In this document: in pieces, positions 1 through 64,000 of the stretch | Position numbering within the stretch: position 1 is the stretch's first letter | Layout: each line of letters begins with the position of its first letter | Assembly (NCBI GenBank): GCA_030710605.1 | Contig: CP092863.1 | Coordinates: 108,044,405 to 108,108,404, forward strand | DNA: 64,000 bases | Source of the DNA: Cordylochernes scorpioides | Taxonomy: Eukaryota; Arthropoda; Arachnida; Pseudoscorpiones; Chernetidae | Reading direction: 5' to 3' | The notes under the pieces: generated by a model | What the model was told of the DNA's origin: nothing | The model's database searches: none | The model's input: the letters and a program-made list of their open reading frames with translations, nothing else | Translations under genes and position numbers: made by a program

Positions 1-204
1 TTTTGAGAAGGTCCTCAAGATTAAGAAGGCCTTCGAAGTTTTTTGAAATGTAATTTTTTGTTGTGGGGAGAAGTTGTTATATATTCACATTTTCATAGAG
101 ATTATTTATCATCATCATTTGCTGTATAAATACTTTGTTTTTAATTAAAATAGAGTATGCAAAAATGGCTAGCGTTGCGTCATAATATTTTAAACTAGAT
201 ACAT

Positions 205-842
205 AATAGTTACTATGGGGGATGTCCCTATGATATATTTTGCACATTGTTGTTGTTATGGAATAATAACAATGACAGGTCTACAATGGTTACTATGGGG
301 GATGTCCCTATAAAATTTTTCACATTGTTGTTGTTATGGAATAATAACAATGACAGGTCTACAATGGTTTCTATGGGGGATATCCCTATGTTATATTTTA
401 CACATTGTTTTTGTTGTGGAATAATAACAATGACAGGTCGAAAATGGTTACTATGGGGGATGTCCCTATAATATATTTTACACATTGTTGTTGTTCTGGA
501 ATAATAGCAATGTCAGGTCTACAATGGTTACTATGGGGGATGTCCCTATAATATATTTTACACATTGTTGTTGTTCTGGAATAATAACAATGTCAGGTCT
601 ACAATGGTTACTATGGGGGATGTCCCTATGATATATTTTACACATTGTTGTTGTTCTGGAATAATAACAATGACAGGTCTACAATGGATACTATGGGGGA
701 TGTTCCTATGATATATTTTACACATTGTTGTTGTTCTGGAACAATAACAATGACAGGTCTACAATGGTTACTATGGGGGATGTCCCTATAATATATTTTA
801 CTTATTGTTGTTGTACTGTAATAATAACAATAACAGTAACAC
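205..842. repeat. 80-bp tandem repeat, about 8 copies
   Basis: A unit of about 80 bp recurs eight times, with starts near 208, 288, 366, 446, 526, 606, 686 and 766. Each unit has a block with GGGGGATGTCCCTAT, then an ACACATTGTTGTTGTT block, then an AATAATAACAATG block. Units differ by a few substitutions and one copy is 2 bp shorter. Short open frames on both strands are by-products of the repetition. No transposon family is recognised. Confidence 0.9.
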
Positions 843-1447
843 ACAATATATTTTATAATATTGTTTTCAAAACCATAAGCAGAGGCCATGAAGGCCCTCC
901 AAGTATTTTTGATCTCCGTAAGAGCATTTGCAAATTGGTTTCATTTAAAAATCTTTATTAATAGTTTTATTTCCAATAGATGACGCGATATTACCTTGTA
1001 TAATTAAATCACTAAAAATATTTTGTTAGAATCTTTGATCATAAAAGAAATGACGAAAATAAAAAGGTATTTGGTTAAGAATCTCCCAGTAGAGAACCAA
1101 TCAAAGAAGGAATTGTCTGACAGATAAAAAGAGAGAAAAAATCCTATTAAANNNNNNNNNNNNNNNNNNNNNNNNNNNNNNNNNNNNNNNNNNNNNNNNN
1201 NNNNNNNNNNNNNNNNNNNNNNNNNNNNNNNNNNNNNNNNNNNNNNNNNNNATTTTACAAGGAGGAAAAAAGGCTGAAAAATCAAACAGACTCCATGATT
1301 CCACACTTTCCTTCTTTCCAGTCAAAACTTCTCAATTAATATTCCCAACTTTACATAATCTTTTTTTTTTCCTTTTTGCTCTTAGAGAAAAACTTCAGAA
1401 AAATTAATTAAGGCAAATAAATGTAATAATTAAATTACTACTACATA
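843..1447. other. AT-rich sequence with assembly gap, no gene seen
   Basis: No coding signal or known repeat is seen here. The stretch ends in a short (TA)n run and includes the 100-N gap. Confidence 0.6.
1152..1251. other. Assembly gap of exactly 100 N
   Basis: The run of 100 Ns is a conventional unknown-size scaffold gap. Order and distance across it are not guaranteed. Confidence 0.98.
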
Positions 1448-1717
1448 TATATATATATATATATAGATGGAAATTTTGCCGGGAGGATATTGATCTAAAA
1501 AGACAAAGGTCCTTGTGGATCTCATGGAATAAAGTCCGTCCTAGACTGACGAGGGCCATTAGCCTAAACTATGGTCTCTAGGTGAACGCTTCTCAGTTTG
1601 CCAAAACTGATGTTGTGGCTTTGTCATCGACCCAAAGGCCGCTAGTTTGCGGAGACGGTCAATAGATGGTGTCTAGTTTGATGGGAGAGGCGCCCTATGT
1701 CTTTATAAGTGTTTTTT
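1448..1717 (+). repeat. MITE family C copy
   Basis: The sequence starts with ATAGATGGAAATTTTGCCGG and ends with a 'GACGGTCAATAGATGG ... GGGAGAGGCGCCCTATG' block. The same blocks recur at 2795-3250 and 46725-46825, so this is a dispersed non-autonomous repeat. No coding sequence is present. Confidence 0.65.
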
Positions 1718-1828
1718 TTTTCTTTCTAAATAGAGAAAATGAAATTTGTTTTTGGAATATTTTCATCTTATTTCATTTGGGCATGTATTCCTGGTTACAA
1801 TATGTTTTAATGTGTTAAAATAATTCAT

Positions 1829-2137
1829 GGGGGTCGGTGGAAGGCTAGTCTAAACCGTTGGTTTTCGACCGCTAAGACCCGGGATCGAATCCCGCATTGG
1901 ACACTTTTTTTTCTAATTGAAAAAAAAATGCTCCAATGGCCCCCGATTCTTTCAAAAGTCCAACCCTACTAGTAAGTGTAAGTAACCAAACGTGGCTCTG
2001 GAATACTTATAAGGGCAAAATTCGAACTGCTTTTCACATGTGTAGACATATGATGCACTTACAGTAAAAGCAGTCGCCAACTTCTATCCACCATGATTAT
2101 CATGGACTGTACCACGTGTACTCTCTCTCTAGGATAA
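1829..2137 (+). mobile_element. tRNA-derived SINE (family S), copy 1
   Basis: The 5' head is tRNA-like: a GGTCGGTGG...GTCTAAACC box and a B-box-like GGATCGAATCC near 1883. It is followed by a T-run/A-run spacer and a body with the landmarks 'AAAAGTCCAACC', 'AGTAACCAAACG', 'CTTTTCACATGTGTAGACAT' and 'ACCACGTGTACT'. Five further loci carry the same order of blocks. The head looks derived from a class II (Leu/Ser-like) tRNA, best seen in the copy at 42783. Such elements are transcribed by RNA polymerase III and mobilised by LINE proteins. Confidence 0.75.
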
Positions 2138-2794
2138 TAATTTTTTAAAAATGTTTCATATATATAATATAACAAATCTCAAAGAACTATTCTCAAACTT
2201 ATTAATAGGAAAAAAGACCAATTTAATAGATGACTGTGTAAACAGATGGACATTTTATATCCGTAGGATATTGATCCATAAAAATAATTAATTGATACTA
2301 ATAGTAAAAAATAATTTTATCAAAAATGCATTTAAAAGAAGAAAATAAATATTTAAAGTACCGCACTATTTAACAAATTGATATTGAGATAAAATATAGT
2401 GACAGTATAGAAAGCTATATTACCGAACAATTATTTTAAAGTTATGTTATATTTATAATTTTACCCTCACATATATATATGTCATAATATATGCTCTTCC
2501 AGGAATAATAAAGCCAACCTACAGTCAACCCAGAGAGAGACGGGAGGGTAAGGACCGGTCACTTGAGACACCAGCAACATTCCAAGGGGCGACCACTGGG
2601 GCCCGTTACTTGGAACCTCGGGACTTTAAGACAGTTGGGGATTGTGTGCGACACGAAAGGCCGTCCGGCTGTGGCCGGTCCCGTCTCTCCCCCTCTCTCT
2701 CTGGTTGTCTGGGTTCCTCTTCCAACTTGTGGTGTGATTATTTCTCTTCCCACCTTATTATATTGCCACATAAATATATTATAATAATTATATA
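2138..2794. other. AT-rich stretch with a GC-rich block at about 2500-2755
   Basis: The first part is AT-rich without recognisable features. The block from an AATAAAG at about 2506 to 2755 is much more GC-rich. Open frames of 70-76 codons on both strands there resemble no known protein. It could be an LTR or untranslated fragment of an old element, but no partner copy lies in this window. Confidence 0.4.
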
Positions 2795-3250
2795 TATTAT
2801 ATATAGATGGAAACCGTACCGGGAGAAAATTGATCTATAGAAGCATAGAACACCTCCCCCGTCAAAATAGACGTCAAAACTAGCGGCCTCAGGTCGGTGA
2901 CAAAGCCACAAAACCAACTTTGGCAAACTGAGAAGCGTCCACCTAAAGACCATGGTTTCGGGCTAATGGCCCTCGTCAGTCTAGGGCGGACTTTATTCCA
3001 TTAGATCTACAAGGGATCCAATGGAAGCTTGACAATCTGCCAAATAGTTTGCCAAAGTTGGTTTTGTGGCTTTGTCACCGGCCCGAGGCCGTAAGTTTGT
3101 GGCGACGGTCAATAGATAGTGTCTAGTTTTGACGTTTATTTTGACGGGAGAGACGCCCTATGATTTTATATATATACCGGGAGGATATTGATCTCTGAAG
3201 ACAAAGGTCACCTCTCTTGTCAAAATAGACGTTAAAGCTAGACTACTTCA
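2795..3250. repeat. MITE family C, foldback form
   Basis: Two copies of the family C sequence face each other. Words such as CCAACTTTGGCAAACTGAG on the left are matched by the complement of GTTTGCCAAAGTTGGTTTTG near 3050. A central block reads GGCTAATGGCCCTCGTCAG. The outer ends carry ACCGGGAG...ATTGATCT motifs. Confidence 0.65.
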
Positions 3251-3835
3251 TATATAAAATAAAAATGGTATAAAAATAAGAGTAAAGAAAATAGATAAAG
3301 ATTATATTATAAGGTATCTAAAAGTTTATATATATATGTAAACAATATTTAGGGCTATAATAAGTTCACGCTGAAGCCTCGGCAGTAACGCGTCATATAA
3401 GCTGCACATAAGAAAAAAAGGAAGATTTGAATATATATATATAACTTGGTTATCTCATGTGTCTTCAATAAAGGTCACTGTAATATCTTTCAGAGTTATT
3501 GTCTGAATCCCGATATACATGATAAAAGGTACAACTTCTTTAAGTTTTGTCCATGAGTGTATCTTTCAGAGTTATTGTCTCAATCCCGATATACATGGTA
3601 AAAGGTACAACTTCCTTAAGTTCTGACCATGAGTGTATATTTCAGAGTTATTGTCTGAATCCCGATATACATGGTAAAAAGTACAGCTTCTTCAAGTTTT
3701 GTCCATGAGTGTATCTTTCAGAGTTATTGTCTCATTCCCGATATACATGCTAAAAGGTACAACTACCTAAAGTTTTGTCCATGAGTGTATTTTTCAGAGT
3801 TATTGTCTGAATCCCGATATAAATGCGAAAAGGTA

Positions 3836-5154
3836 CAGGGTCCATTATGAAAGAAATGAGCATTTACTGGCAAAATACATTTATTGATCGTAATTTGTGC
3901 AAATTTTCAATATTCTTCAAAATACATTCCTCCTGCATCAATACACTTGCGGAGACGCGTTTGCAACGCCTGAAAGGCACCCTGAAACTCCTCGACAGAA
4001 ATGCTTCTCAGGAACGTTGTAACATGGTGTTGGATGCTTTCCACGGTTTCCCAATGTTTTCCTTTCATCTCTCTCTTGAGTCGCGGAAACAAAAAGAAGT
4101 CACATGGAGCTAAGCCGGGACTGTAAGGGGGGTGAGGGATCACAGAGGTTGTTGCTCCGGGCCAGGAAGTTGGTAATAATGAAGGCTGTGTGGCTGGTGG
4201 CATTGTCATGGTGGAGCTTGACCGTGTCTTTAATGTCGGTCCTCAAGCGTGCGATCCGGCGTTTAAATCTCCTGAGCACCTCCAGGTAAAAGGCTGAGTT
4301 TACAGTTTGTCCCTGCGGCACAAACTCACAATGGACTATTCCTCGGATGTCAAAGAAGACAATGATCATCGTTTTGATGCGTGACCTGCTCATTCGCGCT
4401 TTCTTGGGGCGTGGGGATGATTTTGTGTGCCATGGACAGCCCTGCCTTTTCGACTCTGGGTCGTATTCAAACATCCAGGATTCGTCTCCGGTTACTACAT
4501 AGTTCAGAAAGACCGGTTCATTTTGAATCAAATCCAACAATTCTTGACAGCGCAAAACTCTAAGTTTTTTCTGGTCTTGCGTCAACACTTTCGTCTCAAG
4601 CTTCGCACAGACCTTACGCATTTGCAGATCCTCGGTCACTATCCCATGTACCACAAATGTGGACATGTGTAATGTGTCAGCAATTTGCTGGATGCTTAAT
4701 CGACGGTCGGTACGCAAAACTTCGAGCACACGATCTACGTTCTTGTCAGTTCTGGCCGTTGTTGGGCGTCCTGAACGGGGTTCGTCGGCGACCTACTCCC
4801 GGCCCTCCTTGAACGCCTTGTGCCACTTCCCGGACTGTGATATCTTGAAATGAAATCGTCTTTGAAGGCTTTTTGCAGCATCTGGAATGTTTCGGTTGCA
4901 TTTTTTCCAAGCCTCACGCAAAACTTTATGGCGTATCGTTGTTCAAGCGAACGCTCCATCGCGCTATGTTACAAAAGTTGAAAACACACTTCAAGCGGAG
5001 GCATGTATCTCCCCTCACACTGCTCGAACCTAATTGACGACTGGATGGATTGAAAGGGAATATCCCTCCACCACATTTTCCACAGTTTTACCGTGCTGCC
5101 ATCTATCGTCGCGTCACAATAACATTATGCTCATTACTTTCATAATGGACCCTG
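3836..5154 (-). mobile_element. Complete mariner element with TIRs and TA duplication
   Basis: The ends are near-perfect inverted repeats: CAGGGTCCATTATGAAAG at the left and its complement at the right (CTTTCATAATGGACCCTG). TA lies directly outside each end (3834-3835 and 5155-5156). Removing the 1319 bp plus one TA regenerates an uninterrupted satellite unit, which is direct evidence for the insertion and its exact borders. Length, TA target and a DD34D-type transposase on the minus strand all fit a classical mariner. The coding region is frameshifted, so the copy is not autonomous. Confidence 0.95.
3907..4959 (-). pseudogene. Mariner transposase, frameshifted
   Basis: The reading frame starts at MERSLEQRYAIKF and runs through the N-terminal helix-turn-helix region. 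It shifts frame near 4730-4740 and continues (4100-4729) with TGDESWMFEYDPESKRQ, which holds the first catalytic Asp, and HHDNATSHTA, which holds the second. After a second frame change near 4150 comes YSPGLAPCDFFLFPRLK, with the third Asp in the PCDFF motif, and the frame ends with GGMYFEEY. All three metal-binding acidic residues remain, so the loss is due only to frameshifts. The enzyme would cut and paste the element at TA sites. The total span matches a mariner transposase of roughly 340-350 residues. Confidence 0.92.
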
Positions 5155-5270
5155 TACAACTTCCTTAAGTTTTGTACATGAGTGTATCTTTCATAGTTAT
5201 TGTCTTAATCCCGATATACATGCTGAATGGTACAACTTCCTTAAGTTTTGTACATGAGTTTATATAGATT

Positions 5271-7262
5271 TGTGAAAAATAATTGAATGAAGTTGACGTT
5301 AGTCAGTATTCAAAGCTTAATTGATTGATTAAAAAAGAAATTTTGTGAACTAATATAAAATGACAAATATTTCTCCTAACCATATATTTCTAATTCAATA
5401 AGGGTAAATATATATATAATAAACTTCAATATAGTAGTCCTCAAATAACCTCTTTATTGGCTAATCCAATTTTATCTTATCGTGAGTCCTATATATAATT
5501 TATAAATCTAATTAAAGGACTTTTTAGTGGAAGTAGTTTTATTTATAATAAATATATATTCGAGAAATCGAGATATATATTATTAATACAAAAATACTCA
5601 AGTTATTTTATATATAAACTAAATGATTAAATTTATATGTTAAGCTAAATATATGTAGTATATACGCAGAAAATAATATTTTTATATCTGAAAAAAAACC
5701 TTATTAAATTATGTTTTAATAAAAAAAAAAAAGATACCTCTTTTTACATCAGAAATGGATTTATGTGATTTAAAGGCAAATTATTAAAAAGAAGAAATAT
5801 TTCTTACTACGAAAAATATATTTTATCTAACCGCCAAAATTGAGTTTATAGGAAAATAAAAATTGGAAGGAAGTTAGAGTGGATGCCATATTTAAATTAT
5901 ATCCTTTAAGAGGGAGAGAGAGGGAAAGTTTAGTGAAAAACTATTTTAAGGTGAAAAATAAATGTTTTAAAACTTTGTTTTCTGATTACATATATCAATA
6001 TTTTCAAATTCTTTTGAATTTTTTTTACCTTTTTCTTATCCCGCCTGGGTATTTATCAGTGAATTTTGTTTGTTAAATTCGTACCCCAGTCACGCTGTTG
6101 ATTAGAAAATGTTACTGAATAAAATGGCGGGAAATTTAATTCTCAAGCAGACGACATGATTTCCCCTGAGAAAAAAAGAGAACTCAGAAAGCTTCAACAA
6201 CAATTCTGTATTTGAAAAAAAAAGGTTTTAAATGTATATAAATTTTATAGGTCTATTATATATATATTATTTCATATCTTCCTTTTTTATTTTTAAACAA
6301 TATTTTCCAATTTTGGTGCTTACGCGTTTAATAAATCAAATATTTAAATGACAAAAGAAAATTTAAAAAATACTTTTAGAATCAGTGGCTATATTTATTT
6401 AATAAATAGTTTATTACCCAAATAAATAGTGATATTTATTGAATATTTATTTATAAACGTGACACATTCAATTAGCGCATAATTTACTATTTATTGATAA
6501 TGAATGTGTTCTCTGCGTTTATTTTATATTTATTTACTTTTATAGAAATAAATCTTATTTTAATATTGTTGAAATTGCCAATTGCAGATATTTCTACGAT
6601 ATTTGATATGAAGATATTTGCATAGTTTTAGTATTGTCTATGCAAATTGACATCTGTATATATAGCGCGGCCTTGTTGGATTGTTAGTAGGCTAGTGGTT
6701 ATTGGATAGGACAGGCCGACGTGAGCTGCTGATGTACATATAGTTTGTCCTTCTTTTATTGTTTTATATCTTTAGGTAATAAAGGGTATTTCTCTTCTTC
6801 TACGAATGCATAAATTAATCCCAAAAAATATACATACAGAAATAGTTTTATTTCTAAAAGTGTTTATTTAGTGAATATTATCATAAATTGACAATTACAA
6901 ACAAACTTTTATAGATATATTTTATATATATTTTTTTATAGATCAATTACTTCCCGGAAAAATTTTCAACTATATGAAATATGAAAAATCGAAACTATTG
7001 TCATGGATAAGGCCTGAAACTACCTACAACCTCTGCCAAAAGATGGCGCCTTCACCTGTTTCCGATCTGAAACTGGTGTGGGAATCGCCGACTTCTGTGG
7101 TCCTGTTTCCTGGAGCAAATAATGTAAATAGATGCTCATATTGGCTCTGGAGTGTAGATAATTATAAATACCCGTTGATTGCTATTCTATTTGTAAGTAA
7201 TGTGTAGTAGAAATTACAATAAAAGAGGAGTGTTAGAAGTCTCGATGCCGGTTGCTGTTGCA
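5271..7262. other. AT-rich intergenic DNA, no gene supported
   Basis: This is long AT-rich sequence without convincing coding regions. Around 6655-6790 a TATATATAG box is followed by a GC-richer segment and a downstream AATAAAG, which is LTR- or promoter-like but unpaired in this window. An open frame of 77 codons at 6974-7207 has no recognisable motif. The words GCAGACGA (6147) and AGATGGCGC (7041) recur elsewhere and are treated in the findings. Confidence 0.5.
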
Positions 7263-7667
7263 TGAGTTATTGTCTGAATCCCGATATACATGCTAAAAGG
7301 TACAACTTCCTTAAGTTTTGTCCATGAGTGTATCTTTCAGAGTTATTGTCTGAATCCCGATATACATATGAAAGGTACAACTTCCTTAAGTTTTGTCCAT
7401 GAGTGTATCTTTCAGAGTTATTGTCTGAATCCCGATATACATGCTAAAAGGTACAACTTCCTTAAGTTTTGTCCATGAGTGTATCTTTCAGAGTTATTGT
7501 CTGAATCCCGATATACATGCTAAAAGGTACAACTTCCTTAAGTTTTGTCCATGAGTGTATCTTTCAGAGTTATTGTCTGAATCCCGATATACATGCTAAA
7601 AGGTACAACTTCCTTAAGTTTTGTCCATGAGTGTATCTTACAGAGTTATTGTCTGAATCCCGATATA
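7263..7667 (+). repeat. 76-bp satellite, left part of split array
   Basis: More than five consecutive units of the same satellite as at 3475, with high identity between neighbours. The array is cut at GATATA|CAGGG by the 10-kb insertion and continues at 17641. Confidence 0.93.
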
Positions 7668-8101
7668 CAGGGTGATCCAAAAGTCCCGCACAACTTTAAA
7701 AATTAATAACTCCGCGAATATTTGGGCTAGAGCAATGCGGTAAACACCATTGTGTTCAGGATGCAATGGGATTTTTTATGGCAAAAAATGAAAAATTCGA
7801 AATTGATTTTAGTTACAAATTTATTCGCTAGATGGCGCTCTACCAGAATCAGCTATTCAGTGGCCAAATTGTTTGATAAATTGAAAAATATAACTGAACG
7901 ACACGTATTTTTCCTTTTTGAATACCAGGAAAGAACCCAAATAATATCAAATGATAAATTAATAAAAAATCATTTCGCCAAAAGTTAGAATAAATGGTTA
8001 ACGATTTTTAAATACAATCTGCGATATGTAAAATAGGTATATGCAAATTAAAACATGTAGCAAAAAAAAATGATATTTTAGATGCGGTTTGCTGGAATCC
8101 T
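7668..8101 (+). repeat. Left long terminal inverted repeat of the composite
   Basis: The sequence aligns with the complement of 17206-17640 with only scattered differences. It contains the motif TAGATGGCGCTC (from 7829) and a 78-codon open frame (7752-7988). The corresponding frame is also open in the right copy. The residue differences between the two frames show no sign of protein-level conservation. Confidence 0.85.
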
Positions 8102-8131
8102 CTCAGCTATTTATATTTCGAAAATAATATA

Positions 8132-8864
8132 CGAGGGTTGTCCGTTAAATAAGTTCCACGGGGCACCACTGTCATGAGGATCGCTTTTAGGCTCGAGCCG
8201 ACTGCACGGGCTCGTAGCTTGTTCTCCCACCAAGGACACGTCGCTGGTAAGCTTAGTTTTGGCTGAGCAGCCGTTTGTGATGGAGCTTCCCCACATGTCT
8301 CCCGCCAGCTATGAATTACGGTCAGTAATTCGCTTTTTGGCCGCAAAGAAGAATTCGGCAAAGGACATTCATACTGAACTCTGTCAAGTGTATGGAGAAG
8401 GGTGTATGAGTTCCGGGATTGTGCGCAGTAACCCGTCGATCTTCAAGCATTGCCGCTTCGACTTTGGCAATGGTTTCGTTTGAAACCGATGGCCGTCCAG
8501 CACGCGGTTCATCGTGGACGTCTGTTCGGCCGTTTTCAAATTCTCTGACCCATCTGCGCACCATCCCGGAACTCATACACCCTTCTCCATACACTTGACA
8601 GAGTTCAGTATGAATATCCTTTGCCGAATTCTTCTTTGCGGCCAAAAAGCGAATTACTGACCGTAATTTACAGCTGGCGGGAGACATGTGGGGAAGCTCC
8701 ATCACAAACGGCTGCTCAGCCAAAACTAAGCTTACCAGCGACGTGTCCTTGGTGGGAAATTGGAGTGGGGAGAACAAGCTACGAGCCCGTGCAGTCGGCT
8801 CGAGCCTAAAAGCGATCCTCATGACAGTGGTGCCCCGTGGAACTTATTTAACGGACAACCCTCG
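8132..8864. mobile_element. Foldback mariner made of two opposed 5' ends
   Basis: The ends are CGAGGGTTGTCCGTTAAATA and its complement, flanked by TA on both sides (8130-8131 and 8865-8866). The arms (8132-8427 and 8571-8864) are nearly identical inverted copies of the 5' part of a mariner-type transposon. The middle piece, 8428-8570, exists only in minus orientation. Each arm encodes the start of an HTH_48 transposase reading inward. No catalytic domain is present. Confidence 0.88.
8440..8702 (-). pseudogene. Mariner transposase N-terminus (HTH_48), truncated
   Basis: Starting at MELPHMSPASCKL the frame reads a typical HTH_48 DNA-binding region: RSVIRFLAAKKNSAKDIHTE, then VYGEGCMSSGMVRRWVREF, then the linker DEPRAGRPSVSNETI. 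It stops being mariner-like after AMLEDRRVT, where it runs into the antisense of the opposite arm. A shorter copy of the same region (MELPHMSPASYELRSVIRFL) lies on the plus strand from 8280 and fades after 8427. There is no catalytic DDD region. If expressed, it could only bind DNA. Confidence 0.85.
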
Positions 8865-8974
8865 TATTTCTAATTTTTTTAATTCAACTCTCTCTCAGTA
8901 TTGATTATATTTATTTTAATTAATTTGAAAAATATTTATCTATCTCTGATGATTCATTTTACTCTGGAATGCCG

Positions 8975-9235
8975 TTGTTGTTTTTGTCGTGTCCAATAAA
9001 GAGCCTCAGATATCTCCATGCATCTCTATCACAGCAGCAGCAGCAGCAGCAGCATTGTCCACTATCTTGGGTGTGTAAAGCAGCTGCTCTGGGTCTATAT
9101 CAATTTTCTGCAAGGCTGCGGGCATGAGAATATGTGGGTAGGTGTTAGTTCCACACCAGGACAGTTGTTGCATGTTCTATAGGTTCTTGTGCCATCTGGA
9201 TGTATTGTCATCTTTTATAATGTTTTGTTCTAAAT
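8975..9235 (-). repeat. 3' tail of the Jockey-like LINE
   Basis: The minus-strand tail encodes the end of ORF2 with a cysteine-rich stretch (CNNCPGVELTPTH), an Ala run from a CAG microsatellite at about 9032-9053, and RHD/Asn-type codons from GTT repeats. A second copy of this tail, partly tandemly repeated, lies at 35172-35575, which marks it as the shared 3' end of a family. Confidence 0.75.
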
Positions 9236-9239
9236 CTTG

Positions 9240-10681
9240 TTATAGTTTTGTCATTTTTCTCTCGGAGTTTATTTCACATTTTGATCTTTTCTTATTTTTT
9301 TGTTTAATTATCTTGTATTTTGCAAAAGCATTAGCGTCAAATAATGACATTTGTTCTTTCCTTTGGCTCAACTTTCTGACTTCCTTTGCAAATTCAACTG
9401 CCATTTCATTACCCCCACGGGCAGGAATCCATTGTAGAATGCAGTTATTCTCCAATGATATCAGTTGAGTAAGTAACGAATGTATTTTCTGTGTGATTAT
9501 AGTATTGACCTTCTGAATTGCTTCTGGATCGGATATGAAGTCGTTGTACGGTATATTATAATTCCTTCTGCTTGATGCAGGGATGGTTGGTTAAGGCATA
9601 CACCAAGAGCTTTCCAGATAGCTGTCAGTTCACAAGTGAAGTTTGACGAAATCTTTCTTGCTCCTTCTTTGATTTTGATGTATGTTCCATCTTGCAGTAT
9701 TATGTTAATTCCAGCCCCTCCATTACTTATGGTAAGATCTGATGATCCATCTGTATATGCTGTTAAATAATTTATCTGATCGCATAACCCAATTGTGTCA
9801 AGTCCTTTCTTTTTAAGAATGTTTTTATTCTCTTTTTTTTTATTGCAGGGTTCATTCAGGTTAAGATTGATGATTACATTTGATGGCAATGGGGTAGTTA
9901 ATATTGGTTATTCTCGAATTTGAAATTCATTATGTTTCATATTTATGCTCTTTCTAATATTGTTGTCGTACTGAAGTGTTGAAGATCTTTTGAGCCTTTC
10001 TTTTTGTGTCCAGTTCAAATAGGTTCTATGGTTCGGTTTCTTTAGTTTTTAAGCTATTGGTGAATTTTATTGTTTTTAATTGTCTTCTGCTTTCAAGTAA
10101 GTCTAGATCTCATTCTCTCTGAATTTTCTAATTGTTGGTATTTGAAACAGAACCAGTGATTAATTTGGCCGCTTTTGCTTGAACACTGTCTAGTCTTCTT
10201 TTTAGTGATGAACTTGAGGGAGCCCAGACGGGTGTTGCATATTCCATTATTGGCTTTATTAAGGTGATATATGTTGTTCTGAGAATTTTGGGGGTTTTGC
10301 TCCCCAATTTGTTCCACATAGGCTTCTCAGAATGTTTAGGTTTCTGGTAGCTCTATTTGAGGTGCTAATTATGTGTTCTCTAAATCGCAATTCCTCATCA
10401 GGTATCACACCTAGGTAATTTGGAGAACAAATTTTATCAATTATATGGTTTTTTATACTTATTTTGGAGTTAAATTCATGCCCTTTTTCCTGTCAGTGAA
10501 GGAGACCTATAGGTTTGTGTTTATTGGGTTCTTTTCATTTGAATTTCATTGCCCACTTCTCATTTATGTGTTCAGTATTTTTCTGATATTTCTATACTGC
10601 TACTTGTGTGCCATATGGCTATATAATCTGCATAACAGGCAACTTTTGTGTCTTCAGTGAGGTAAGGATGGATGTTGCTAA
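9240..10681 (-). pseudogene. Jockey-like ORF2: RT C-terminal half and RNase H
   Basis: The region begins with the RT active-site box, which reads CYADYIAIW, so the second catalytic Asp of YADD is replaced by Tyr. RT thumb-type sequence follows (TYITLIKPIMEYATPVWAPS, then LDSVQAKAAKLITGS). The RNase H domain shows YTDGSSDLTISNGGAG with its first Asp, and NFTCELTAIWKALG with the Glu. After a frame change comes LQWIPARGGNEMAVEFAKE, the usual end of LINE RNase H domains. At least three frame changes are needed to read it through. Confidence 0.85.
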
Positions 10682-10852
10682 GGTTGTGTCGTAATTAGAT
10701 GTACAACAACTCAAACTTGACCATGACTCTTTTTTTAGCTCTTATTATTTTCGTTTGGACAACAAAAAATGTCCAATTTATATACACATATATTCTTACA
10801 TAATGAGACTTTAAAGAATGCAAATAATCTTCATCTATTTACATACACAACA
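10682..10852 (-). repeat. 3' LTR of the Gypsy-type element
   Basis: It aligns with 13223-13361 but carries an extra T-rich segment (about 10728-10755). The first base differs from the TG start of the other copy. It directly abuts the polypurine tract. Confidence 0.85.
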
Positions 10853-10859
10853 CATCTCC

Positions 10860-11250
10860 CCCCTTAATAATACTCCAGTCGGTCTGGGGGTTTCCTTGCT
10901 CTCTGAGGTCTAGGACTGCGGACGGGCACTTGCACAGCGGCAGGCTCCGGTTTAGGAGTGCAAGAGGGCACGTGCACAGCAGCAGGCCCTGGTCTAGGAG
11001 TGCAAGAGGGTACGTGCACAGAAGCAGTCTCCTCCTTGTTTCCTGATGTAACCTCTGGAACCTCCTCTTCACTTTATTTCTGACTTCCACCTACAGGCTT
11101 CTCTCCTGATGTTCGAGGAAGTATCAAATGTCTTGTCTCCACTTGTGTCTTTCTCACAGTTCGCAATTGATTGATATGCCTCTTATACACGACGCCCTCG
11201 CAACTTATAAGGTAGTGATGACAGCTCAATAATTTCAAAATGGTACCTTT
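10860..11250 (-). pseudogene. Gypsy-type pol C-terminal tail after integrase
   Basis: The minus strand reads CEGVVYKRHINQLRTVRKTQ, the region after the integrase core that is typical of Ty3/Gypsy pol proteins. It then has three proline-rich units of about 14 residues (VHVPSCTPRPGPAA, VHVPSCTPKPEPAA, VQVPVRSPRPQR) and ends KPPDRLEYY just before the polypurine tract. An in-frame stop lies near the middle. The missing integrase core shows the internal deletion. Confidence 0.7.
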
Positions 11251-11279
11251 TTTCCATTTAGGTCTAGGTTAAATTTACA

Positions 11280-11730
11280 TTTATCTCTGTTTAACTTTAA
11301 ACCTTTTTCTAGCAATCATCTAAACAATAGATCCAACTTTTGTTCGTGATCTTCAAAGTCTTTTCCTGCAACCAAAATATCATCTATGTAGCAGGCCACA
11401 CCTGGCAAATCAGCAAATAGACTTTCCATAATCCTCTGAAATTTATTTGGTGCTACCGCTACGTCATATGGTAGTCTTTTATAAGAAAACAACCCATTTG
11501 TTGTGTTTATATCAATAACAGCTCTGGCTTCTTCCGCTAACATAACTTGTAAGTAAGCCTGTGATAGGTCTAGAGTCGAAAGTTCGGTGCTTGTAGATAA
11601 TTTTGAAAAGATCTCATCGATCGATGGAAGGGGATACCTATCTAATTCTATTGCTTTATTAGCTGTACATCTAAAATCACCACATATCCTTACACTCTAC
11701 CATCCTTTTTTAATACTGGTACTATTGGAG
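11280..11730 (-). pseudogene. Gypsy-type reverse transcriptase fragment
   Basis: The translation shows the RT blocks in order: VRICGDFRCTANKAIELDRY, then YPLPSIDEIFSKLS, then LSTLDLSQAYLQV with the first catalytic Asp. Next is FSYKRLPYDVAVAPNKFQRI, where VAVAP replaces the usual FGxxxAP, followed by GVACYIDDILVAGKDFEDH, which retains the catalytic YIDD. It ends at KLNRDKCKFNL. Sequence up to this point is typical of Ty3/Gypsy, and the RNase H that should follow is absent. Confidence 0.88.
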
Positions 11731-11755
11731 CGGTCCAATATGCATGAACTATAGG

Positions 11756-12640
11756 TTATAAAATGCAAGAATTCACTAAACGATCAATTTCATTCTCTAC
11801 TTTGTTTTTTAGAGAGAAAGGTAAACTTCTTCTGGCCTTACAAAACACAGGAGTCACATCCTCTTTTGATTTAAAATTTATTTTAACATCCTTTAGACAG
11901 CCCAAATCTTTGTTAAACAAATCTGCATATCTATCAATCAAACTATTTCTATTAGATTCATTATTTAAATTTTTAATGCTAAACAATCTAGAATAATCAA
12001 GTTTTAACTGTTTAAGCCATTCTCTTTCTAACAAAATTACCTGGGTTTTCCATTTACAACTATTAATCGTAAATATTGGTTGACTTCTTTTACAAAAACA
12101 CTTTTGACCTATAATCTCTATTGATTTACCACAAAAGGATTTTAATCTTAAATTTGTTGGAAATACATTTTTACCTTGCCAATTAATCTTATAAATATAT
12201 TTAGGTATTAACGTAACTGGACTTCCTGTATCTATTGTAAAGCACAAAGAATAATCATCTACTGTTAAGTTTATTGTGGCATCAGTTTCGCCCTGTACAG
12301 AATATATAGAGTCCTCTTGTACGAATTTACATCCCCACATTTTTTACTAGCTTTGCAGACCCTACTTAAATGACCTAGTATTTTACATTTTAAAACAAGT
12401 ATTTGTTCTATTAGGGCAAACAGAGGCCACGTGTGAATGTCTTTCGCCACATATATAACACATTATTTCTCCCCTTTGCCTGAAAGGCCTATGCTGCACC
12501 ATACTATTATTGTACTCACCCTTTTATCTTTTCCATTCACAGGGGATATTTTGGCCACTAATTTATCTTGTAATTCTCTTGTATTTATCTCCGCCAGTTC
12601 GAACGAGATTGCCACTGCAAAACTTTATCCTGGGTGACAT
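11756..12640 (-). pseudogene. Gypsy-type gag zinc knuckles and aspartic protease
   Basis: In minus orientation a gag-type nucleocapsid region at about 12450-12350 carries a first CCHC-like knuckle (CYICGERH then HVASVC). A second knuckle (CFK/CKILGHLSRVC) is broken by a one-base shift. A protease follows at 12340-11756, with the active site FTIDTGSPVTLIP. Then comes a linker ending FCKARRSLPFSLKNKVENEI, which leads into the RT. Weak gag-like sequence continues towards the primer-binding site at about 13215, with many frame breaks. Confidence 0.82.
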
Positions 12641-13222
12641 CGTCGTTTTCTTGTAGTAGCTTCTTTTGCAGGCTTTCCAACTTGAATCCAGTCACAAAAT
12701 TGTCTCGCATCATGGTTCCCAACATATCGCCGAAATTACAATTTATTGCTAAATGTTTCAATTCTCTAAGATATTCCGAAATTGATTATCATTCCTGTTG
12801 AATTCTCTTTAAAAATCTGCATCGCTGTGGTATCACTTTCTTCTTTAGATCCAAATGCAGCTTAATTCTTTGAATGATAGTATCATAGGGTTGATCTTTC
12901 ATTAGACCAGGAAGAAAATGTCGTTTCCCTGCTTCAAAGTTTCAGAATCTGGTAGCGAGGTTAAAATAAGCACTTTAATCTCTTATCCTTCAGATGCCAA
13001 AAAGAGAGCCTCAAATTTTTGTACAAAAAGATTGAAGTGTCCTCCACTGGGCTATAGCATCTAAAAGGTACTATCAACTTTGAACTTGTCATGCTGATCT
13101 TTTCTACTCCTTTGTTTTCTTGATCCAGATAGTTTTAAAGATGTAGTTGTTATATTTGCATAGACGCCGTTTTCCTCAGCTTTTTACTGGCTCTGTAGAT
13201 AGCGCATTCTCGTCGCCACTTT

Positions 13223-13361
13223 TGTTGTGTCGTAATTAGACGTTCAAGAGCTCAAACTTGACCATGGCCAACAACAAATGTCCAATTTATATATACATAT
13301 ATTTTTACATAATGAGGCTTTAAATGATACAAATAATATTCATCTATTTACATACACAACA
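13223..13361 (-). repeat. 5' LTR of the Gypsy-type element
   Basis: It starts TGTTGTGTCG and ends TACACAACA. It matches the other LTR but lacks a T-rich segment. A primer-binding-site-like GTGGCGACG lies directly inside. Confidence 0.85.
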
Positions 13362-14570
13362 GTTAATATATAGCGAGAAGAGTAGAGGACTGAGCACAGA
13401 TCCCTGAGGTACACCAGCCCATGTTCTTCGGTCCTTGGAAAATGTTCCATTGACCCGAACCTTTATCCTTCTTCCCCTTAAGAAGTCTGCAATCCAGATT
13501 AAGGTATTTCCTCTTACTCCGATGTTGTGCAGCCTTTCAAATAATTTCTACACTCGATCAAAAGCTGAGGTCATATCCAGGAATACGGCCGTTGTCTTCT
13601 TTGGCGGTTTTTCCTAGAAATCTATTATTGATTGACAGAAGTAGAACAGTTTATCAGTTGTACAGTGTCTGGATCTTTAGGCAATTTGGTAGAAGTTTAT
13701 TTTATTATTGTTAGTGAGCCAGACTATGAGCCTAGAGTGGATAATTCATTCTGTTATTTTACAAAGTATGCTGGTAAGAGCAATTGGCCGATAGTTCTTG
13801 CATTCCTTGGCATCTTTGGTTTCAGTATTGGCACTATAATTGATATCTTCCAATTCTTTGGTAGTTTACCAATTTGCCATGAAATGTTCAGTATTCGTAG
13901 GAGTTGATTTTTAGCTTTGTCTCCAAAGTGTTTAATCATTTGACCAAAGATTAGAGCATCTCCAGGTGACATCTTGGATTTAACTTTCCTATTGGTGAGT
14001 TTAGCTCATTCAGTGTGAAGTCTCTCGTGTAAATATCTTGTTGATGGTAATTTCTTGCTTGTTTAACTAACCTGTTTACATTATTTTTTTAGTCCTGCCT
14101 TCATTCGTATAGCTGAGTCTGGAAGTGCGTGAAAGATATTCAGCAATTATTTCAGCCATCTGTTTTTGTTCGTTCTCGCTATTCATATCGGTTAGAGTAT
14201 TGGAGGATTATTTTGATTGTTTTATAACATTAATTATATTCCAGTGATGGCTTTCATTTTTTGGATCCATTTTTTTCGCAGAATTCTGCCCATTTTTCTC
14301 TCTTGTTTGAATATCCAAATTTCTTGTTCTATTTTGTGAATAATATCAATTAATTCCTTTATGATTTCTTCTGTTTTATTTGTTTTAAGAAGTCCATTGA
14401 TATTGTCTCTCTCTGCAATCATTGCCTAGATATTGTGGTCCTTCCAGTAAAGTATTCACAGGTCTTTACGTATACCTCTAGGTATCGATACTTTTGAAGC
14501 TTTGGATATGTTCGAAGAGAATTTTTCCAATTTTTTGTCAATCGTTTTGTGATTTAATTCTTTGTTGCAC
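13362..14570 (-). pseudogene. Jockey-like ORF2: RT N-terminal half
   Basis: The minus strand reads RT blocks of non-LTR elements: a segment of finger motifs (ISWQIGKLPKNWKISIIVPILKP, 13754-13972), the palm segment VFLDMTSAFDRV at about 13560-13600, and AGVPQGSVLSPLLFSLYIN at 13365-13425. The frame then ends abruptly at the LTR element and resumes at 10681 with LATSILTSLKTQKLPV. At least two frame changes are present. Confidence 0.85.
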
Positions 14571-14576
14571 AGTTCT

Positions 14577-15330
14577 TCAAGCTTTTCTGTGATTTTTTTC
14601 CAGTGTTCTTTTATTCTGTTGGAAATTCTCAATTTTGAATTTTATGGTTGTTATAATTGGTCTGTGGTCACTGATTGCACTTTTCAGAATTTTCCATTGT
14701 GTTGTGGGTGCGATGTTGTAATTTATCGCTGTGATGTCTATTGCGGATTCTGTGCCTGTGTACTTGGATAGATAGGTGTTATTTTCGTTATTTAACGGTG
14801 TAAGGTCGAGGTCGGTTAGCATGTCCTCAACCTGCTGACCTTTGTTATCCTGGAAAAGTGATCCCCAAGTTGGTCTTTCGGCGTTAAAATCACCAAGTAT
14901 GATTGCGATATCCGAAGACGCTTCACTTAATGTCTCTATCAGGCCTGTATTGATGCTAGTATTATCGTGGTCATAAACATTTATGATTGGAATTGTTTTA
15001 TCTGTAAGATAGATTTCTATTGCCTGAGCTTCTGTCGTGCTTTCTCTAGGCTTACTCTGATTATAGGCGATACCCTTAAATTTGATTTCAAGAGTTTTAA
15101 TCAAAACGGCAAGTCCTCCTCCGAATTTTCCCGGTCTGTCCTTTCGTAGTGTTGTATAATCTTTGATATTGAATCTCAGATTCTGATTCAATTTTGTCTC
15201 CTGAAGACAAGTAATATGTACATTATTGTCACAGAGAAGACAAGTCAGCTCTTTATTTTCCTCTGGGTACCATTTATATTGAGTTGTAGTAGATTGAATT
15301 GTGTCCTCGTAGTAGATTTCTCATCATGAG
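14577..15330 (-). pseudogene. Jockey-like ORF2: APE-type endonuclease
   Basis: After a frameshifted N-terminus (LQLNINGTQRKIK, then CDNNVHITCLQETKL, which holds the catalytic Glu) the frame is open for 204 codons. Recognisable blocks are RPGKFGGGLAVLIK, then IAIILGDFNAERPTWGS with the GDFN catalytic motif, then DLTPLNNENNTYLSKYTGTESAIDITA, and finally KSAISDHRPIIT, with the SDHRP motif that closes the active site. This is the target-nicking domain of a LINE. The domain itself looks fairly intact, but the polyprotein is broken. Confidence 0.9.
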
Positions 15331-15450
15331 CTCGAGCTGCAGCTCCTGACGCGGCGGTTACCCCGGACGCGGTAGCATTACTGGAGATATCAGTTTTGCT
15401 CTTCATTTGAAAATGGGTGCCTTTGCAACGTTAGTCATCTACATCTACAG

Positions 15451-16538
15451 GATAAAGCACTCTTGGTGAATTATTTTAATTGTGATTCAGAATCTGCCAC
15501 TGAAGCTTTACGAGCGTTTCGTTCCTTTAAAGGTATTCGAAGCGGTAAAGGACCAATGAGTTGCTACTCTCCGAAGCGATTGATTAAAAGTTTTGAGGAA
15601 ACTGGATCTCTGGAAACAAAACCTCGGAGTGGAAGACCATCGACATGCAAGTCAGTGGCTGTTACGGTTTTGCAGAATGCTGAAGCTATTGAAACGTTAT
15701 CCACGTATGGAGAAGTAAGTGCTAGACAAGTTTCTCGACAAACGGGGATTTCGTATGGAACAGTTTGGATTGAACACACATTTAGAATTTTTCTATAAAA
15801 ATACCCTAACAAAATTCAAAGTTTTCACGAGTTGAAAGTCAGCGATTTTGAGAAGCGTCAAGAATTCGCTGCATGGGTTTTCAGGCAAATTGATATTGAT
15901 GGAAACTGGCTGTCAAATGTTCTAAGAACAGATGATGTTCACTTATATCTAAAGGGAGAATTTAACATTCAAAACTGCCTCATTTTGGCAACAGAAACCC
16001 CTAGGAATTTTACAGAAATATCACTTCATCAGCACAGAGTTACAGTTTTGTGTGGGTTCACTTCTTCTTTTATTTTTGGGCCCATTTTCTTTGAAAATAT
16101 CAATCGAAGAACTTTTAAACCCGTTTTTGTAACTGGTGAACGTTATGTTCAACCTTTGAGAGAAAAGGTTATTCTCATATTGCAGGACAGACAAGCACTA
16201 AGCGAAATAACATTCATGCAAGATGGAGGACTTCCTCATATCTCCCGCGGAGCCAAACAATTGCTGAAGGATACGTTCGGTGAAATTCGTTGATAAGTCG
16301 CCACTTTATATACCAGTGGCCTCCAATATCACCAGACTTGACGCCTTACAATTTCGGTTATGGGGGTACATTAAGTCGCGTTTTTATCGATGCCGGCCTA
16401 TCACATTGGCCATGTTGAAGGCTTCTATCAGATGGCACGTTTTATAAATTTCAACTATTTAATTGTGCCCATTCTGTCATCTATCGTCTGCAGGCGGTGT
16501 TTGAGAATGAAGGGCGCCACATTGAGCAAGGATTGTGA
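15451..16538 (+). pseudogene. DUF4817-type mariner-like transposase, inactive
   Basis: The N-terminus shows ALRAFRSFKGIRSGKGPMS, then KRLIKSFEETGSLETKPRSGRPS, then YGEVSARQVSRQTGISYGTVW: a helix-turn-helix DNA-binding region as in DUF4817-containing arthropod transposases. A stop and frame break occur at 15799. The catalytic part (15832-16293) has RTDDVHLYLKGEFN with the first Asp and FMQDGGLPHISRG with the second. After another frame change, SPDLTPYNFGYG has Asn where the third acidic residue should be. The C-terminus ends NEGRHIEQGL. It is most likely the original gene of the 10-kb mariner. Confidence 0.87.
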
Positions 16539-17205
16539 CCTAATACAAGAGAGAAGGCAGTTACCTCATGTGTTATATTTTGCAGCTCTTTGTTTTGGGT
16601 TATGGGAATAATAAATGCTGTCCTCACATCTTGACTCTTTTTTTTCTGTGAACAGTAATTTTTTTGTTAATCATTTGCCCACATCTTATATTATGTCGTG
16701 CAGGCCAAAGTGTTATAACTTCTCCAATAACACTGGTATACACAATTTTAACCCTTATGTTTAATTTATCGCTTTTCGCTCATTAGAAAAAATAGCATAA
16801 GGAATATTTTCTGTATCCCCCCCAACTTTAGAAATTTTGCGCAAAAAATAATACAAAATGATTTTGCTACCACGTTTTTCAACGTAAAAGGTCGATTTAA
16901 AAATGATTTTTTTTGAGGGGATACATTTTCAAAATTATGTACAGTATAATAAACAATGATAACATTTGACAAACCCATAGGATATTTGGAATAAAGTACG
17001 ACAAATATATTTTGTCACTCCCCTCTATTTTTCATCTTTGGATCATGACAAATATCCAGTTAAATAGTCAAGTGTCGCCAATTAGTCAAGAAACTATACA
17101 TTCCTTATAGCACGAAATCCTATTAGTAGTGCCATCATAATTTTTGGTACTATATTAACATTTCAAAAATCGTCTATTGATATCAGTAGTTATTTTCAAA
17201 CATTC
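16539..17205. other. Non-coding interior of the composite element
   Basis: This sequence between the transposase pseudogene and the right inverted end has no recognisable motif. A 70-codon frame on the minus strand is not supported. Confidence 0.55.
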
Positions 17206-17640
17206 AATCTATTTCACAAAACTCCATCTAAAATATAAATATTTTTGCTACATGTTTTAATTTGCATATACCTATTTTACATATCTCAGATTGTATTTAA
17301 TAATCGTTAACCATTTCTTCTAACTTTTGGCGAAACGGTGTTTTATTAATTTATCATTTGATATTATTAGGGTTCTTTCCTGGTATTCAAAAAGGAAAAA
17401 TACGTGTCGTTCAGTTATATTTTTCAATTTATCAAACAATTTGGCCGCTTGAAAGGTGATTCTGGTAGAGCGCCATCTAGCGAATAAAGTTGTAACTAAA
17501 ATCAATTTCGAATTTTTCATTTTTTGCCATAAAAAATCCCATTGCATCCTGAACACAATGGTGTTTACCGCATTGCTCTAGCCCAAATATTCGCGGAGTT
17601 ATTAATTTTTAAAGTTGTGCGGGACTTTTGGATCACCCGG
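17206..17640 (-). repeat. Right long terminal inverted repeat of the composite
   Basis: This is the complement of 7668-8101 over nearly all its length, with the outer end GACTTTTGGATCACCCGG. It contains GCGCCATCTAG at 17470. The TA duplicate follows at 17641. Confidence 0.87.
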
Positions 17641-18220
17641 TACATGCTAAAAGGTACAACTTCCTTGAGTTTTGTCCATGAGTGTATCTTTCAGAGTTAT
17701 TGTCTGAATCCCGATATACATGCTAAAAGGTACAACTTCTTAAAGTTTTGTCCATGAGTGTATCTTTCAGAGTTATTGTCTGAATCCAGATATACATGCT
17801 AAAAGTTACAACTTCCTTAAGTTTTGTCCATGAGTGTATCTTTCAGAGTTATTGTCTTAATCCCGATATACATGCTAAAAGGTACAACTTCCTTAAGTTT
17901 TGTACATGAGTGTATCTTTCAGAGTTATTGTCTGAATCCCGATATACATGCTAAAAGCTACAACTTCCTTAAGTTTTGTCCATGAGTGTATCTTTCAGAG
18001 TTATTGTTTGAATCCCGATATACATGCTAGAAGGTACAACTTCCTTAAGTTTTGTCCATGAGTGTATCTTTCAGAGTTATTGTCTGAATCCTGATATACA
18101 TGCTAAAAGATACAACTTCCTTAAGCCTAGTCCATGAGTGTATGTTTCAGAGTTATTGTCTCAATCCCGATATACATGTTAAAAGGTACAACTTCCTTAA
18201 GTTCTGTCAATGAGTATATT
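17641..18220 (+). repeat. 76-bp satellite, right part of split array
   Basis: Eight or so units continue the array that stops at 7667, beginning exactly at TACATGCTAAAAGG. Units differ by single substitutions (for example TTGTTTGAATCC and TTAAGCCTAG). The last unit drifts into unique sequence. Confidence 0.93.
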
Positions 18221-18697
18221 CACAGAATTAAGAAAAATGCGATATAATTTCATAAAATATTTAATAAATCAACTTATTTCGTAAGGTGTTTAGATATTTC
18301 TATGAGTAAATATAATCCCATAAACAATTTATGAAAGAATTACGGCCGTTAATCACAGAATAATCCAATGTCGCCAGATCAATGACAGGTAAAGAGAGAG
18401 ATAATTCATAGAGAGGAACCCGCCGAGAAAAGGACACAATAAGAAAGTAAGAGAAGATAACGAGATGGGGACAGAGTAATTCTGGCAAATTAACCGGACA
18501 CCAGGGGTGCTGGATCTATTCAGTAATTGATGGGGTAATCCCCGGATGTAACCAGCCCATCCATCAAGCCCTCCAATTAAAACAGCGCGTGCCCAGTTTG
18601 CGTGTGTCATACTGAATGTCTTAACATCCAATAAATCATTCCGCCTCACACATATGTGATAAGGATGAAAATATATTGAAGAATCCCTCTTTGATAA
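18221..18697. other. Apparently unique, moderately GC-richer stretch
   Basis: No repeat partner is seen in this window. A 130-codon frame on the minus strand (18353-18745) is open but starts inside the following tandem repeat and shows no known motif, so I do not call it a gene. Homeodomain-like cores (TAATTGAT, CAATTAAA) occur at 18520-18580. Confidence 0.35.
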
Positions 18698-19360
18698 ATT
18701 TGCATAGTTGTCATAACGGATTTTGTTTATATATCCTTCTATCAATTTGCATAGTTGTTATAGCGGATTTTGTTGATATATCCTTCTATCAATTTGCATA
18801 GTTGTTATAGCGAAGTTTGTTGATATATCCTTCTATCAATTTGCATAGTTGTTATAGCGGAGTTTGTTGATATATCTTTCTATCAATTTGCATAGTTGTT
18901 ATAGCGAAGTTTGTTGATATATCCTTCTATCAATTTGCATAGTTGTTATAGCGGATTTTGTTGATATATACTTCTATCAATTTGCATAGTTGTTATAGCG
19001 GATTTTGTTGATATATCCTTCTATCAATTTGCATAGTTGTTATAGCGGATTTTGTTGATATATCCTTCTATCAATTTGCATAGTTGTCATAACGGATTTT
19101 GTTTATATATCCTTCTATCAATTTGCATAGTTGTCATAACGGATTTTGTTTATATATCCTTCTATCAATTTGCATAGTTGTCATAACGGATTTTGTTTAT
19201 ATATCCTTCTATCAATTTGCATAGTTGTTATAGCGGATTTTGTTGATATATCCTTCTATCAATTTGCATAGTTGTTATAGCGGATTTTGTTGATATATCC
19301 TTTTATCAATTTGCATAGTTGTTATAGCGGAGTTTGTTGATATATCCTTCTATCTAATTT
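18698..19360. repeat. 47-bp tandem repeat, about 14 copies
   Basis: The unit reads roughly TATCAATTTGCATAGTTG, then TTATAGCGGATTTTGTTGA, then TATATCCTTC. Two variants, 'GTCATAACGG...TTTATATA' and 'GTTATAGCGG...TTGATATA', occur in blocks, suggesting segmental amplification. Confidence 0.92.
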
Positions 19361-20060
19361 GCATAGCTGCTAGAGGGTGATACACAATATGCCTAGATTC
19401 TATAATTCAGTATAGAGTGTTTTCAATTAAACACAATGAATTTATATAACTGTTATTGAGCACAGTTTGTAGATGAACTCTATCCAATTTGTATAGCTGT
19501 AATAGAGACCAATTCGTAGATGATTATTCCCAATTTACATAGAGGCTATGTAGAGTCATGAGGAATTCAGTCCAATATTGTATAGTTGTTATAGAATACA
19601 TGTTGTAGATGACTATGCCCAAATTGCATAACTGCTATAGCAGAGTCATCGGGAAATCAGTCCAATACGCATAGCTGTTATAGAGCACAATTCGTAGATG
19701 ATTCTGCCCAAATTGCATAACTGCTATAACAGAGTCATCGGGAACTCGGTTCAAAATTGTATAGCTGTTATAGAGTACAGTTTGTAGATGATTGCCCAAA
19801 TTCCATATAGAGGCTATAGAATGATTCACATATAGAAACCTGTTCAATTTGCAGAGCTGATATAGATCTGAATTTGTCAATAAATATTGATGTATAATTT
19901 GCATAGTTACTATAGCATGGCTTATAGATAAAATAGCCAAATTTGCATAGTTACTATAGCAGAGTTAGTCGGGGAATCTGTTCGAATTGGCATAGCTAGA
20001 CTTGTACTATAGCATAGTTTGTTGTTATATCTGCTCTAAATTGCATATTTACGATATACA
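19361..20060. repeat. Degenerate relatives of the 47-bp repeat
   Basis: Words such as TTGCATAGCTGTTATAGAG and GTAGATGATT...CCCAAATTGCATAACTGC recur at irregular spacing of 60-80 bp. They look like an older, diverged part of the adjoining array. Confidence 0.7.
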
Positions 20061-21564
20061 TACTATGTATATGTATACGTATATGTATATGTATACTATA
20101 TATATATATATATATACTATAGATTTGGCCGGGGAATTGGACAATATCTGAATAAAGTATCTACCACTATAACGCAAAAACTTTAATAAAACATTTTTAA
20201 AAATAGAAAAAAAAAAAACGCCCATTTCCCAGCATATACTGAAGTATATTGGGATGAACATGAGCATTTTATATAAAGTAACTGAATAACATATTCAACT
20301 GTTTTAAAGATTATTATATCCAGGGCTTTATAAGGCCAAAAGATAATCAAAATTCGAACAAATTAATTTAATATATTTTTGAAGCATAAACACTTCTATA
20401 TATGTATATGTTTCAAGAGAGATATATTTATAATTTAAGTTCCTGAAACGCAGAATATGTTTAATTATTTTGAGAAATTCATAATGAAATATAACTTTAT
20501 AGAATTGATGATGATAAATAATAAAACCAGAGTAAATTATTCACAGAATATTACCTATCCTCATTATATATTTCTTTTCTTTACAAAATTAAAGTTAACA
20601 ATATTTTTACAAATACAAATGAAAAGAGATTTCTTAAAATTTGAAAACTTCAACAAAATATCTGTGATACAAAAATATATATTATAAAAATATCGAGGAA
20701 TGAATCAAATAAAATATGAGAAAGTAAGAAATAAAGTTATCAAAAATTCGTTAAAGTTGAATAAAAACCATTTTTACCTATTTCTTCTTAATGAGTAAAT
20801 TGATAGTTTGATATTCATCAAAAGATAAGAGAGAATTCTAGAATGTAGAAAGAACGAATCCGTGTTGCCAGGTAATTTATTCATTAAAACTTCTACAAAG
20901 AGAGAGAGAGAGGAAACCACAAATGAACCAGAGTTGCCAAACTCTTTATTTAAATTCCAACCTCCAAATTTTTCTGTGAATTAACACTATGAGTAAATAG
21001 ATAGAGATGCGGGTTCTAAGAATTTAGAAGGAAAAGAAAGAAAAAAAAGTGTTGATTGCATTTTCCGAGTTAAGAGAGACAAAGTTTTATTTACATTTTA
21101 CTTGGAAGTTTTTAACGTATTTGACGGGGGACAGTTTTAACGTGGAGAGCCATTTAAAGCGGTAGGCTCAAAGTCAAATAGTTTTAAAACTAGACGCTAT
21201 ATATCACAGAGCGCGAGGTAAACAATATGTTTTAAACAGATAATTCTCTTTTTTTATTATCTTAATACTCGTAAATTTTTCCTAAAAAAAATATTTACTC
21301 TTTTTTTTACAATAGAAAAATTGAATATGGAATAAAATTATAGATATCATTACTGTAAATAATTCTGTAGCAAATTTGATACCGTGGCAATACGTTTTTT
21401 AAAAAATATTTTCTTTGACGTTTTGTTGAAAATAGGGGTATAAGAATAAAATAAACTATTAGAATTATTTTATAAATATAATTTATTGTTGTTTCTTGAC
21501 GCAAGCATCCTTTGTGGGGATATTGTGTCTTATTTGATAATAAATAAATAAATAAAAAAGTACA

Positions 21565-21565
<1 letters not shown>
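20061..21565. other. AT-rich DNA with a LINE-tail scrap
   Basis: No gene is seen. A segment at about 21490-21545 (TTTCTTGACGCAAGCATCC...AATAAATAAATAAAT) resembles the tail of the LINE fragment at 41787-42070. Confidence 0.5.

Positions 21566-21643
<78 letters not shown>
21566..21643. repeat. (TA)n microsatellite
   Basis: A nearly uninterrupted AT dinucleotide run of about 78 bp directly before a MITE. Confidence 0.95.
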
Positions 21644-21650
<7 letters not shown>

Positions 21651-21850
21651 TAAAGAAGGCATCTTCTGACCACGAGCACATGTGCTTTTTAGATGGCAGA
21701 GCGCCATCTAGTGGAGCAAAAATAAACTAAACGTTTATTTAGCTTGCTCCGTGATATTTGGCCAAACCAATTTCTTGATAAATCAAGAAAAGCCATCCAC
21801 GATAAAAAGCACATGTGCTCGTGGTCAGGAGATGCCTTCTTTATTTTTAA
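21644..21850. mobile_element. MITE family A (foldback)
   Basis: The ends TTAAAAATAAAGAAGGCATC and its complement are inverted, continuing into CTGACCACGAGCACATGTGC and its complement. The left arm carries GCGCCATCTAGTGG (21701-21714). The centre has TTGATAAATCAAGAAAAGCC. Other copies or fragments lie at 28861, 29340, 37078, 46646 and 63300. Confidence 0.85.
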
Positions 21851-22372
21851 CTAGACGAATGACCTGGGCAACCCCCGGGTTTACACGATTAAATGTATTA
21901 TTCAAACACATTAAACATAGCAAAATAAAACAGCAAATATAGCAAGAGCGGTTATTTTAAACGGCGAATTAGATCAGTTATAGCAAAAAATGAAAATATA
22001 TATGTAAATATGTGAAATAGTTATAAATTAGAAAACCTGTAAATATAGTTAAGGACTTGCATTGTAATTAAGAAAAAGCTTCACGTCTAGAACGCTCAAG
22101 CGACCTGCCGGCAGCCAACGGGGGCGCGCCGCCGGCAGGTCGCCTGAAATTCTAGAGGGCGCTGCTCGTGAGCTAAGTTGAATAATTTGAATATATAGTT
22201 TTAATAATTGATTTATATATTTTTAAAATAGCCTATCGTCATCCCCGTTATTTTTACCTATGTATGGAAATTTTGGTTTGAATTAGTGACCTACTGCGAA
22301 TTTGTATACAGGTCATACAAACCAACAAACAAACAGACAAACATACAAACATTCATTTTTATATATATAGAT
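21851..22372 (+). repeat. Dispersed repeat family E, inserted beside MITE A
   Basis: It begins CTAGACGAATGACCTGGGCA and ends with a run of CAAAC-type repeats and CATTTTTATATATATAG. The same head and tail occur at 24681-25359, 37281-37931 (minus) and 39748-40896. It separates MITE A from the flank ATCAACACCTGACCCACTTA, which directly adjoins MITE A at 37220, so this is a precise insertion. The class is unresolved; it may be the truncated end of an RTE-like or other LINE. Confidence 0.7.
22100..22143. other. GC-rich perfect hairpin in repeat E
   Basis: GCGACCTGCCGGC at 22100-22112 is perfectly complementary to GCCGGCAGGTCGC at 22131-22143, with an 18-base loop. This is striking in AT-rich surroundings. 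A related sequence with GCCGGCAGCCAATGGGCGCG lies near 40830. Confidence 0.8.
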
Positions 22373-22429
22373 ATCAACACCTGACCCACTTATCTTTTAT
22401 TTTTTCTATTGTTTTTTCACACACATATA

Positions 22430-22760
22430 TATATGAAAATTATTCCACATGTTTTTCTTTTGAACGAAAAATTAAAATTTATTTTAAGGAGAAATAACGA
22501 TTATTTTTAACCTTATTGAGCCTAGTGGACATGGCATCTTCCCGGTAAGCGGAACACTGTGGGTTCGATTCCCATCCCTGGATACTTTTATTTTTCCGTT
22601 TATCATTACTCTTCACAATTAATCCTTTCATACTTCATCCATAAGGTTAGAAATAATCGTTATTTCTCCTTAAAATAAATTTTGATTTTTCGTTCAAAAG
22701 AAACACATGCGGGATAATTTTCAAATGTCGTTTTACAATCACAAGCCGCGCATTATATTG
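22430..22760. mobile_element. Foldback element carrying a tRNA-like core, copy 1
   Basis: The outer arms are inverted repeats containing CTTTTGAACGAAAAAT, then TTTATTTTAAGGAGAAATAA, then CGATTATTT. The centre (about 22517-22583) is the 3' two-thirds of a tRNA-like sequence: GCCTAGTGGACATGGCATCT and GGGTTCGATTCCCATCCC. It is followed by CCGTTTATCATTACTCTTCA. Copies lie at 45118, 47675 (core mostly deleted) and 62405. Confidence 0.8.
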
Positions 22761-22834
22761 TATTATATAACATATATTTATACTATATATAGTTTATAGT
22801 ACAAATATTTATATGTAATTTGCTGTCCTAAAAT

Positions 22835-23070
22835 CATATGTCCATAATTTGCTTGAATACCATTTCTAAGATTCTGCCCTTCAATGTAGCATATAAAAGC
22901 AGAATGATCCAATACAGTATTAGAGCTCGAAAGAGGCAGTCTGGTAGACCAAATTGGCAAAACCGCTGGAAGGGTTCACCACTGATGCGCCAAGCCCTCC
23001 TAATATTTTTTTTTCATCGCAGTAAGGACAGTAGGAGTTTGTTTTATGTGTAAAAAAAAACATTCGTGTT
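22835..23070 (-). repeat. MITE/SINE family D copy
   Basis: Landmarks are GATCCAATACAGTATTAGAGC, then CGCTGGAAGGGTTCACCACTG, then GCAGTAAGGACAGTAGGAG. The same series occurs at about ten places in this window in both orientations. Confidence 0.7.
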
Positions 23071-23330
23071 TTAAACCTTTCTTTTCATAATTGACTTATA
23101 TTAGAGTTTATATATAAACACGACAATACAAGAGTTACATATCCCTAAAATATATTTACAATTTATAAACAAAATGCATATTGCAAAAGTTACTTAAACA
23201 GTTTGAAAGAATTTTTACTAATTTTTTAAAAACGACCTTTTACTAAATAGACAAACTATCTTCTATAAAGATCTAATAATAATTTCAGATAATTTTAATG
23301 AATCATTTAACATTTATTTATTATCATTTA
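23071..23330. other. AT-rich, nothing recognised
   Basis: No coding or repeat signal is seen. Confidence 0.5.
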
Positions 23331-23705
23331 CAAAGCACGCGATATCCGTCTTGGACATTTGCATGCATACACAAGTTTGGGAGCTTATTTACAGTAATTA
23401 TTAATATGATTTTAGTTATTATAATAGAAATTATTAACATATTTGTCAGTTAGTTAACGATTTAATTACCCTATAATGAATATTAGTGAACATCACAGAT
23501 AAGAACAGAAATTTAGAGCTATTTACAGCATATAACTATATACCAGTTATTACAGCCCAGGATATCTATTACTAAAAAACATTCTACAAAATCTATTAAA
23601 ATTTATATACATATATCTATTATTAACTATTTGATTTAGACAATTTATATTTATTTGATTTTTGACTCTCAAGTCCTCTACAAGTCGACAGTCCATTTAA
23701 CATGC
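23331..23705 (-). mobile_element. 5'-truncated LINE 3' end (same family as 50746)
   Basis: On the minus strand it reads CRLVEDLRVKNQ, then NRFCRMFFSNR, followed by an untranslated tail ending in a GATAATAAATAAA-type repeat. It aligns along its length with 50855-51240 on the plus strand. Truncation at CGACTGTCGACTT removes everything upstream. Only the last part of ORF2 is left. Confidence 0.85.
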
Positions 23706-24680
23706 ACAGTGAATGTTTATCAATTTTTTATTGGATAAATATTCCTAATAATACAAGTTATTATTTTTTATTGTGTCAGTGAATTATACAATTTCAATAA
23801 AATACATTTTTATGGAATTCTATCTCATTTAAGGTATTAAAGTATTTTAAAATTCTCATCGTAATTGCTGTGTATGTAAATGAAAACAGATGAAGAAATA
23901 CAAATAAAAATTTCTCGCCAATTTATTAGGAAGCAGACGACACTAAGAGATTACAAAAGAATACACAGAAATAAACCGTAATAATAAAAACAAAAATTAG
24001 TGGCCAACGAGAAAATAAAAAAAGGTTAGTTGACCTGTCAGTAAGATGTCATGGCTCGTTAGTTCATTTGCAGACCGCCAGGGGGTGCATTTATCAAGCA
24101 GACGATAGTTCCCTTAGACTCGCAGACGAATAATTTCAACGCCGACCAAAAAAAAAAAAAACTTTTTTTTTGTTTCTCTAAAGTTTAGTCCCTTTTTTTT
24201 TAAAGAATTGATTGTCCGTGGATTTTCTAGAGCATTTATTTTTTTCTAACAGTTCAATTTTTATGTATGATTTGCATTAGTATATCTATTTAAGACGCTA
24301 ATTGGGTTAATCAATAACATATATACGTATATAAAAAAGAACACAAAGATATATAATAAATTTACAGAAATTCAATGTAATTTGTTGGGAAATATTTACC
24401 ATATTGTATTAACCAAGCGACCACAAATATAGAAAAGAAACATAAATGATTATTAGAAATCTGAATTATTTAAAAAAATAAAGAGTCGGCGGACAAGAGG
24501 GTAATACCCTCGATTCCCGACAGTCATGAACTGGGATCGAATCCTACGTTAACATTTTGTTTTAATATGTGAATAACCTTCATATATTATTCATTGTTAC
24601 AATTATCATAAACTAAGTGGTTCTTTTTGAGCGGTACCTAATAAAGTGGTTTTGGAACAATCTGAATGATTTTATTGTAC
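23706..24680. other. AT-rich region with clustered short motifs
   Basis: No gene is seen. The segment 23930-24130 holds three GCAGACGA words (23933, 24098, 24122) and a vertebrate-type CTCF-like word CCGCCAGGGGGTGC (24075-24088). Confidence 0.45.
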
Positions 24681-25359
24681 ACTAGCGGACGTACCCGGCT
24701 TCGCCCGGGTTTTACCCGAGTAAAGGTTTGTCTAACGAATCTCTCGATAAAGTGAACATTTTTTTCCCAGTCCCTTGAAAAATACTCGATAAGTTGAATA
24801 AAATCAATATTAATTGGTTCCCTCGGTAATTGGAAGTTGAAGAAATAGTATCTTGCCTTGGAATTGTGTCATTATTCTTGTATGGATGTACCCGGCTTCG
24901 CCCGGGTTTTACCCGAGTAAAGGTTTGTCTAACGAATCTCTCGATAAAGTGAACATTTTTTCCCGGTCCCTTCAAAAATACTCGATAAGTTGAATAAAAT
25001 CAATATTAATTGGTTCCCTCGGTAATTGGAAGTTAAAGGAATAGTATCTTGCCTTGGAATTGTATCATTATTCTTGTCTCAAATAAACCTGAATTTTGTC
25101 TTTCCTAATTTTCTACATTACAAAATCATCATATCATCATGATAATATTTTGAGCAGATTGTTGAATTATAACAGATAAATTAGAATATTTTTCTTGATT
25201 ATTTTTAAGCGAAAAGTTATTTCAAAATTTTTATTTGCTAGGAACCTTCCCAGTACTATACTAAATAACTTCCCAAAGTTTCATGGCGTTCCAATGAGTG
25301 GTTTGGTCAGGCATAAAGGACAGACAGACACACATACATTCATTTTTATATATATAGAT
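24681..25359 (+). repeat. Repeat family E-related element with 200-bp internal duplication
   Basis: The head ACTAGCGGACGTACCCGGCT and the tail CATTTTTATATATATAGAT frame the element. A unit of about 200 bp (24690-24890) is repeated once directly (24890-25090) with very few differences, including the GC-rich TACCCGGCTTCGCCCGGG word. Confidence 0.75.
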
Positions 25360-25489
25360 TTTCATAAATAAAATTGAGAGAATAAAACCTAAAAATATTA
25401 TCTTAATTGAGTAAATTATTTTGATAGTTATATATATATATATAGCAATTATATATAAAATAATATTTTTACATTTACTAAATGTATAT

Positions 25490-25995
25490 TTTATTTTTTA
25501 TGATACATTAGCGCGCCATCTGTTATCAAAATTCGAAACAATTATAGACGCGTATGATTCTTTTTAAAAATAAACAATTTATACTGTCCTTACTGCAATG
25601 TAAAAATTCATGGGAGGGCCTGGCTCATCAGTAGTGAACCCTCCCAGTGGTTTCTCCAGTTTAATCTACCATACCGCTGTTATATTGCATTTTTCCAACT
25701 TCCTTTTATAGTGATACTGATGCTAGACTCTTAGAATGGGTATTTTAGATGAACTATGGACATAAGCTTTGAGGACAGTAGAATTACATACATTTATAAA
25801 TATATAATATGCTTCAAGCAATCGCTCTTCCGCAAAATATCAAAATGTGTATTTTATTATAGCAATTATATTATGATGTATTAGCGCGCCATCTGTTATC
25901 AAAATACGAAACTATTATAGACGCGTATGATTCTTTTAAAAATAAACAATTTCTACTGTCCTTACTGCAATGGAAAAATTAATGGGAGGGCCCCA
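25490..25995 (+). repeat. MITE family D, two copies in tandem
   Basis: The copies start at GCGCGCCATCTGTTATCAAA (25511 and 25884), followed by TATAGACGCGTATGATTC. The first then includes CTGGCTCATCAGTAGTGAAC and TTTAATCTACCATACCGCTG. The second is cut off at GGGAGGGCCCC. Each carries an AGATGGCGC core on the minus strand. Confidence 0.75.
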
Positions 25996-26249
25996 TTTTA
26001 ATTTTTATTAACGTTTTTTTCAATGGCTTTCTGCTACTTCAAACCATATTTTTGATTTTCGCTATTTTGATCCATCTTCTCTATAAGTAAAGACATTGGT
26101 GAAGTCGTATAAAGGGTAAAACAATGACATCCTACAATACTAGAAAGAGTGGAATCCTTTCACCTTTTTTACATTATAAAAACTTTGCTATCCAAGAAAT
26201 AATGGTCAAATACTATTAAAAATTTACTAAGTTTGTTCACACTTGGTTA

Positions 26250-26735
26250 TCTCCTATATCTTCAATAAAGGTCATTGTAATATTTTTCAGAGTTATAGTC
26301 TGAATCCCGATATACATGTTAAAAGGTACAACTTCCTTAAGTTTTGTCTATGAGTGTATCTTTCAGAGTTATTGTCTGAATCCCGATATACATGCTGAAA
26401 GGTACAACTTCCTTAAGTTTTGTCAATGGGTGTATCTTTCATAGTTATTGTCTGAATCCCGATATACATGCTGAAAGGTACAACTTCCTTAAGTTTTGTC
26501 CATGAGTGTATCTTTCAGAGTTATTGTCTGAATCCCGATATACATGCTGAAAGGTACAACTTCCTTAAGTTTTGTCCATGAGTGTATCTTTCAGAGTTAT
26601 TGTCTGAATCCCGATATACATGCTGAAAGGTACAACTTCCTTAAGTTTTGTCCATGAGTGTATCTTTCAGAGTTATTGTCTGAATCCCGATATACATGCT
26701 GAAAGGTACAACTTCCTTAAGTTTTGTACATGAGT
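26250..26735 (+). repeat. MITE-satellite with six 76-bp units
   Basis: The MITE-specific lead (TTGTTCACACTTGGTTATCTC, TTCAATAAAGGTCATTG) is followed by six units beginning near 26294, 26370, 26446, 26522, 26598 and 26674. The array ends in the MITE terminus CTTAAGTTTTGTACATGAGTG. Confidence 0.9.
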
Positions 26736-27707
26736 GTATATATGCAAAATTTATAATTATATTGACATAATAAGAAATGAAATAGTTAATGTAACCAATA
26801 TGTCAACATATATAATGAGAAAACCAAAATTAATATTCATAAGAAAAAAAAATAAAACAGAGTTCAAACCAATACCCATTTCACCTCCAACTTTCAAGAA
26901 GAGAAAAATCGAATCAATTACCGATTTTCCATCTTAAAAAAAAAAAAAAAAAAAACTTTTCTCTCTACACTTTTACCTCTCACTAGAAAACTCTATAAAT
27001 TGATTCTTTTTAAAAAAGGTGAAGGAAACTCAAAAATGGTGAGTTGGTGCCATTATTGGTGAAGTAATATTGAGTCAAAAAGGGAAGCGGGCAGTTATTT
27101 TCGCTGCCAAGATAATGGCGAATGCAAGGAGAGAGTACACTGGGGTAGAATAAATAAATAAAATAATAAAAAAAGGAGCGAACAACCAATACCCAATATG
27201 TGGCAGTTACTCGACCTACCGAAATGGATGGACAACAGACGAAAAAAAAAAACTAGGCCCAATAATGGCGGGAAAAACAAGAACTAACGCTACGTTAGAT
27301 CTTGTTTTACTAGAAGCTTCTTTTGTTAGCTCCTTCGTAATTGGGGAGCTCACCTCCCGCTAAATATCACTGATAACGTTACTCTGTGGCATCATATAAT
27401 AGACATTTTAATGTTCGAAAATAGATAAAAGCAGACGAATTTTACTGAATAATCATTATTTAAATTTCCCGTTAATTAGAGGGAGAAATGTTAATATTCT
27501 TTTGATCTGTTTAATATATGTTAATTTTTTTTTTCCCCATAGAATGTGTGATACTTTAAAATAAGTTTTTAAGTTATTTTTAAAACATAATTTTAATGAT
27601 GATAAGGCTAAATATGTGCTTATTTTAGCTGTTGTGTGAGTGGATGTTCTTTAAAAAGTGAGAGAAAAATGAAATATTGTATTATTTTATAAATTTGCAG
27701 AGAATAT
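26736..27707. other. AT-rich DNA with a poly(A) run, no gene supported
   Basis: A 67-codon frame (26734-26937) rich in Lys ends at a 22-base A run (26936-26957). It has no recognisable motif and could be a retroposed 3' end or chance. The rest is simple AT-rich sequence with a GCAGACGA word at 27431. Confidence 0.4.
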
Positions 27708-27885
27708 TGCCACGTGAAAATTAGGAAAGACTAACTTCAGGATGAGACAACAATTTATTTCAGGCAAGAACAAACTATGAAGGATGAACAAAAGATAAGG
27801 AATGAGCGAAGTTTACAGAGTAGTAAAATATAAAAAATGATACTCTGTTAATACTAGTGTAAATAATAAATACTTCGCTACAATA
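27708..27885 (-). repeat. Solo LTR of the TRIM/Gypsy-like family G
   Basis: In minus orientation it reads TGTAGCGAAGTATTTATTATT, then TTGCCTGAAATAAATTGTTGTCTCATCC, ending CACGTGGCA. This matches the LTR at 49544-49724. No internal sequence follows. Confidence 0.8.
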
Positions 27886-27953
27886 TATATTTATATTGCT
27901 AATTATTATTTATATTAATAAATAACTATTATAGTACTAAGTCACATTGGTAA

Positions 27954-28260
27954 GGGTCGGTGGAAAGATGGTCTAAACCGTTGGTTTTCGACCGCTATGA
28001 CCTGGGTTCGATTCCCGCATTGGGCACTTTTTTTCTGATTAAAAAAATGCTCCAATGGCCCCTGATTATTGCAAAATTCCAACCCCACCAGCGAGTGCAA
28101 ATGACCAAACGGGGCTCTGGAAAATTTGTAATTATAAAGTCGAACTGCTTTTCACATGTGTAGACATATGGTGCACTTACAGTAAAAAGCAGTCGCCTAC
28201 TTCTATACACTATGATTATAATGGCCTGTACAACGTGTACTAGGGATTGGCAAAAAAAAG
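27954..28260 (+). mobile_element. tRNA-derived SINE (family S), copy 2
   Basis: The head GGGTCGGTGGAAAGATGGTC carries the B-box GGGTTCGATTCCCGC near 28002. The body has the same block order as the copy at 1829 and the tail ends in GGCAAAAAAAAG. It is one of the better preserved copies. Confidence 0.8.
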
Positions 28261-28860
28261 TTACATTGAAAAAAAATATAGATTAAAAAATATATATTTT
28301 TTCTAAAAACTAAAGAAGAAAAAATTTTGAATAGAAAAAAAAAAAAAAAAATACAAAGTTTTCAAAGAATAATTTATTTTCATTTTTTTTTAATAAAATG
28401 AAAGATTTTTCAGTGAGAGAAATAAATGAAGGATTTTTGTATCGTGATAAATAGTTCTAGTAACATGGTCAGAAAAAAAAACTATTAAAATTATTTTTTT
28501 TGTAATCTCATAGAAGGAGGAAAAATGACAAAGAACAAGGACTTCCTGTTATAAAAGCAGACGATACAGTTTTATACGAATGCCGCCATTGTAGCTAGTA
28601 GATATATTAAAACCACGAGAGTAAATTATTACAGAAGATGGATCGTAAGGTGTTTTTTAAAAAAAGAAGTTTGAAAAATGGATGAAACCAACCTTGATCT
28701 TGTTGTGAGCGAGGGGAAAAAAATCGATTTTAGCAGCTTCCTGGGAAGAATGGACAGTGTTATTGGGGTTTATTCTCACATGGACAGTTTATACTTCTCA
28801 GTTACTGTCCATTTGTCTCTCTATCATTAATTTAGAATTAATATGTATACACACAATTAT
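28261..28860. other. AT-rich, no gene seen
   Basis: A- and T-runs dominate. A GCAGACGA word lies at 28557. Confidence 0.5.
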
Positions 28861-29163
28861 TTAAAAATAAAAATGGCCTATCCTGACCAGAAGCACCTGT
28901 GCTTTTTAAATGGCAAAGCGTCATCTAGTGGAACAGAAATCAACTAAACATTGATTTAACCTGTTCCCTCATATTTGGCCAACCCATTTTCTTGATAAAT
29001 CAAGTTGGTGGATAGCCTTTCTTGATTTATCAAGAAATTGGGTTGGCCAAATATCAGGGAACAGGATAAATCAATGAATAGTTGATTTCTGTTCCACTAG
29101 ATGGCGCTCTTCTATCTGAAAAGCACAGGTGCTTTTGGTCAGGATATGCCTTTTTTATTTTTA
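28861..29163. mobile_element. MITE family A, full foldback copy
   Basis: Both arms are present: TTAAAAATAAAAATGGCCTATC at the left and its near-complement at the right end. The right arm carries CCACTAGATGGCGCTC (29096-29111), and the left arm has the mutated form GCGTCATCTAGTGG. The centre holds TTGATAAATCAAG facing its complement. Confidence 0.87.
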
Positions 29164-29339
29164 ATATACATATTCCCTTATATACTCCATCTATGTATAA
29201 AAACTATAGATGCCTGATATAAATAAGTATTCTGAAAAAATAGAGAAATCTCCGTATTTAAATCTTTAGATAATAAAAAGGTACATGGATTGAATAAAAA
29301 TACTTATTTGCCAATATTTCGGTTAGCTAAACGTCAACC

Positions 29340-29575
29340 TGACGAAATTTTTGGTCGTAAAGGTACAGTCTGAACTACGCTGACGAGAGCCAACAACCCG
29401 AAACGCGTATTTGAATGACTTTTCTTGATTTATCAATCAAATGGGTTGGCTAAATATTATGAAGCAAACCTAAATCAACGTTTAGTTGATTTTTATTCCA
29501 CTAGATGGCGCTCTGCCATCTAAAATGCATATGCGAGCGGTCAGGAAATGCCCGTTTTTTTATTTTAAATAATAA
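29340..29575. mobile_element. MITE family A partial copy with B-type centre
   Basis: The right arm (TAGTTGATTTTTATTCCACT...GGTCAGGAAATGCC) is family A with AGATGGCGC at 29503. The left part (GCTGACGAGAGCCAACAACCCGAAACGCGT) matches the centre of the MITE B copy at 38098. This suggests recombination between families or a shared ancestor. Confidence 0.65.
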
Positions 29576-29606
29576 TGATGATAGTTTACATATCATTATC
29601 TCTCTT

Positions 29607-29929
29607 AAAGAGATGACATGGGGGTCGGTGGAAGGATGATCTAAACCATTAGTTTTTTCGACCGCTACGACCCGCGTTTGATTCCCGCATTGGACACTTT
29701 TTTTCTGATAAAAAAAAAAAATGGTGTAATGGTCCTCGATTATTGCAAAAGTCCAACTCCATCAGCGAGTGCAAGTAACCAAACTGGGCTCTGGCATATT
29801 TGTAAGTGCAAAGTCGAACTGATTTTCACATGTGCAGACATGTGGTGCACTTACAAGTAAAAGCAGTCGCCTAGTTCTATACACCATGATTATCATGGGA
29901 TAAGCCAAAAAAAAAAAAAGAGATGACAT
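29607..29929 (+). mobile_element. tRNA-derived SINE (family S) with perfect 13-bp target duplication
   Basis: The SINE body runs 29620-29916 and ends in an A run. AAAGAGATGACAT stands directly before it (29607-29619) and is repeated directly after it (29917-29929). A duplication of this length plus a poly(A) tail is the mark of LINE-driven retroposition and fixes the element's ends. The B-box here reads GCGTTTGATTCC, slightly decayed. Confidence 0.92.
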
Positions 29930-30543
29930 ATAATGCAACAGCAAAAAACAATAAAAAAACAACTAGATTATGCGAATAGTTCTGAATATGCAACAAAGCT
30001 ATAAGTAGAATGGTTGGAAGAGATACGAAAGCACAAAGAACCAAGTAAGAAAGGTCAAATTAACATGAATTACATTGAGTTTGGCCTCTACCTAGATTTG
30101 CATATTTTCTTTAACCTCTATATGTACATTCTGTGTAACAAGTAAACCTTAAAGCACTAACAAGTAGCTTATACCTAACAGAGATTATCCCAAGAGAAGG
30201 ACCTACAAATTCCACACATACACATACATTGGTACTCCAAAAAAAAAATCCATTTAAATACCGATAAAAAGTCAATTAGCGATCGAAATTTCTTTTCTAA
30301 TTGGAATCTAATTAAGCTATTATTCTAATTCGTCTGCTAATTAGGACTTTCCTGGAAAAAGAAATCTTCTTTGTTGTCAAAACCAGAGTCACAGTGGCGT
30401 GGAAGATAAATGTAGGGGAACGGAGATTTTGTCAAAATAAAAAAAAAAAACATTTCACAACGGTAATTATTTTAATTTACTCTCTGTGTGTGTGAATGAC
30501 AATTTTTTTCGCAATCGTTAAAAAAAAAAGAGAAAAAAAAATT
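29930..30543. other. AT-rich, nothing recognised
   Basis: No coding sequence is seen. A TCGTCTGC word (complement of GCAGACGA) lies at 30330. Confidence 0.5.
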
Positions 30544-30700
30544 AAGTGAGCCTGGCTCATCAGTGTGGAATCCTTACAGCAGTTTCGCCAGTTGAACCAA
30601 CAAGATGTATCTACAAGTGACCCATTTCACCCATCTACATATTTCCCTATAGATGAATAAGATACGAAACACTTGTAGAATACGCCTCATAGTATATTCT
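30544..30700 (+). repeat. MITE family D fragment
   Basis: GAGCCTGGCTCATCAGTG, then TTCGCCAGTTGAACC, align with the middle of family D. The ends are lost. Confidence 0.6.
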
Positions 30701-30894
30701 CCGTCTTTTCAAAATATATTTCTTATTTAAAAACATTAAAAAAAACTTTTAAAAAACGAAAATATTTATAATTTATAAAACGACAAAAAAAAAAAACCCA
30801 TACACAATAATATTGTCATAATATAGACAAAGAGCCGTTTATTAGGTCGAAAGCTCACTTAGTTGGAATATTCGTCACAATAGAAATTTAAGAG

Positions 30895-31150
30895 AAATTT
30901 GCTTGCGCCATCTATCGGAATAAATTTTAACTAATCATTGATTTTTTTTTTATCATTACGTATTCCAGAGAATTGGCCAAATACCATTTCTTGATTAATC
31001 AAGAAAAGCTAACCACGATAAATAAAGAAAGGATATTTGGTCAATTCTCTGGAATAATAATAACATAAATAAACGATTAATTGATATTTATTCCGATAGA
31101 TGGCGCAAGCCATTTCAATTACACGATAAAGAGATGTTTTTCTCTTAATA
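30895..31150. mobile_element. MITE family B (foldback)
   Basis: The arms carry GCGCCATCTATCGGAATAAAT (30905) and its inverse ATTTATTCCGATAGATGGCGC (31086-31106), with TTGGCCAAATACCATTTCTTG facing its complement in the middle. Other copies lie at 33838, 37947, 41497, 50595 and 57393. Confidence 0.82.
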
Positions 31151-31399
31151 TATTCACCAGATGTGCTATTGGTTGATAGAAAAACGCTATAACCGGGGTT
31201 ATTATAGTTTCAATTTAAGAAATACAACTATTTAACATGAATAGGGTTTTCTCTCTAATACAAATAAATTATATCTCTACTGTACACTTACTGCGATGAA
31301 AATATATTAAAGAAACATTCGTACTTTATAGTTGTATTTGTTATATATAGATGGCGCGCACTCTTTCACCTTATAATTAATAGTCTGAATTGTAGAGTT

Positions 31400-32240
31400 C
31401 TGAGAGAGAGGCTCAAATTAGAATATATTGTTCATTGAATAGTGTGTGATTTTAATTTGCATATACTCCATCTATATCAAATACAGGTACATATGCTATC
31501 GTCTGATTAAACGTTATTGACTGTGGTCGTTATTTGGTGAACGATTGAGTTCTAAGATGGGCTGAAATTAGAAGAAGATATAATTTACTGAATAGTGTGT
31601 AGTTTTAATTTGCATATACTCCCCTATATCAAATATAGGTACATATGCTATATTGGTTGATAAAACGTTATTGACTGTAGTCGTTATTGGGTGAATCATT
31701 GAGTTCTAAGAGAGGCTGAAACTAGAAGAAGATATAATTTCCTGAATAGTGTGTAGTTTTAATTTGCATATACTCCCCCTATATCAAATATAGGTACATA
31801 TGCTATATTGGTTGATAAAACGTTATTGACTGTGGTCGTTATTGGGTGAATTATTGAGTTCTAAGATAGGCTGAAACTAGAAGAAGATATAATTTCCTGA
31901 ATAGTGTGTGGTTTTAATTTGCATATACTCCCCCTATATCAAATATAGGTACATATGCTATATTGGTTGATAAAACGTTATTGACTGTGGTCGTTATTGG
32001 GTGAATCATTGAGTTCTAAGAGAGGCTGAAACTAGAAGAAGATATAATTTACTGAATGGTGTGTAGTTTTAATTTGTATATACTCCACTGATATCAAATA
32101 TAAGTATATATGATATATTTTGCCTGATAAAGCGCTATTGACTTAAGTAATTTTTGGGAGGGTGATTGAGTTCTAAGACGGGCTGCAATTAGAAGATATT
32201 CACTAAATACTGTGTAGTTTCAATTTGCATAAAAGTTCAC
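31400..32240. repeat. 155-bp tandem repeat, about five copies, in UNC93 intron
   Basis: Anchors 'GTGTAGTTTTAATTTGCATATACTCC' (split here: GTGTAGTTTTAATTT / GCATATACTCC) occur near 31442, 31598, 31751, 31906 and 32061. They are followed by ATATGCTATATTGGTTGATAA and TTATTGACTGTGGTCGTTATT. The inner copies are nearly identical and the outer ones diverged. The array begins about 110 bp past the splice donor of the UNC93 exon, that is inside the following intron. Confidence 0.9.
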
Positions 32241-32343
32241 CTATAGCGCTAAAGAATGCTATAGAAATATAGAATTGGTCACAATTCTATGTAAAGGTAC
32301 AAGGTAAGAGGTATAGATAGTGTGTGTAAGAGAAGAAAACTGT

Positions 32344-32349
32344 ACTTAC
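32344..32349 (-). promoter_or_regulatory. Splice donor of the UNC93 exon
   Basis: The minus strand reads ATG|GTAAGTACAG, a near-consensus donor, and the frame after it soon loses homology. It marks the exon end in phase 0. Confidence 0.85.
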
Positions 32350-33312
32350 CATGGGGAAGTCCGAGGCCAAGAAAGCCCGGGCCATGCCGGAGAATGCTGA
32401 GAGCGGCAGGACCGGAGCTAAGCGAGGATGGATCGCCGCTTTAACGAGGTCCTTCAACCCCCGTCCCAGTCTCGGGGGGTCCTCCTGGACCATCTCCAAC
32501 TTGTCCAGTAGTGCCGTCGCCAGAGCCACGCCAACAAACGCCATGCCCAGGTGGACGCAGATCAACATGAGGGACACATCTGACGGCAGTACGAAGAGGA
32601 ACCCTGGTGGATGTCGCAGCACGGGGGAGTCCGTTGAGGGTCCCCCACATCCATCAGCATCACAGGGGAACCCAGGACCCCCCTCTCCATGCCTCAACAA
32701 CACCGCAGTCAGGATATGTCCCCAGATCTGAGAGGAGTTGAAGAAGACATAGAAGAGCTGCAGATAACGGCGGTCACCCAACCGTGACAGGAGCTGCATG
32801 AGAATGGTAACATAGGCCGAAGAGAGAGGACCGAGCGTCAGTCCCAGGAGCAAGCTGCTGGGCATCAAGGTGTACAGCCGCGGGTAGAAGAAGGTGGAGA
32901 CGAAGAGGGCGACCATGACAAAGGCAAGAACAATGGTCCAGTTAGGAGTGAGATGCAGGACGAAGGCGGGGCCGTAGAGACACGAGACGGCCATGGCTGC
33001 GTAGACCAGCGTCAAGGCATAGAGCCCCAGCCCCGAGCCGAGAAAGAGAGACGACTGGAGACTCTGTAGTGCATGTAGCGAACTCAGCACGAAGACAAAT
33101 CCCAGTCCCAGTAGAGCGAGATTGCGTCGAAGCTGTGACTCGGTACGAGCGGCTCCGAAAGGACTATGGCAGTCGGCACGAAGTCCCGCGGATTTGAGGC
33201 GGGCGGCCCAGGATTCAGGACCGGTATAGGTGACCTCCACCAGGGAGGAGGACTTGCTGTCCTGCTGCAGGAGCAGGTCCCGGGACCTTTGGCTCAAGTC
33301 GGCCGTCGACAT
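32350..33312 (-). CDS. UNC93-family transmembrane protein, N-terminal exon
   Basis: This exon encodes 321 residues of an UNC93-like protein, a relative of the major facilitator superfamily. Known members include nematode unc-93 (muscle potassium channel regulation), UNC93A, and UNC93B1 (Toll-like receptor trafficking). Hallmarks are NLALLGLGFVFVLSSLHALQ then SLQSSLF (residues 64-90), followed by hydrophobic segments at about 95-120, 125-145 and 150-172. Next are FFNSSQIWGHI (190-200), an extracellular Cys-containing loop (216-222), another membrane segment (247-268), and HPRLAPVLPLSAFSGMARAF then LASDFPM (295-321). I chose the Met at 33312 because sequence upstream resembles a dispersed repeat. 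The exon ends in a good donor, CCCATG|GTAAGT, in phase 0. High GC contrasts with the surroundings. It lacks the C-terminal half. Confidence 0.88.
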
Positions 33313-33344
33313 TCTGCAGCAACACAGCTCGCTGTTAGAGTCCA

Positions 33345-33800
33345 TAATAACACAGCTCACGCTGTTGAAACCCATGACAAAACAACCCTCCTTATTCATT
33401 CTTATCTCCACTCAATCATATTAGGGTATCAAGCTTGTAAAGCTTCAGATTTGATTCTGTGCGTGAAGTAGAATGCGTCTGCCTTTGTCATCAAGACTGG
33501 GAACACTACTCAGTGGCAGGCCAACTTAGCTCCAATATAAAATGGCCGCCTCTGACATGAGGAACAGACGCCATGTGCAGCCGCTCCTAACATGGAGTAC
33601 AAACTCATCCTGTATCCCTGAATCAGGAGCCCTTACAGGGTACTATCAGCCGGGCCAGCTGGGCCCAGGTTTTTTAGTGAGCTTGTTACTGCTCTCCCTT
33701 TTCCTTTTTCATTCGGACTTGGGACCAGCAATTAACTTTCCGTTAAAATACATAACAACACAGCTCTATTTTGAAATTCATAACAAAACAACTCTCCGTT
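33345..33800 (-). repeat. Dispersed repeat family F, next to the UNC93 start
   Basis: The segment shares, in opposite orientation, the blocks seen at 55380-55960 and 57590-57800: the GTAGAATG...CTTTGTCATCAAGACTGGGA...CTACTCAGTGGCAG series, the CAGACGCCATGTGCAG series, and CAGCCGGGCCAGCTGGGCCC. The shared part includes GATTGAGTGGAGATAAG, which reaches into the most upstream in-frame codons of the UNC93 open frame. A word with ATAACAACACAGCTC and ACAAAACAACTCTCC is repeated directly at 33760. Confidence 0.75.
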
Positions 33801-33837
33801 AAAGTCCATAACAACACAACTAATCACTGATTTTTAA

Positions 33838-33930
33838 CTTAAGTTGATATTTATCCCGACAGATGGCGCAAGCCATCAGCAAAAATTTAGTTGTACGATC
33901 AAGAAATGCTTTTACCTTAATTTATCCACC
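33838..33930 (+). repeat. MITE family B fragment
   Basis: The right arm ATTTATCCCGACAGATGGCGC and AAGCCATCAGCAAAAATTTAG is preserved without its partner arm. Confidence 0.65.
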
Positions 33931-35165
33931 TGATCCCAATACAATTTCACCTTTTATATTTCACATACACACACACATATATATATATATATATGGCGTA
34001 ATATTTTATCTGAAACAAAAATATATTAGAATATATATATATTATGATAACATATATAAAGCTTTTTAAAATCTCCATACAAATATATGAAACATTTGAA
34101 TACCCGATAAAATATCATGTGCTATTAATAGAATATATATATATATATAGAAAGTTGCCTACACTTTATATATTCCAAAAAGAGATATATGCAAATAGCG
34201 TCGTTTGTTATTTTGAATAAATTGGACACGATATATGCAATTATATATAAAAAGATGGCTCTAGAAAATTCTATGTTTATATATTCATATTCTCAAAAAT
34301 ATATTTCTTCTTGTTTTATATTATAAATAATATATTTTTACTTCTAAAATCTCCATCTTTCAACAATAAAAATATTTCTTAACAATTGATATAAAAATTC
34401 TATGTATGAAATATATTTTTCTTATAAAAGATATACCTATATTTGTAAAACACATGGTAGAAATATTTTATTGATTACTTATTTCCTAAATAATAACAAA
34501 ATATAAATATCTGATAACATAATAACAATAATTCATTTTCAAACATCTGTAAAATTTGTATTCCAATATTTTTTTTCAAATTTGGGAAAAAAAAAAGTTT
34601 AAAAACCGATATTTTAACCGCCAACTTCACGCAACGTTGCCAGTCGCCTAGCGACTATCAGTAACCCCCCTTTTCTACGATTTGAAAAAAAAATAATAAT
34701 AAAGGAGTTAAATCTATTTTTCTACTGAAACATTAGCTGAGTCATCCGCAGTTTGAAAACAACACGTTCACCATAAAAGAGAAAGAAAAAAAAAAACTCT
34801 TTTAAATCTCAGAAGAAAAAAAAATAAATGTAGAAAATAAACTGCAAAGTTTGCAGAAGAACATCGTTTTTATTACACGTCTGATTACACTGCTGTCATC
34901 AAAATGGCGGATTTAGAAGTTGGATCAAACGATTATAGGAAAATAAAATGGCGATAACATGGCATTGAATTTCGATGCACTGTTTCGACTATACATTGGG
35001 TTAAGAAATATTTTGAAGAATTATTTTAGTTTGCACAGCCCAAAATACATTTTTTAAATAATATTAATGAACATACTAAGAGGTATAAAAATTAACATTT
35101 ATTATAATTTGATGTGGATACAAAAATGCAAATGTTTTCGAATGCAAAAGATTTCTTGTGTGATT
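33931..35165. other. AT-rich, no gene seen
   Basis: TA-rich microsatellite-like stretches fill 33970-34460. A GC-richer patch at 34620-34680 and the word AAAATGGCGGATT at 34902 are the only deviations. No coding frame is supported. Confidence 0.5.
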
Positions 35166-35171
35166 CAAAAT

Positions 35172-35575
35172 CATTGTTGTTGTCGTGTCCAATGAAGAGC
35201 CTCAGATGTCTCCGTACATCTCTATCACAGCAATGTTCTCAATCTTGGTTGTGTATACTGTATTGTTGTTGTTGTCGTGTCCAATGAGAGCCTCAGATGA
35301 CTCCATACATCTCTATCACAGTAATGTCCTCTATCTTGGATGTGTATATTGTATTGTTGTTGTTGTCGTGTCCAATAAAGAGCCTCAGATATCTACATAC
35401 ATCTCTATCACAGCAATGTCGTCTATCTTGGGTGTGTAAAGCTGCTGTTCTGGGTCCATGTCAAAACACTGCGGCCATTGCTGGACATGAGAATATGTGG
35501 GTAGGTGTTAGTTCCACACCAGAACAGTTGTTACATATCCTGTAGGTTCTTGTGCCATCTGGATGTATTGTTAGT
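35172..35575 (-). repeat. Jockey-like LINE tail with three tandem 3' units
   Basis: A piece of about 95 bp ('TTGTTGTCGTGTCCAATGAAG ... CATCTCTATCACAG ... TCTTGG') occurs three times in a row, and the last continues into the longer tail that matches 8975-9235. Only the extreme 3' end was copied, with amplification of its last segment. Confidence 0.8.
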
Positions 35576-35592
35576 AAAATTATATATATATA

Positions 35593-36329
35593 TATGGTAA
35601 TTTAAACCAACAACCCTATATTGTATAATTACTTATAACAAGATTGTCATGTTGTATATAGAAACACATCTATAAATAATTATATGCATGATTAATCTGT
35701 GTCATTGCATCACCATATGTAATGTACTTTGTACAAACTAAAGACAAATAAATAAAACTATGTAATAGATTAAGAGCTGAGTTAAAGCAAGATTGATAAG
35801 TTCAAAAACGTCTAAAATCGAGAGAGAAATCCAACAACCCTGAAAAGGAATTCGGCAGCCCGTTGCCATCTGGTCCAAAGGGTGCGGAATGCCGCAGACG
35901 TTTAAAGTCCAACTCCCCCCCTCCTCGGGAATGGTATATAAACACCTCGCTTTTTAGCCGAGCGCAGTTAGTCCGCAGTTAGTCCACAGTTAGTCCATAG
36001 TTAGTCAGCAGTCACCCCTTTCACCGTCAGCGTGAGCCCTTGTCAGTCTTAGCCAGGACTACCTCATCGTCATGTAAACAGTAAGAACCCTTTTAACTCC
36101 ATCTTGCTTAGCTCAACTCCTATCTGTTCATGGAACTTTCCTACTACAGCTGTGTCTCTTCGTTTTGTGTGTGTGAACATTCCCAAGCTTTCCACTCTGC
36201 CTCGACCACGACTGCCTGTACTCTGTGAAAACTGTTAAAGGTCTTCCAAAGTGCAGAGAGGTACTGGAAAACTCTCCACGCCCTGACTGTCCCTCTCGGT
36301 TACTACAGGTTTGACCCTCGGTTACCACA
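35593..36329 (+). mobile_element. Solo LTR-like element (family L), copy 1
   Basis: It starts TGGTAATTTAAACC and ends GGTTACCACA, giving short inverted termini. Inside are TATATAAACACC (35934) and, about 30 bp on, AGTTAGTCC repeated four times near the expected transcription start. A CATCTTGCT...GTTCATGGAACTTTCC block follows. The copy at 39011 matches along its length. Flanks are TA-rich, so a target duplication cannot be verified. Confidence 0.65.
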
Positions 36330-37077
36330 TATATATATATAGTTACTGTATAATATTTGCATAATATCAATATATCTATTTCGAATTTGTTATGTATTTT
36401 TTTATAATAATTATTATGTACATATATAGCCAAAATTGACTTTATATAGAAGCTTGTGTCGGCATGCATAGGGAATAAATTTTAGATAGAAAACTGCACT
36501 TGGCATGATTGTCATTGGTAGCGCCAATCCTAGTACCTATTTGACAAGGGAAATCCGTGACAATATAAATACAGTATATATATTATGAATTTGCCAATTT
36601 TTCGTATAAATATTTATGAAAATCACAATAAAAACAACATATAAATTCGAAATATATAAAGGTTAGAAGTTACAATAATATTTAATAAATTTAGGAAAAC
36701 TATTTCATATATTTATATCAAGGATAAAGTGAAAATTCCATAATCAAGGTTTTATTTGCCATTAACAAAGTTGAAAGAGTTTGAATGTAAACATTTGATC
36801 TTTTTTTTTTCCGCCAAAACACAATAACAACCTTCCAATTTAATGGTCAAAAACTTTTTTTAATAGGAAGAAAAACACAGAGCAATCTTTTTCAGGCCAT
36901 TATTTCTTTGGCAAGGTTTAATTAAAAGTAAAAGAGACAAAAAAAGTAATGTGTTTTGATCCATTGGGACCTTTTATTGTCTGGATTTAAAATGTCAACA
37001 ATTGACCATTTGTTACGTAATTGTTTGACCAAACGATATTTTGATTTATATAGGAACCTTACATATATATATATATA
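36330..37077. other. AT-rich, nothing recognised
   Basis: No gene or clear repeat is seen. A short non-AT segment at 36500-36560 has no partner here. Confidence 0.5.
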
Positions 37078-37220
37078 TTAAAAATAAAAAAGGAATCTCC
37101 TGACCACGAGCACATGTGCTTTTTAGATGGCAGAGCGCCATCTAGTGGAGCAAAAATAAACTTCTGCCATCTAAAAAGCACATGTGCTCGTGGTCAGGAG
37201 ATGCCTTTTTTATTTTTAAT
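37078..37220. mobile_element. MITE family A, short foldback
   Basis: Both arms meet with almost no central spacer: CTCCTGACCACGAGCACATG...CATGTGCTCGTGGTCAGGAG. The left arm carries GCGCCATCTAGTGG at 37135. The right flank is the ATCAACACCTGACCCACTTA segment. Confidence 0.85.
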
Positions 37221-37280
37221 ATCAACACCTGACCCACTTATCTTTTATTTTTTCTATTGTTTTTTCATATATATATATTA

Positions 37281-37931
37281 TAATATATATAAAAATGAAT
37301 GTTTGTATGTTTGTTTGTATGTCCGGTATACAAATTCGCAGTAGTTCACTAATTCAAACCAAAATTTTTATACATAGGTAAAAAATACGGGGAAGACGAT
37401 AGGCTATTTTGAAAAATATATAAATCAATTATTAAAACTATATATTTTTAGTCAGAAAATGATGATGACGATATTGCTGTATCATGTAAGATTATCAGAT
37501 ACAAAATTATATTGGGAAAAATTCGAAAAAGCAGAGACCACGGGTGAAACCAGTTCATTATTTTGTACGCAGGAACAAAATTCTAACAGAAAAAACATTC
37601 ATTCGAGCAGAAAACAAAAGCCAGACATCTTTCTATAAAAATATCGCTTCTCAGACACAAAGTTTGGAGCGGGACGTTTCACAAGAATGACATCCACGGC
37701 GCCAATTTATAATTGTAACGAATAGTATTTGAAAATAAAAATAATATAAATTTCAAATATCGTTGTGAAAATGTACATATTTATTTTTATATTTTAAAAC
37801 ACACAAAGTTTGGAGCGGGACGTTTCACAAAAGTGACATCCACGGTGCCAATTTATAATTGTAACGAATAGTATTTGAATAAAAACATTTAATCGGGTAA
37901 AACCCGGGCGTTGCCCGGGTCATTCGGCTAG
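37281..37931 (-). repeat. Repeat family E, minus-strand copy
   Basis: In complement it starts CTAGCCGAATGACCCGGGCAA and ends in the CAAAC-type run and CATTTTTATATAT. A 90-bp internal word (AAAGTTTGGAGCGGGACG...) is repeated at 37661 and 37808. Confidence 0.7.
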
Positions 37932-37946
37932 TATATATATATATAT

Positions 37947-38323
37947 TAAGAAAAAGGCATCTCCTTATCGTGCAACTGAAAGTTGCTGATGGCTGGCGCC
38001 ATCTATCGGAATAAATATCAACTATTCTCGTTGATTTTTAATTATTCCAGAATTGGCCAAATACCCATTCTTGATTAATCAAGAAAAGCTAACCACGGAC
38101 GCGTTTCGGGCTGTTGGCCCTCATCAGCGTGGTGCAAGCTGTACCTCAACGACCAAAAAAATTGGTCATTAAGGCATCCTGAAAAATCATGAAACGGGTA
38201 GTTAAGGCCAGAATTGCGTGAGGACGCTACACAATCAACGAGAATAGTTGATATTTATTCCGATAGATGGCGCCAGCCATCAGCAACTTTCAGTTGCACG
38301 ATAAGGAGATGCCTTTTTCTTAA
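37947..38323. mobile_element. MITE family B, full foldback with GC-rich centre
   Basis: Arms of over 100 bp (TTAAGAAAAAGGCATCTCCT...GCGCCATCTATCGGAATAAA) face each other. The centre holds GACGCGTTTCGGGCTGTTGG and CCCTCATCAGCGTGGTG. Both arms have the AGATGGCGC core (37996 and 38265). This is the most complete family B copy. Confidence 0.88.
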
Positions 38324-39010
38324 TTTATGCACCTTATCCCAGTACAATGTTACATTTGTACTATTTTTTCACATATATATATAAATAGATTTCTGTTGTA
38401 TTTTGGAATTAGGTTGATATATTGAATTATTATGATTTGTTGCTTGATTTTGGTATCCATGAGTATCATTATGTATTGTTCTGCAGTCGTGGCAATAATA
38501 ATCTTGAAAATATAAAGTCTTGATCAGAGATTTCTTTATTTCAGCTAAGGAATATATATGAAAAACATAATTTGATTAAAGTACTGCCTGGCTTAAGGCA
38601 AGTAGAACAAGGAAAACAAAAGATTATTTACATAATGTACAAAGATTTGAGCCGGCCATCGGGAAAGAACATCAACGAGTTTTTATAGGGGAAGCATGAC
38701 CTCTGGCGGTCGATTTAACGGGGTATTAGGATCTATGAAATATAATTTTTAAAAGAATAATATTTTAATATAACACATATGTCGTGATCGAATGGAAGAG
38801 TACAACCGTTATACTTACAATCCCCAAGAATTAGTTCCAGCCAAGTGAGCAACGACGTGCCGTAGCCCGCGATGTCTGCCACGTTTATTTTTATAGTTTT
38901 TATAGATGGATGAATTGGCATATTTACATTTTAACACAACATATTTACATACTTATTTTGGCGAAAATAAATTATACCTCTTGGGTATTATGCAAATTAT
39001 GACATATATA
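38324..39010. other. AT-rich, nothing recognised
   Basis: A segment near 38640-38720 is less AT-rich but shows no coding frame or partner. Confidence 0.5.
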
Positions 39011-39728
39011 TGGTAATTTAAACCAACAACCCTATATTATATAATACTTATAATAAGATTGTCATGTTGTATATAGAAACACATCTATAAATAATTATAT
39101 GCATGATTGACATGTGTCTTTGCATCACCATATGTAATGTACTTTGTACAAACTGAGGATGAATAAATAAAACTATGTAATAGATTAAAAGCTGAGTTAA
39201 AGCAAGATTGAGAAGTAAATCACAAAGCCACTTCTAAAAATAAATTGAAAGCCGTCAGACCGGCGCCAGTGTCTAGTATCAGCGACACGTGCTGTAAGGC
39301 AATACATCTTTGTCCGAAGAGTTATATAAAAAGGCCCGGCTTAGCAACAGTCAGTCAGTCTTCTGGTCAGCGTCACCCCTTGTCGTTTGTGCCAGGACCA
39401 CCTCATCGCAATGTAAAACAGTAAGATCTACTCTATCTCCATCTTGCTCTTAGCACGAATTTTATCTGTTCATGGAACTTTCCTTCTACAACTGTGTCGC
39501 TTCGTTTTGTGTGTGTGGACATTCCCAAGCTTTCCACTCTACCTCGACCACGACTGCCTGTACTCTGTGAGAACTGTTAAAGGTCCTCCAAGGTGCAGAG
39601 AGGTACTGGAAAACTCTCCACGCCCTGACTGTCCCTCTCGGTTACTACAAGTTTGACCCTCGGTTACCACAGCTTATAGCGAGAGTCGACAGGATTCTAC
39701 AAGAGTCTAGAGTAACTCAACTTATTAC
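39011..39728 (+). mobile_element. Solo LTR-like element (family L), copy 2
   Basis: The first two-thirds and the CATCTTGCTC...CGGTTACCACA part match 35593-36329. A TATA box (TATATAAAAA, 39323) lies 28 bp before TCAGTCAGTC (39351), a good arthropod initiator (TCAGT). The copy may extend to CTTATTACA at about 39728, where TA-rich DNA resumes. The spacing supports a real RNA polymerase II promoter. Confidence 0.68.
39323..39360 (+). promoter_or_regulatory. TATA box plus TCAGT initiator in LTR family L
   Basis: TATATAAAAA at 39323-39332 is followed by CAGTCAGTCAGTC around 39350-39361 at normal TATA-to-start spacing. The other LTR copy preserves a TATATAAA box. Confidence 0.55.
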
Positions 39729-39747
39729 ATATATATATATATATATA

Positions 39748-40896
39748 CTAGACGAATGGCCCGGGCAACGCCCGGGGTTTACCCGAGTGCGAATATATTT
39801 TAAAAACGTTGTCTTGGGTGGTCGCTATAGACAGGGTGGTCTGTATAGACAGGTGTATGTATCACACAGCCGATAACAGGGTTGTCTAGGGTGGTCGCTA
39901 TAGACAGGGTGGTCTGTATAGACAGGTGTATGTATCACACAGCCGATAACAGGGTTGTCTAGGGTGGCCGCTATAGACAGGGTGGTCTGTATAGACAGGT
40001 GTATGTATCACACTGCTGATAACAGGGTTGCCTGAAGTGACCGCTATAGACAGGGTGGTCTGTATAGACAGGTGAATGTAACACACTGATGATAACAGGG
40101 TTGCCTAAAGTGACCGCTATAGACAGGGTGGTCTGTATAGACAGGTGGATGTATCACACAGCTGATAACAGGGTTGTCTAGAGTGGCCGCTATAGACAGG
40201 TGTATGTATCACACAGCTGATAACAGGGTTATCTAGAATGGCCGCTATATACAGGGTGGTCTGCATAGACAGGTGAATGTAACACACTGATGATAACAGG
40301 GTTGCCTAAAGTGACCGCTATAGACAGGGTGGTCTGTATAGACAGGTGGATGTATCACACAGCTGATAACAGGGTTGTCTAGAGTGGCCGCTATAGACAG
40401 GTGTATGTATCACACAGCTGATAACAGGGTTGTCTAGAATGGCCGCTATAGACAGGTGTATGTATCACACAGCTGATAACAGGGTTGCCTAAAGTGACCG
40501 CTATAGACAGGGTGGTCTGTATAGACAGGTGGATGTATCACACAGCTGATAACAGGGTTGTCTAGAATGGCCGCTATAGACAGGTGTATGTATCACACAG
40601 CTGATAACAGGGTTGTCTAGAATGGCCGCTATAGACAGGTGTATGTATCACACAGCTGATAACAGGATTGCCTAAAGTGACCGCTATAGACAGGGTGGTC
40701 TGTATAGACAGGTGGATGTATCACACAGCTGATAACAGGGTTGTCTAGAATGGCCGCTATAGACAGGTGTATGTATCACACAGCTGATAACAGGGTTGTC
40801 TAGAGGGGGGCAGGGAGGACACGTGTTCGCCGGCAGCCAATGGGCGCGCATTCTATCCGTGAGCTTCAGACAGAATAAGGCAATTATATATAGAGA
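39748..40896 (+). repeat. Repeat family E with a large internal tandem array
   Basis: The head CTAGACGAATGGCCCGGGCA and the tail GGCAATTATATATAGAGAT match the other family E copies. The interior (39812-40806) is a tandem array of roughly 70-bp and longer units made of CGCTATAGACAGGGTGGTCT, GTATAGACAGGTGTATGTAT and CACACAGCTGATAACAGGG. About 13 units are visible, some lacking the second block. Confidence 0.85.
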
Positions 40897-41002
40897 TTAT
40901 TAAAAATTGAGCAATCCATTCTAAGAACATTAAAAATAAAGGCATATCTTGGGGATCAATATAATTTATTAAAAGATATTTCCGATATTTCGATGAGGCT
41001 GT

Positions 41003-41102
41003 NNNNNNNNNNNNNNNNNNNNNNNNNNNNNNNNNNNNNNNNNNNNNNNNNNNNNNNNNNNNNNNNNNNNNNNNNNNNNNNNNNNNNNNNNNNNNNNNNN
41101 NN
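41003..41102. other. Assembly gap of exactly 100 N
   Basis: A conventional scaffold gap. It lies between the two UNC93 exons, and the sequence just right of it starts inside a MITE-satellite unit. Confidence 0.98.
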
Positions 41103-41225
41103 CATGGACAAAACTTGAGAAAGTTGTAACTTTTAATATGTATATCAGGATTGTTACAATAACTCTGAAAGATGTTACAGTGACCTTTATGGTGAAGACA
41201 CACAAGATAACCAAGTGTAAACCTA
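41103..41225 (-). repeat. MITE-satellite fragment
   Basis: It starts CATGGACAAAACTTGAGAAA and continues with the complement of the 76-bp unit and of the MITE lead (ACACAAGATAACCAAGTG). The rest is lost in the gap. Confidence 0.8.
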
Positions 41226-41496
41226 GACTAGAGGTAGGCAAACTTCAAATCGCGAGCCACATGCTGTTCTTTGGATGTAAAGCTCTTTATATAGTTCCAT
41301 ACGTAAATATTACGTATGCTAGAATTCTATTTATTGTTGGCAAGAAAAATGTTTTGGCTCTTTAAAACCTTCGAAATTTTATAAATTGTAATTTTTGACT
41401 CTTCCGACTCAAAAGTTTACCGACTCCTGGTATAAACAGAAATATATATGAAAAAATAGTACAAATGTGATATTGTACTGGGATAATATGCATAAA

Positions 41497-41747
41497 TTAA
41501 GAAAAAGGTCATATCCTTATCATGCAACTGAAAGTTGCTGATGGCTTGCGCCATCTATCGGAATAAATATCAACTATTCTCGTTGATTTTTAATTGATTT
41601 TTTTTCCTTGATTAACCAAGAATGGGTATTTAGCCAATTCTGGAATAATAAAAAAAAAATAACGAGAATAGTTGATATTTATTCCGATATATGGCGCAAG
41701 CCATCAGCAATTTTCAGTTGCACGATAAGTAGATGCCTTTTTCTTAA
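41497..41747. mobile_element. MITE family B (foldback)
   Basis: The arms TTAAGAAAAAGGTCATATCC and its inverse enclose TTGATTAACCAAGAATGGG. The left arm has GCGCCATCT at 41548. In the right arm the core is mutated to ATATGGCGC. Confidence 0.85.
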
Positions 41748-41786
41748 GAAATATATTTATTAAAAAATCACAAAACATAAACATTT

Positions 41787-41972
41787 TGTGGTATTGAGGA
41801 ACAAACCTCAAGACATCTACTGATCGATTGCCCAGCATTTCAAGATTATAGAATGAAGAATGAACTAGTTGTTTGTGAACTTAACGATTTGATTTCCGAT
41901 AAAAAATCATATTTAAAGTTCAATTTATTTTGTAAATACATTCTAAACATTATACAAAATCTGGATCTCTAA
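41787..41972 (+). pseudogene. LINE ORF2 C-terminal fragment
   Basis: The 61 codons read CGIEEQTSRHLLIDCPAFQD, then YRMKNELVVCELNDLI, ending NIIQNLDL. The Cys-Gly...His-Leu-Leu...Asp-Cys-Pro arrangement is the zinc-binding end of Jockey/R1-type ORF2 proteins. It is followed by a tail to about 42070 with TTGACGCAAGTATCCCTTGC and AAATAAAAT. The 5' part is truncated. Confidence 0.78.
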
Positions 41973-42109
41973 TGTTTTCATACGTTGAATAATGTAAATA
42001 ACTTATGTAAATAAACTTTTCTCCTTGTTTGACGCAAGTATCCCTTGCAGGATATAGCGCTTTGGAAATAAAATAATTGGAAATAAACATTATAAAAAAA
42101 CATTTTTTT

Positions 42110-42780
42110 AATTAAACGAAAACGAGGAATATTGATTTAGAATATCAAAAGTAATATCATACTTCTAAAAAAAAAACTTTAAAAAGTAAAAAATATATAA
42201 TCAAAAGATTTTTTTAAATGTTAAAAAAAAAGGATCTTTTTGTGAAACCTAATTTAGTTAATATTTAAGTATTTCTCTCTCAGAGACTAAAAGTTTATTT
42301 TGAATTAAATATATATAAAAAAAAGCTGCACGCGGAAATCATTAAAAACTTTTAAAATTGGATCTTTTTTGAGGGAAAAAAAAAAGGCTTTTTTTCGATC
42401 TTTTTTTTTTTTTAATTCACACACGATCCCTCTTGATTTTTTTTTGATTAACTTTGAATTTTAATGGCGCGAGAAGCTGGAAAAAAAAACTAATTTGTGT
42501 GCTTTACAAAATTTTACTGAAAAAAAAAAGTTTGATTGAAAAAAAAAAATGCAATTTTTTTTTATTCGTATAAACTAGGTATATAAACTTCTCAATTTTA
42601 CCCCCTTATACCTATTTCAAATATTCTTTTTCCTTCTACTTAATTAAAGAAATAGAAAATTTTTTAATGGAATTGACAAATATTATTAATTTATGATTTC
42701 TTAGCATACTTGAAACTTGTAAGAAAAAGTAAGTAAATATTTCTAAGATATATAAAACTCTTATTCTTTCATTCCATGCT
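42110..42780. other. AT-rich with many A and T runs, no gene seen
   Basis: Homopolymer runs of 8-13 bases are frequent. Nothing else is recognised. Confidence 0.55.
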
Positions 42781-42782
42781 TT

Positions 42783-43262
42783 GGTCGGTAGCCGAGTGGT
42801 CTAAAGTTTAGACTCTAAACCGTTGAGTTTTCAATCGCTACGACCCCGGTTTGAATCCTCGATTCTTACAAAAGTCCAACCTTACCAGTGAGTGCAAGTA
42901 ACCAAACGAAGCTCTGACAAACTTTTAAATGCGAAAGTAGAACTGCTTTTCACATGTGTAGACATGTGGTGAACTTACAACGGAAGCAGTCGCCAACTTC
43001 TATCCACCATTTTTTTTGCTTATCCCTACTACACGTGGTACAGGCCATGATAATCATGGTGAGTAGTTAGCGACTGCTTTTACTCTAAGTGCATCACATG
43101 TCTACACATGTGGAAAGCAGTTCGACTTTGCACTTACAAATGTGCCAGAGCCCCGTTTGGTTACTTGCACTCTCTGGTGGGGTTGGACTTTTACAAGAAT
43201 CGGGGGCCATTGAAGCATTTTTTTATCACAAAAAAGTGCCCAATGTGGGATTCGATCCTCAA
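42783..43262. mobile_element. Tail-to-tail SINE dimer (family S)
   Basis: A plus-strand copy (42783-43011) meets a minus-strand copy (43012-43262) at their tails. The plus copy has the best tRNA-like head in the window: GGTCGGTAGCCGAGTGGTCT is a good A-box region, and GGTTTGAATCC is the B-box. The length between the boxes suits a class II tRNA with a long variable arm. Confidence 0.78.
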
Positions 43263-43384
43263 GACAGGATCTGTATTCCAACCTTGGAAGGATTATGAAT
43301 TTGATCAATGAATATAGTCTCCATGACCTTGTATAACTATACAATGGGATAATATAAAAAATCGAACAAGTTAACAGTACTCAC

Positions 43385-43643
43385 AGACAGGTAGAGTATC
43401 CCAGACGGCCAGACAAGCTCCCAGTCCCGCGGCAGCCGGCAACAGCCCGCCTGGAGGACCCGGCATCCACATCAGCAGCAGAAGCAGGCCCTCATGGATC
43501 AGGAGGCCCACCAGCACGGTTCCACGGCGGGGAGCTCCGGGGCCTATACGGCTGGCCCCCAGTGATGTCAGGGTATGGGCCGCGCCGGCAATGGCCCCGC
43601 ACCATCCCACGGCAGCGAGGCCGGAGCTACATCCCGCCCAGCT
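43385..43643 (-). CDS. UNC93-family protein, second exon
   Basis: The 86-codon exon begins after an acceptor (GTGCACAG|AGC) and ends at the donor CTGTCT|GTGAGT (phase 1). It reads SWAGCSSGLAAVGWCGAIAG, then AAHTLTSLGASRIGPG, then RRGTVLVGLLIHEGLLLLLM, then LGACLAVWDT. In UNC93 proteins the segment after the 'LxSGFxxAFxxxDF' motif runs SY..C.LG...VG and leads to a VADAVWxTQ-like box, which aligns here without gaps (AVWDT). It therefore continues exactly where the exon at 32350 stops. It encodes two to three membrane segments and is GC-rich. It lies upstream of its predecessor on the same strand, so either the assembly order is wrong or it belongs to a second copy. Confidence 0.8.
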
Positions 43644-43727
43644 CTGTGCACAACGGCGGTGTGTCTTACACTGGTGTCTCTGGTAGCTAGGTTACACTGG
43701 GGTCTCTGGTAGCTAGGTTAGGATAGG

Positions 43728-44475
43728 ATCATATGGCTTTGGTTATCGGATCATATGGCTTTGGTCATCGGATAGGATCATATGGCTTTGGTTATCGGAT
43801 CATATGGCTTTGGTCATCGGATGATATGGCTTTGGTCATCGGATTATATGGCTTTGGTCATCGGATGATATGGCTTTGGTCATCGGATTATATGGCTTTG
43901 GTCATCGGATCATATGGCTTTGGTCATCGGATCATATGGCTTTGGTCATCGGATCATATGGCTTTGGTTATCTGATCATATGGGTTTGTTCATCGCATCA
44001 TATGGCTTTGGTTCATCGGATCATATGGCTTTGGTCATCGGATCATATGGCTTTGGTTATCGGATCATATGGTTTTGTTCATCGGATCATATGGCTTTTG
44101 TTCATCGGATCATATGGCTTTGGTAATCGGATTATATGGTTTTGTTCATCGGATTAAATGGTTTGGTTATCGGATCATATGGCTTTGGTCATCAGATCAT
44201 ATGGCTTTGTTCATCGGATCATATGGCTTTGGTCATCGGATTATATGGCTTTGGTCATCGGATCATATGGCTTTGGTCATTGGATCACATGGCTTTGGTC
44301 ATCTGATCATATGGCTTTGGTCATCTGATCATATGGCTTTGGTCATCTGATCATATGGCTTTTGTTATCTGGTCATATGGCTTTGGTAATCGGATCATAT
44401 GGCTTTTGTTATCTGATCATATGGCTTTGGTCATCGGATCATGGCTCATGATATGGCTTAGGTTTTCGGATTATA
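43728..44475. repeat. 22-bp minisatellite, about 33 copies
   Basis: The unit CATATGGCTTTGGTCATCGG plus AT repeats with variants (GTTATCGG, GTTCATCGG, GTCATCTGA). Open frames through it (MALVIGSYGFGHRI-like) arise because the unit lacks stops in several frames. It starts about 85 bp beyond the acceptor of the UNC93 exon at 43643. Confidence 0.93.
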
Positions 44476-44835
44476 GGGCTTCCATGTTAGAGATCATGTA
44501 ACGTCTATAGAAAGCTATAGCTTTTATAATCGTCGTGTGTATCATTTTGGTCCAATAATGATCGAGTTTCTTGTTCTTCAGATCAAAATTGATTCTTCAA
44601 AGCCATTTGAGCTGTTTTATGATCAGTCGATACCTTGATGATCAAATCAAATAGTCAGGTGGATGTCCTCGTAGCCTTGGTTCTAGAAATTAGGTCAGGT
44701 GACTCTAGCGAACCAATAGGATGACGGGATATCAGAGTACTGCTCTCTTGACACCGTCAACAATGGCTACCACGTGACGGAAACTAAGGAGAGAATCGAT
44801 TTGAGATATTTTCTCTATTAGGAAAATAACAATAA
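44476..44835. other. Unique-looking stretch, no gene seen
   Basis: Composition is less AT-rich than usual. TGATCA/GATC words near its start suggest a worn edge of the minisatellite. No coding frame is supported. Confidence 0.4.
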
Positions 44836-44839
44836 AGGA

Positions 44840-45115
44840 ATATATTCGAAACTATTATAGACACGGATGATTCTTTTTAAATTTAAACAATTTCTACTGT
44901 CCTTACTGCAATGGAAAAAATTAATGGGAGGGCCAAGCTCATCAGTGGTGAACCCTACCAGCGGTTTCGCTAGTTTAATCTATCATACCGCTGTTATATT
45001 ACATTTTTCGATCTTCTTTTTATAGTGATATTGATGCTAGACTCTTGAAATGGGTATTTTAGATGAACTATGGACATAAGCTTTGAGGACAGTAGAATTA
45101 CAATACAATAATGCG
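44840..45115 (+). repeat. MITE family D copy
   Basis: Landmarks GAAACTATTATAGACACGGA, then GGCCAAGCTCATCAGTGGTG, then TTTAATCTATCATACCGCTG, ending AGGACAGTAGAATTACA. The left arm is truncated. Confidence 0.72.
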
Positions 45116-45117
45116 GC

Positions 45118-45475
45118 TTATGATTGCAAAACGACATTTGAAAATTATCCCGCATGTGTTTCTTTTAAACGAAAAATATAAATTTATTTTTAAGGGGAAA
45201 TAACGATTATTTCTAACCTTAGGGATGAAATATGAAAGGATGAATTGTGAAGAGTAATGATAAACGGAAAAATAAAGTATCCAGGGAAGAGAATCGAACC
45301 CACAGTGTTCCGCTTACCGGGCAGATGCCATGTCCACTAGGCTACTCTGGACATATTTTTCCGTTCGTAAATATTATATATATAAAGTAATTTATAATTC
45401 AATATAACGCGGCTCATGATTGTAAATACATTTGAAAATTATCCCGCATGTGTTTCTTTAAAAAGAATCATACGC
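45118..45475. mobile_element. Foldback element with tRNA-like core, copy 2
   Basis: In minus orientation the core (45278-45352) reads GTCCAGAGTAGCCTAGTGGA, then CATGGCATCTGCCCGGTAAG, then ACTGTGGGTTCGATTC. The left arm (GATTATTTCTAACCTTAGGG...) corresponds to the other copies. The right arm is shortened and runs into MITE D-like sequence. Confidence 0.75.
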
Positions 45476-45489
45476 GTCTATAATAGTTT

Positions 45490-45832
45490 CGAATTTTTAT
45501 AATAGATGGCGCGCTAATGCATCATAATATAAATTATATATTTAAATGATGTTTAACTCATATGAAAAGCTAAAGACCACCTTCATATACTTTCTATTCT
45601 TCAAAATGTGGACATGTCTCTCTCCTATATAATCTTATTTTTTCACATTTATATATTTTATCTGCATTTAACCATTTATAATCTTATATTTTCTGCCTTT
45701 CCCTGCATTTTATGGCAGTCATCCTTTTCTCAGAACAAATTTGTTTACATAGATGAAAATATTTTTGTATTATAATCATGTATTTTATTAAGAAAATTTC
45801 TAATTATGTAAATATTTACGTATATATATATA
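45490..45832. other. MITE D edge then AT-rich DNA
   Basis: The word ATAGATGGCGCGC (45502) belongs to a family D end. The remainder is featureless. Confidence 0.5.
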
Positions 45833-46587
45833 CAAGGGGGAATCAATAAATAAGGTGAATTATCTTATTTCTTAAAAATTAAAAAAGCAAAAATAAATTG
45901 AACCACAGAATATTAAAATATAACATCGAGAGACTATTTAAGGTGTTCTGTTCTTTTTTCCCACGCGCGGCGCGAGACTTATAAATAAACTAAAATGGAA
46001 GCTCCCTTGAATGATTGCACCACGCTTGAACAACGTGCAGTTATTCGTTTCTTGAATGCAGAAGGTATTCAAACATCTCAAATATGCCAAAGAATGAAAA
46101 ATATCTATGGTGAGTCTTGTTTGTCTCAAAAAGACATTTATAAATGGGTTAACGAGTTCAAAAATGGACGAATTCCACATTTCCTTAATTTGTACCAAAA
46201 ACTTAACCGTATTCGGGTTTCAAAGGCCGCATACATCATGTAAAACTGTATCTACAATCTTTAAATTAGGTTTTGAAGTTTTAGAACACATCCTGCATAT
46301 AGTCCAGACCTAGCCCCCTCTGACTATTTCCTTTTTGGACTACTAAAGAAGGAGTTAAAGGTAAAGCGATTTGACTCGGATGAAGATGTCCAGAAAGTGG
46401 TGCAAGATTTTTTTCACACGTTTCTTAAGAGTGCCTATAAAGAGGGTATTTACAAGTTGCCAGAACGATGAAGACGATGTATAGAAAGCCAAGGTGATTA
46501 TTTTGAATAAATCAAGTCCTAATTTTTAATATCGTTCTTATTTTTTTAAATAAATTATAATTCACCTTATTTATTGATCCCACCTTG
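45833..46587 (+). mobile_element. Internally deleted mariner with TIRs and TA duplication
   Basis: The ends CAAGGGGGAATCAATAAATA and its near-complement (TATTTATTGATCCCACCTTG) are followed by AGGTGAATTA on both sides. TA stands outside each end (45831-45832 and 46588-46589). At 755 bp it is about half a normal mariner. Confidence 0.9.
45995..46515 (+). pseudogene. Mariner (HTH_48) transposase with catalytic core deleted
   Basis: The N-terminus MEAPLNDCTTLEQRAVIRFL, then NAEGIQTSQICQRMKNIYGE, then KDIYKWVNEFKNGR is an HTH_48 DNA-binding domain. It is joined, after a deletion of most of the protein, to the C-terminal part HPAYSPDLAPSDYFLFGLLK, which holds the third catalytic Asp, and EGIYKLPERWRRCIESQGDY (the W codon is a TGA stop here). 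The first two catalytic residues are missing. The DNA-binding part is intact for about 60 residues. Confidence 0.88.
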
Positions 46588-46599
46588 TATATATATATA

Positions 46600-46705
46600 T
46601 GAAAAAACAATAGAAAAAAATAAAAGATAAGTGGGTCAGGTGTTGATATTAAAAATAAAGAAGGCATCTCCTGACCACGAGCACATGTGCTTTTTAGATG
46701 ACAGA
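46600..46705 (-). repeat. MITE family A edge and flank
   Basis: The complement of ATCAACACCTGACCCACTTA is followed by the family A arm up to CTTTTTAGATG, then truncated. Confidence 0.7.
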
Positions 46706-46724
46706 TATATATGGTGTTGTGGCT

Positions 46725-46825
46725 TTGTCACCAACCCGAGGTCGCTAGTTTGCGGCGACGGTCAATAGATGGCGTCTGATTTTGACGTCTATTTTGACGG
46801 GAGAGGCGACCCTCGTCTCTTTAGA
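46725..46825 (+). repeat. MITE family C fragment
   Basis: The words TTGTGGCTTTGTCACCAACC and GACGGTCAATAGATGGCGTC are followed by a GGGAGAGGCGA end. Confidence 0.7.
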
Positions 46826-46935
46826 TATATATATTATCTTCTATTTTCTTGAAAAGTTGCCTATTGAAGGAGGTCATAGTCCGAAAGCTTGCCGAATTTA
46901 CAGCATTAATAGAAGAAACACGTCGCCGTTAACTT
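46826..46935 (+). repeat. Penelope-like terminal sequence, fragment
   Basis: The text CGAAAGCTTGCCGAATTTAC, then AGAAGAAACACGTCGCCGTT, resembles the element end at 49340-49420 (GAAAGCTCGCCAACATTCAG, AAGAAACTCGTTGCAA). It is probably a related end, not proven. Confidence 0.45.
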
Positions 46936-46984
46936 TTGTTCCTTCTTCAAGATAATTTTATATGGACATTGTAATAAATCAATC

Positions 46985-47560
46985 TCTCTCTGGACATCAT
47001 GACGTCTGCCAAGACCCGCATCTACAAGAACTTCCTGGGCCTGGAGATGCAAGGAGTCCAAGAAGACCCCCTCCTGGTCTGAAGGAGGACCTTATCAAGG
47101 TGGTGGAGCCTTCCTAGCTCCTAAAGTCATTGTACATTCCCATAATTTATTCATTTATATTATCATTATTTGATAAAATTTGACTAATTGACAATAAAAT
47201 TATTTCAAATGTCAAAATGTCTCTCTCTCTCCTCATGAAGATGACGCCCTGGCCATCCTGGCGTCTGCAAAAGCGAGGATATATAGACACTTACTGGCCC
47301 TGGAGTTGCGGGGGGTCCGAGAAGAACCCCTACTGGTCTGGAAGAGGACACTATCAAGATCTCAATCTCTCTCGCTCTCTCTTCAGCGTCAGCCTCCATC
47401 CCGAGGCAATGACAAGTGTGGCGAAGGCTACCATCTACAAGTACCATCTTGGTCTTGAGTTGGGTAACACCAGTCATCACCTCGATCTGCCCACTTTGTG
47501 GGAGAGAACTCTCACAGTCCACCGGCGGAGTCTTTCCCGCGGTGGGCGCCACCAATAAAG
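46985..47560 (+). repeat. GC-rich segment with three related 35-40 codon units
   Basis: Three stretches translate to similar peptides in the plus direction. The first (near 47000) is MTSAKTRIYKNFLGLEMQGV then QEDPLLV. The second (near 47260) is LASAKARIYRHLLALELRGV then REEPLLVWKRTLSR. The third (near 47410) is MTSVAKATIYKYHLGLELGN then LPTLWERTLTVHR. Spacing is irregular, the frames differ and stops intervene. The segment ends at CCACCAATAAAG. Strong sequence similarity and codon-like composition suggest a decayed, repeated coding piece of an unidentified element. I do not recognise the family. Confidence 0.5.
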
Positions 47561-47674
47561 ACCTTGTATATATTTTATATATTTATTCATATATTTATCA
47601 TTATATGATTTTATTTATACTCATATATTTTTTTTCTGTATTTAACCCCCTTATATACTCTTATAAAACAATAT

Positions 47675-48010
47675 AATGCGGTTTATGATTGTAGAACGAC
47701 CTTTGACAAATTTCACCGTAAATGTTTCTTTTGAACGAAAAATCGTAATTTATTTTAAGGAGAAATAACGACTATTTCTATCCTTAGGGATGAAGTATGA
47801 AAGGATGAATTGTGAAGAGTAATGATAAACGGAAAAATAAAAGTGTCCAGGGATGGGAATTGTTTTTCCGTTCATCATTACTCTTCACAATTCATCCTTC
47901 ATCCCTAAGGATAGAAATAGTCAATATTTCTCCTTAAAATAAATTACGATTTTTCATTCAAAAGAAACATTTGTGGTAAAATTTGTCTCAAAGGTAATTC
48001 TACATATAAT
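47675..48010. mobile_element. Foldback element, tRNA-like core mostly deleted
   Basis: Two arms of about 130 bp (TTTCTTTTGAACGAAAAATC, TTATTTTAAGGAGAAATAAC, GAATTGTGAAGAGTAATGAT and inverses) meet at a remnant GTGTCCAGGGATGGGAAT, which is the acceptor-stem part of the tRNA-like core. This suggests collapse of the core between its complementary ends. Confidence 0.85.
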
Positions 48011-48274
48011 CTTATATGGACATTGAAATTAAAGTAGTTTCAATCTCAATAAATCTCTCTTTACGGCGATTATTTTTCAACCAAAGAAGTCATAATAAAT
48101 ATAAACCCTAATAAATTCATATCCCTAGCTTTCGGCATGAAAGTTCTTCTACGGAAGAAAACATACGATTGTAACTTATAGTAGGGCTCCTGTGGAAAGG
48201 CTCATGCCCAAAAAAGGTAAAGATATGAAATAAACATTAAAAAAACGTATCCCTGAAAGTCTAATATTTTTTTT

Positions 48275-48590
48275 GGGGTTGGTGGAAGGATGGTCAAACC
48301 GTTGGTTTTCGACCGCTACGACCCGGGTTCGATTCACGCATTGGGCACTTTTTTTTATTAAAAAAAAAAAAAAACTTCAATGGTCCCCGATTCTTGCAAA
48401 AGTCCAACACCACCAGCGAGTACAAGTAACCAAACGGGGCTCAGGGCCATTTGTAAGTGCAAAAGTCAAACTGCTTTTCACATATGTAGACATGTGGTGC
48501 ACTTACAGTAAAAGCATTCGCCTTCGTCTACACACCATGATTATCATGGCCTGTACCACGTGTACTAGGGATAAGCAAAAAAAAAAGTCT
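48275..48590 (+). mobile_element. tRNA-derived SINE (family S), copy with likely target duplication
   Basis: The head GGGGTTGGTGGAAGGATGGT and B-box GGGTTCGATTC are followed by the usual body and an A-run tail. Before the element stands GAAAGTCTAATATTTT and after it AAAAGTCTGATGTTTT, a 15-base repeat with two differences that fits an aged target-site duplication. Confidence 0.82.
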
Positions 48591-48644
48591 GATGTTTTCA
48601 ACTTAATGCTGATACAAGGGAATATTTTATTGAATTAGAACGTT

Positions 48645-48732
48645 ATTAAGATTAAACTGGCGAAACGGCTGGGAGGGTTCACCAGTGATGAGCCAGGCTC
48701 TCCCAGTATTTTATCATTGCAGTGAGGACAGT
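48645..48732 (-). repeat. MITE family D fragment
   Basis: ACTGGCGAAACGGCTGGGAGGG, then TTCACCAGTGATGAGCCAGG, then TTGCAGTGAGGACAGT match the family core. It directly precedes the Penelope fragment. Confidence 0.7.
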
Positions 48733-49010
48733 TGGTAATTGTTTACGTGGGGGAAACCGGCCGAACAGTCGGCACTAGAGTTAAAGAACATATCAGGAAC
48801 GTAAGGAACCAAGATAGCAGATCCCTTATTTATCAACATGAGGATTCTACTGGCCATCATTTTAACTTACAAGATGTCAAGTGTTACTTCCGGAATATAT
48901 TCTCTAAATATAATAGACTTATTCTTGAATCATTGGTTTCGAACGATAAAAAGAGCATTAATAGAAGGATCGATATACCTCAGCAGTACCTTCATATATC
49001 CCATAGCTAA
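48732..49010 (+). pseudogene. Penelope-like element GIY-YIG endonuclease, truncated
   Basis: The frame reads IVYVGETGRTVGTRVKEHIR, then DSRSLIYQHEDSTGHHFNLQ, and ends RIDIPQQYLHISHS. The YVGETGR...RVKEH motif with the following QH...GH residues is the C-terminal GIY-YIG nuclease of Penelope-like retroelements, which nicks the target. All upstream reverse transcriptase sequence is missing, and a MITE D fragment adjoins the break. About 90 residues remain. Confidence 0.85.
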
Positions 49011-49430
49011 ATTCATGGTTTCTCACCCGGAGATTTGGAATAGAATTATGTTAGTTGTATAAATACATAGTTGGTTTGTTTATTTTTGCCTTATTGTAAT
49101 TGCCAAGACTTATTTTAGTCCTTTTTATGCAATTTTAGCGTATCTCAAATTTCATAGTTTTAGAATTTATTTTTAATTTTTAGAATTTATTTTTAATTTA
49201 AAGTTTTCGGAATATATTTGCATGTATCGTTGTATACAATATATTTTATTACAATTTGTTTAATTTACTTCCGGTAGGATTAGTTCTACACCTTATATAT
49301 AGTTTAGATTTTGTGTTATTTGTATATATATTTTTTTGCGAAATCGGCCTGAAGATAGGCTAACGCCTGAAAGCTCGCCAACATTCAGAATAAAGAAACT
49401 CGTTGCAATTTTTTCTTCCTTTCATTCATT
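49011..49430 (+). repeat. 3' end of the Penelope-like element
   Basis: AT-rich sequence leads to ATCGGCCTGAAGATAGGCTA, then GAAAGCTCGCCAACATTCAG, a conserved-looking end that also contains a short hairpin (GCCTGAAGATAGGC). It ends near an AAGAAACTCGTTGCAA word. Confidence 0.6.
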
Positions 49431-49543
49431 GAATATCTAATTGCAATTATTTAGGATTTTATTGTGTAATTGTTTATGTTGAAAACCGCGTAAAGAGCTT
49501 ATATAATATAAATAAAGGAATTTTCGAATGTTTGATTATATAT

Positions 49544-50585
49544 TGTAACAAAGTACGTATTTATTATTTTTGTAAACAGAGTGGTCATTTTTATGTTTAT
49601 ATTTTGCTACTCTGTAAATTTCCCTCGTGGCTTATCTTTTGTTTACCATATATAGTTTGTTCTTGCCTGAAATAAATTGTTGTCTCATCCTAAAGTTTTG
49701 TCTTCCCTAATTTTCCACGTGGCATTTTGGTGGAGATGCTGGGTAAGTTAGGGAAGACTAACTGAAGACCGCCGAGAAGACCTTGAAACCATGGGTGCTG
49801 TGATCTACATTTTCGGAGACTGACTCCAGGATTCCACCGCCGTGCTAAAGCCAAGACTTTCCTCCAAGATGACGATGTCCCTATAGACGATACGACGACA
49901 AAGCCGCTCTTCACGCCACAAGAAAAAGGACGCAAAGGTACTAGGGACAAAGTTCCAAGACTTCGATGGAATCCTTGGCAGAAAAGCACGTCAGATCCAT
50001 GTCAGTATCTACAATAATTGCTAGCTGTGGGTCACAGCTCCCATAGGGAAGAAGCTATGTAACAAAGTGTTTATTAATTTTATTATTTTTATTAACATAG
50101 TGGTATTCAATAGTGGTATTCAACATTGTATTCAATAGATTTTGTAAATTTATATCAAAGTTTTAAAATAATCTCAAGTGTTAGGTATAATTAACTATGT
50201 GCTGTATATATGTTTTTTTTTCCTTTTTTCTTTGTTTTGAGGTGTGTTTAAATTAAATTACCTATGTATATATTATGCTTGTTTGAAATCAATTTCAAGA
50301 ATATGGTAAATGCCTTGAGCATATGTTTTTAGATATAAATAGATTCTCCCTCTCTCTCTCTCTCTTGTATTGCTTTCCTTTGGGCGCCAGTGTCTTTGGC
50401 GGGACATCGCGCTTTGTATTTACAGTTGAATAAAGTTGAATAGTGGTCAATTTTATGTTTATATTTTGCTACTCTCTCTGTAAATTTCCCTCGTGGCTTA
50501 TCTTTTGTTTACCATTCATAGTTTGTCCTTGCCTGAAATAAATTGTTGTCTCCTCCTGAAGTTTTTGTCTTCCCTCCACGTGGCA
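49544..50585 (+). mobile_element. TRIM-like mini LTR retrotransposon (family G)
   Basis: A 181-bp LTR (49544-49724, TGTAACAAAG...CACGTGGCA) is followed by a primer-binding-site-like TTTTGGTGGAGATGCTGGG and a leader of about 330 bp. Then comes an AGGGAAGAAG purine tract (50047-50056), and a second LTR starts with TGTAACAAAG at 50057. The second LTR is split by an insertion of about 330 bp (about 50110-50437) between repeated ATAGTGGT words and resumes to GTGGCA at 50585. No gag or pol is encoded. ATATAT flanks both ends. Confidence 0.78.
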
Positions 50586-50594
50586 ATATATATA

Positions 50595-50745
50595 TTAAGA
50601 AAAAGGCATCTCCTAATCGTGAAACTAAAAGTTGTTGATGGTTTGCGCCATCTATCGGAATAAATCTCAACTATTCGTTGATTTTTTAAAATTATTATAA
50701 AATTGGCCAAATACCCATTCTTGATTAATCAAAAGAAAAGCTAAC
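50595..50745 (+). repeat. MITE family B left arm
   Basis: It begins TTAAGAAAAAGGCATCTCC, with GCGCCATCT at 50645. The element is cut after AAAGCTAACC by the LINE fragment. Confidence 0.8.
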
Positions 50746-51240
50746 CAACTTACTGGACACGGTAACTTTAGATCATATTTGTACAAAGTCAGAAAGACGG
50801 ATTCGCCTAAATGCTCATGTGGTGCAGAAGAAGAAAATCCTGTACATATTCTAACGGACTGTCGACTTGTAGAGGACTTGAGAGTCAAAAATCAAATAAA
50901 TATGAATAGTTTAAATCAAATAGTTAATAATAGATATTTGTATATAAATTTTAATAGATTTTGTAGAATGTTTTTTAGTAATAGATAGCCTGTGGGCTGT
51001 AATAACTGATATATAGTTATATGCTGTAAATAGCTCTAAATTTCTGTTCTTATCTGTGATGTTCACTAATATTCATTATAGGGTAATTAAATCGTTAACT
51101 AACTGACAAATATGTTAATAATTTCTATTATAATAACTAAAATCATATTAATAATTACTGTAAAAGCTCCCAAACTTGTGTAAGCATGCAAATATCCAAG
51201 ACGGATATCGCGTGCCTTGTAAATGATAATAAATAAACTT
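50746..51240 (+). mobile_element. 5'-truncated LINE with ORF2 zinc-binding end
   Basis: The frame reads QLTGHGNFRSYLYKVRKTDS, then PKCSCGAEEENPVHILTDCR, and ends FNRFCRMFFSNR at 50988. The LTGHG...CSCG...H...C pattern is the C-terminus of Jockey-like ORF2. An untranslated tail to about 51240 ends in a TGATAATAAATAAA-type repeat. The same tail in minus orientation is at 23331-23705. It inserted into, or recombined with, MITE B. Confidence 0.85.
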
Positions 51241-51849
51241 ATATATTAAAATATATAAAAGAAAATATTACAACAGATAATTGAGAAATATTTTACAAAT
51301 ATATATTTAAAAAACAATGATTTCATCAAAAATATATACCACAGATTTATTATAGAGAATAAAAAAAAAGGAGAAAAAAAAAACTAAATGTATAAATCTA
51401 TTATTAGAAAGAAAGAAAAAGGGAGTCAATGATACAGGTTAGAAAAACAATTAATTTTTTTTTATCAGATTTGAAAAAAAAAATTGTGAAGACTTGTTGA
51501 AAGATGAAAGAACCTTCTTTGAAGTTTATCTTCCCCATCAAAAGAAAAAAGAAAGACGGTGAAAAAATTCGTCTAACAAAGTAAAAAAGAGCTTGAGGGG
51601 GAGTATGTTTAATTGTTAAATAGATGTTTATTTGGGATCTCAAACGTAAACATTCTTTTTCTTGGTCAAATGTAATATTTTTAAATAAGTTTGATCCAAG
51701 AAGTCTAATAATCGTAGAGAGATATCGAAACAATTTTTTTAAAATTGAATTTATTTTATTTTTTATCGAAAAATAGATTATTTCATAGCCATATTTAAAT
51801 ATGAATTTTTTTTTTGAAGTCAATATATACATACTAAGTATATTAAAAT
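51241..51849. other. AT-rich, no gene supported
   Basis: A 153-codon frame on the minus strand (51404-51865) is Lys/Ile/Phe-rich low-complexity AT sequence without motifs. Confidence 0.5.
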
Positions 51850-52120
51850 ATACACTCATGGACAAAACTTAAGGGAGTTGTACCTTTTAGCATGTATATC
51901 GGGATTCAGACAATAACTCTGAAATAAACTCATGGACAAAACTTAAGGAAGTTGTACCTTTTAGCATGTATATCGGGACTCAGATAATAACTCTGAAATA
52001 TATTACAGTGACCTTTATTGAAGACACACGAGATAACCAAGTGTGAACAAAATTGCTTCTGTGTTTTTTTTAAAACAGACGACCGGCGACATCAAAGACT
52101 TTCCACTTTCCTAAGTGTCA
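51850..52120 (-). repeat. MITE-satellite, two units plus full lead
   Basis: It starts with the terminus TATACACTCATGGACAAAAC, has two copies of the 76-bp unit, then the single-copy MITE part (complement of TTCAATAAAGGTCACTG, TTGGTTATCTCG, CGCCGGTCGTCTG). It ends at CTTTCCACTTTCCTAAGTG. Confidence 0.85.
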
Positions 52121-53319
52121 ATAAGCGTATAGGTATTATAAGAATCAAAAAATCGAGTTTCAGAATTTATAATATTTTTTATTTTAAATGAATAATTTCC
52201 TATATTTACATATTCTTCAGATTCAATGTCTGTAGTCCATACCTGCTATAACAGACTCTAGTATTATATTTAAAAACAATACTTTAAACATATTTTGTAT
52301 ATCTTTTAATTTATTTAAAAACCTAAATATATAAATATAAACACGCATAGAGAGAAAATTACAAAGTCTGAATAAAAATAATCATCTAAAAAAAAACTTT
52401 AAGATTAAAAACAATTCGAAACTGTATTGCAAAAACAACAACAACAACAAACTGTTTTCATAATAAAAAATTCATTGAAAAATATTGACAAGCTTAGAAG
52501 TTATTTGACAAAAATAGTTAACAAATAGTTAACAGATAGTTAAACTTTTAACAAATATTATATTAGAGGTTGAACCTACATTTAATCTCAAGCAATTACG
52601 TCAGGTTAGGTTTAGAAGAGGCGGTCAATAGTCCAGTATAATATAAGGTGGTTAAATATTCACAGAAGGGGGATAAACTTTGCGGTTCTTTTTGAAACTT
52701 TAATAACCTCTGGCAGGTGAAAAGAGAAGGAAAACTTGCTAGATTACGTATTAGAAAAGAAGCGAAAAAAGAAGTTTATTTTAAAAATAAATGTTATTAA
52801 AAAAAAATAGAAGACGGAGTATATATTTCTCTGAAAACTAATAATTTATATTTTGACCAAAGACTTTCATATTATATCAAAATATTTATTATTATATGAA
52901 AAGATTATTAATTTTGGGATTTTGTTATTTTGTTAGCTTTTCCTCATTGTCTTTTGGTATTTTATATATGTTCTGTGTGTTTGCTATAAATAAATTGTTG
53001 TTGTCATATTGAAGTTTGTCTTTTCCTAATTTTCCATGTGACAATATTCTGATAATATCGTTTGTTACCTAAAAATAGTTTATTATAAAATTTATTTTTA
53101 AATGAGCTACCCATAATGAAATCTGTTCTAAAACGTGGCATATATTGTTTTAAATAAAAATTGATAGAATAAATTATTTTTTGATGATCCAATAAATATT
53201 GTCACGTATTAAATAAAGAAAGAAAAGCCTCAAAATGACACGGCAATTTATTTTATGCAAAAATAAACTATAAAATTTATATAATACCAGAGAAGAAATG
53301 AGGAAATTTTACAGAATCG
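52121..53319. other. AT-rich; LTR family G-like fragments near 52970-53310
   Basis: Most of this stretch shows nothing. At 52970-53040 (AAATAAATTGTTG, GTCTTTTCCTAATTTTCCATG) and in reverse at 53198-53310 there are diverged relatives of the family G LTR end. Confidence 0.45.
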
Positions 53320-53530
53320 GGATTCAGACAATAACTCTGAAAGATACACTCATGGACAAAACTTAAGTAAGTTGTACCTTTTAGCATGTAGCATTACAGT
53401 GACCTTTATTGAAGACACACAAGATAACCAAGTGTGAACAAAATTGCCTCTGTCTCCTTAAAAAACAATAGACGACCGGCGATATCAAATGCTTTCCACT
53501 TCCGCAAGTGTTGTCCATGAGTGTATATGG
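53320..53530 (-). repeat. MITE-satellite copy
   Basis: CGGGATTCAGACAATAACTC, then CACTCATGGACAAAACTTAAG, then the MITE lead, ending TTGTCCATGAGTGTATATGG. One unit is rearranged. Confidence 0.78.
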
Positions 53531-53704
53531 TTAACCCGGGTTCCTGGAGTGTACAGAAGTCGCCTACTAGCAGTTTATATGATTAAAAATCGATTTTAGG
53601 AGTTAAAAAATAACATTTTTCGTTGAAAATCGGATTCAGTTTAAAATACCATAAGTCATATATATTTACGACTAGTTTTATAATAAAATATCAGTACAAT
53701 ATAT

Positions 53705-53915
53705 ATATAGTCTCTCATGATTTACCATAGACTGAAAACATGGTTAAACTGGGTCTCTCCTGGAGGTTGTCTCTTATCAGAGTCTTTGTCATGTCAGGAC
53801 AAGTTATGAGGAGTCTTTCAACCTTACCAAAGTCTCTGATGAGATACAACCTCCAGGAGAGACCAGGTTTAAACATGTTTTTAAGAATATGGTCTCTCAT
53901 GGGAGTCCTACTGTG
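53705..53915. repeat. Palindromic repeat of about 200 bp
   Basis: The left arm (CATGGTTAAACTGGGTCTCT, then CCTGGAGGTTGTCTCTTATC) is mirrored by the right arm (GATGAGATACAACCTCCAGG, then AGAGACCAGGTTTAAACATG). No other copy is seen in the window. Confidence 0.8.
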
Positions 53916-53994
53916 TTTTTACTAGGAACGATATAATCTTAGTATTTAAAAAGATTTTAGCTGTAAATAGAAAATACATAAGCGTAATATATAA

Positions 53995-55220
53995 TGAACA
54001 TAAGCTTATGTCCATAGTTTACTTGAAAACCATTTCTAAGATTCCATCCTTCAGTGTAGCATATAAAAGCAGAATGATCCAATACAGTATTAGAGCTCTG
54101 AGAAGCGGTCTGGTAGATTAAATTGGCGAAACCGCTGGGAGGGTTCACCACTGATGAGCCAAGCCCTCCCAATATATTTTTTAATCGCAGTAAGGACAGT
54201 AGAAGTTCGTTTTATGTATAAAAGAAACATTCGCGCTTTTAAATCCTTTTATTTTATATGTATAGATGGCGCGTTATTGCTTTGTGTTAATATATAATAT
54301 GTATATATGGTTTTGACCAAGGACTTGGTTGTTGTTGTGTGATGTAATCAATATATAGCGTGAGATGTTTTTAGTTCTTATGATAATTCTGTAATAATAA
54401 AATATTATACAAATATATAAGAGTAGCATATAATCTCTTTTAATAGAGAAACTACACTACCTAAGTTTATTGAATATTAGGTAGAAGAATACATAACAAT
54501 AAGAAATGGCAACATTAAAACACGACTTTTCCACATAAACTTCTACTGTCCCTATTGAGATGAATACAGTATTAGAGCTCTAAAATAAGCGGTCTGGTAG
54601 ATTAAATAGGCGAAACCGCTTGGAGGGTTCACCACTGATGAGCCAAGCCTTCCCAATATTTTCCATCGCAGTAAGGATAGTAGAAGTTTGTTTTATGTAT
54701 AAAAAAAACTTTCGTGCTTTACTATACCTTCATTTATTATATATAAATGGCGCGTTAGTGACTTAGAATTAAAATCCCGAGAGTAATCTGAACTAAGATG
54801 AATTTTGATACATTTGCGCGCCATCTGTTATCAAAATTTGAAACTATTATAGACGCGTATGATTCTTTTAAAAAATTAAACAATTACTACTGCCCTCATT
54901 GCAATAGAAAAATTAATGGAAGGACCTGGCTCATCAGTGGTGAACCCTCCCAGTGGTTTCGCCAGTTTAATCTACCATGAGCTGATGCATACTGATGAGC
55001 CAGGCCCTCCCATTAATTTTTACATTGCAGTAAGGGCAGTAGAAATTGTTTTTTTTTTATGGTAGATTAAACTGGCGAAACCGCTGAGAGGGTTCACCAC
55101 TGAGGGGCCAGGCCTTCCATTAATTTTTCCATTGCAGTAGGGGCAGTAGAAATTGTTATTTTTTTTTTAAGAATCATACGCGTCTATAATAGTTTTGTAT
55201 TTTGATAAGATAAATTTCCT
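53995..55220. repeat. Cluster of MITE family D copies
   Basis: At least four copies in alternating orientation: 53995-54290, 54535-54760, 54790-54980 and 54975-55220. The plus copy at 54798-54980 keeps an open frame with YYCPHCNRKINGRTWLISGE then PSQWFRQFNLP, which could be chance or the remnant of a coding segment. Cores AGATGGCGC lie at 54264 and 54828. Confidence 0.78.
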
Positions 55221-55379
55221 TATTGATTAATAGAATAAATCTCACAAGGCGACGATGTGCATGGAGGAAAAATCTACTTCCGTCTTGTGATATTTCCTCT
55301 ATTAGAGAGTGGTTGATATAAAAAAATGTATTTTTTTTAAATTACATATTACTGGTATTATTCTGAACTTCGCTTTTGC

Positions 55380-55960
55380 CGGTCCCAAGCCCGGATGAAA
55401 AAGGAGGAGTGGAGCAGTAACAAGCTCTCTAAAAAACCTGGGCTCAGCTGGCCCGGCTGATAGTACCCTGTAAGGGCTTCAGGGATACAGGATGAGCAGC
55501 GTTTGTACTCCATGTTAGGAGCGGCTGTACATGGTGTCTGTTCCTCATGTCAGAGGCGGCCATTTCATATTGGAGCTAAGTTCTACTGAGTAGTGCTCCC
55601 AGTCTTAATGACAAAGACATTCTACTTCACCCAGACATGAAACTCCGCCTCTGCCGTCCCAAGCCCGGATGAAAAAGGAGGAGGGGGAGCATTAACAAGC
55701 TCACTAAAAAACCTGGGCTCAGCTGGCCCGGTTGATAGTACCTTGTAAGGGCTCCTAATCCAGGGATACAGGATGAGCAGCGTTTGTACTACATGCGGCT
55801 GCATATGGCGTCTATTCCTTATGTCAGAGGCGGCCATTTCTTTTGGAGCTAAGTCGGCCTGCCACTGAGTAGTGCTCCCAGTCTTAATGACAAAGGCATT
55901 CTACTTCACTATCAAAAGTCTCAAACTCTAGACTTTATACCCTAATATAGTTGAGTGGAG
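55380..55960 (+). repeat. Repeat family F, two tandem copies
   Basis: The series TCCCAAGCCCGGATGAAAAA, CTGGGCTCAGCTGGCCCGG, GGGATACAGGATGAGCAGCG and CTCATGTCAGAGGCGGCCAT occurs twice. It ends with ATAGTTGAGTGGAGATAAG, the same end that reaches the UNC93 open frame at about 33400. Confidence 0.8.
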
Positions 55961-56989
55961 ATAAGAAAGAAGAAGTCTTTGAACTATATTTTCTATATGA
56001 TTTATAAAAAATATATCTACCAACTCTAGTCAAAATTCGTCCCGTAATAAAATAAAATAAATAAAAAATTGGGTGTCGTTCACGCTTGGTTTATTCCTAA
56101 GTCCAATTCTGACATGGCCCGTGGCGAGAAAGTGCCAAAATTTATTTTCCTCAGAATAAAATATATAAAATTTCAAATATATCTATTTTTAGCCATCAAA
56201 AGTAAAAAAAAAAAAAATATATTTTTGTTTCTAAGCAACAATATTCTTATCACTATTTGGTTCCCGCCAAAATCAAAGATGGCGCTATTTTTTTGATTGT
56301 CTGGCAGAAGAAAATAAAAAAGTGTCGTCTGCTTCGATTAAAAATGTATTTTTATTGACTTCAAAAAAAAAAAAAAAAAGCGTCGTTTTGATGAAATTTT
56401 GAAAATGCGACAAATATAATTATATTAAAAAATATATAATAATACATCAACAGAATAAAATAAGAGAATTATATATTATTTAATTATAATTAGTAAAAAA
56501 AACCAACTCTCTTCATTAAATTAATTCATATCACTGACAGGATTTTTTTAAAGATAAAATAAACAATATGGTGTATTAATAATAAATAATAAAAAAGAAA
56601 ATATAATTAAAATATAATATTTAAAAGAAAGAGAGAGTATATTAGAAATATTTTCAAGAATATATAGGCATTAATTAAAAAAATAATGAAAAAAGTTTAT
56701 ATACTTAATATATGAGATACAATAATTAATATTTATTAAAGGAAGGAAGAGAGAGAAAATGTGATTTTAAAAAGTTATTAAGAATAGTTATAATTAAATT
56801 AACACCTCTCTATTAACGAGAGAGATAGAAAATGAGGGTTTATATACACTAATTCGGTTTGAATTTAATATTAATTAGGCGTATAATTATAATAAACTAA
56901 TTAGGTATTTAATCACACCATGGAGGATTGGTATTGAGGTCGGGTTAGATTAGCGTCATTCAACCATAGAACTGCTCTCTAGAGTTGGG
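55961..56989. other. AT-rich, no gene seen
   Basis: A single AGATGGCGC (56277) and a TCGTCTGC (56325) occur in otherwise featureless sequence. Lys/Ile-rich frames are not supported. Confidence 0.5.
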
Positions 56990-57385
56990 AAGACGCTTCT
57001 TTAACGACCACGCTTTTTTAACGACCACACCTTTTTAACGTTCACGCCTAATTAGAGAAGCGCTACTTTAACGACCAGAATTTTAAAAATTTTACGCCTC
57101 TTTAACGATCATTAATAATAAAAAAACACGCCTCTTTAACGACCACACCTTTTAAATGGTCAGGCCTATTTAAAGAACACGCATCTATAACGACCATACC
57201 TTTTAAATGGTCACGCCTATTTAAAGACCACGTCTTTTTAACGGTCACATCTATTTAAAGATCAAGCTCCTTTAATGACCAAATAAACGACCACGTTTAT
57301 TTAAAGACCATGCGTCTTCAACTACCACACTTATTTGAATGCAACGCCTAGTTAAATAACACGCCTCTTTAACGACCATATATGT
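56990..57385. repeat. Irregular minisatellite of TTTAACGACCACGCC words
   Basis: Variants of CTTTAACGACCACGCCT and TTTAAATGGTCACGCCTATT recur about 20 times at 15-25 bp spacing. The two forms are partly complementary, so the array can fold locally. Confidence 0.82.
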
Positions 57386-57392
57386 ATATAGC

Positions 57393-57578
57393 TAAAGAAA
57401 AAGGCATCTTCTGATCATGCAACTAAAAGTTACTGATGACTTGCTTCATCTGTCGGAATAAATATAAACTAATATTGGATTTTTAATTATTCCAGAGTTG
57501 GCTAAATATATATTCCGACAGATGGCGCAAGCCATCAGCAAATTTTAGTTGCACGATCAGGAGATGCCTTTTTATTAA
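57393..57578. mobile_element. MITE family B (foldback)
   Basis: The arms AAAGAAAAAGGCATCTTCTG and its inverse are present. The core is intact in the right arm (57520) and mutated in the left (TGCTTCATCTGTCGG). Confidence 0.82.
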
Positions 57579-57589
57579 TTTATCCTCCT

Positions 57590-57800
57590 GATCCTGATAG
57601 CTGATAGTACCCTGTAAGGGCACCTAATCCAGGGTTACAGGATGAGCAGTGTTTGTACTCCATGTTAGGAGCGGCTGTACATGGTATCTGTTCCTCATGT
57701 CAGAGGCGGCCATTTCATATTAGAGCTAAGTCAGTGGACTGCCACTGAGTAGTGCTCCCAGTCTTAATGAAAAAGGAACAGACACATTCTACTTCACCCA
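57590..57800 (+). repeat. Repeat family F, partial copy
   Basis: GATAGTACCCTGTAAGGGCA, then GGTTACAGGATGAGCAGTGT, then CAGAGGCGGCCATTTCATAT, then CAGTCTTAATG match 55450-55615. Confidence 0.78.
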
Positions 57801-58197
57801 GTCATGATGGTTGTCAAAATACCATCAACAAGCTGTGGACAAGTGAACAAGACACCACCACCACTCCTTTATAATAAAATCCAAGGGAAGACTGAACAGG
57901 TCCCATAGCTCAGAGTATAGGGAAAGTATCAGAATTACTCAGGTCTCATCAATATCTAATTACAAATTATAATTAGAGGGAATGTGATATCCAACGCTAT
58001 GCAAATTAAGTTAAAGTATGTAAATATTTGAATGTCGGTTCCACGTGCAGACGTAGATTACACAAACAACCCACACATAAATTCAACAAAATCTCAAAGT
58101 GTTTCTCAGTGTAATTAATTATCTCTCTCACTCTCTCAGAATTCAACATGGCGGTTTCTTTCTTCTTCTTTATTTATCCTTAATAACGCTTGTCAAC
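57801..58197. other. Nothing recognised
   Basis: A somewhat less AT-rich stretch without coding or repeat signals. Confidence 0.45.
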
Positions 58198-58945
58198 ATA
58201 TACACTCATGGATAAAACTTAAAGAAGTAGAAAAGTCTTTGATGTCACCTGTTGTCTATTTTTTTTAAGGAGACAGAGGTTGTTCACACTTGGTTATCAG
58301 GTGTGTCTTCAGTAAAGGTCACTGTAATATCTTTCAGAGTTATTGTCTGAATCCCGATATACATGCTAAAAGGTACAACTTCCTTAAGTTTTGTCCATGA
58401 GTGTATATTGGTTATCTCGTGTGTCTTCAATAAAGGTCACTGTAATATCTTTCAGAGTTATTGTTTGAATCCCGATATACATGCTAAAAGCTACAAATTC
58501 CTTAAGTATTGTCTATGAGTGTATCTTTCAGAGTTATTGTCTGAATCCCGATATACATGCTAAAAGGTACAACTTCCTTAAGTTTTGTCCATGAATGTAT
58601 ATTGGTTATCTCGTGTGTCTTCAATAAAGGTCACTGTAATATCTTTCAGAGTTATTGTTTGAATACCGATATACATGCTAAAAGGTACAACTTCCATAAG
58701 TCTTGTCCATGAGTGTATCTTTCAGAGTTATTGTCTGAATCCCGATATACATGCTAAAAGGTACAACTTGCTTAAGTTTTGTCCATGAGTGTATCTTTCA
58801 GAGTTATTGTCTGAATCCCGATATACATGCTAAAAGGTACAACTTCCTTAAGTGTTGTCTATGAGTGTATCTTTCAGAGTTATTGTCTGAATCCCGATAT
58901 ACATGCTAAAATGTACAACTTCCTTAAGTGTTGTTCATGAGTGTA
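58198..58945 (+). repeat. MITE-satellite with full 5' end and higher-order structure
   Basis: It starts with TATACACTCATGGATAAAAC, then AGTCTTTGATGTCACCTGTT, the AGACAGAGG word and the lead TTGGTTATC...AATAAAGGTCACTG, followed by 76-bp units. The lead plus unit recurs at 58409 and 58600, giving a higher-order repeat. The last unit ends with CTTAAGTGTTGTTCATGAGTG. Confidence 0.88.
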
Positions 58946-59461
58946 AGTTGTCAAAATTTCACCTTAAAAACGGTATCTAATAGAAAGTAAAGGTTTACAT
59001 ATTTGGAATCAGCATATAGAAACCTCTCTAGAACAACTGTTACTTTATCGGTAAAAAAGATGGTTTTTTGGTCAGTATAATCAGACTATGATTCATTTCT
59101 TTTATTATTTATTTATCTTTTAACTACTAAATTCGTTTTTTAATCCTCAAGATTATGTTTATACAGTTTTGTCAGTCTTTAATTGTTTATACATTGGTCT
59201 ACTATTGCCGCGATTTGTACTGTGCAGGATTAGAATCGAAAGAATTAAAATTATTGATGATTTTGCTCACAATAGAATCAAATACGATGTTTTATTTTAC
59301 TTTCTTCACCTATAAGAAGTAGAATGAAATTTCATTTATCCTTATGATTTTTGAACTAATGTTAACCATTCTTTCACAGTTTTTGTGCCTCTACCAGATG
59401 GTTAGACTATGAGTGCTTATATATTGGTCTACCAATTATGTAATTGGGATTGTACCATATA
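58946..59461. other. Nothing recognised
   Basis: AT-rich sequence. The words TTGGTCTACTATTGCC and TTGGTCTACCAATTA suggest a weak internal repeat only. Confidence 0.4.
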
Positions 59462-59822
59462 CACACTCATGGACAAAACTTTAGAAAGTTATAGCTTTTA
59501 GCATGTATATCGGGATTCAGACAACAACTCTGAAAGATACACTTATGGACAAAACTCAAGAAAGTTGTACTTTTAGCATGTATATCGGGATTCAGACAAT
59601 AACTCTGAAAGATACACTCATGGACAAAACTCAAGGAAGTTGTGCCTTTTAACATGTATATCGGGATTTAGACTATAACTCTGAAATATATTACAGTGAA
59701 CTTTATTGAAGACACGAGATAATCAAGTGTAAACAAAATTGTCTCTCTCACAAAAAAAAAAAAAAAACGACCGTCGACATCAAATACCTTCCACTTCCTC
59801 AAGTTTTGTCCATGAGTGCATA
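59462..59822 (-). repeat. MITE-satellite, three units
   Basis: CACTCATGGACAAAACTTTAG starts three complementary units and the MITE lead. It ends with CACTTCCTCAAGTTTTGTCC and ATGAGTGCATATAT, so both termini of the MITE are visible. Confidence 0.88.
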
Positions 59823-60157
59823 TATATATAACATTCTGAATCTAAACAAAGTTCTCTATCCAAACAATTTCTCCACCACAGAGTATTCGATAGAGAGCTT
59901 TGTTTCGTTTAAAGGAAGGATCCTCGATTGTTCCAGAGTCCCATTCAAAGTTGCGTTGGACACTTTCTATTCTGTGAATAAACCTTTCCCAGTGTGGCCA
60001 GTTGTCTTGAGGATATACAGATGGTTTTGTCCACTTTTTCGTAGAAAACTTTCTTTTGTTTTTGCAAACATTGAAATACAGTGAAATCGGTAAAATTTGA
60101 CAATTTCGAAAAAAAGAAAACAATTTTTATTTTTTAAATTAAATACAGTGTGTGTGG

Positions 60158-60470
60158 GTTTTTTTTGCTTATCCCTAGTACACGTGGTACAGGCCATTAA
60201 ACCATGGTGGGTAGAAGTTGGCAACTGCTTTTACTGTAAGTGCACCACATGACTACATATGTGAAAAGCAGTTCGACTTTGCACTTACAAATGGGCCAGA
60301 GCCCCGTTTGGTTACTTGCACTCGCTGGTGGAGTTGGACTTTTGCAAGAATCGGGGACCATTGGAGCATTTAAAAAAAAAATAGATAAAAGTGCCCAATG
60401 CGCGATTCGATCCCGGGTCGTAGCGGTCGAAAACCAATGATTTAGACCATCCTTTCACCGACCCCCTATT
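60158..60470 (-). mobile_element. tRNA-derived SINE (family S), minus-strand copy
   Basis: In complement the head GGGGGTCGGTGAAAGGATGG and B-box-like GGGATCGAATCGCGC are followed by the standard body, ending ACCACGTGTACTAGGGATAA and an A run. Confidence 0.82.
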
Positions 60471-60479
60471 TTAAACCCT

Positions 60480-60785
60480 GATAAGACTAAATCTTTGGGG
60501 TAGTCTTGATTTTGACATGGCGGTGGAATCCTGGAGTCAATCTCACCAAATGTAGATCATAGCGGCCAAGGCCTCGAGGACTTCTCGGCGATCTACAGTT
60601 TGCCTTCCCTAATCTACCCAGCATCTCCACCAAAATATCACGTAGACAATTTATAAAGCCAAACTTAATAATGACATAGCAAAAATTTATTTATAATGCA
60701 CAAAAAAAACAAATTAAAATTTATCAAATAGACGAGAATCTACAAGGGAAGTTTATAGAGTAGCTAAATATATATAAAATATTAA
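60480..60785 (-). mobile_element. LTR plus leader of family G, truncated
   Basis: In complement the LTR end is followed by TTTTGGTGGAGATGCTGGG (60635-60653) and the same leader (GATTGACTCCAGGATTCCACC) as at 49725. The element stops before the second LTR. Confidence 0.75.
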
Positions 60786-61024
60786 AATTTATAATCTGTT
60801 ATTAAAATAAAAAATTAAAATATTTTCTCTCACAATGAGTTTCTTTTTTTATTTTAAAATAGAAGCTTTCAAGTGATAACCGCTCTTCAAAGGGCTTAAT
60901 TAACACAATTTAAAAGAAAACTCATTGTTAAGAATAATTTGTAGTTTTTAAAACGCTTTTCACAATTTTATCTTGAATCAATAATTTAGTAAATTAAATT
61001 CAATTGCCATCTATCGTTAAAATT

Positions 61025-61235
61025 TTACACAAATAAATTTACTGGCAATGCGTTTCTTTTAAATATCATCAAATATTATCTCTACAGACCTTACTGCAAT
61101 GATATGAGTTATTGAATGAGAGGGCTTGGCTCATCAGTAGTGAACCATCTCATTCAATAACTCATATCATTGCAGTAAGGTCTGTAGAGATAATATTTGA
61201 TGATATTTAAAAGAAACGCATTGCCAGTAAATTCA
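61025..61235. repeat. MITE family D-like perfect foldback
   Basis: Arms of about 85 bp (ATCATCAAATATTATCTCTACAG, CCTTACTGCAATGATATGAG and inverses) enclose AGGGCTTGGCTCATCAGTAG. The arms appear almost identical. Confidence 0.88.
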
Positions 61236-61769
61236 TTTGTGATAAAATAAATAATTTACTACAATATGCAAATACGAAATATATTGCATAAACACTTCTA
61301 AATTGATATATAGGCTACCTGCCAGTTTGAATATACGAACGAGAAAATATTATATTATCCGTATAAATAGGTTTATAAAACACAATAAACCAATATATAT
61401 ACACTATAATACACTATCAGACGTGTATAAAGTGTATTAAACAATACATCACCTGTCAAAATATATTTACCTTCATCAACAAATCTTCTGCTGCATTATT
61501 CTGTTTACTCCAACGTTGCTAGTCATCTAAAATTCATATTTGGTTGGCCGTCTCCAAATTGTTTGATACATTTTTTATAAATATCTTGAAGAAAATTTGA
61601 GTGGAATATAATGGCTTGGTTATAAATTAAAGAAAAATATGTCCTAAAATAAAAATAAATACAATATGAATAAACAATTTTTTTATCATTATACCTTAAT
61701 ATGATGTACGTGGTCAAAATTGAATAAATATTAAATTTTACAAAATTGAAATATTAGCTGAATATTTAT
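61236..61769. other. AT-rich, nothing recognised
   Basis: No gene or repeat is seen. Confidence 0.5.
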
Positions 61770-62060
61770 TTACACTCATGGAGACAAAATTTAAGGAAGT
61801 GGAAGTTCTTTGATATCGCCGGTCGTCTATCTTTTTGAAGGAGACAGAGGTAATTTTGTTCACACTTGGTTATCTCGTGTGCGTTCAATAAAGGTCACTT
61901 TAATATCTTTCAGAGTTATTGTCTCAATCCCGATATACATGCTAAAAGGTACAACTTCCTTTAGTATTGTCCAGGAGTGTATCTTTCAGAGTTATTGTCT
62001 GAATCCCGATATACATGCTAAAAGGTACAAATTCCTTAAGTCTTGTCCATGAGTGTATTT
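61770..62060 (+). repeat. MITE-satellite, minimal two-unit copy
   Basis: It starts TTACACTCATGGAGACAAAA, continues GAAGTTCTTTGATATCGCCG and the lead, has two 76-bp units and ends TAAGTCTTGTCCATGAGTGTA. This copy shows the MITE with both ends and few internal units. Confidence 0.88.
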
Positions 62061-62404
62061 TTGTTTCTGTATACCAAAATACATATGCTCAATACTGGCA
62101 TTGTAAATAAAACCAAAAAGACTTGAATCTGGTAGATAATCCGAGTATTTGGGAGACTTGCAAGCTCTAAGAACCTGTGGTTTAACCAAAATATATACAG
62201 GTATGTATCAAAAGGGGTACCTCTCTTTTAAAAAATGCATTAAAACAATGTATTTTGTTCATGACCCCAGTTCAAAACGTAATGATGGTAATAACGAATG
62301 AATCCGCAACACCAGTTTCAGAAAATACAGACAAAAAAGGTCTAACTGCTATCTACCTATGTAAACATGTGGTATAATTACAGTAAAATCTGTCGCTAAG
62401 TACT
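62061..62404. other. Nothing recognised
   Basis: No gene or repeat partner is seen. Confidence 0.45.
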
Positions 62405-62665
62405 AATTACTATAGTAATATTTACGAACGGAAAAATATGTCCAGGGTAGCCTAGTGGACATGGCATCTGCCCGGTAAACGTAACACTGTGGGTTCTATT
62501 CCCATCCCTGGACACTTTTATTTTTCCCTTTATCATTACTCTTCACAATTCACCCTTTCATACTTCATCCCTAAGGTTAGAAATAGTCGTTATTTCTTCT
62601 TAAAATAAATTTCGATCTTTCGTTCAAAAGAAACACATGCGGGATATTTTCATAATAATTACCAT
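62405..62665 (+). mobile_element. Foldback element with tRNA-like core, copy 3
   Basis: The core is complete here. The right arm (CTTTATCATTACTCTTCACA, TTAAAATAAATTTCGATCTT) is preserved and the left arm is reduced to ACGAACGGAAAAATAT. Confidence 0.78.
62440..62513 (+). other. tRNA-like sequence, 74 nt, cloverleaf possible (GGT anticodon position)
   Basis: GTCCAGG at the 5' end pairs perfectly with CCTGGAC at the 3' end as a 7-bp acceptor stem, enclosed by TA at positions 8-9. D arm: GCC/GGC. Anticodon arm: TCTGC with the loop CCGGTAA, then ACGTA here (GCGGA in the other copies, which pairs better). T arm: GTGGG/CCCAT with the loop TTCTATT (TTCGATT in other copies). By position the anticodon would be GGT (Thr), but C33 replaces the invariant U, and this copy has broken pairs. 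I consider it a repeat-borne pseudo-tRNA. Confidence 0.55.
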
Positions 62666-63299
62666 GATTATCATGCTCTTTTCAATGTATACTAGATGAA
62701 TAAAAGAATAATAAAAATCCTATTTACACATTTAACAAACAATTAAAGCAATTCTATATAGCAACTAAATCGGAAACGTGTCAAAATATGATGACATAAT
62801 CTATTTATTATTTAATTAATATTTTTTTTAATCTTCCAGTTGATTAATATTAATTCCAAAATGAGCGCGCGTTGACAAGGTTTTTTTATTTAAACAAATT
62901 CCCCTAAAATAGACATATTGAAGTATTCAAAACAATAATCCATAATGGGTGGGAAAAGATGTGCATAAAACAATATGCAAATAGGTTAAAATAGAAGAAA
63001 GAAAAGAAATAATTCACAGAGTAAGAGATAAATAAATAAAGGAAAACAAGATAAACAGAGCTGTTAATCCAAACACAATAATCCTCCTCTAGTTTCAAAA
63101 TTGACAGTTAAAATCTTATTTTTTATTTGAATAGAGAAATTTCGGAATAAAAAGTATATTTCTATAGCGCGATTTCCATTGATTGGCGCAGAGTAAATGG
63201 ATTAAATGAAGTAAATTGTAAAATGTTGTCTCGCGTTTGTTAGCAGTTGTTGCAATATTTTGAAAAATAATTAAATCTGTCAAGTAATATATATTTGAT
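62666..63299. other. AT-rich, nothing recognised
   Basis: No coding or repeat signals are seen. Confidence 0.5.
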
Positions 63300-63449
63300 T
63301 TATATGATTTATCAAGAAATTGGGTTGGCCAAATATCAGGGAACAGGCTAAATCAATGTTTAGTTGATTTCTGTTCCACCAGATGACGCTCTGCCTTCTG
63401 TAAAGCACATGTGCTCCTGGTCAGGATATGCTTTTTTATTTTTAATATC
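63300..63449 (+). mobile_element. MITE family A, right half
   Basis: TTTATCAAGAAATTGGGTTGG leads into GTTGATTTCTGTTCCACCAG and TCAGGATATGCTTTTTTATT. The core is mutated to AGATGACGC. The ATCAACACCTG flank follows. Confidence 0.8.
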
Positions 63450-64000
63450 AACACCTGATATATATATTATATAATCTAAAAACTTAAATATTTTTATATT
63501 CTAAAAAATATATATTTTATTTTTATTCATTGATATTTCTACTTTTTGTTATCATCGTTTTTAGAATCACTTTCAGGTTTGTTGTAAATATGCGTAGTTA
63601 ACATATCTATCTTTTTGAATCACTAATATAGGATTAACTTTATAAATTCTATATAATGTGAAAATAGCTAATGTGTAATATTTCCTCAAGTAATTGAAAA
63701 TAGAAGCTACTTGACGGTAAATAATTATATTTTTCTTATCACGACTGCACCTTCAACCCTCTATCTTATCGATCCTTTATCTAACAACAAACAAATTAAT
63801 TCACAATATATATATATATATATGCCGTATTTGATAAGTTTTACATACAATATCGTACATAGAAACACACACAGAAAAAACACAAACACAAGAAACATAT
63901 GATCCCTTAGGACGTCCTTGGTAATTCCAAAAGACCTCAAGTTTGGAGGTTCTTATATAATTTAACGAGATGTCCCTATAGCCGAACATCTTTGGTTTGT
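63450..64000. other. AT-rich end of window, nothing recognised
   Basis: A short (TA)n at about 63807-63822 is the only simple feature. Confidence 0.5.

Follow-up and report, generated by a model that had tools for sequence, protein, structure and literature searches.

The question raised by this locus is why a single 9-mer, AGATGGCGC, recurs in mobile elements of several kinds. The reading that we tentatively favour, while stopping short of calling it probable, is that these elements carry a site in two parts, which a multi-finger protein of the host, most likely CTCF, is predicted to bind.

The 9-mer and its upstream block

The window, a stretch of 64 kb analysed here at full length, contains 22 exact copies of AGATGGCGC (both strands counted), compared with a mean of 0.10 and a maximum of 1 in 100 dinucleotide shuffles of the window. 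The initial annotation had also reported 22 copies with well under one expected, and the shuffles bear this out; the GC content of about 31% that it assumed is 34% in the window. The coordinates it listed are exact for 21 of the 22 copies, the one given as 54828 being in fact at 54818 on the minus strand, and the flanking forms it quoted for families A, B, D and the mariner are correct. By our grouping, 20 of the 22 exact copies are in repeats (A 4, B 8, D 4, E 2, mariner ends 2). The features are listed below, with scores from an approximate CTCF matrix that may not be the host's.

7668–17640: mariner-type element of about 10 kb, inverted ends CAGGGTGATCCAAAAGTCCCG..., nested elements inside
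7830–7838, plus: AGATGGCGC, left inverted end of this element, TAGTT at -20
17470–17478, minus: AGATGGCGC, right inverted end, TAGTT at -20
21701–21709, minus: family A site (CCACTAGATGGCGC)
29099–29107, plus: family A site
29503–29511, plus: family A site
37135–37143, minus: family A site, within a long hairpin
30905–30913, minus: family B site (CCGAYAGATGGCGC)
31098–31106, plus: family B site
33861–33869, plus: family B site
37996–38004, minus: family B site, left arm of element 37941–38328
38265–38273, plus: family B site, right arm of element 37941–38328
41548–41556, minus: family B site
50645–50653, minus: family B site
57520–57528, plus: family B site
25513–25521, minus: family D site
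25886–25894, minus: family D site
45504–45512, plus: family D site
54818–54826, minus: family D site
31349–31357, plus: family E site (E is a relative of D)
54264–54272, plus: family E site
7041–7049, plus: AGATGGCGC with no repeat found around it, preceded by A (-1), score 17.1
56277–56285, plus: AGATGGCGC with no repeat found around it, preceded by A (-1), score -4.0
28918–28926, minus: decayed A copy (AGATGACGC)
63381–63389, plus: decayed A copy (AGATGACGC)
41689–41697, plus: decayed B copy (ATATGGCGC)
57443–57451, minus: decayed B copy (AGATGAAGC)
54745–54753, plus: decayed E copy (AAATGGCGC)
46746–46775, plus: family F, TAGTT-N16-AGATGGCGT

For the last entry, one relative carries AGATGGTGT at 1664 and another AGATAGTGT near 3110. 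BLAST searches of the window with the 100 bases that flank the copies at 7041 and 56277 on either side returned no match that ran convincingly through the word.

The 9-mer does not stand alone. TAGTT is located exactly 20 bases upstream of AGATGGCGC in 14 of the 22 copies, belonging to A/B, D/E and the mariner ends. When all spacings from 0 to 60 were considered, with at most one mismatch in the 9-mer, 17 pairs were found at 15 and one pair each at 11, 16 and 48. For three random segments to share a run of at least 5 at one offset, P is 2e-4 (1e-3 with rotated segments). AGATGGCGC is the right-hand half of a site of about 29 bases, TAGTT-N15-AGATGGCGC, with a spacing that is fixed in most copies. 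A core-promoter reading (Inr plus DPE), judged by eye, was dropped, the upstream block lacking a fixed distance.

Exact searches of contig collections returned no match for the family A form or the D/E hammerhead described below (viral contigs), for the mariner end (genome contigs) or for the combined A/B/mariner pattern (both). The family B form matched exactly in four viral contigs; we take these matches as chance, the two of the four examined around the match both lacking the flanking sequence of the element.

Kinship of the repeats and their hammerhead cores

The initial annotation had described several unrelated families that share no other sequence. On the contrary, A and B form one group, with an alignment that extends through the motif (29503 with 37996, 72% over 240 bp, E 2e-32), D and E are homologous (25513 with 54264, 71% over 311 bp), and TAGTT at -20 occurs in the mariner as well as in copies from each of A, B, D and E. 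In addition, some A/B, D/E and F copies share the same order, a hammerhead core followed by about 88–154 bases and then the site:

38078–38143, minus: type I hammerhead core in a family B element, core at 38127
29380–29415, plus: decayed type I hammerhead core upstream of the family A site 29503
2940–2985, minus: type I hammerhead core in family F
54103–54173, plus: hammerhead core with S-G-C block order, upstream of the family E site 54264

The strict type I pattern was found on the minus strand at 38127 (B) and 2979 (F), the former scoring 26.5 bits with Rfam HH9, below the gathering score of 52. Of the 16 site copies in A/B, 2 have a recognisable core ahead of them (37996 and, decayed, 29503), and in D/E hammerhead blocks precede 4 of the 7. 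A strict type-SGC pattern with stems I, II and III matched once, at 54110 on the plus strand, and never in 100 block-shuffled windows. The other 8 aligned copies fail one or more pairs of this pattern; in stem II, both partners differ between copies at two pairs, with an overall covariation score that was reached in 95 of 500 shuffles. The segment 54103–54173 is a possible non-circularly permuted (type-SGC) hammerhead.

From the grouping of A with B and this shared order of core, spacer and site, most copies probably represent one inheritance, and the site within the hammerhead elements is probably inherited. For all but the mariner, this goes some way towards the outcome that the initial annotation had named as refuting its reading, namely descent of all families from one ancestor carrying the word; independent carriage is argued for by the mariner only. 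The latter, lying inside a 76-bp satellite, has inverted ends of 404 bp that are 96% alike, a TA duplication (read by eye) and transposase-like ORFs inside, with a weak helix-turn-helix match, below the cut-off, at 15376–15795. Another mariner is nested at 8322–8843. The similarity between the mariner and A/B has a P of about 0.004 upstream and 0.01–0.06 over both sides, so that the block may have been captured into the mariner ends. The label MITE given earlier to A, B and D is doubtful: several A/B elements do have inverted arms, but no consistent target duplication was found by eye and hammerhead cores lie in or beside some copies.

These relationships are consistent with a rival explanation that we take seriously as a minority possibility, in which A, B, D, E and F belong to a single superfamily of hammerhead retroelements and inherited the block as one of its cis-elements (promoter, RNA fold or enzyme-recognised stretch), the likeness of the block to a CTCF site being incidental and the mariner having captured it. 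Besides the homologies and the upstream cores, it would fit with the location of the D/E site near the apparent 3′ end of the element, and with the presence, in most A/B copies, of a downstream GCCATC(T) to which the word can pair. However, neither D and E nor the mariner has this pairing partner, for which reason an RNA hairpin was rejected as the general cause, and both ends of the mariner carry both blocks at the same spacing.

Conservation of the word

Decay of the word relative to its surroundings had been set beforehand as a test, and within this window the word changes more slowly. With the inverted arms of one element counted as two copies, which are not independent, the 9-mer shows 6 mismatches in 207 sites compared with about 33 expected from flank rates (5 in 180 compared with about 29 when family E is removed). 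The share of its sites that depart from the majority base of the family is 3.7% in A, 3.3% in B, 0 in D and 3.7% in E; in the same order, the values are 11.9, 19.5, 12.9 and 17.9% for the other columns and 15.2, 22.2, 8.8 and 28.9% for those flank columns in which C or G predominates. This count leaves out the D copy 55106, which matches up to -1 and then diverges, the D/E copies 44943 and 22984, which end before the site, the D-like copies at 978 and 60960–61180, family F, and the mariner (two ends, one element).

In the A+B alignment, none of the 103 windows of 9 columns is more conserved than the 9-mer, which ranks first. It stands out less within single families, where 16 of 120 (A), 4 of 109 (B), 19 of 86 (D) and 7 of 70 (E) windows are as conserved. 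A leave-one-out search with the 9-mer masked still recovered 16 of the 18 exact copies of A, B, D and E; both E copies were lost, and therefore entered the set through the word itself.

Plain amplification of a word that was present in founder copies and has no function appears unlikely. Copy number does account for 20 of the 22 copies and the figure for D would suit this explanation, but in each of A, B, D and E the flanks have changed more than the word, which also recurs together with TAGTT in the mariner ends.

Fit to CTCF and comparison with known systems

We return to the reading of a two-part site for CTCF. The resemblance to a CTCF core noted in the initial annotation is strong in family A, but only moderate in B and in the mariner ends, and poor in D/E. 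With the matrix used here, family A copies rank 1–4 of all 19-mers of the window (19.9–21.2 bits), the mariner scores 14.1 and B 11.1–13.5, while D/E (-6.0 to 6.2) score no differently from the 9-mer placed in random contexts (average 2.8, 95th percentile 13.5). As had been proposed, the family A form fits the longer CTCF consensus: CCACYAGRKGGCRS occurs 4 times in the window, each time in a family A copy. It counts against CTCF that no permitted variant of the core other than the AGATGGCGC form is enriched; the window has a single AGAGGGCGC and neither AGGTGGCGC nor AGGGGGCGC. In line with YAGRKGGCRS, position -1 holds T or C in every one of the 20 repeat copies.

That the site serves some other factor of the host, such as a YY1/Pho-type protein on AAGATGGCG or another multi-finger protein, is quite improbable: AGATGGCG matches the YY1 core, AAGATGGCG occurs twice in the window and both copies outside repeats have A at -1, but no repeat copy does, AAGATGGCGGC is absent from the window, and a four-finger protein leaves the second block 20 bases away unexplained.

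Under the CTCF reading, the site of about 29 bases would be recognised by a host protein with a long zinc-finger array, presumably CTCF. The hammerhead elements would have received it by descent from a shared ancestor, and the mariner ends may have gained it separately or captured it. Binding could help the element by opening chromatin, or by driving or insulating its transcription. A stronger version, in which hammerhead-bearing retroelements (including ones with a non-circularly permuted hammerhead) and an unrelated mariner each acquired the same 29-base CTCF site, and so would seed an invertebrate genome with full-length insulator-protein sites, we consider rather doubtful. Mammalian SINEs seed their genome with such sites. 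Among the literature matches listed (titles and abstract openings, openly licensed), none dealt with AGATGGCGC in mobile elements or with CTCF sites in hammerhead elements.

If a protein binds, and provided that the host is an invertebrate, this would represent a spread of architectural-protein sites by transposable elements outside vertebrates, and would point to an upstream half-site not seen in Drosophila studies. If instead the block belongs to the elements, it would be a conserved functional block of hammerhead retroelements, the mobilisation of which is poorly known. In either case, the 29-base site is a definite sequence that can be tested.

Like the metazoan retrozymes and Penelope-like elements described in PMC7229834 and PMC11167929, the repeats are short AT-rich units, some with hammerhead cores, and are flanked by AT-rich stretches (by eye). 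In contrast to these, many A/B copies are inverted pairs instead of plain tandems, nine translated ORF segments gave no GIY-YIG match, and the sole RT domain found (11316–11693) lies among gag-pol-like ORFs. The segment 54103–54173 has the order reported for type-SGC hammerheads (scissile, GAAA, CUGANGA, stems I–III), with an extra stem (PMC10085705). That report describes them from metatranscriptomes, with none in genomes of known organisms, whereas the candidate here, known from its sequence, lies in a repeated genomic element.

As for CTCF, GCTAGATGGCGC, which is the mariner form, is part of a CTCF site in the Qp promoter of EBV (PMC2921154) and of another that is given in a figure legend (PMC5739101). 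Fingers 9–11 of vertebrate CTCF are reported to contact an upstream motif, usually 5 bases from the core, described as absent from Drosophila CTCF peaks (PMC12885311). Compared with this vertebrate two-part site, the core fits A, and less well B and the mariner. The second block likewise falls within the upstream interval, but it is TAGTT instead of CAGCTGTTCC-like, with only 3 of 5 letters matching the vertebrate motif. CTCF-like sites in transposable elements are reported for mammalian retrotransposons and for Gypsy, hAT and SINE repeats of lamprey (PMC5504073). In these vertebrates too, several mobile-element families carry and spread CTCF-like sites, with binding established by ChIP-seq, whereas the sites described here are known from sequence alone and their carriers are hammerhead-associated repeats together with a mariner.

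Abundance and location of the nine-base word

The CTCF-like word AGATGGCGC occurs as 22 exact matches in the 64,000 bases, against a mean of 0.10 in shuffles, and 35 matches with at most one mismatch were found in the window where 4.43 were expected. The 22 exact copies of the initial annotation were thus borne out, at the positions proposed except for one that was wrong by ten (correctly 54818). No enrichment of other CTCF core variants was observed in the window. As judged by context BLAST (among the matches listed) together with profiles, 20 of the 22 copies lie inside repeats:

21701, 29099, 29503, 37135: family A sites
30905, 31098, 33861, 37996, 38265, 41548, 50645, 57520: family B sites
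25513, 25886, 45504, 54818: family D sites
31349, 54264: family E sites
7830 (+), 17470 (-): mariner-type element (about 10 kb), one site in each of its 404-bp inverted ends

For the remaining copies, 7041 and 56277, no convincing match spanning the word was found elsewhere in the window. The former (7041-7200 +) has an A three bases upstream of its ATG, a good start context; this ATG opens a short ORF (by eye), and a splice-donor-like GTAAGT lies at about 7195. The latter (56240-56290 +) is preceded by TTCCCGCCAAAA, which resembles an E2F site, and this region is perhaps a promoter.

The window also contains a UNC-93 family ORF, runs of N and transposons nested in one another, features suggestive of an animal genome assembly. 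The mariner-type element encloses ORFs of RNase H, RT, LINE endonuclease-like and transposase-like type (9497-16293), and a long hairpin of family A arms (37092-37205) gives several miRNA-family matches, all below gathering scores. A 76-bp satellite forms many short dispersed arrays, one of which harbors the mariner-type element:

3484-3837, 7264-7669, 17641-18219, 26281-26739: satellite arrays
51850-52000, 58328-58945, 59463-59690, 61904-62062: further satellite arrays

Conservation of the word and of an upstream TAGTT

Decay was assessed with motif-masked profiles built from exact copies. Sixteen A and B copies spanned the site (12 exact) and seven D and E copies carried it (6 exact); in a leave-one-out assay 16 of 18 exact copies were recovered, both E copies being lost. 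The 9-mer showed 6 mismatches over 207 sites in the 23 copies, compared to about 33 predicted by flank rates. For flank columns whose majority base is C or G, the rates were 15.2% in A, 22.2% in B, 8.8% in D and 28.9% in E. The 9-mer ranked first in conservation among 103 nine-column windows for A and B combined, and among the top two of 72 for D and E. In single families, windows as conserved as the word amounted to 16/120 in A, 4/109 in B, 19/86 in D and 7/70 in E.

TAGTT is located exactly 20 bases upstream of the word in 14 of the 22 exact copies (A 3/4, B 5/8, D 3/4, E 1/2, mariner 2/2), and in neither of the two non-repeat copies. When spacings of 0-60 were scanned, allowing one mismatch in the 9-mer, 17 pairs were separated by 15 bases, with one pair each at 11 (978), 16 (family F) and 48. 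Triplets were formed with a single copy each from A/B, D/E and mariner; in 64 of 144, five consecutive bases coincide at an identical offset (P 2e-4 with random and 1e-3 with rotated triplets). Ungapped comparison of the 25 upstream bases of mariner with A, B, D and E gave P values of 0.010, 0.005, 0.018 and 0.062, respectively; downstream similarity was above chance in no pair in the same comparison.

TGGCCAAA or its complement also starts upstream of the word, at a distance of 55-68 bases, in 5 of 12 A/B copies (21701 -, 29099 +, 37996 -, 50645 -, 30905 -) and, at a single mariner end (7830 +) out of two, 31 bases past the word start. It may perhaps be another block shared by A/B and mariner.

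Hammerhead cores and probable kinship of the families

Hammerhead ribozyme blocks accompany several of these elements:

38078-38143 - (core at 38127 -): apparently intact type I minimal core, family B element
29380-29415 +: decayed type I minimal core, preceding the family A site 29503
2940-2985 - (core at 2979 -): type I minimal core, family F
1546-1580 +: decayed type I minimal core, family F relative
54103-54173 +: blocks arranged S-G-C, plus an extra pseudoknot stem
25610-25679 -, 44924-44993 -, 54587-54657 +, 54916-54984 -: relatives of the preceding
22934-23004 +, 55049-55120 +, 48636-48706 +, 30542-30610 -: further relatives

No hammerhead core was seen before the site in the remaining 14 of 16 A/B copies. 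The D/E blocks, whose order differs from type I, precede 4 of 7 site copies, and five more such copies have no following site (44924, 22934, 55049, 48636, 30542). Site forms in family F are AGATGGCGT, AGATGGTGT and AGATAGTGT. The expected cleavage point lies upstream of the word, at a distance of 88 bases in F, 154 in E, 94 in B and about 94 in A.

A strict S-G-C pattern matched once in the window and never in 100 shuffles; stem covariation among the copies in the window was not above shuffles. In block order and extra pseudoknot stem, the 54103-54173 copy matches the non-circular permutation termed type-SGC in PMC10085705, which reports none from the genomes of known organisms. Two twister-P1-like matches (55361-55413 + and 55636-55689 +), about 275 bases apart, fall below Rfam's gathering score.

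The families had been considered unrelated. This does not hold for A and B, which can be aligned across the site for as much as 240 bases (BLAST, among the matches listed). E is related to D, with 71% identity over 311 bp between 25513 and 54264 (BLAST, among the matches listed); E against one D copy gave P of 0.004 or less, and the averaged test 0.057. Upstream similarity between A/B and D/E is weak (P 0.009-0.064, three of four representative pairs below 0.1; above 0.1 for pairs involving 54264; 0.03-0.30 in the averaged test), and alignment of these two groups does not establish common ancestry. Since the order hammerhead then site is shared, we infer that A/B, D/E and F probably have a common ancestry. 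Support for an independent origin of the site comes from mariner alone.

A candidate CTCF site

On the best supported reading, hammerhead-associated elements and mariner carry a conserved site in two parts, which would be recognized by a multi-finger host protein. CTCF leads as the candidate. All scores here derive from a vertebrate CTCF matrix. With this matrix, the top four 19-mers of the window are the A copies (19.9-21.2 bits). Scores are 14.1 for mariner, 11.1-13.5 for B, 2.2-6.2 for D, and 1.2 and -6.0 for E; of the non-repeat copies, 7041 reaches 17.1 and 56277 reaches -4.0. The 9-mer in random contexts has a mean of 2.8 and a 95th percentile of 13.5. Judged by these scores, A would be a very good candidate CTCF site, and mariner and B plausible ones, while D/E are not distinguished from random contexts.

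Two published CTCF sites, given in PMC5739101 and PMC2921154, contain the mariner form GCTAGATGGCGC. Compared with the vertebrate CTCF upstream half-site, as described in PMC12885311, the distance of TAGTT fits but its letters differ; the same source reports this half-site missing in Drosophila. In vertebrates, it is already established that several TE families have spread CTCF sites, as stated for lamprey in PMC5504073.
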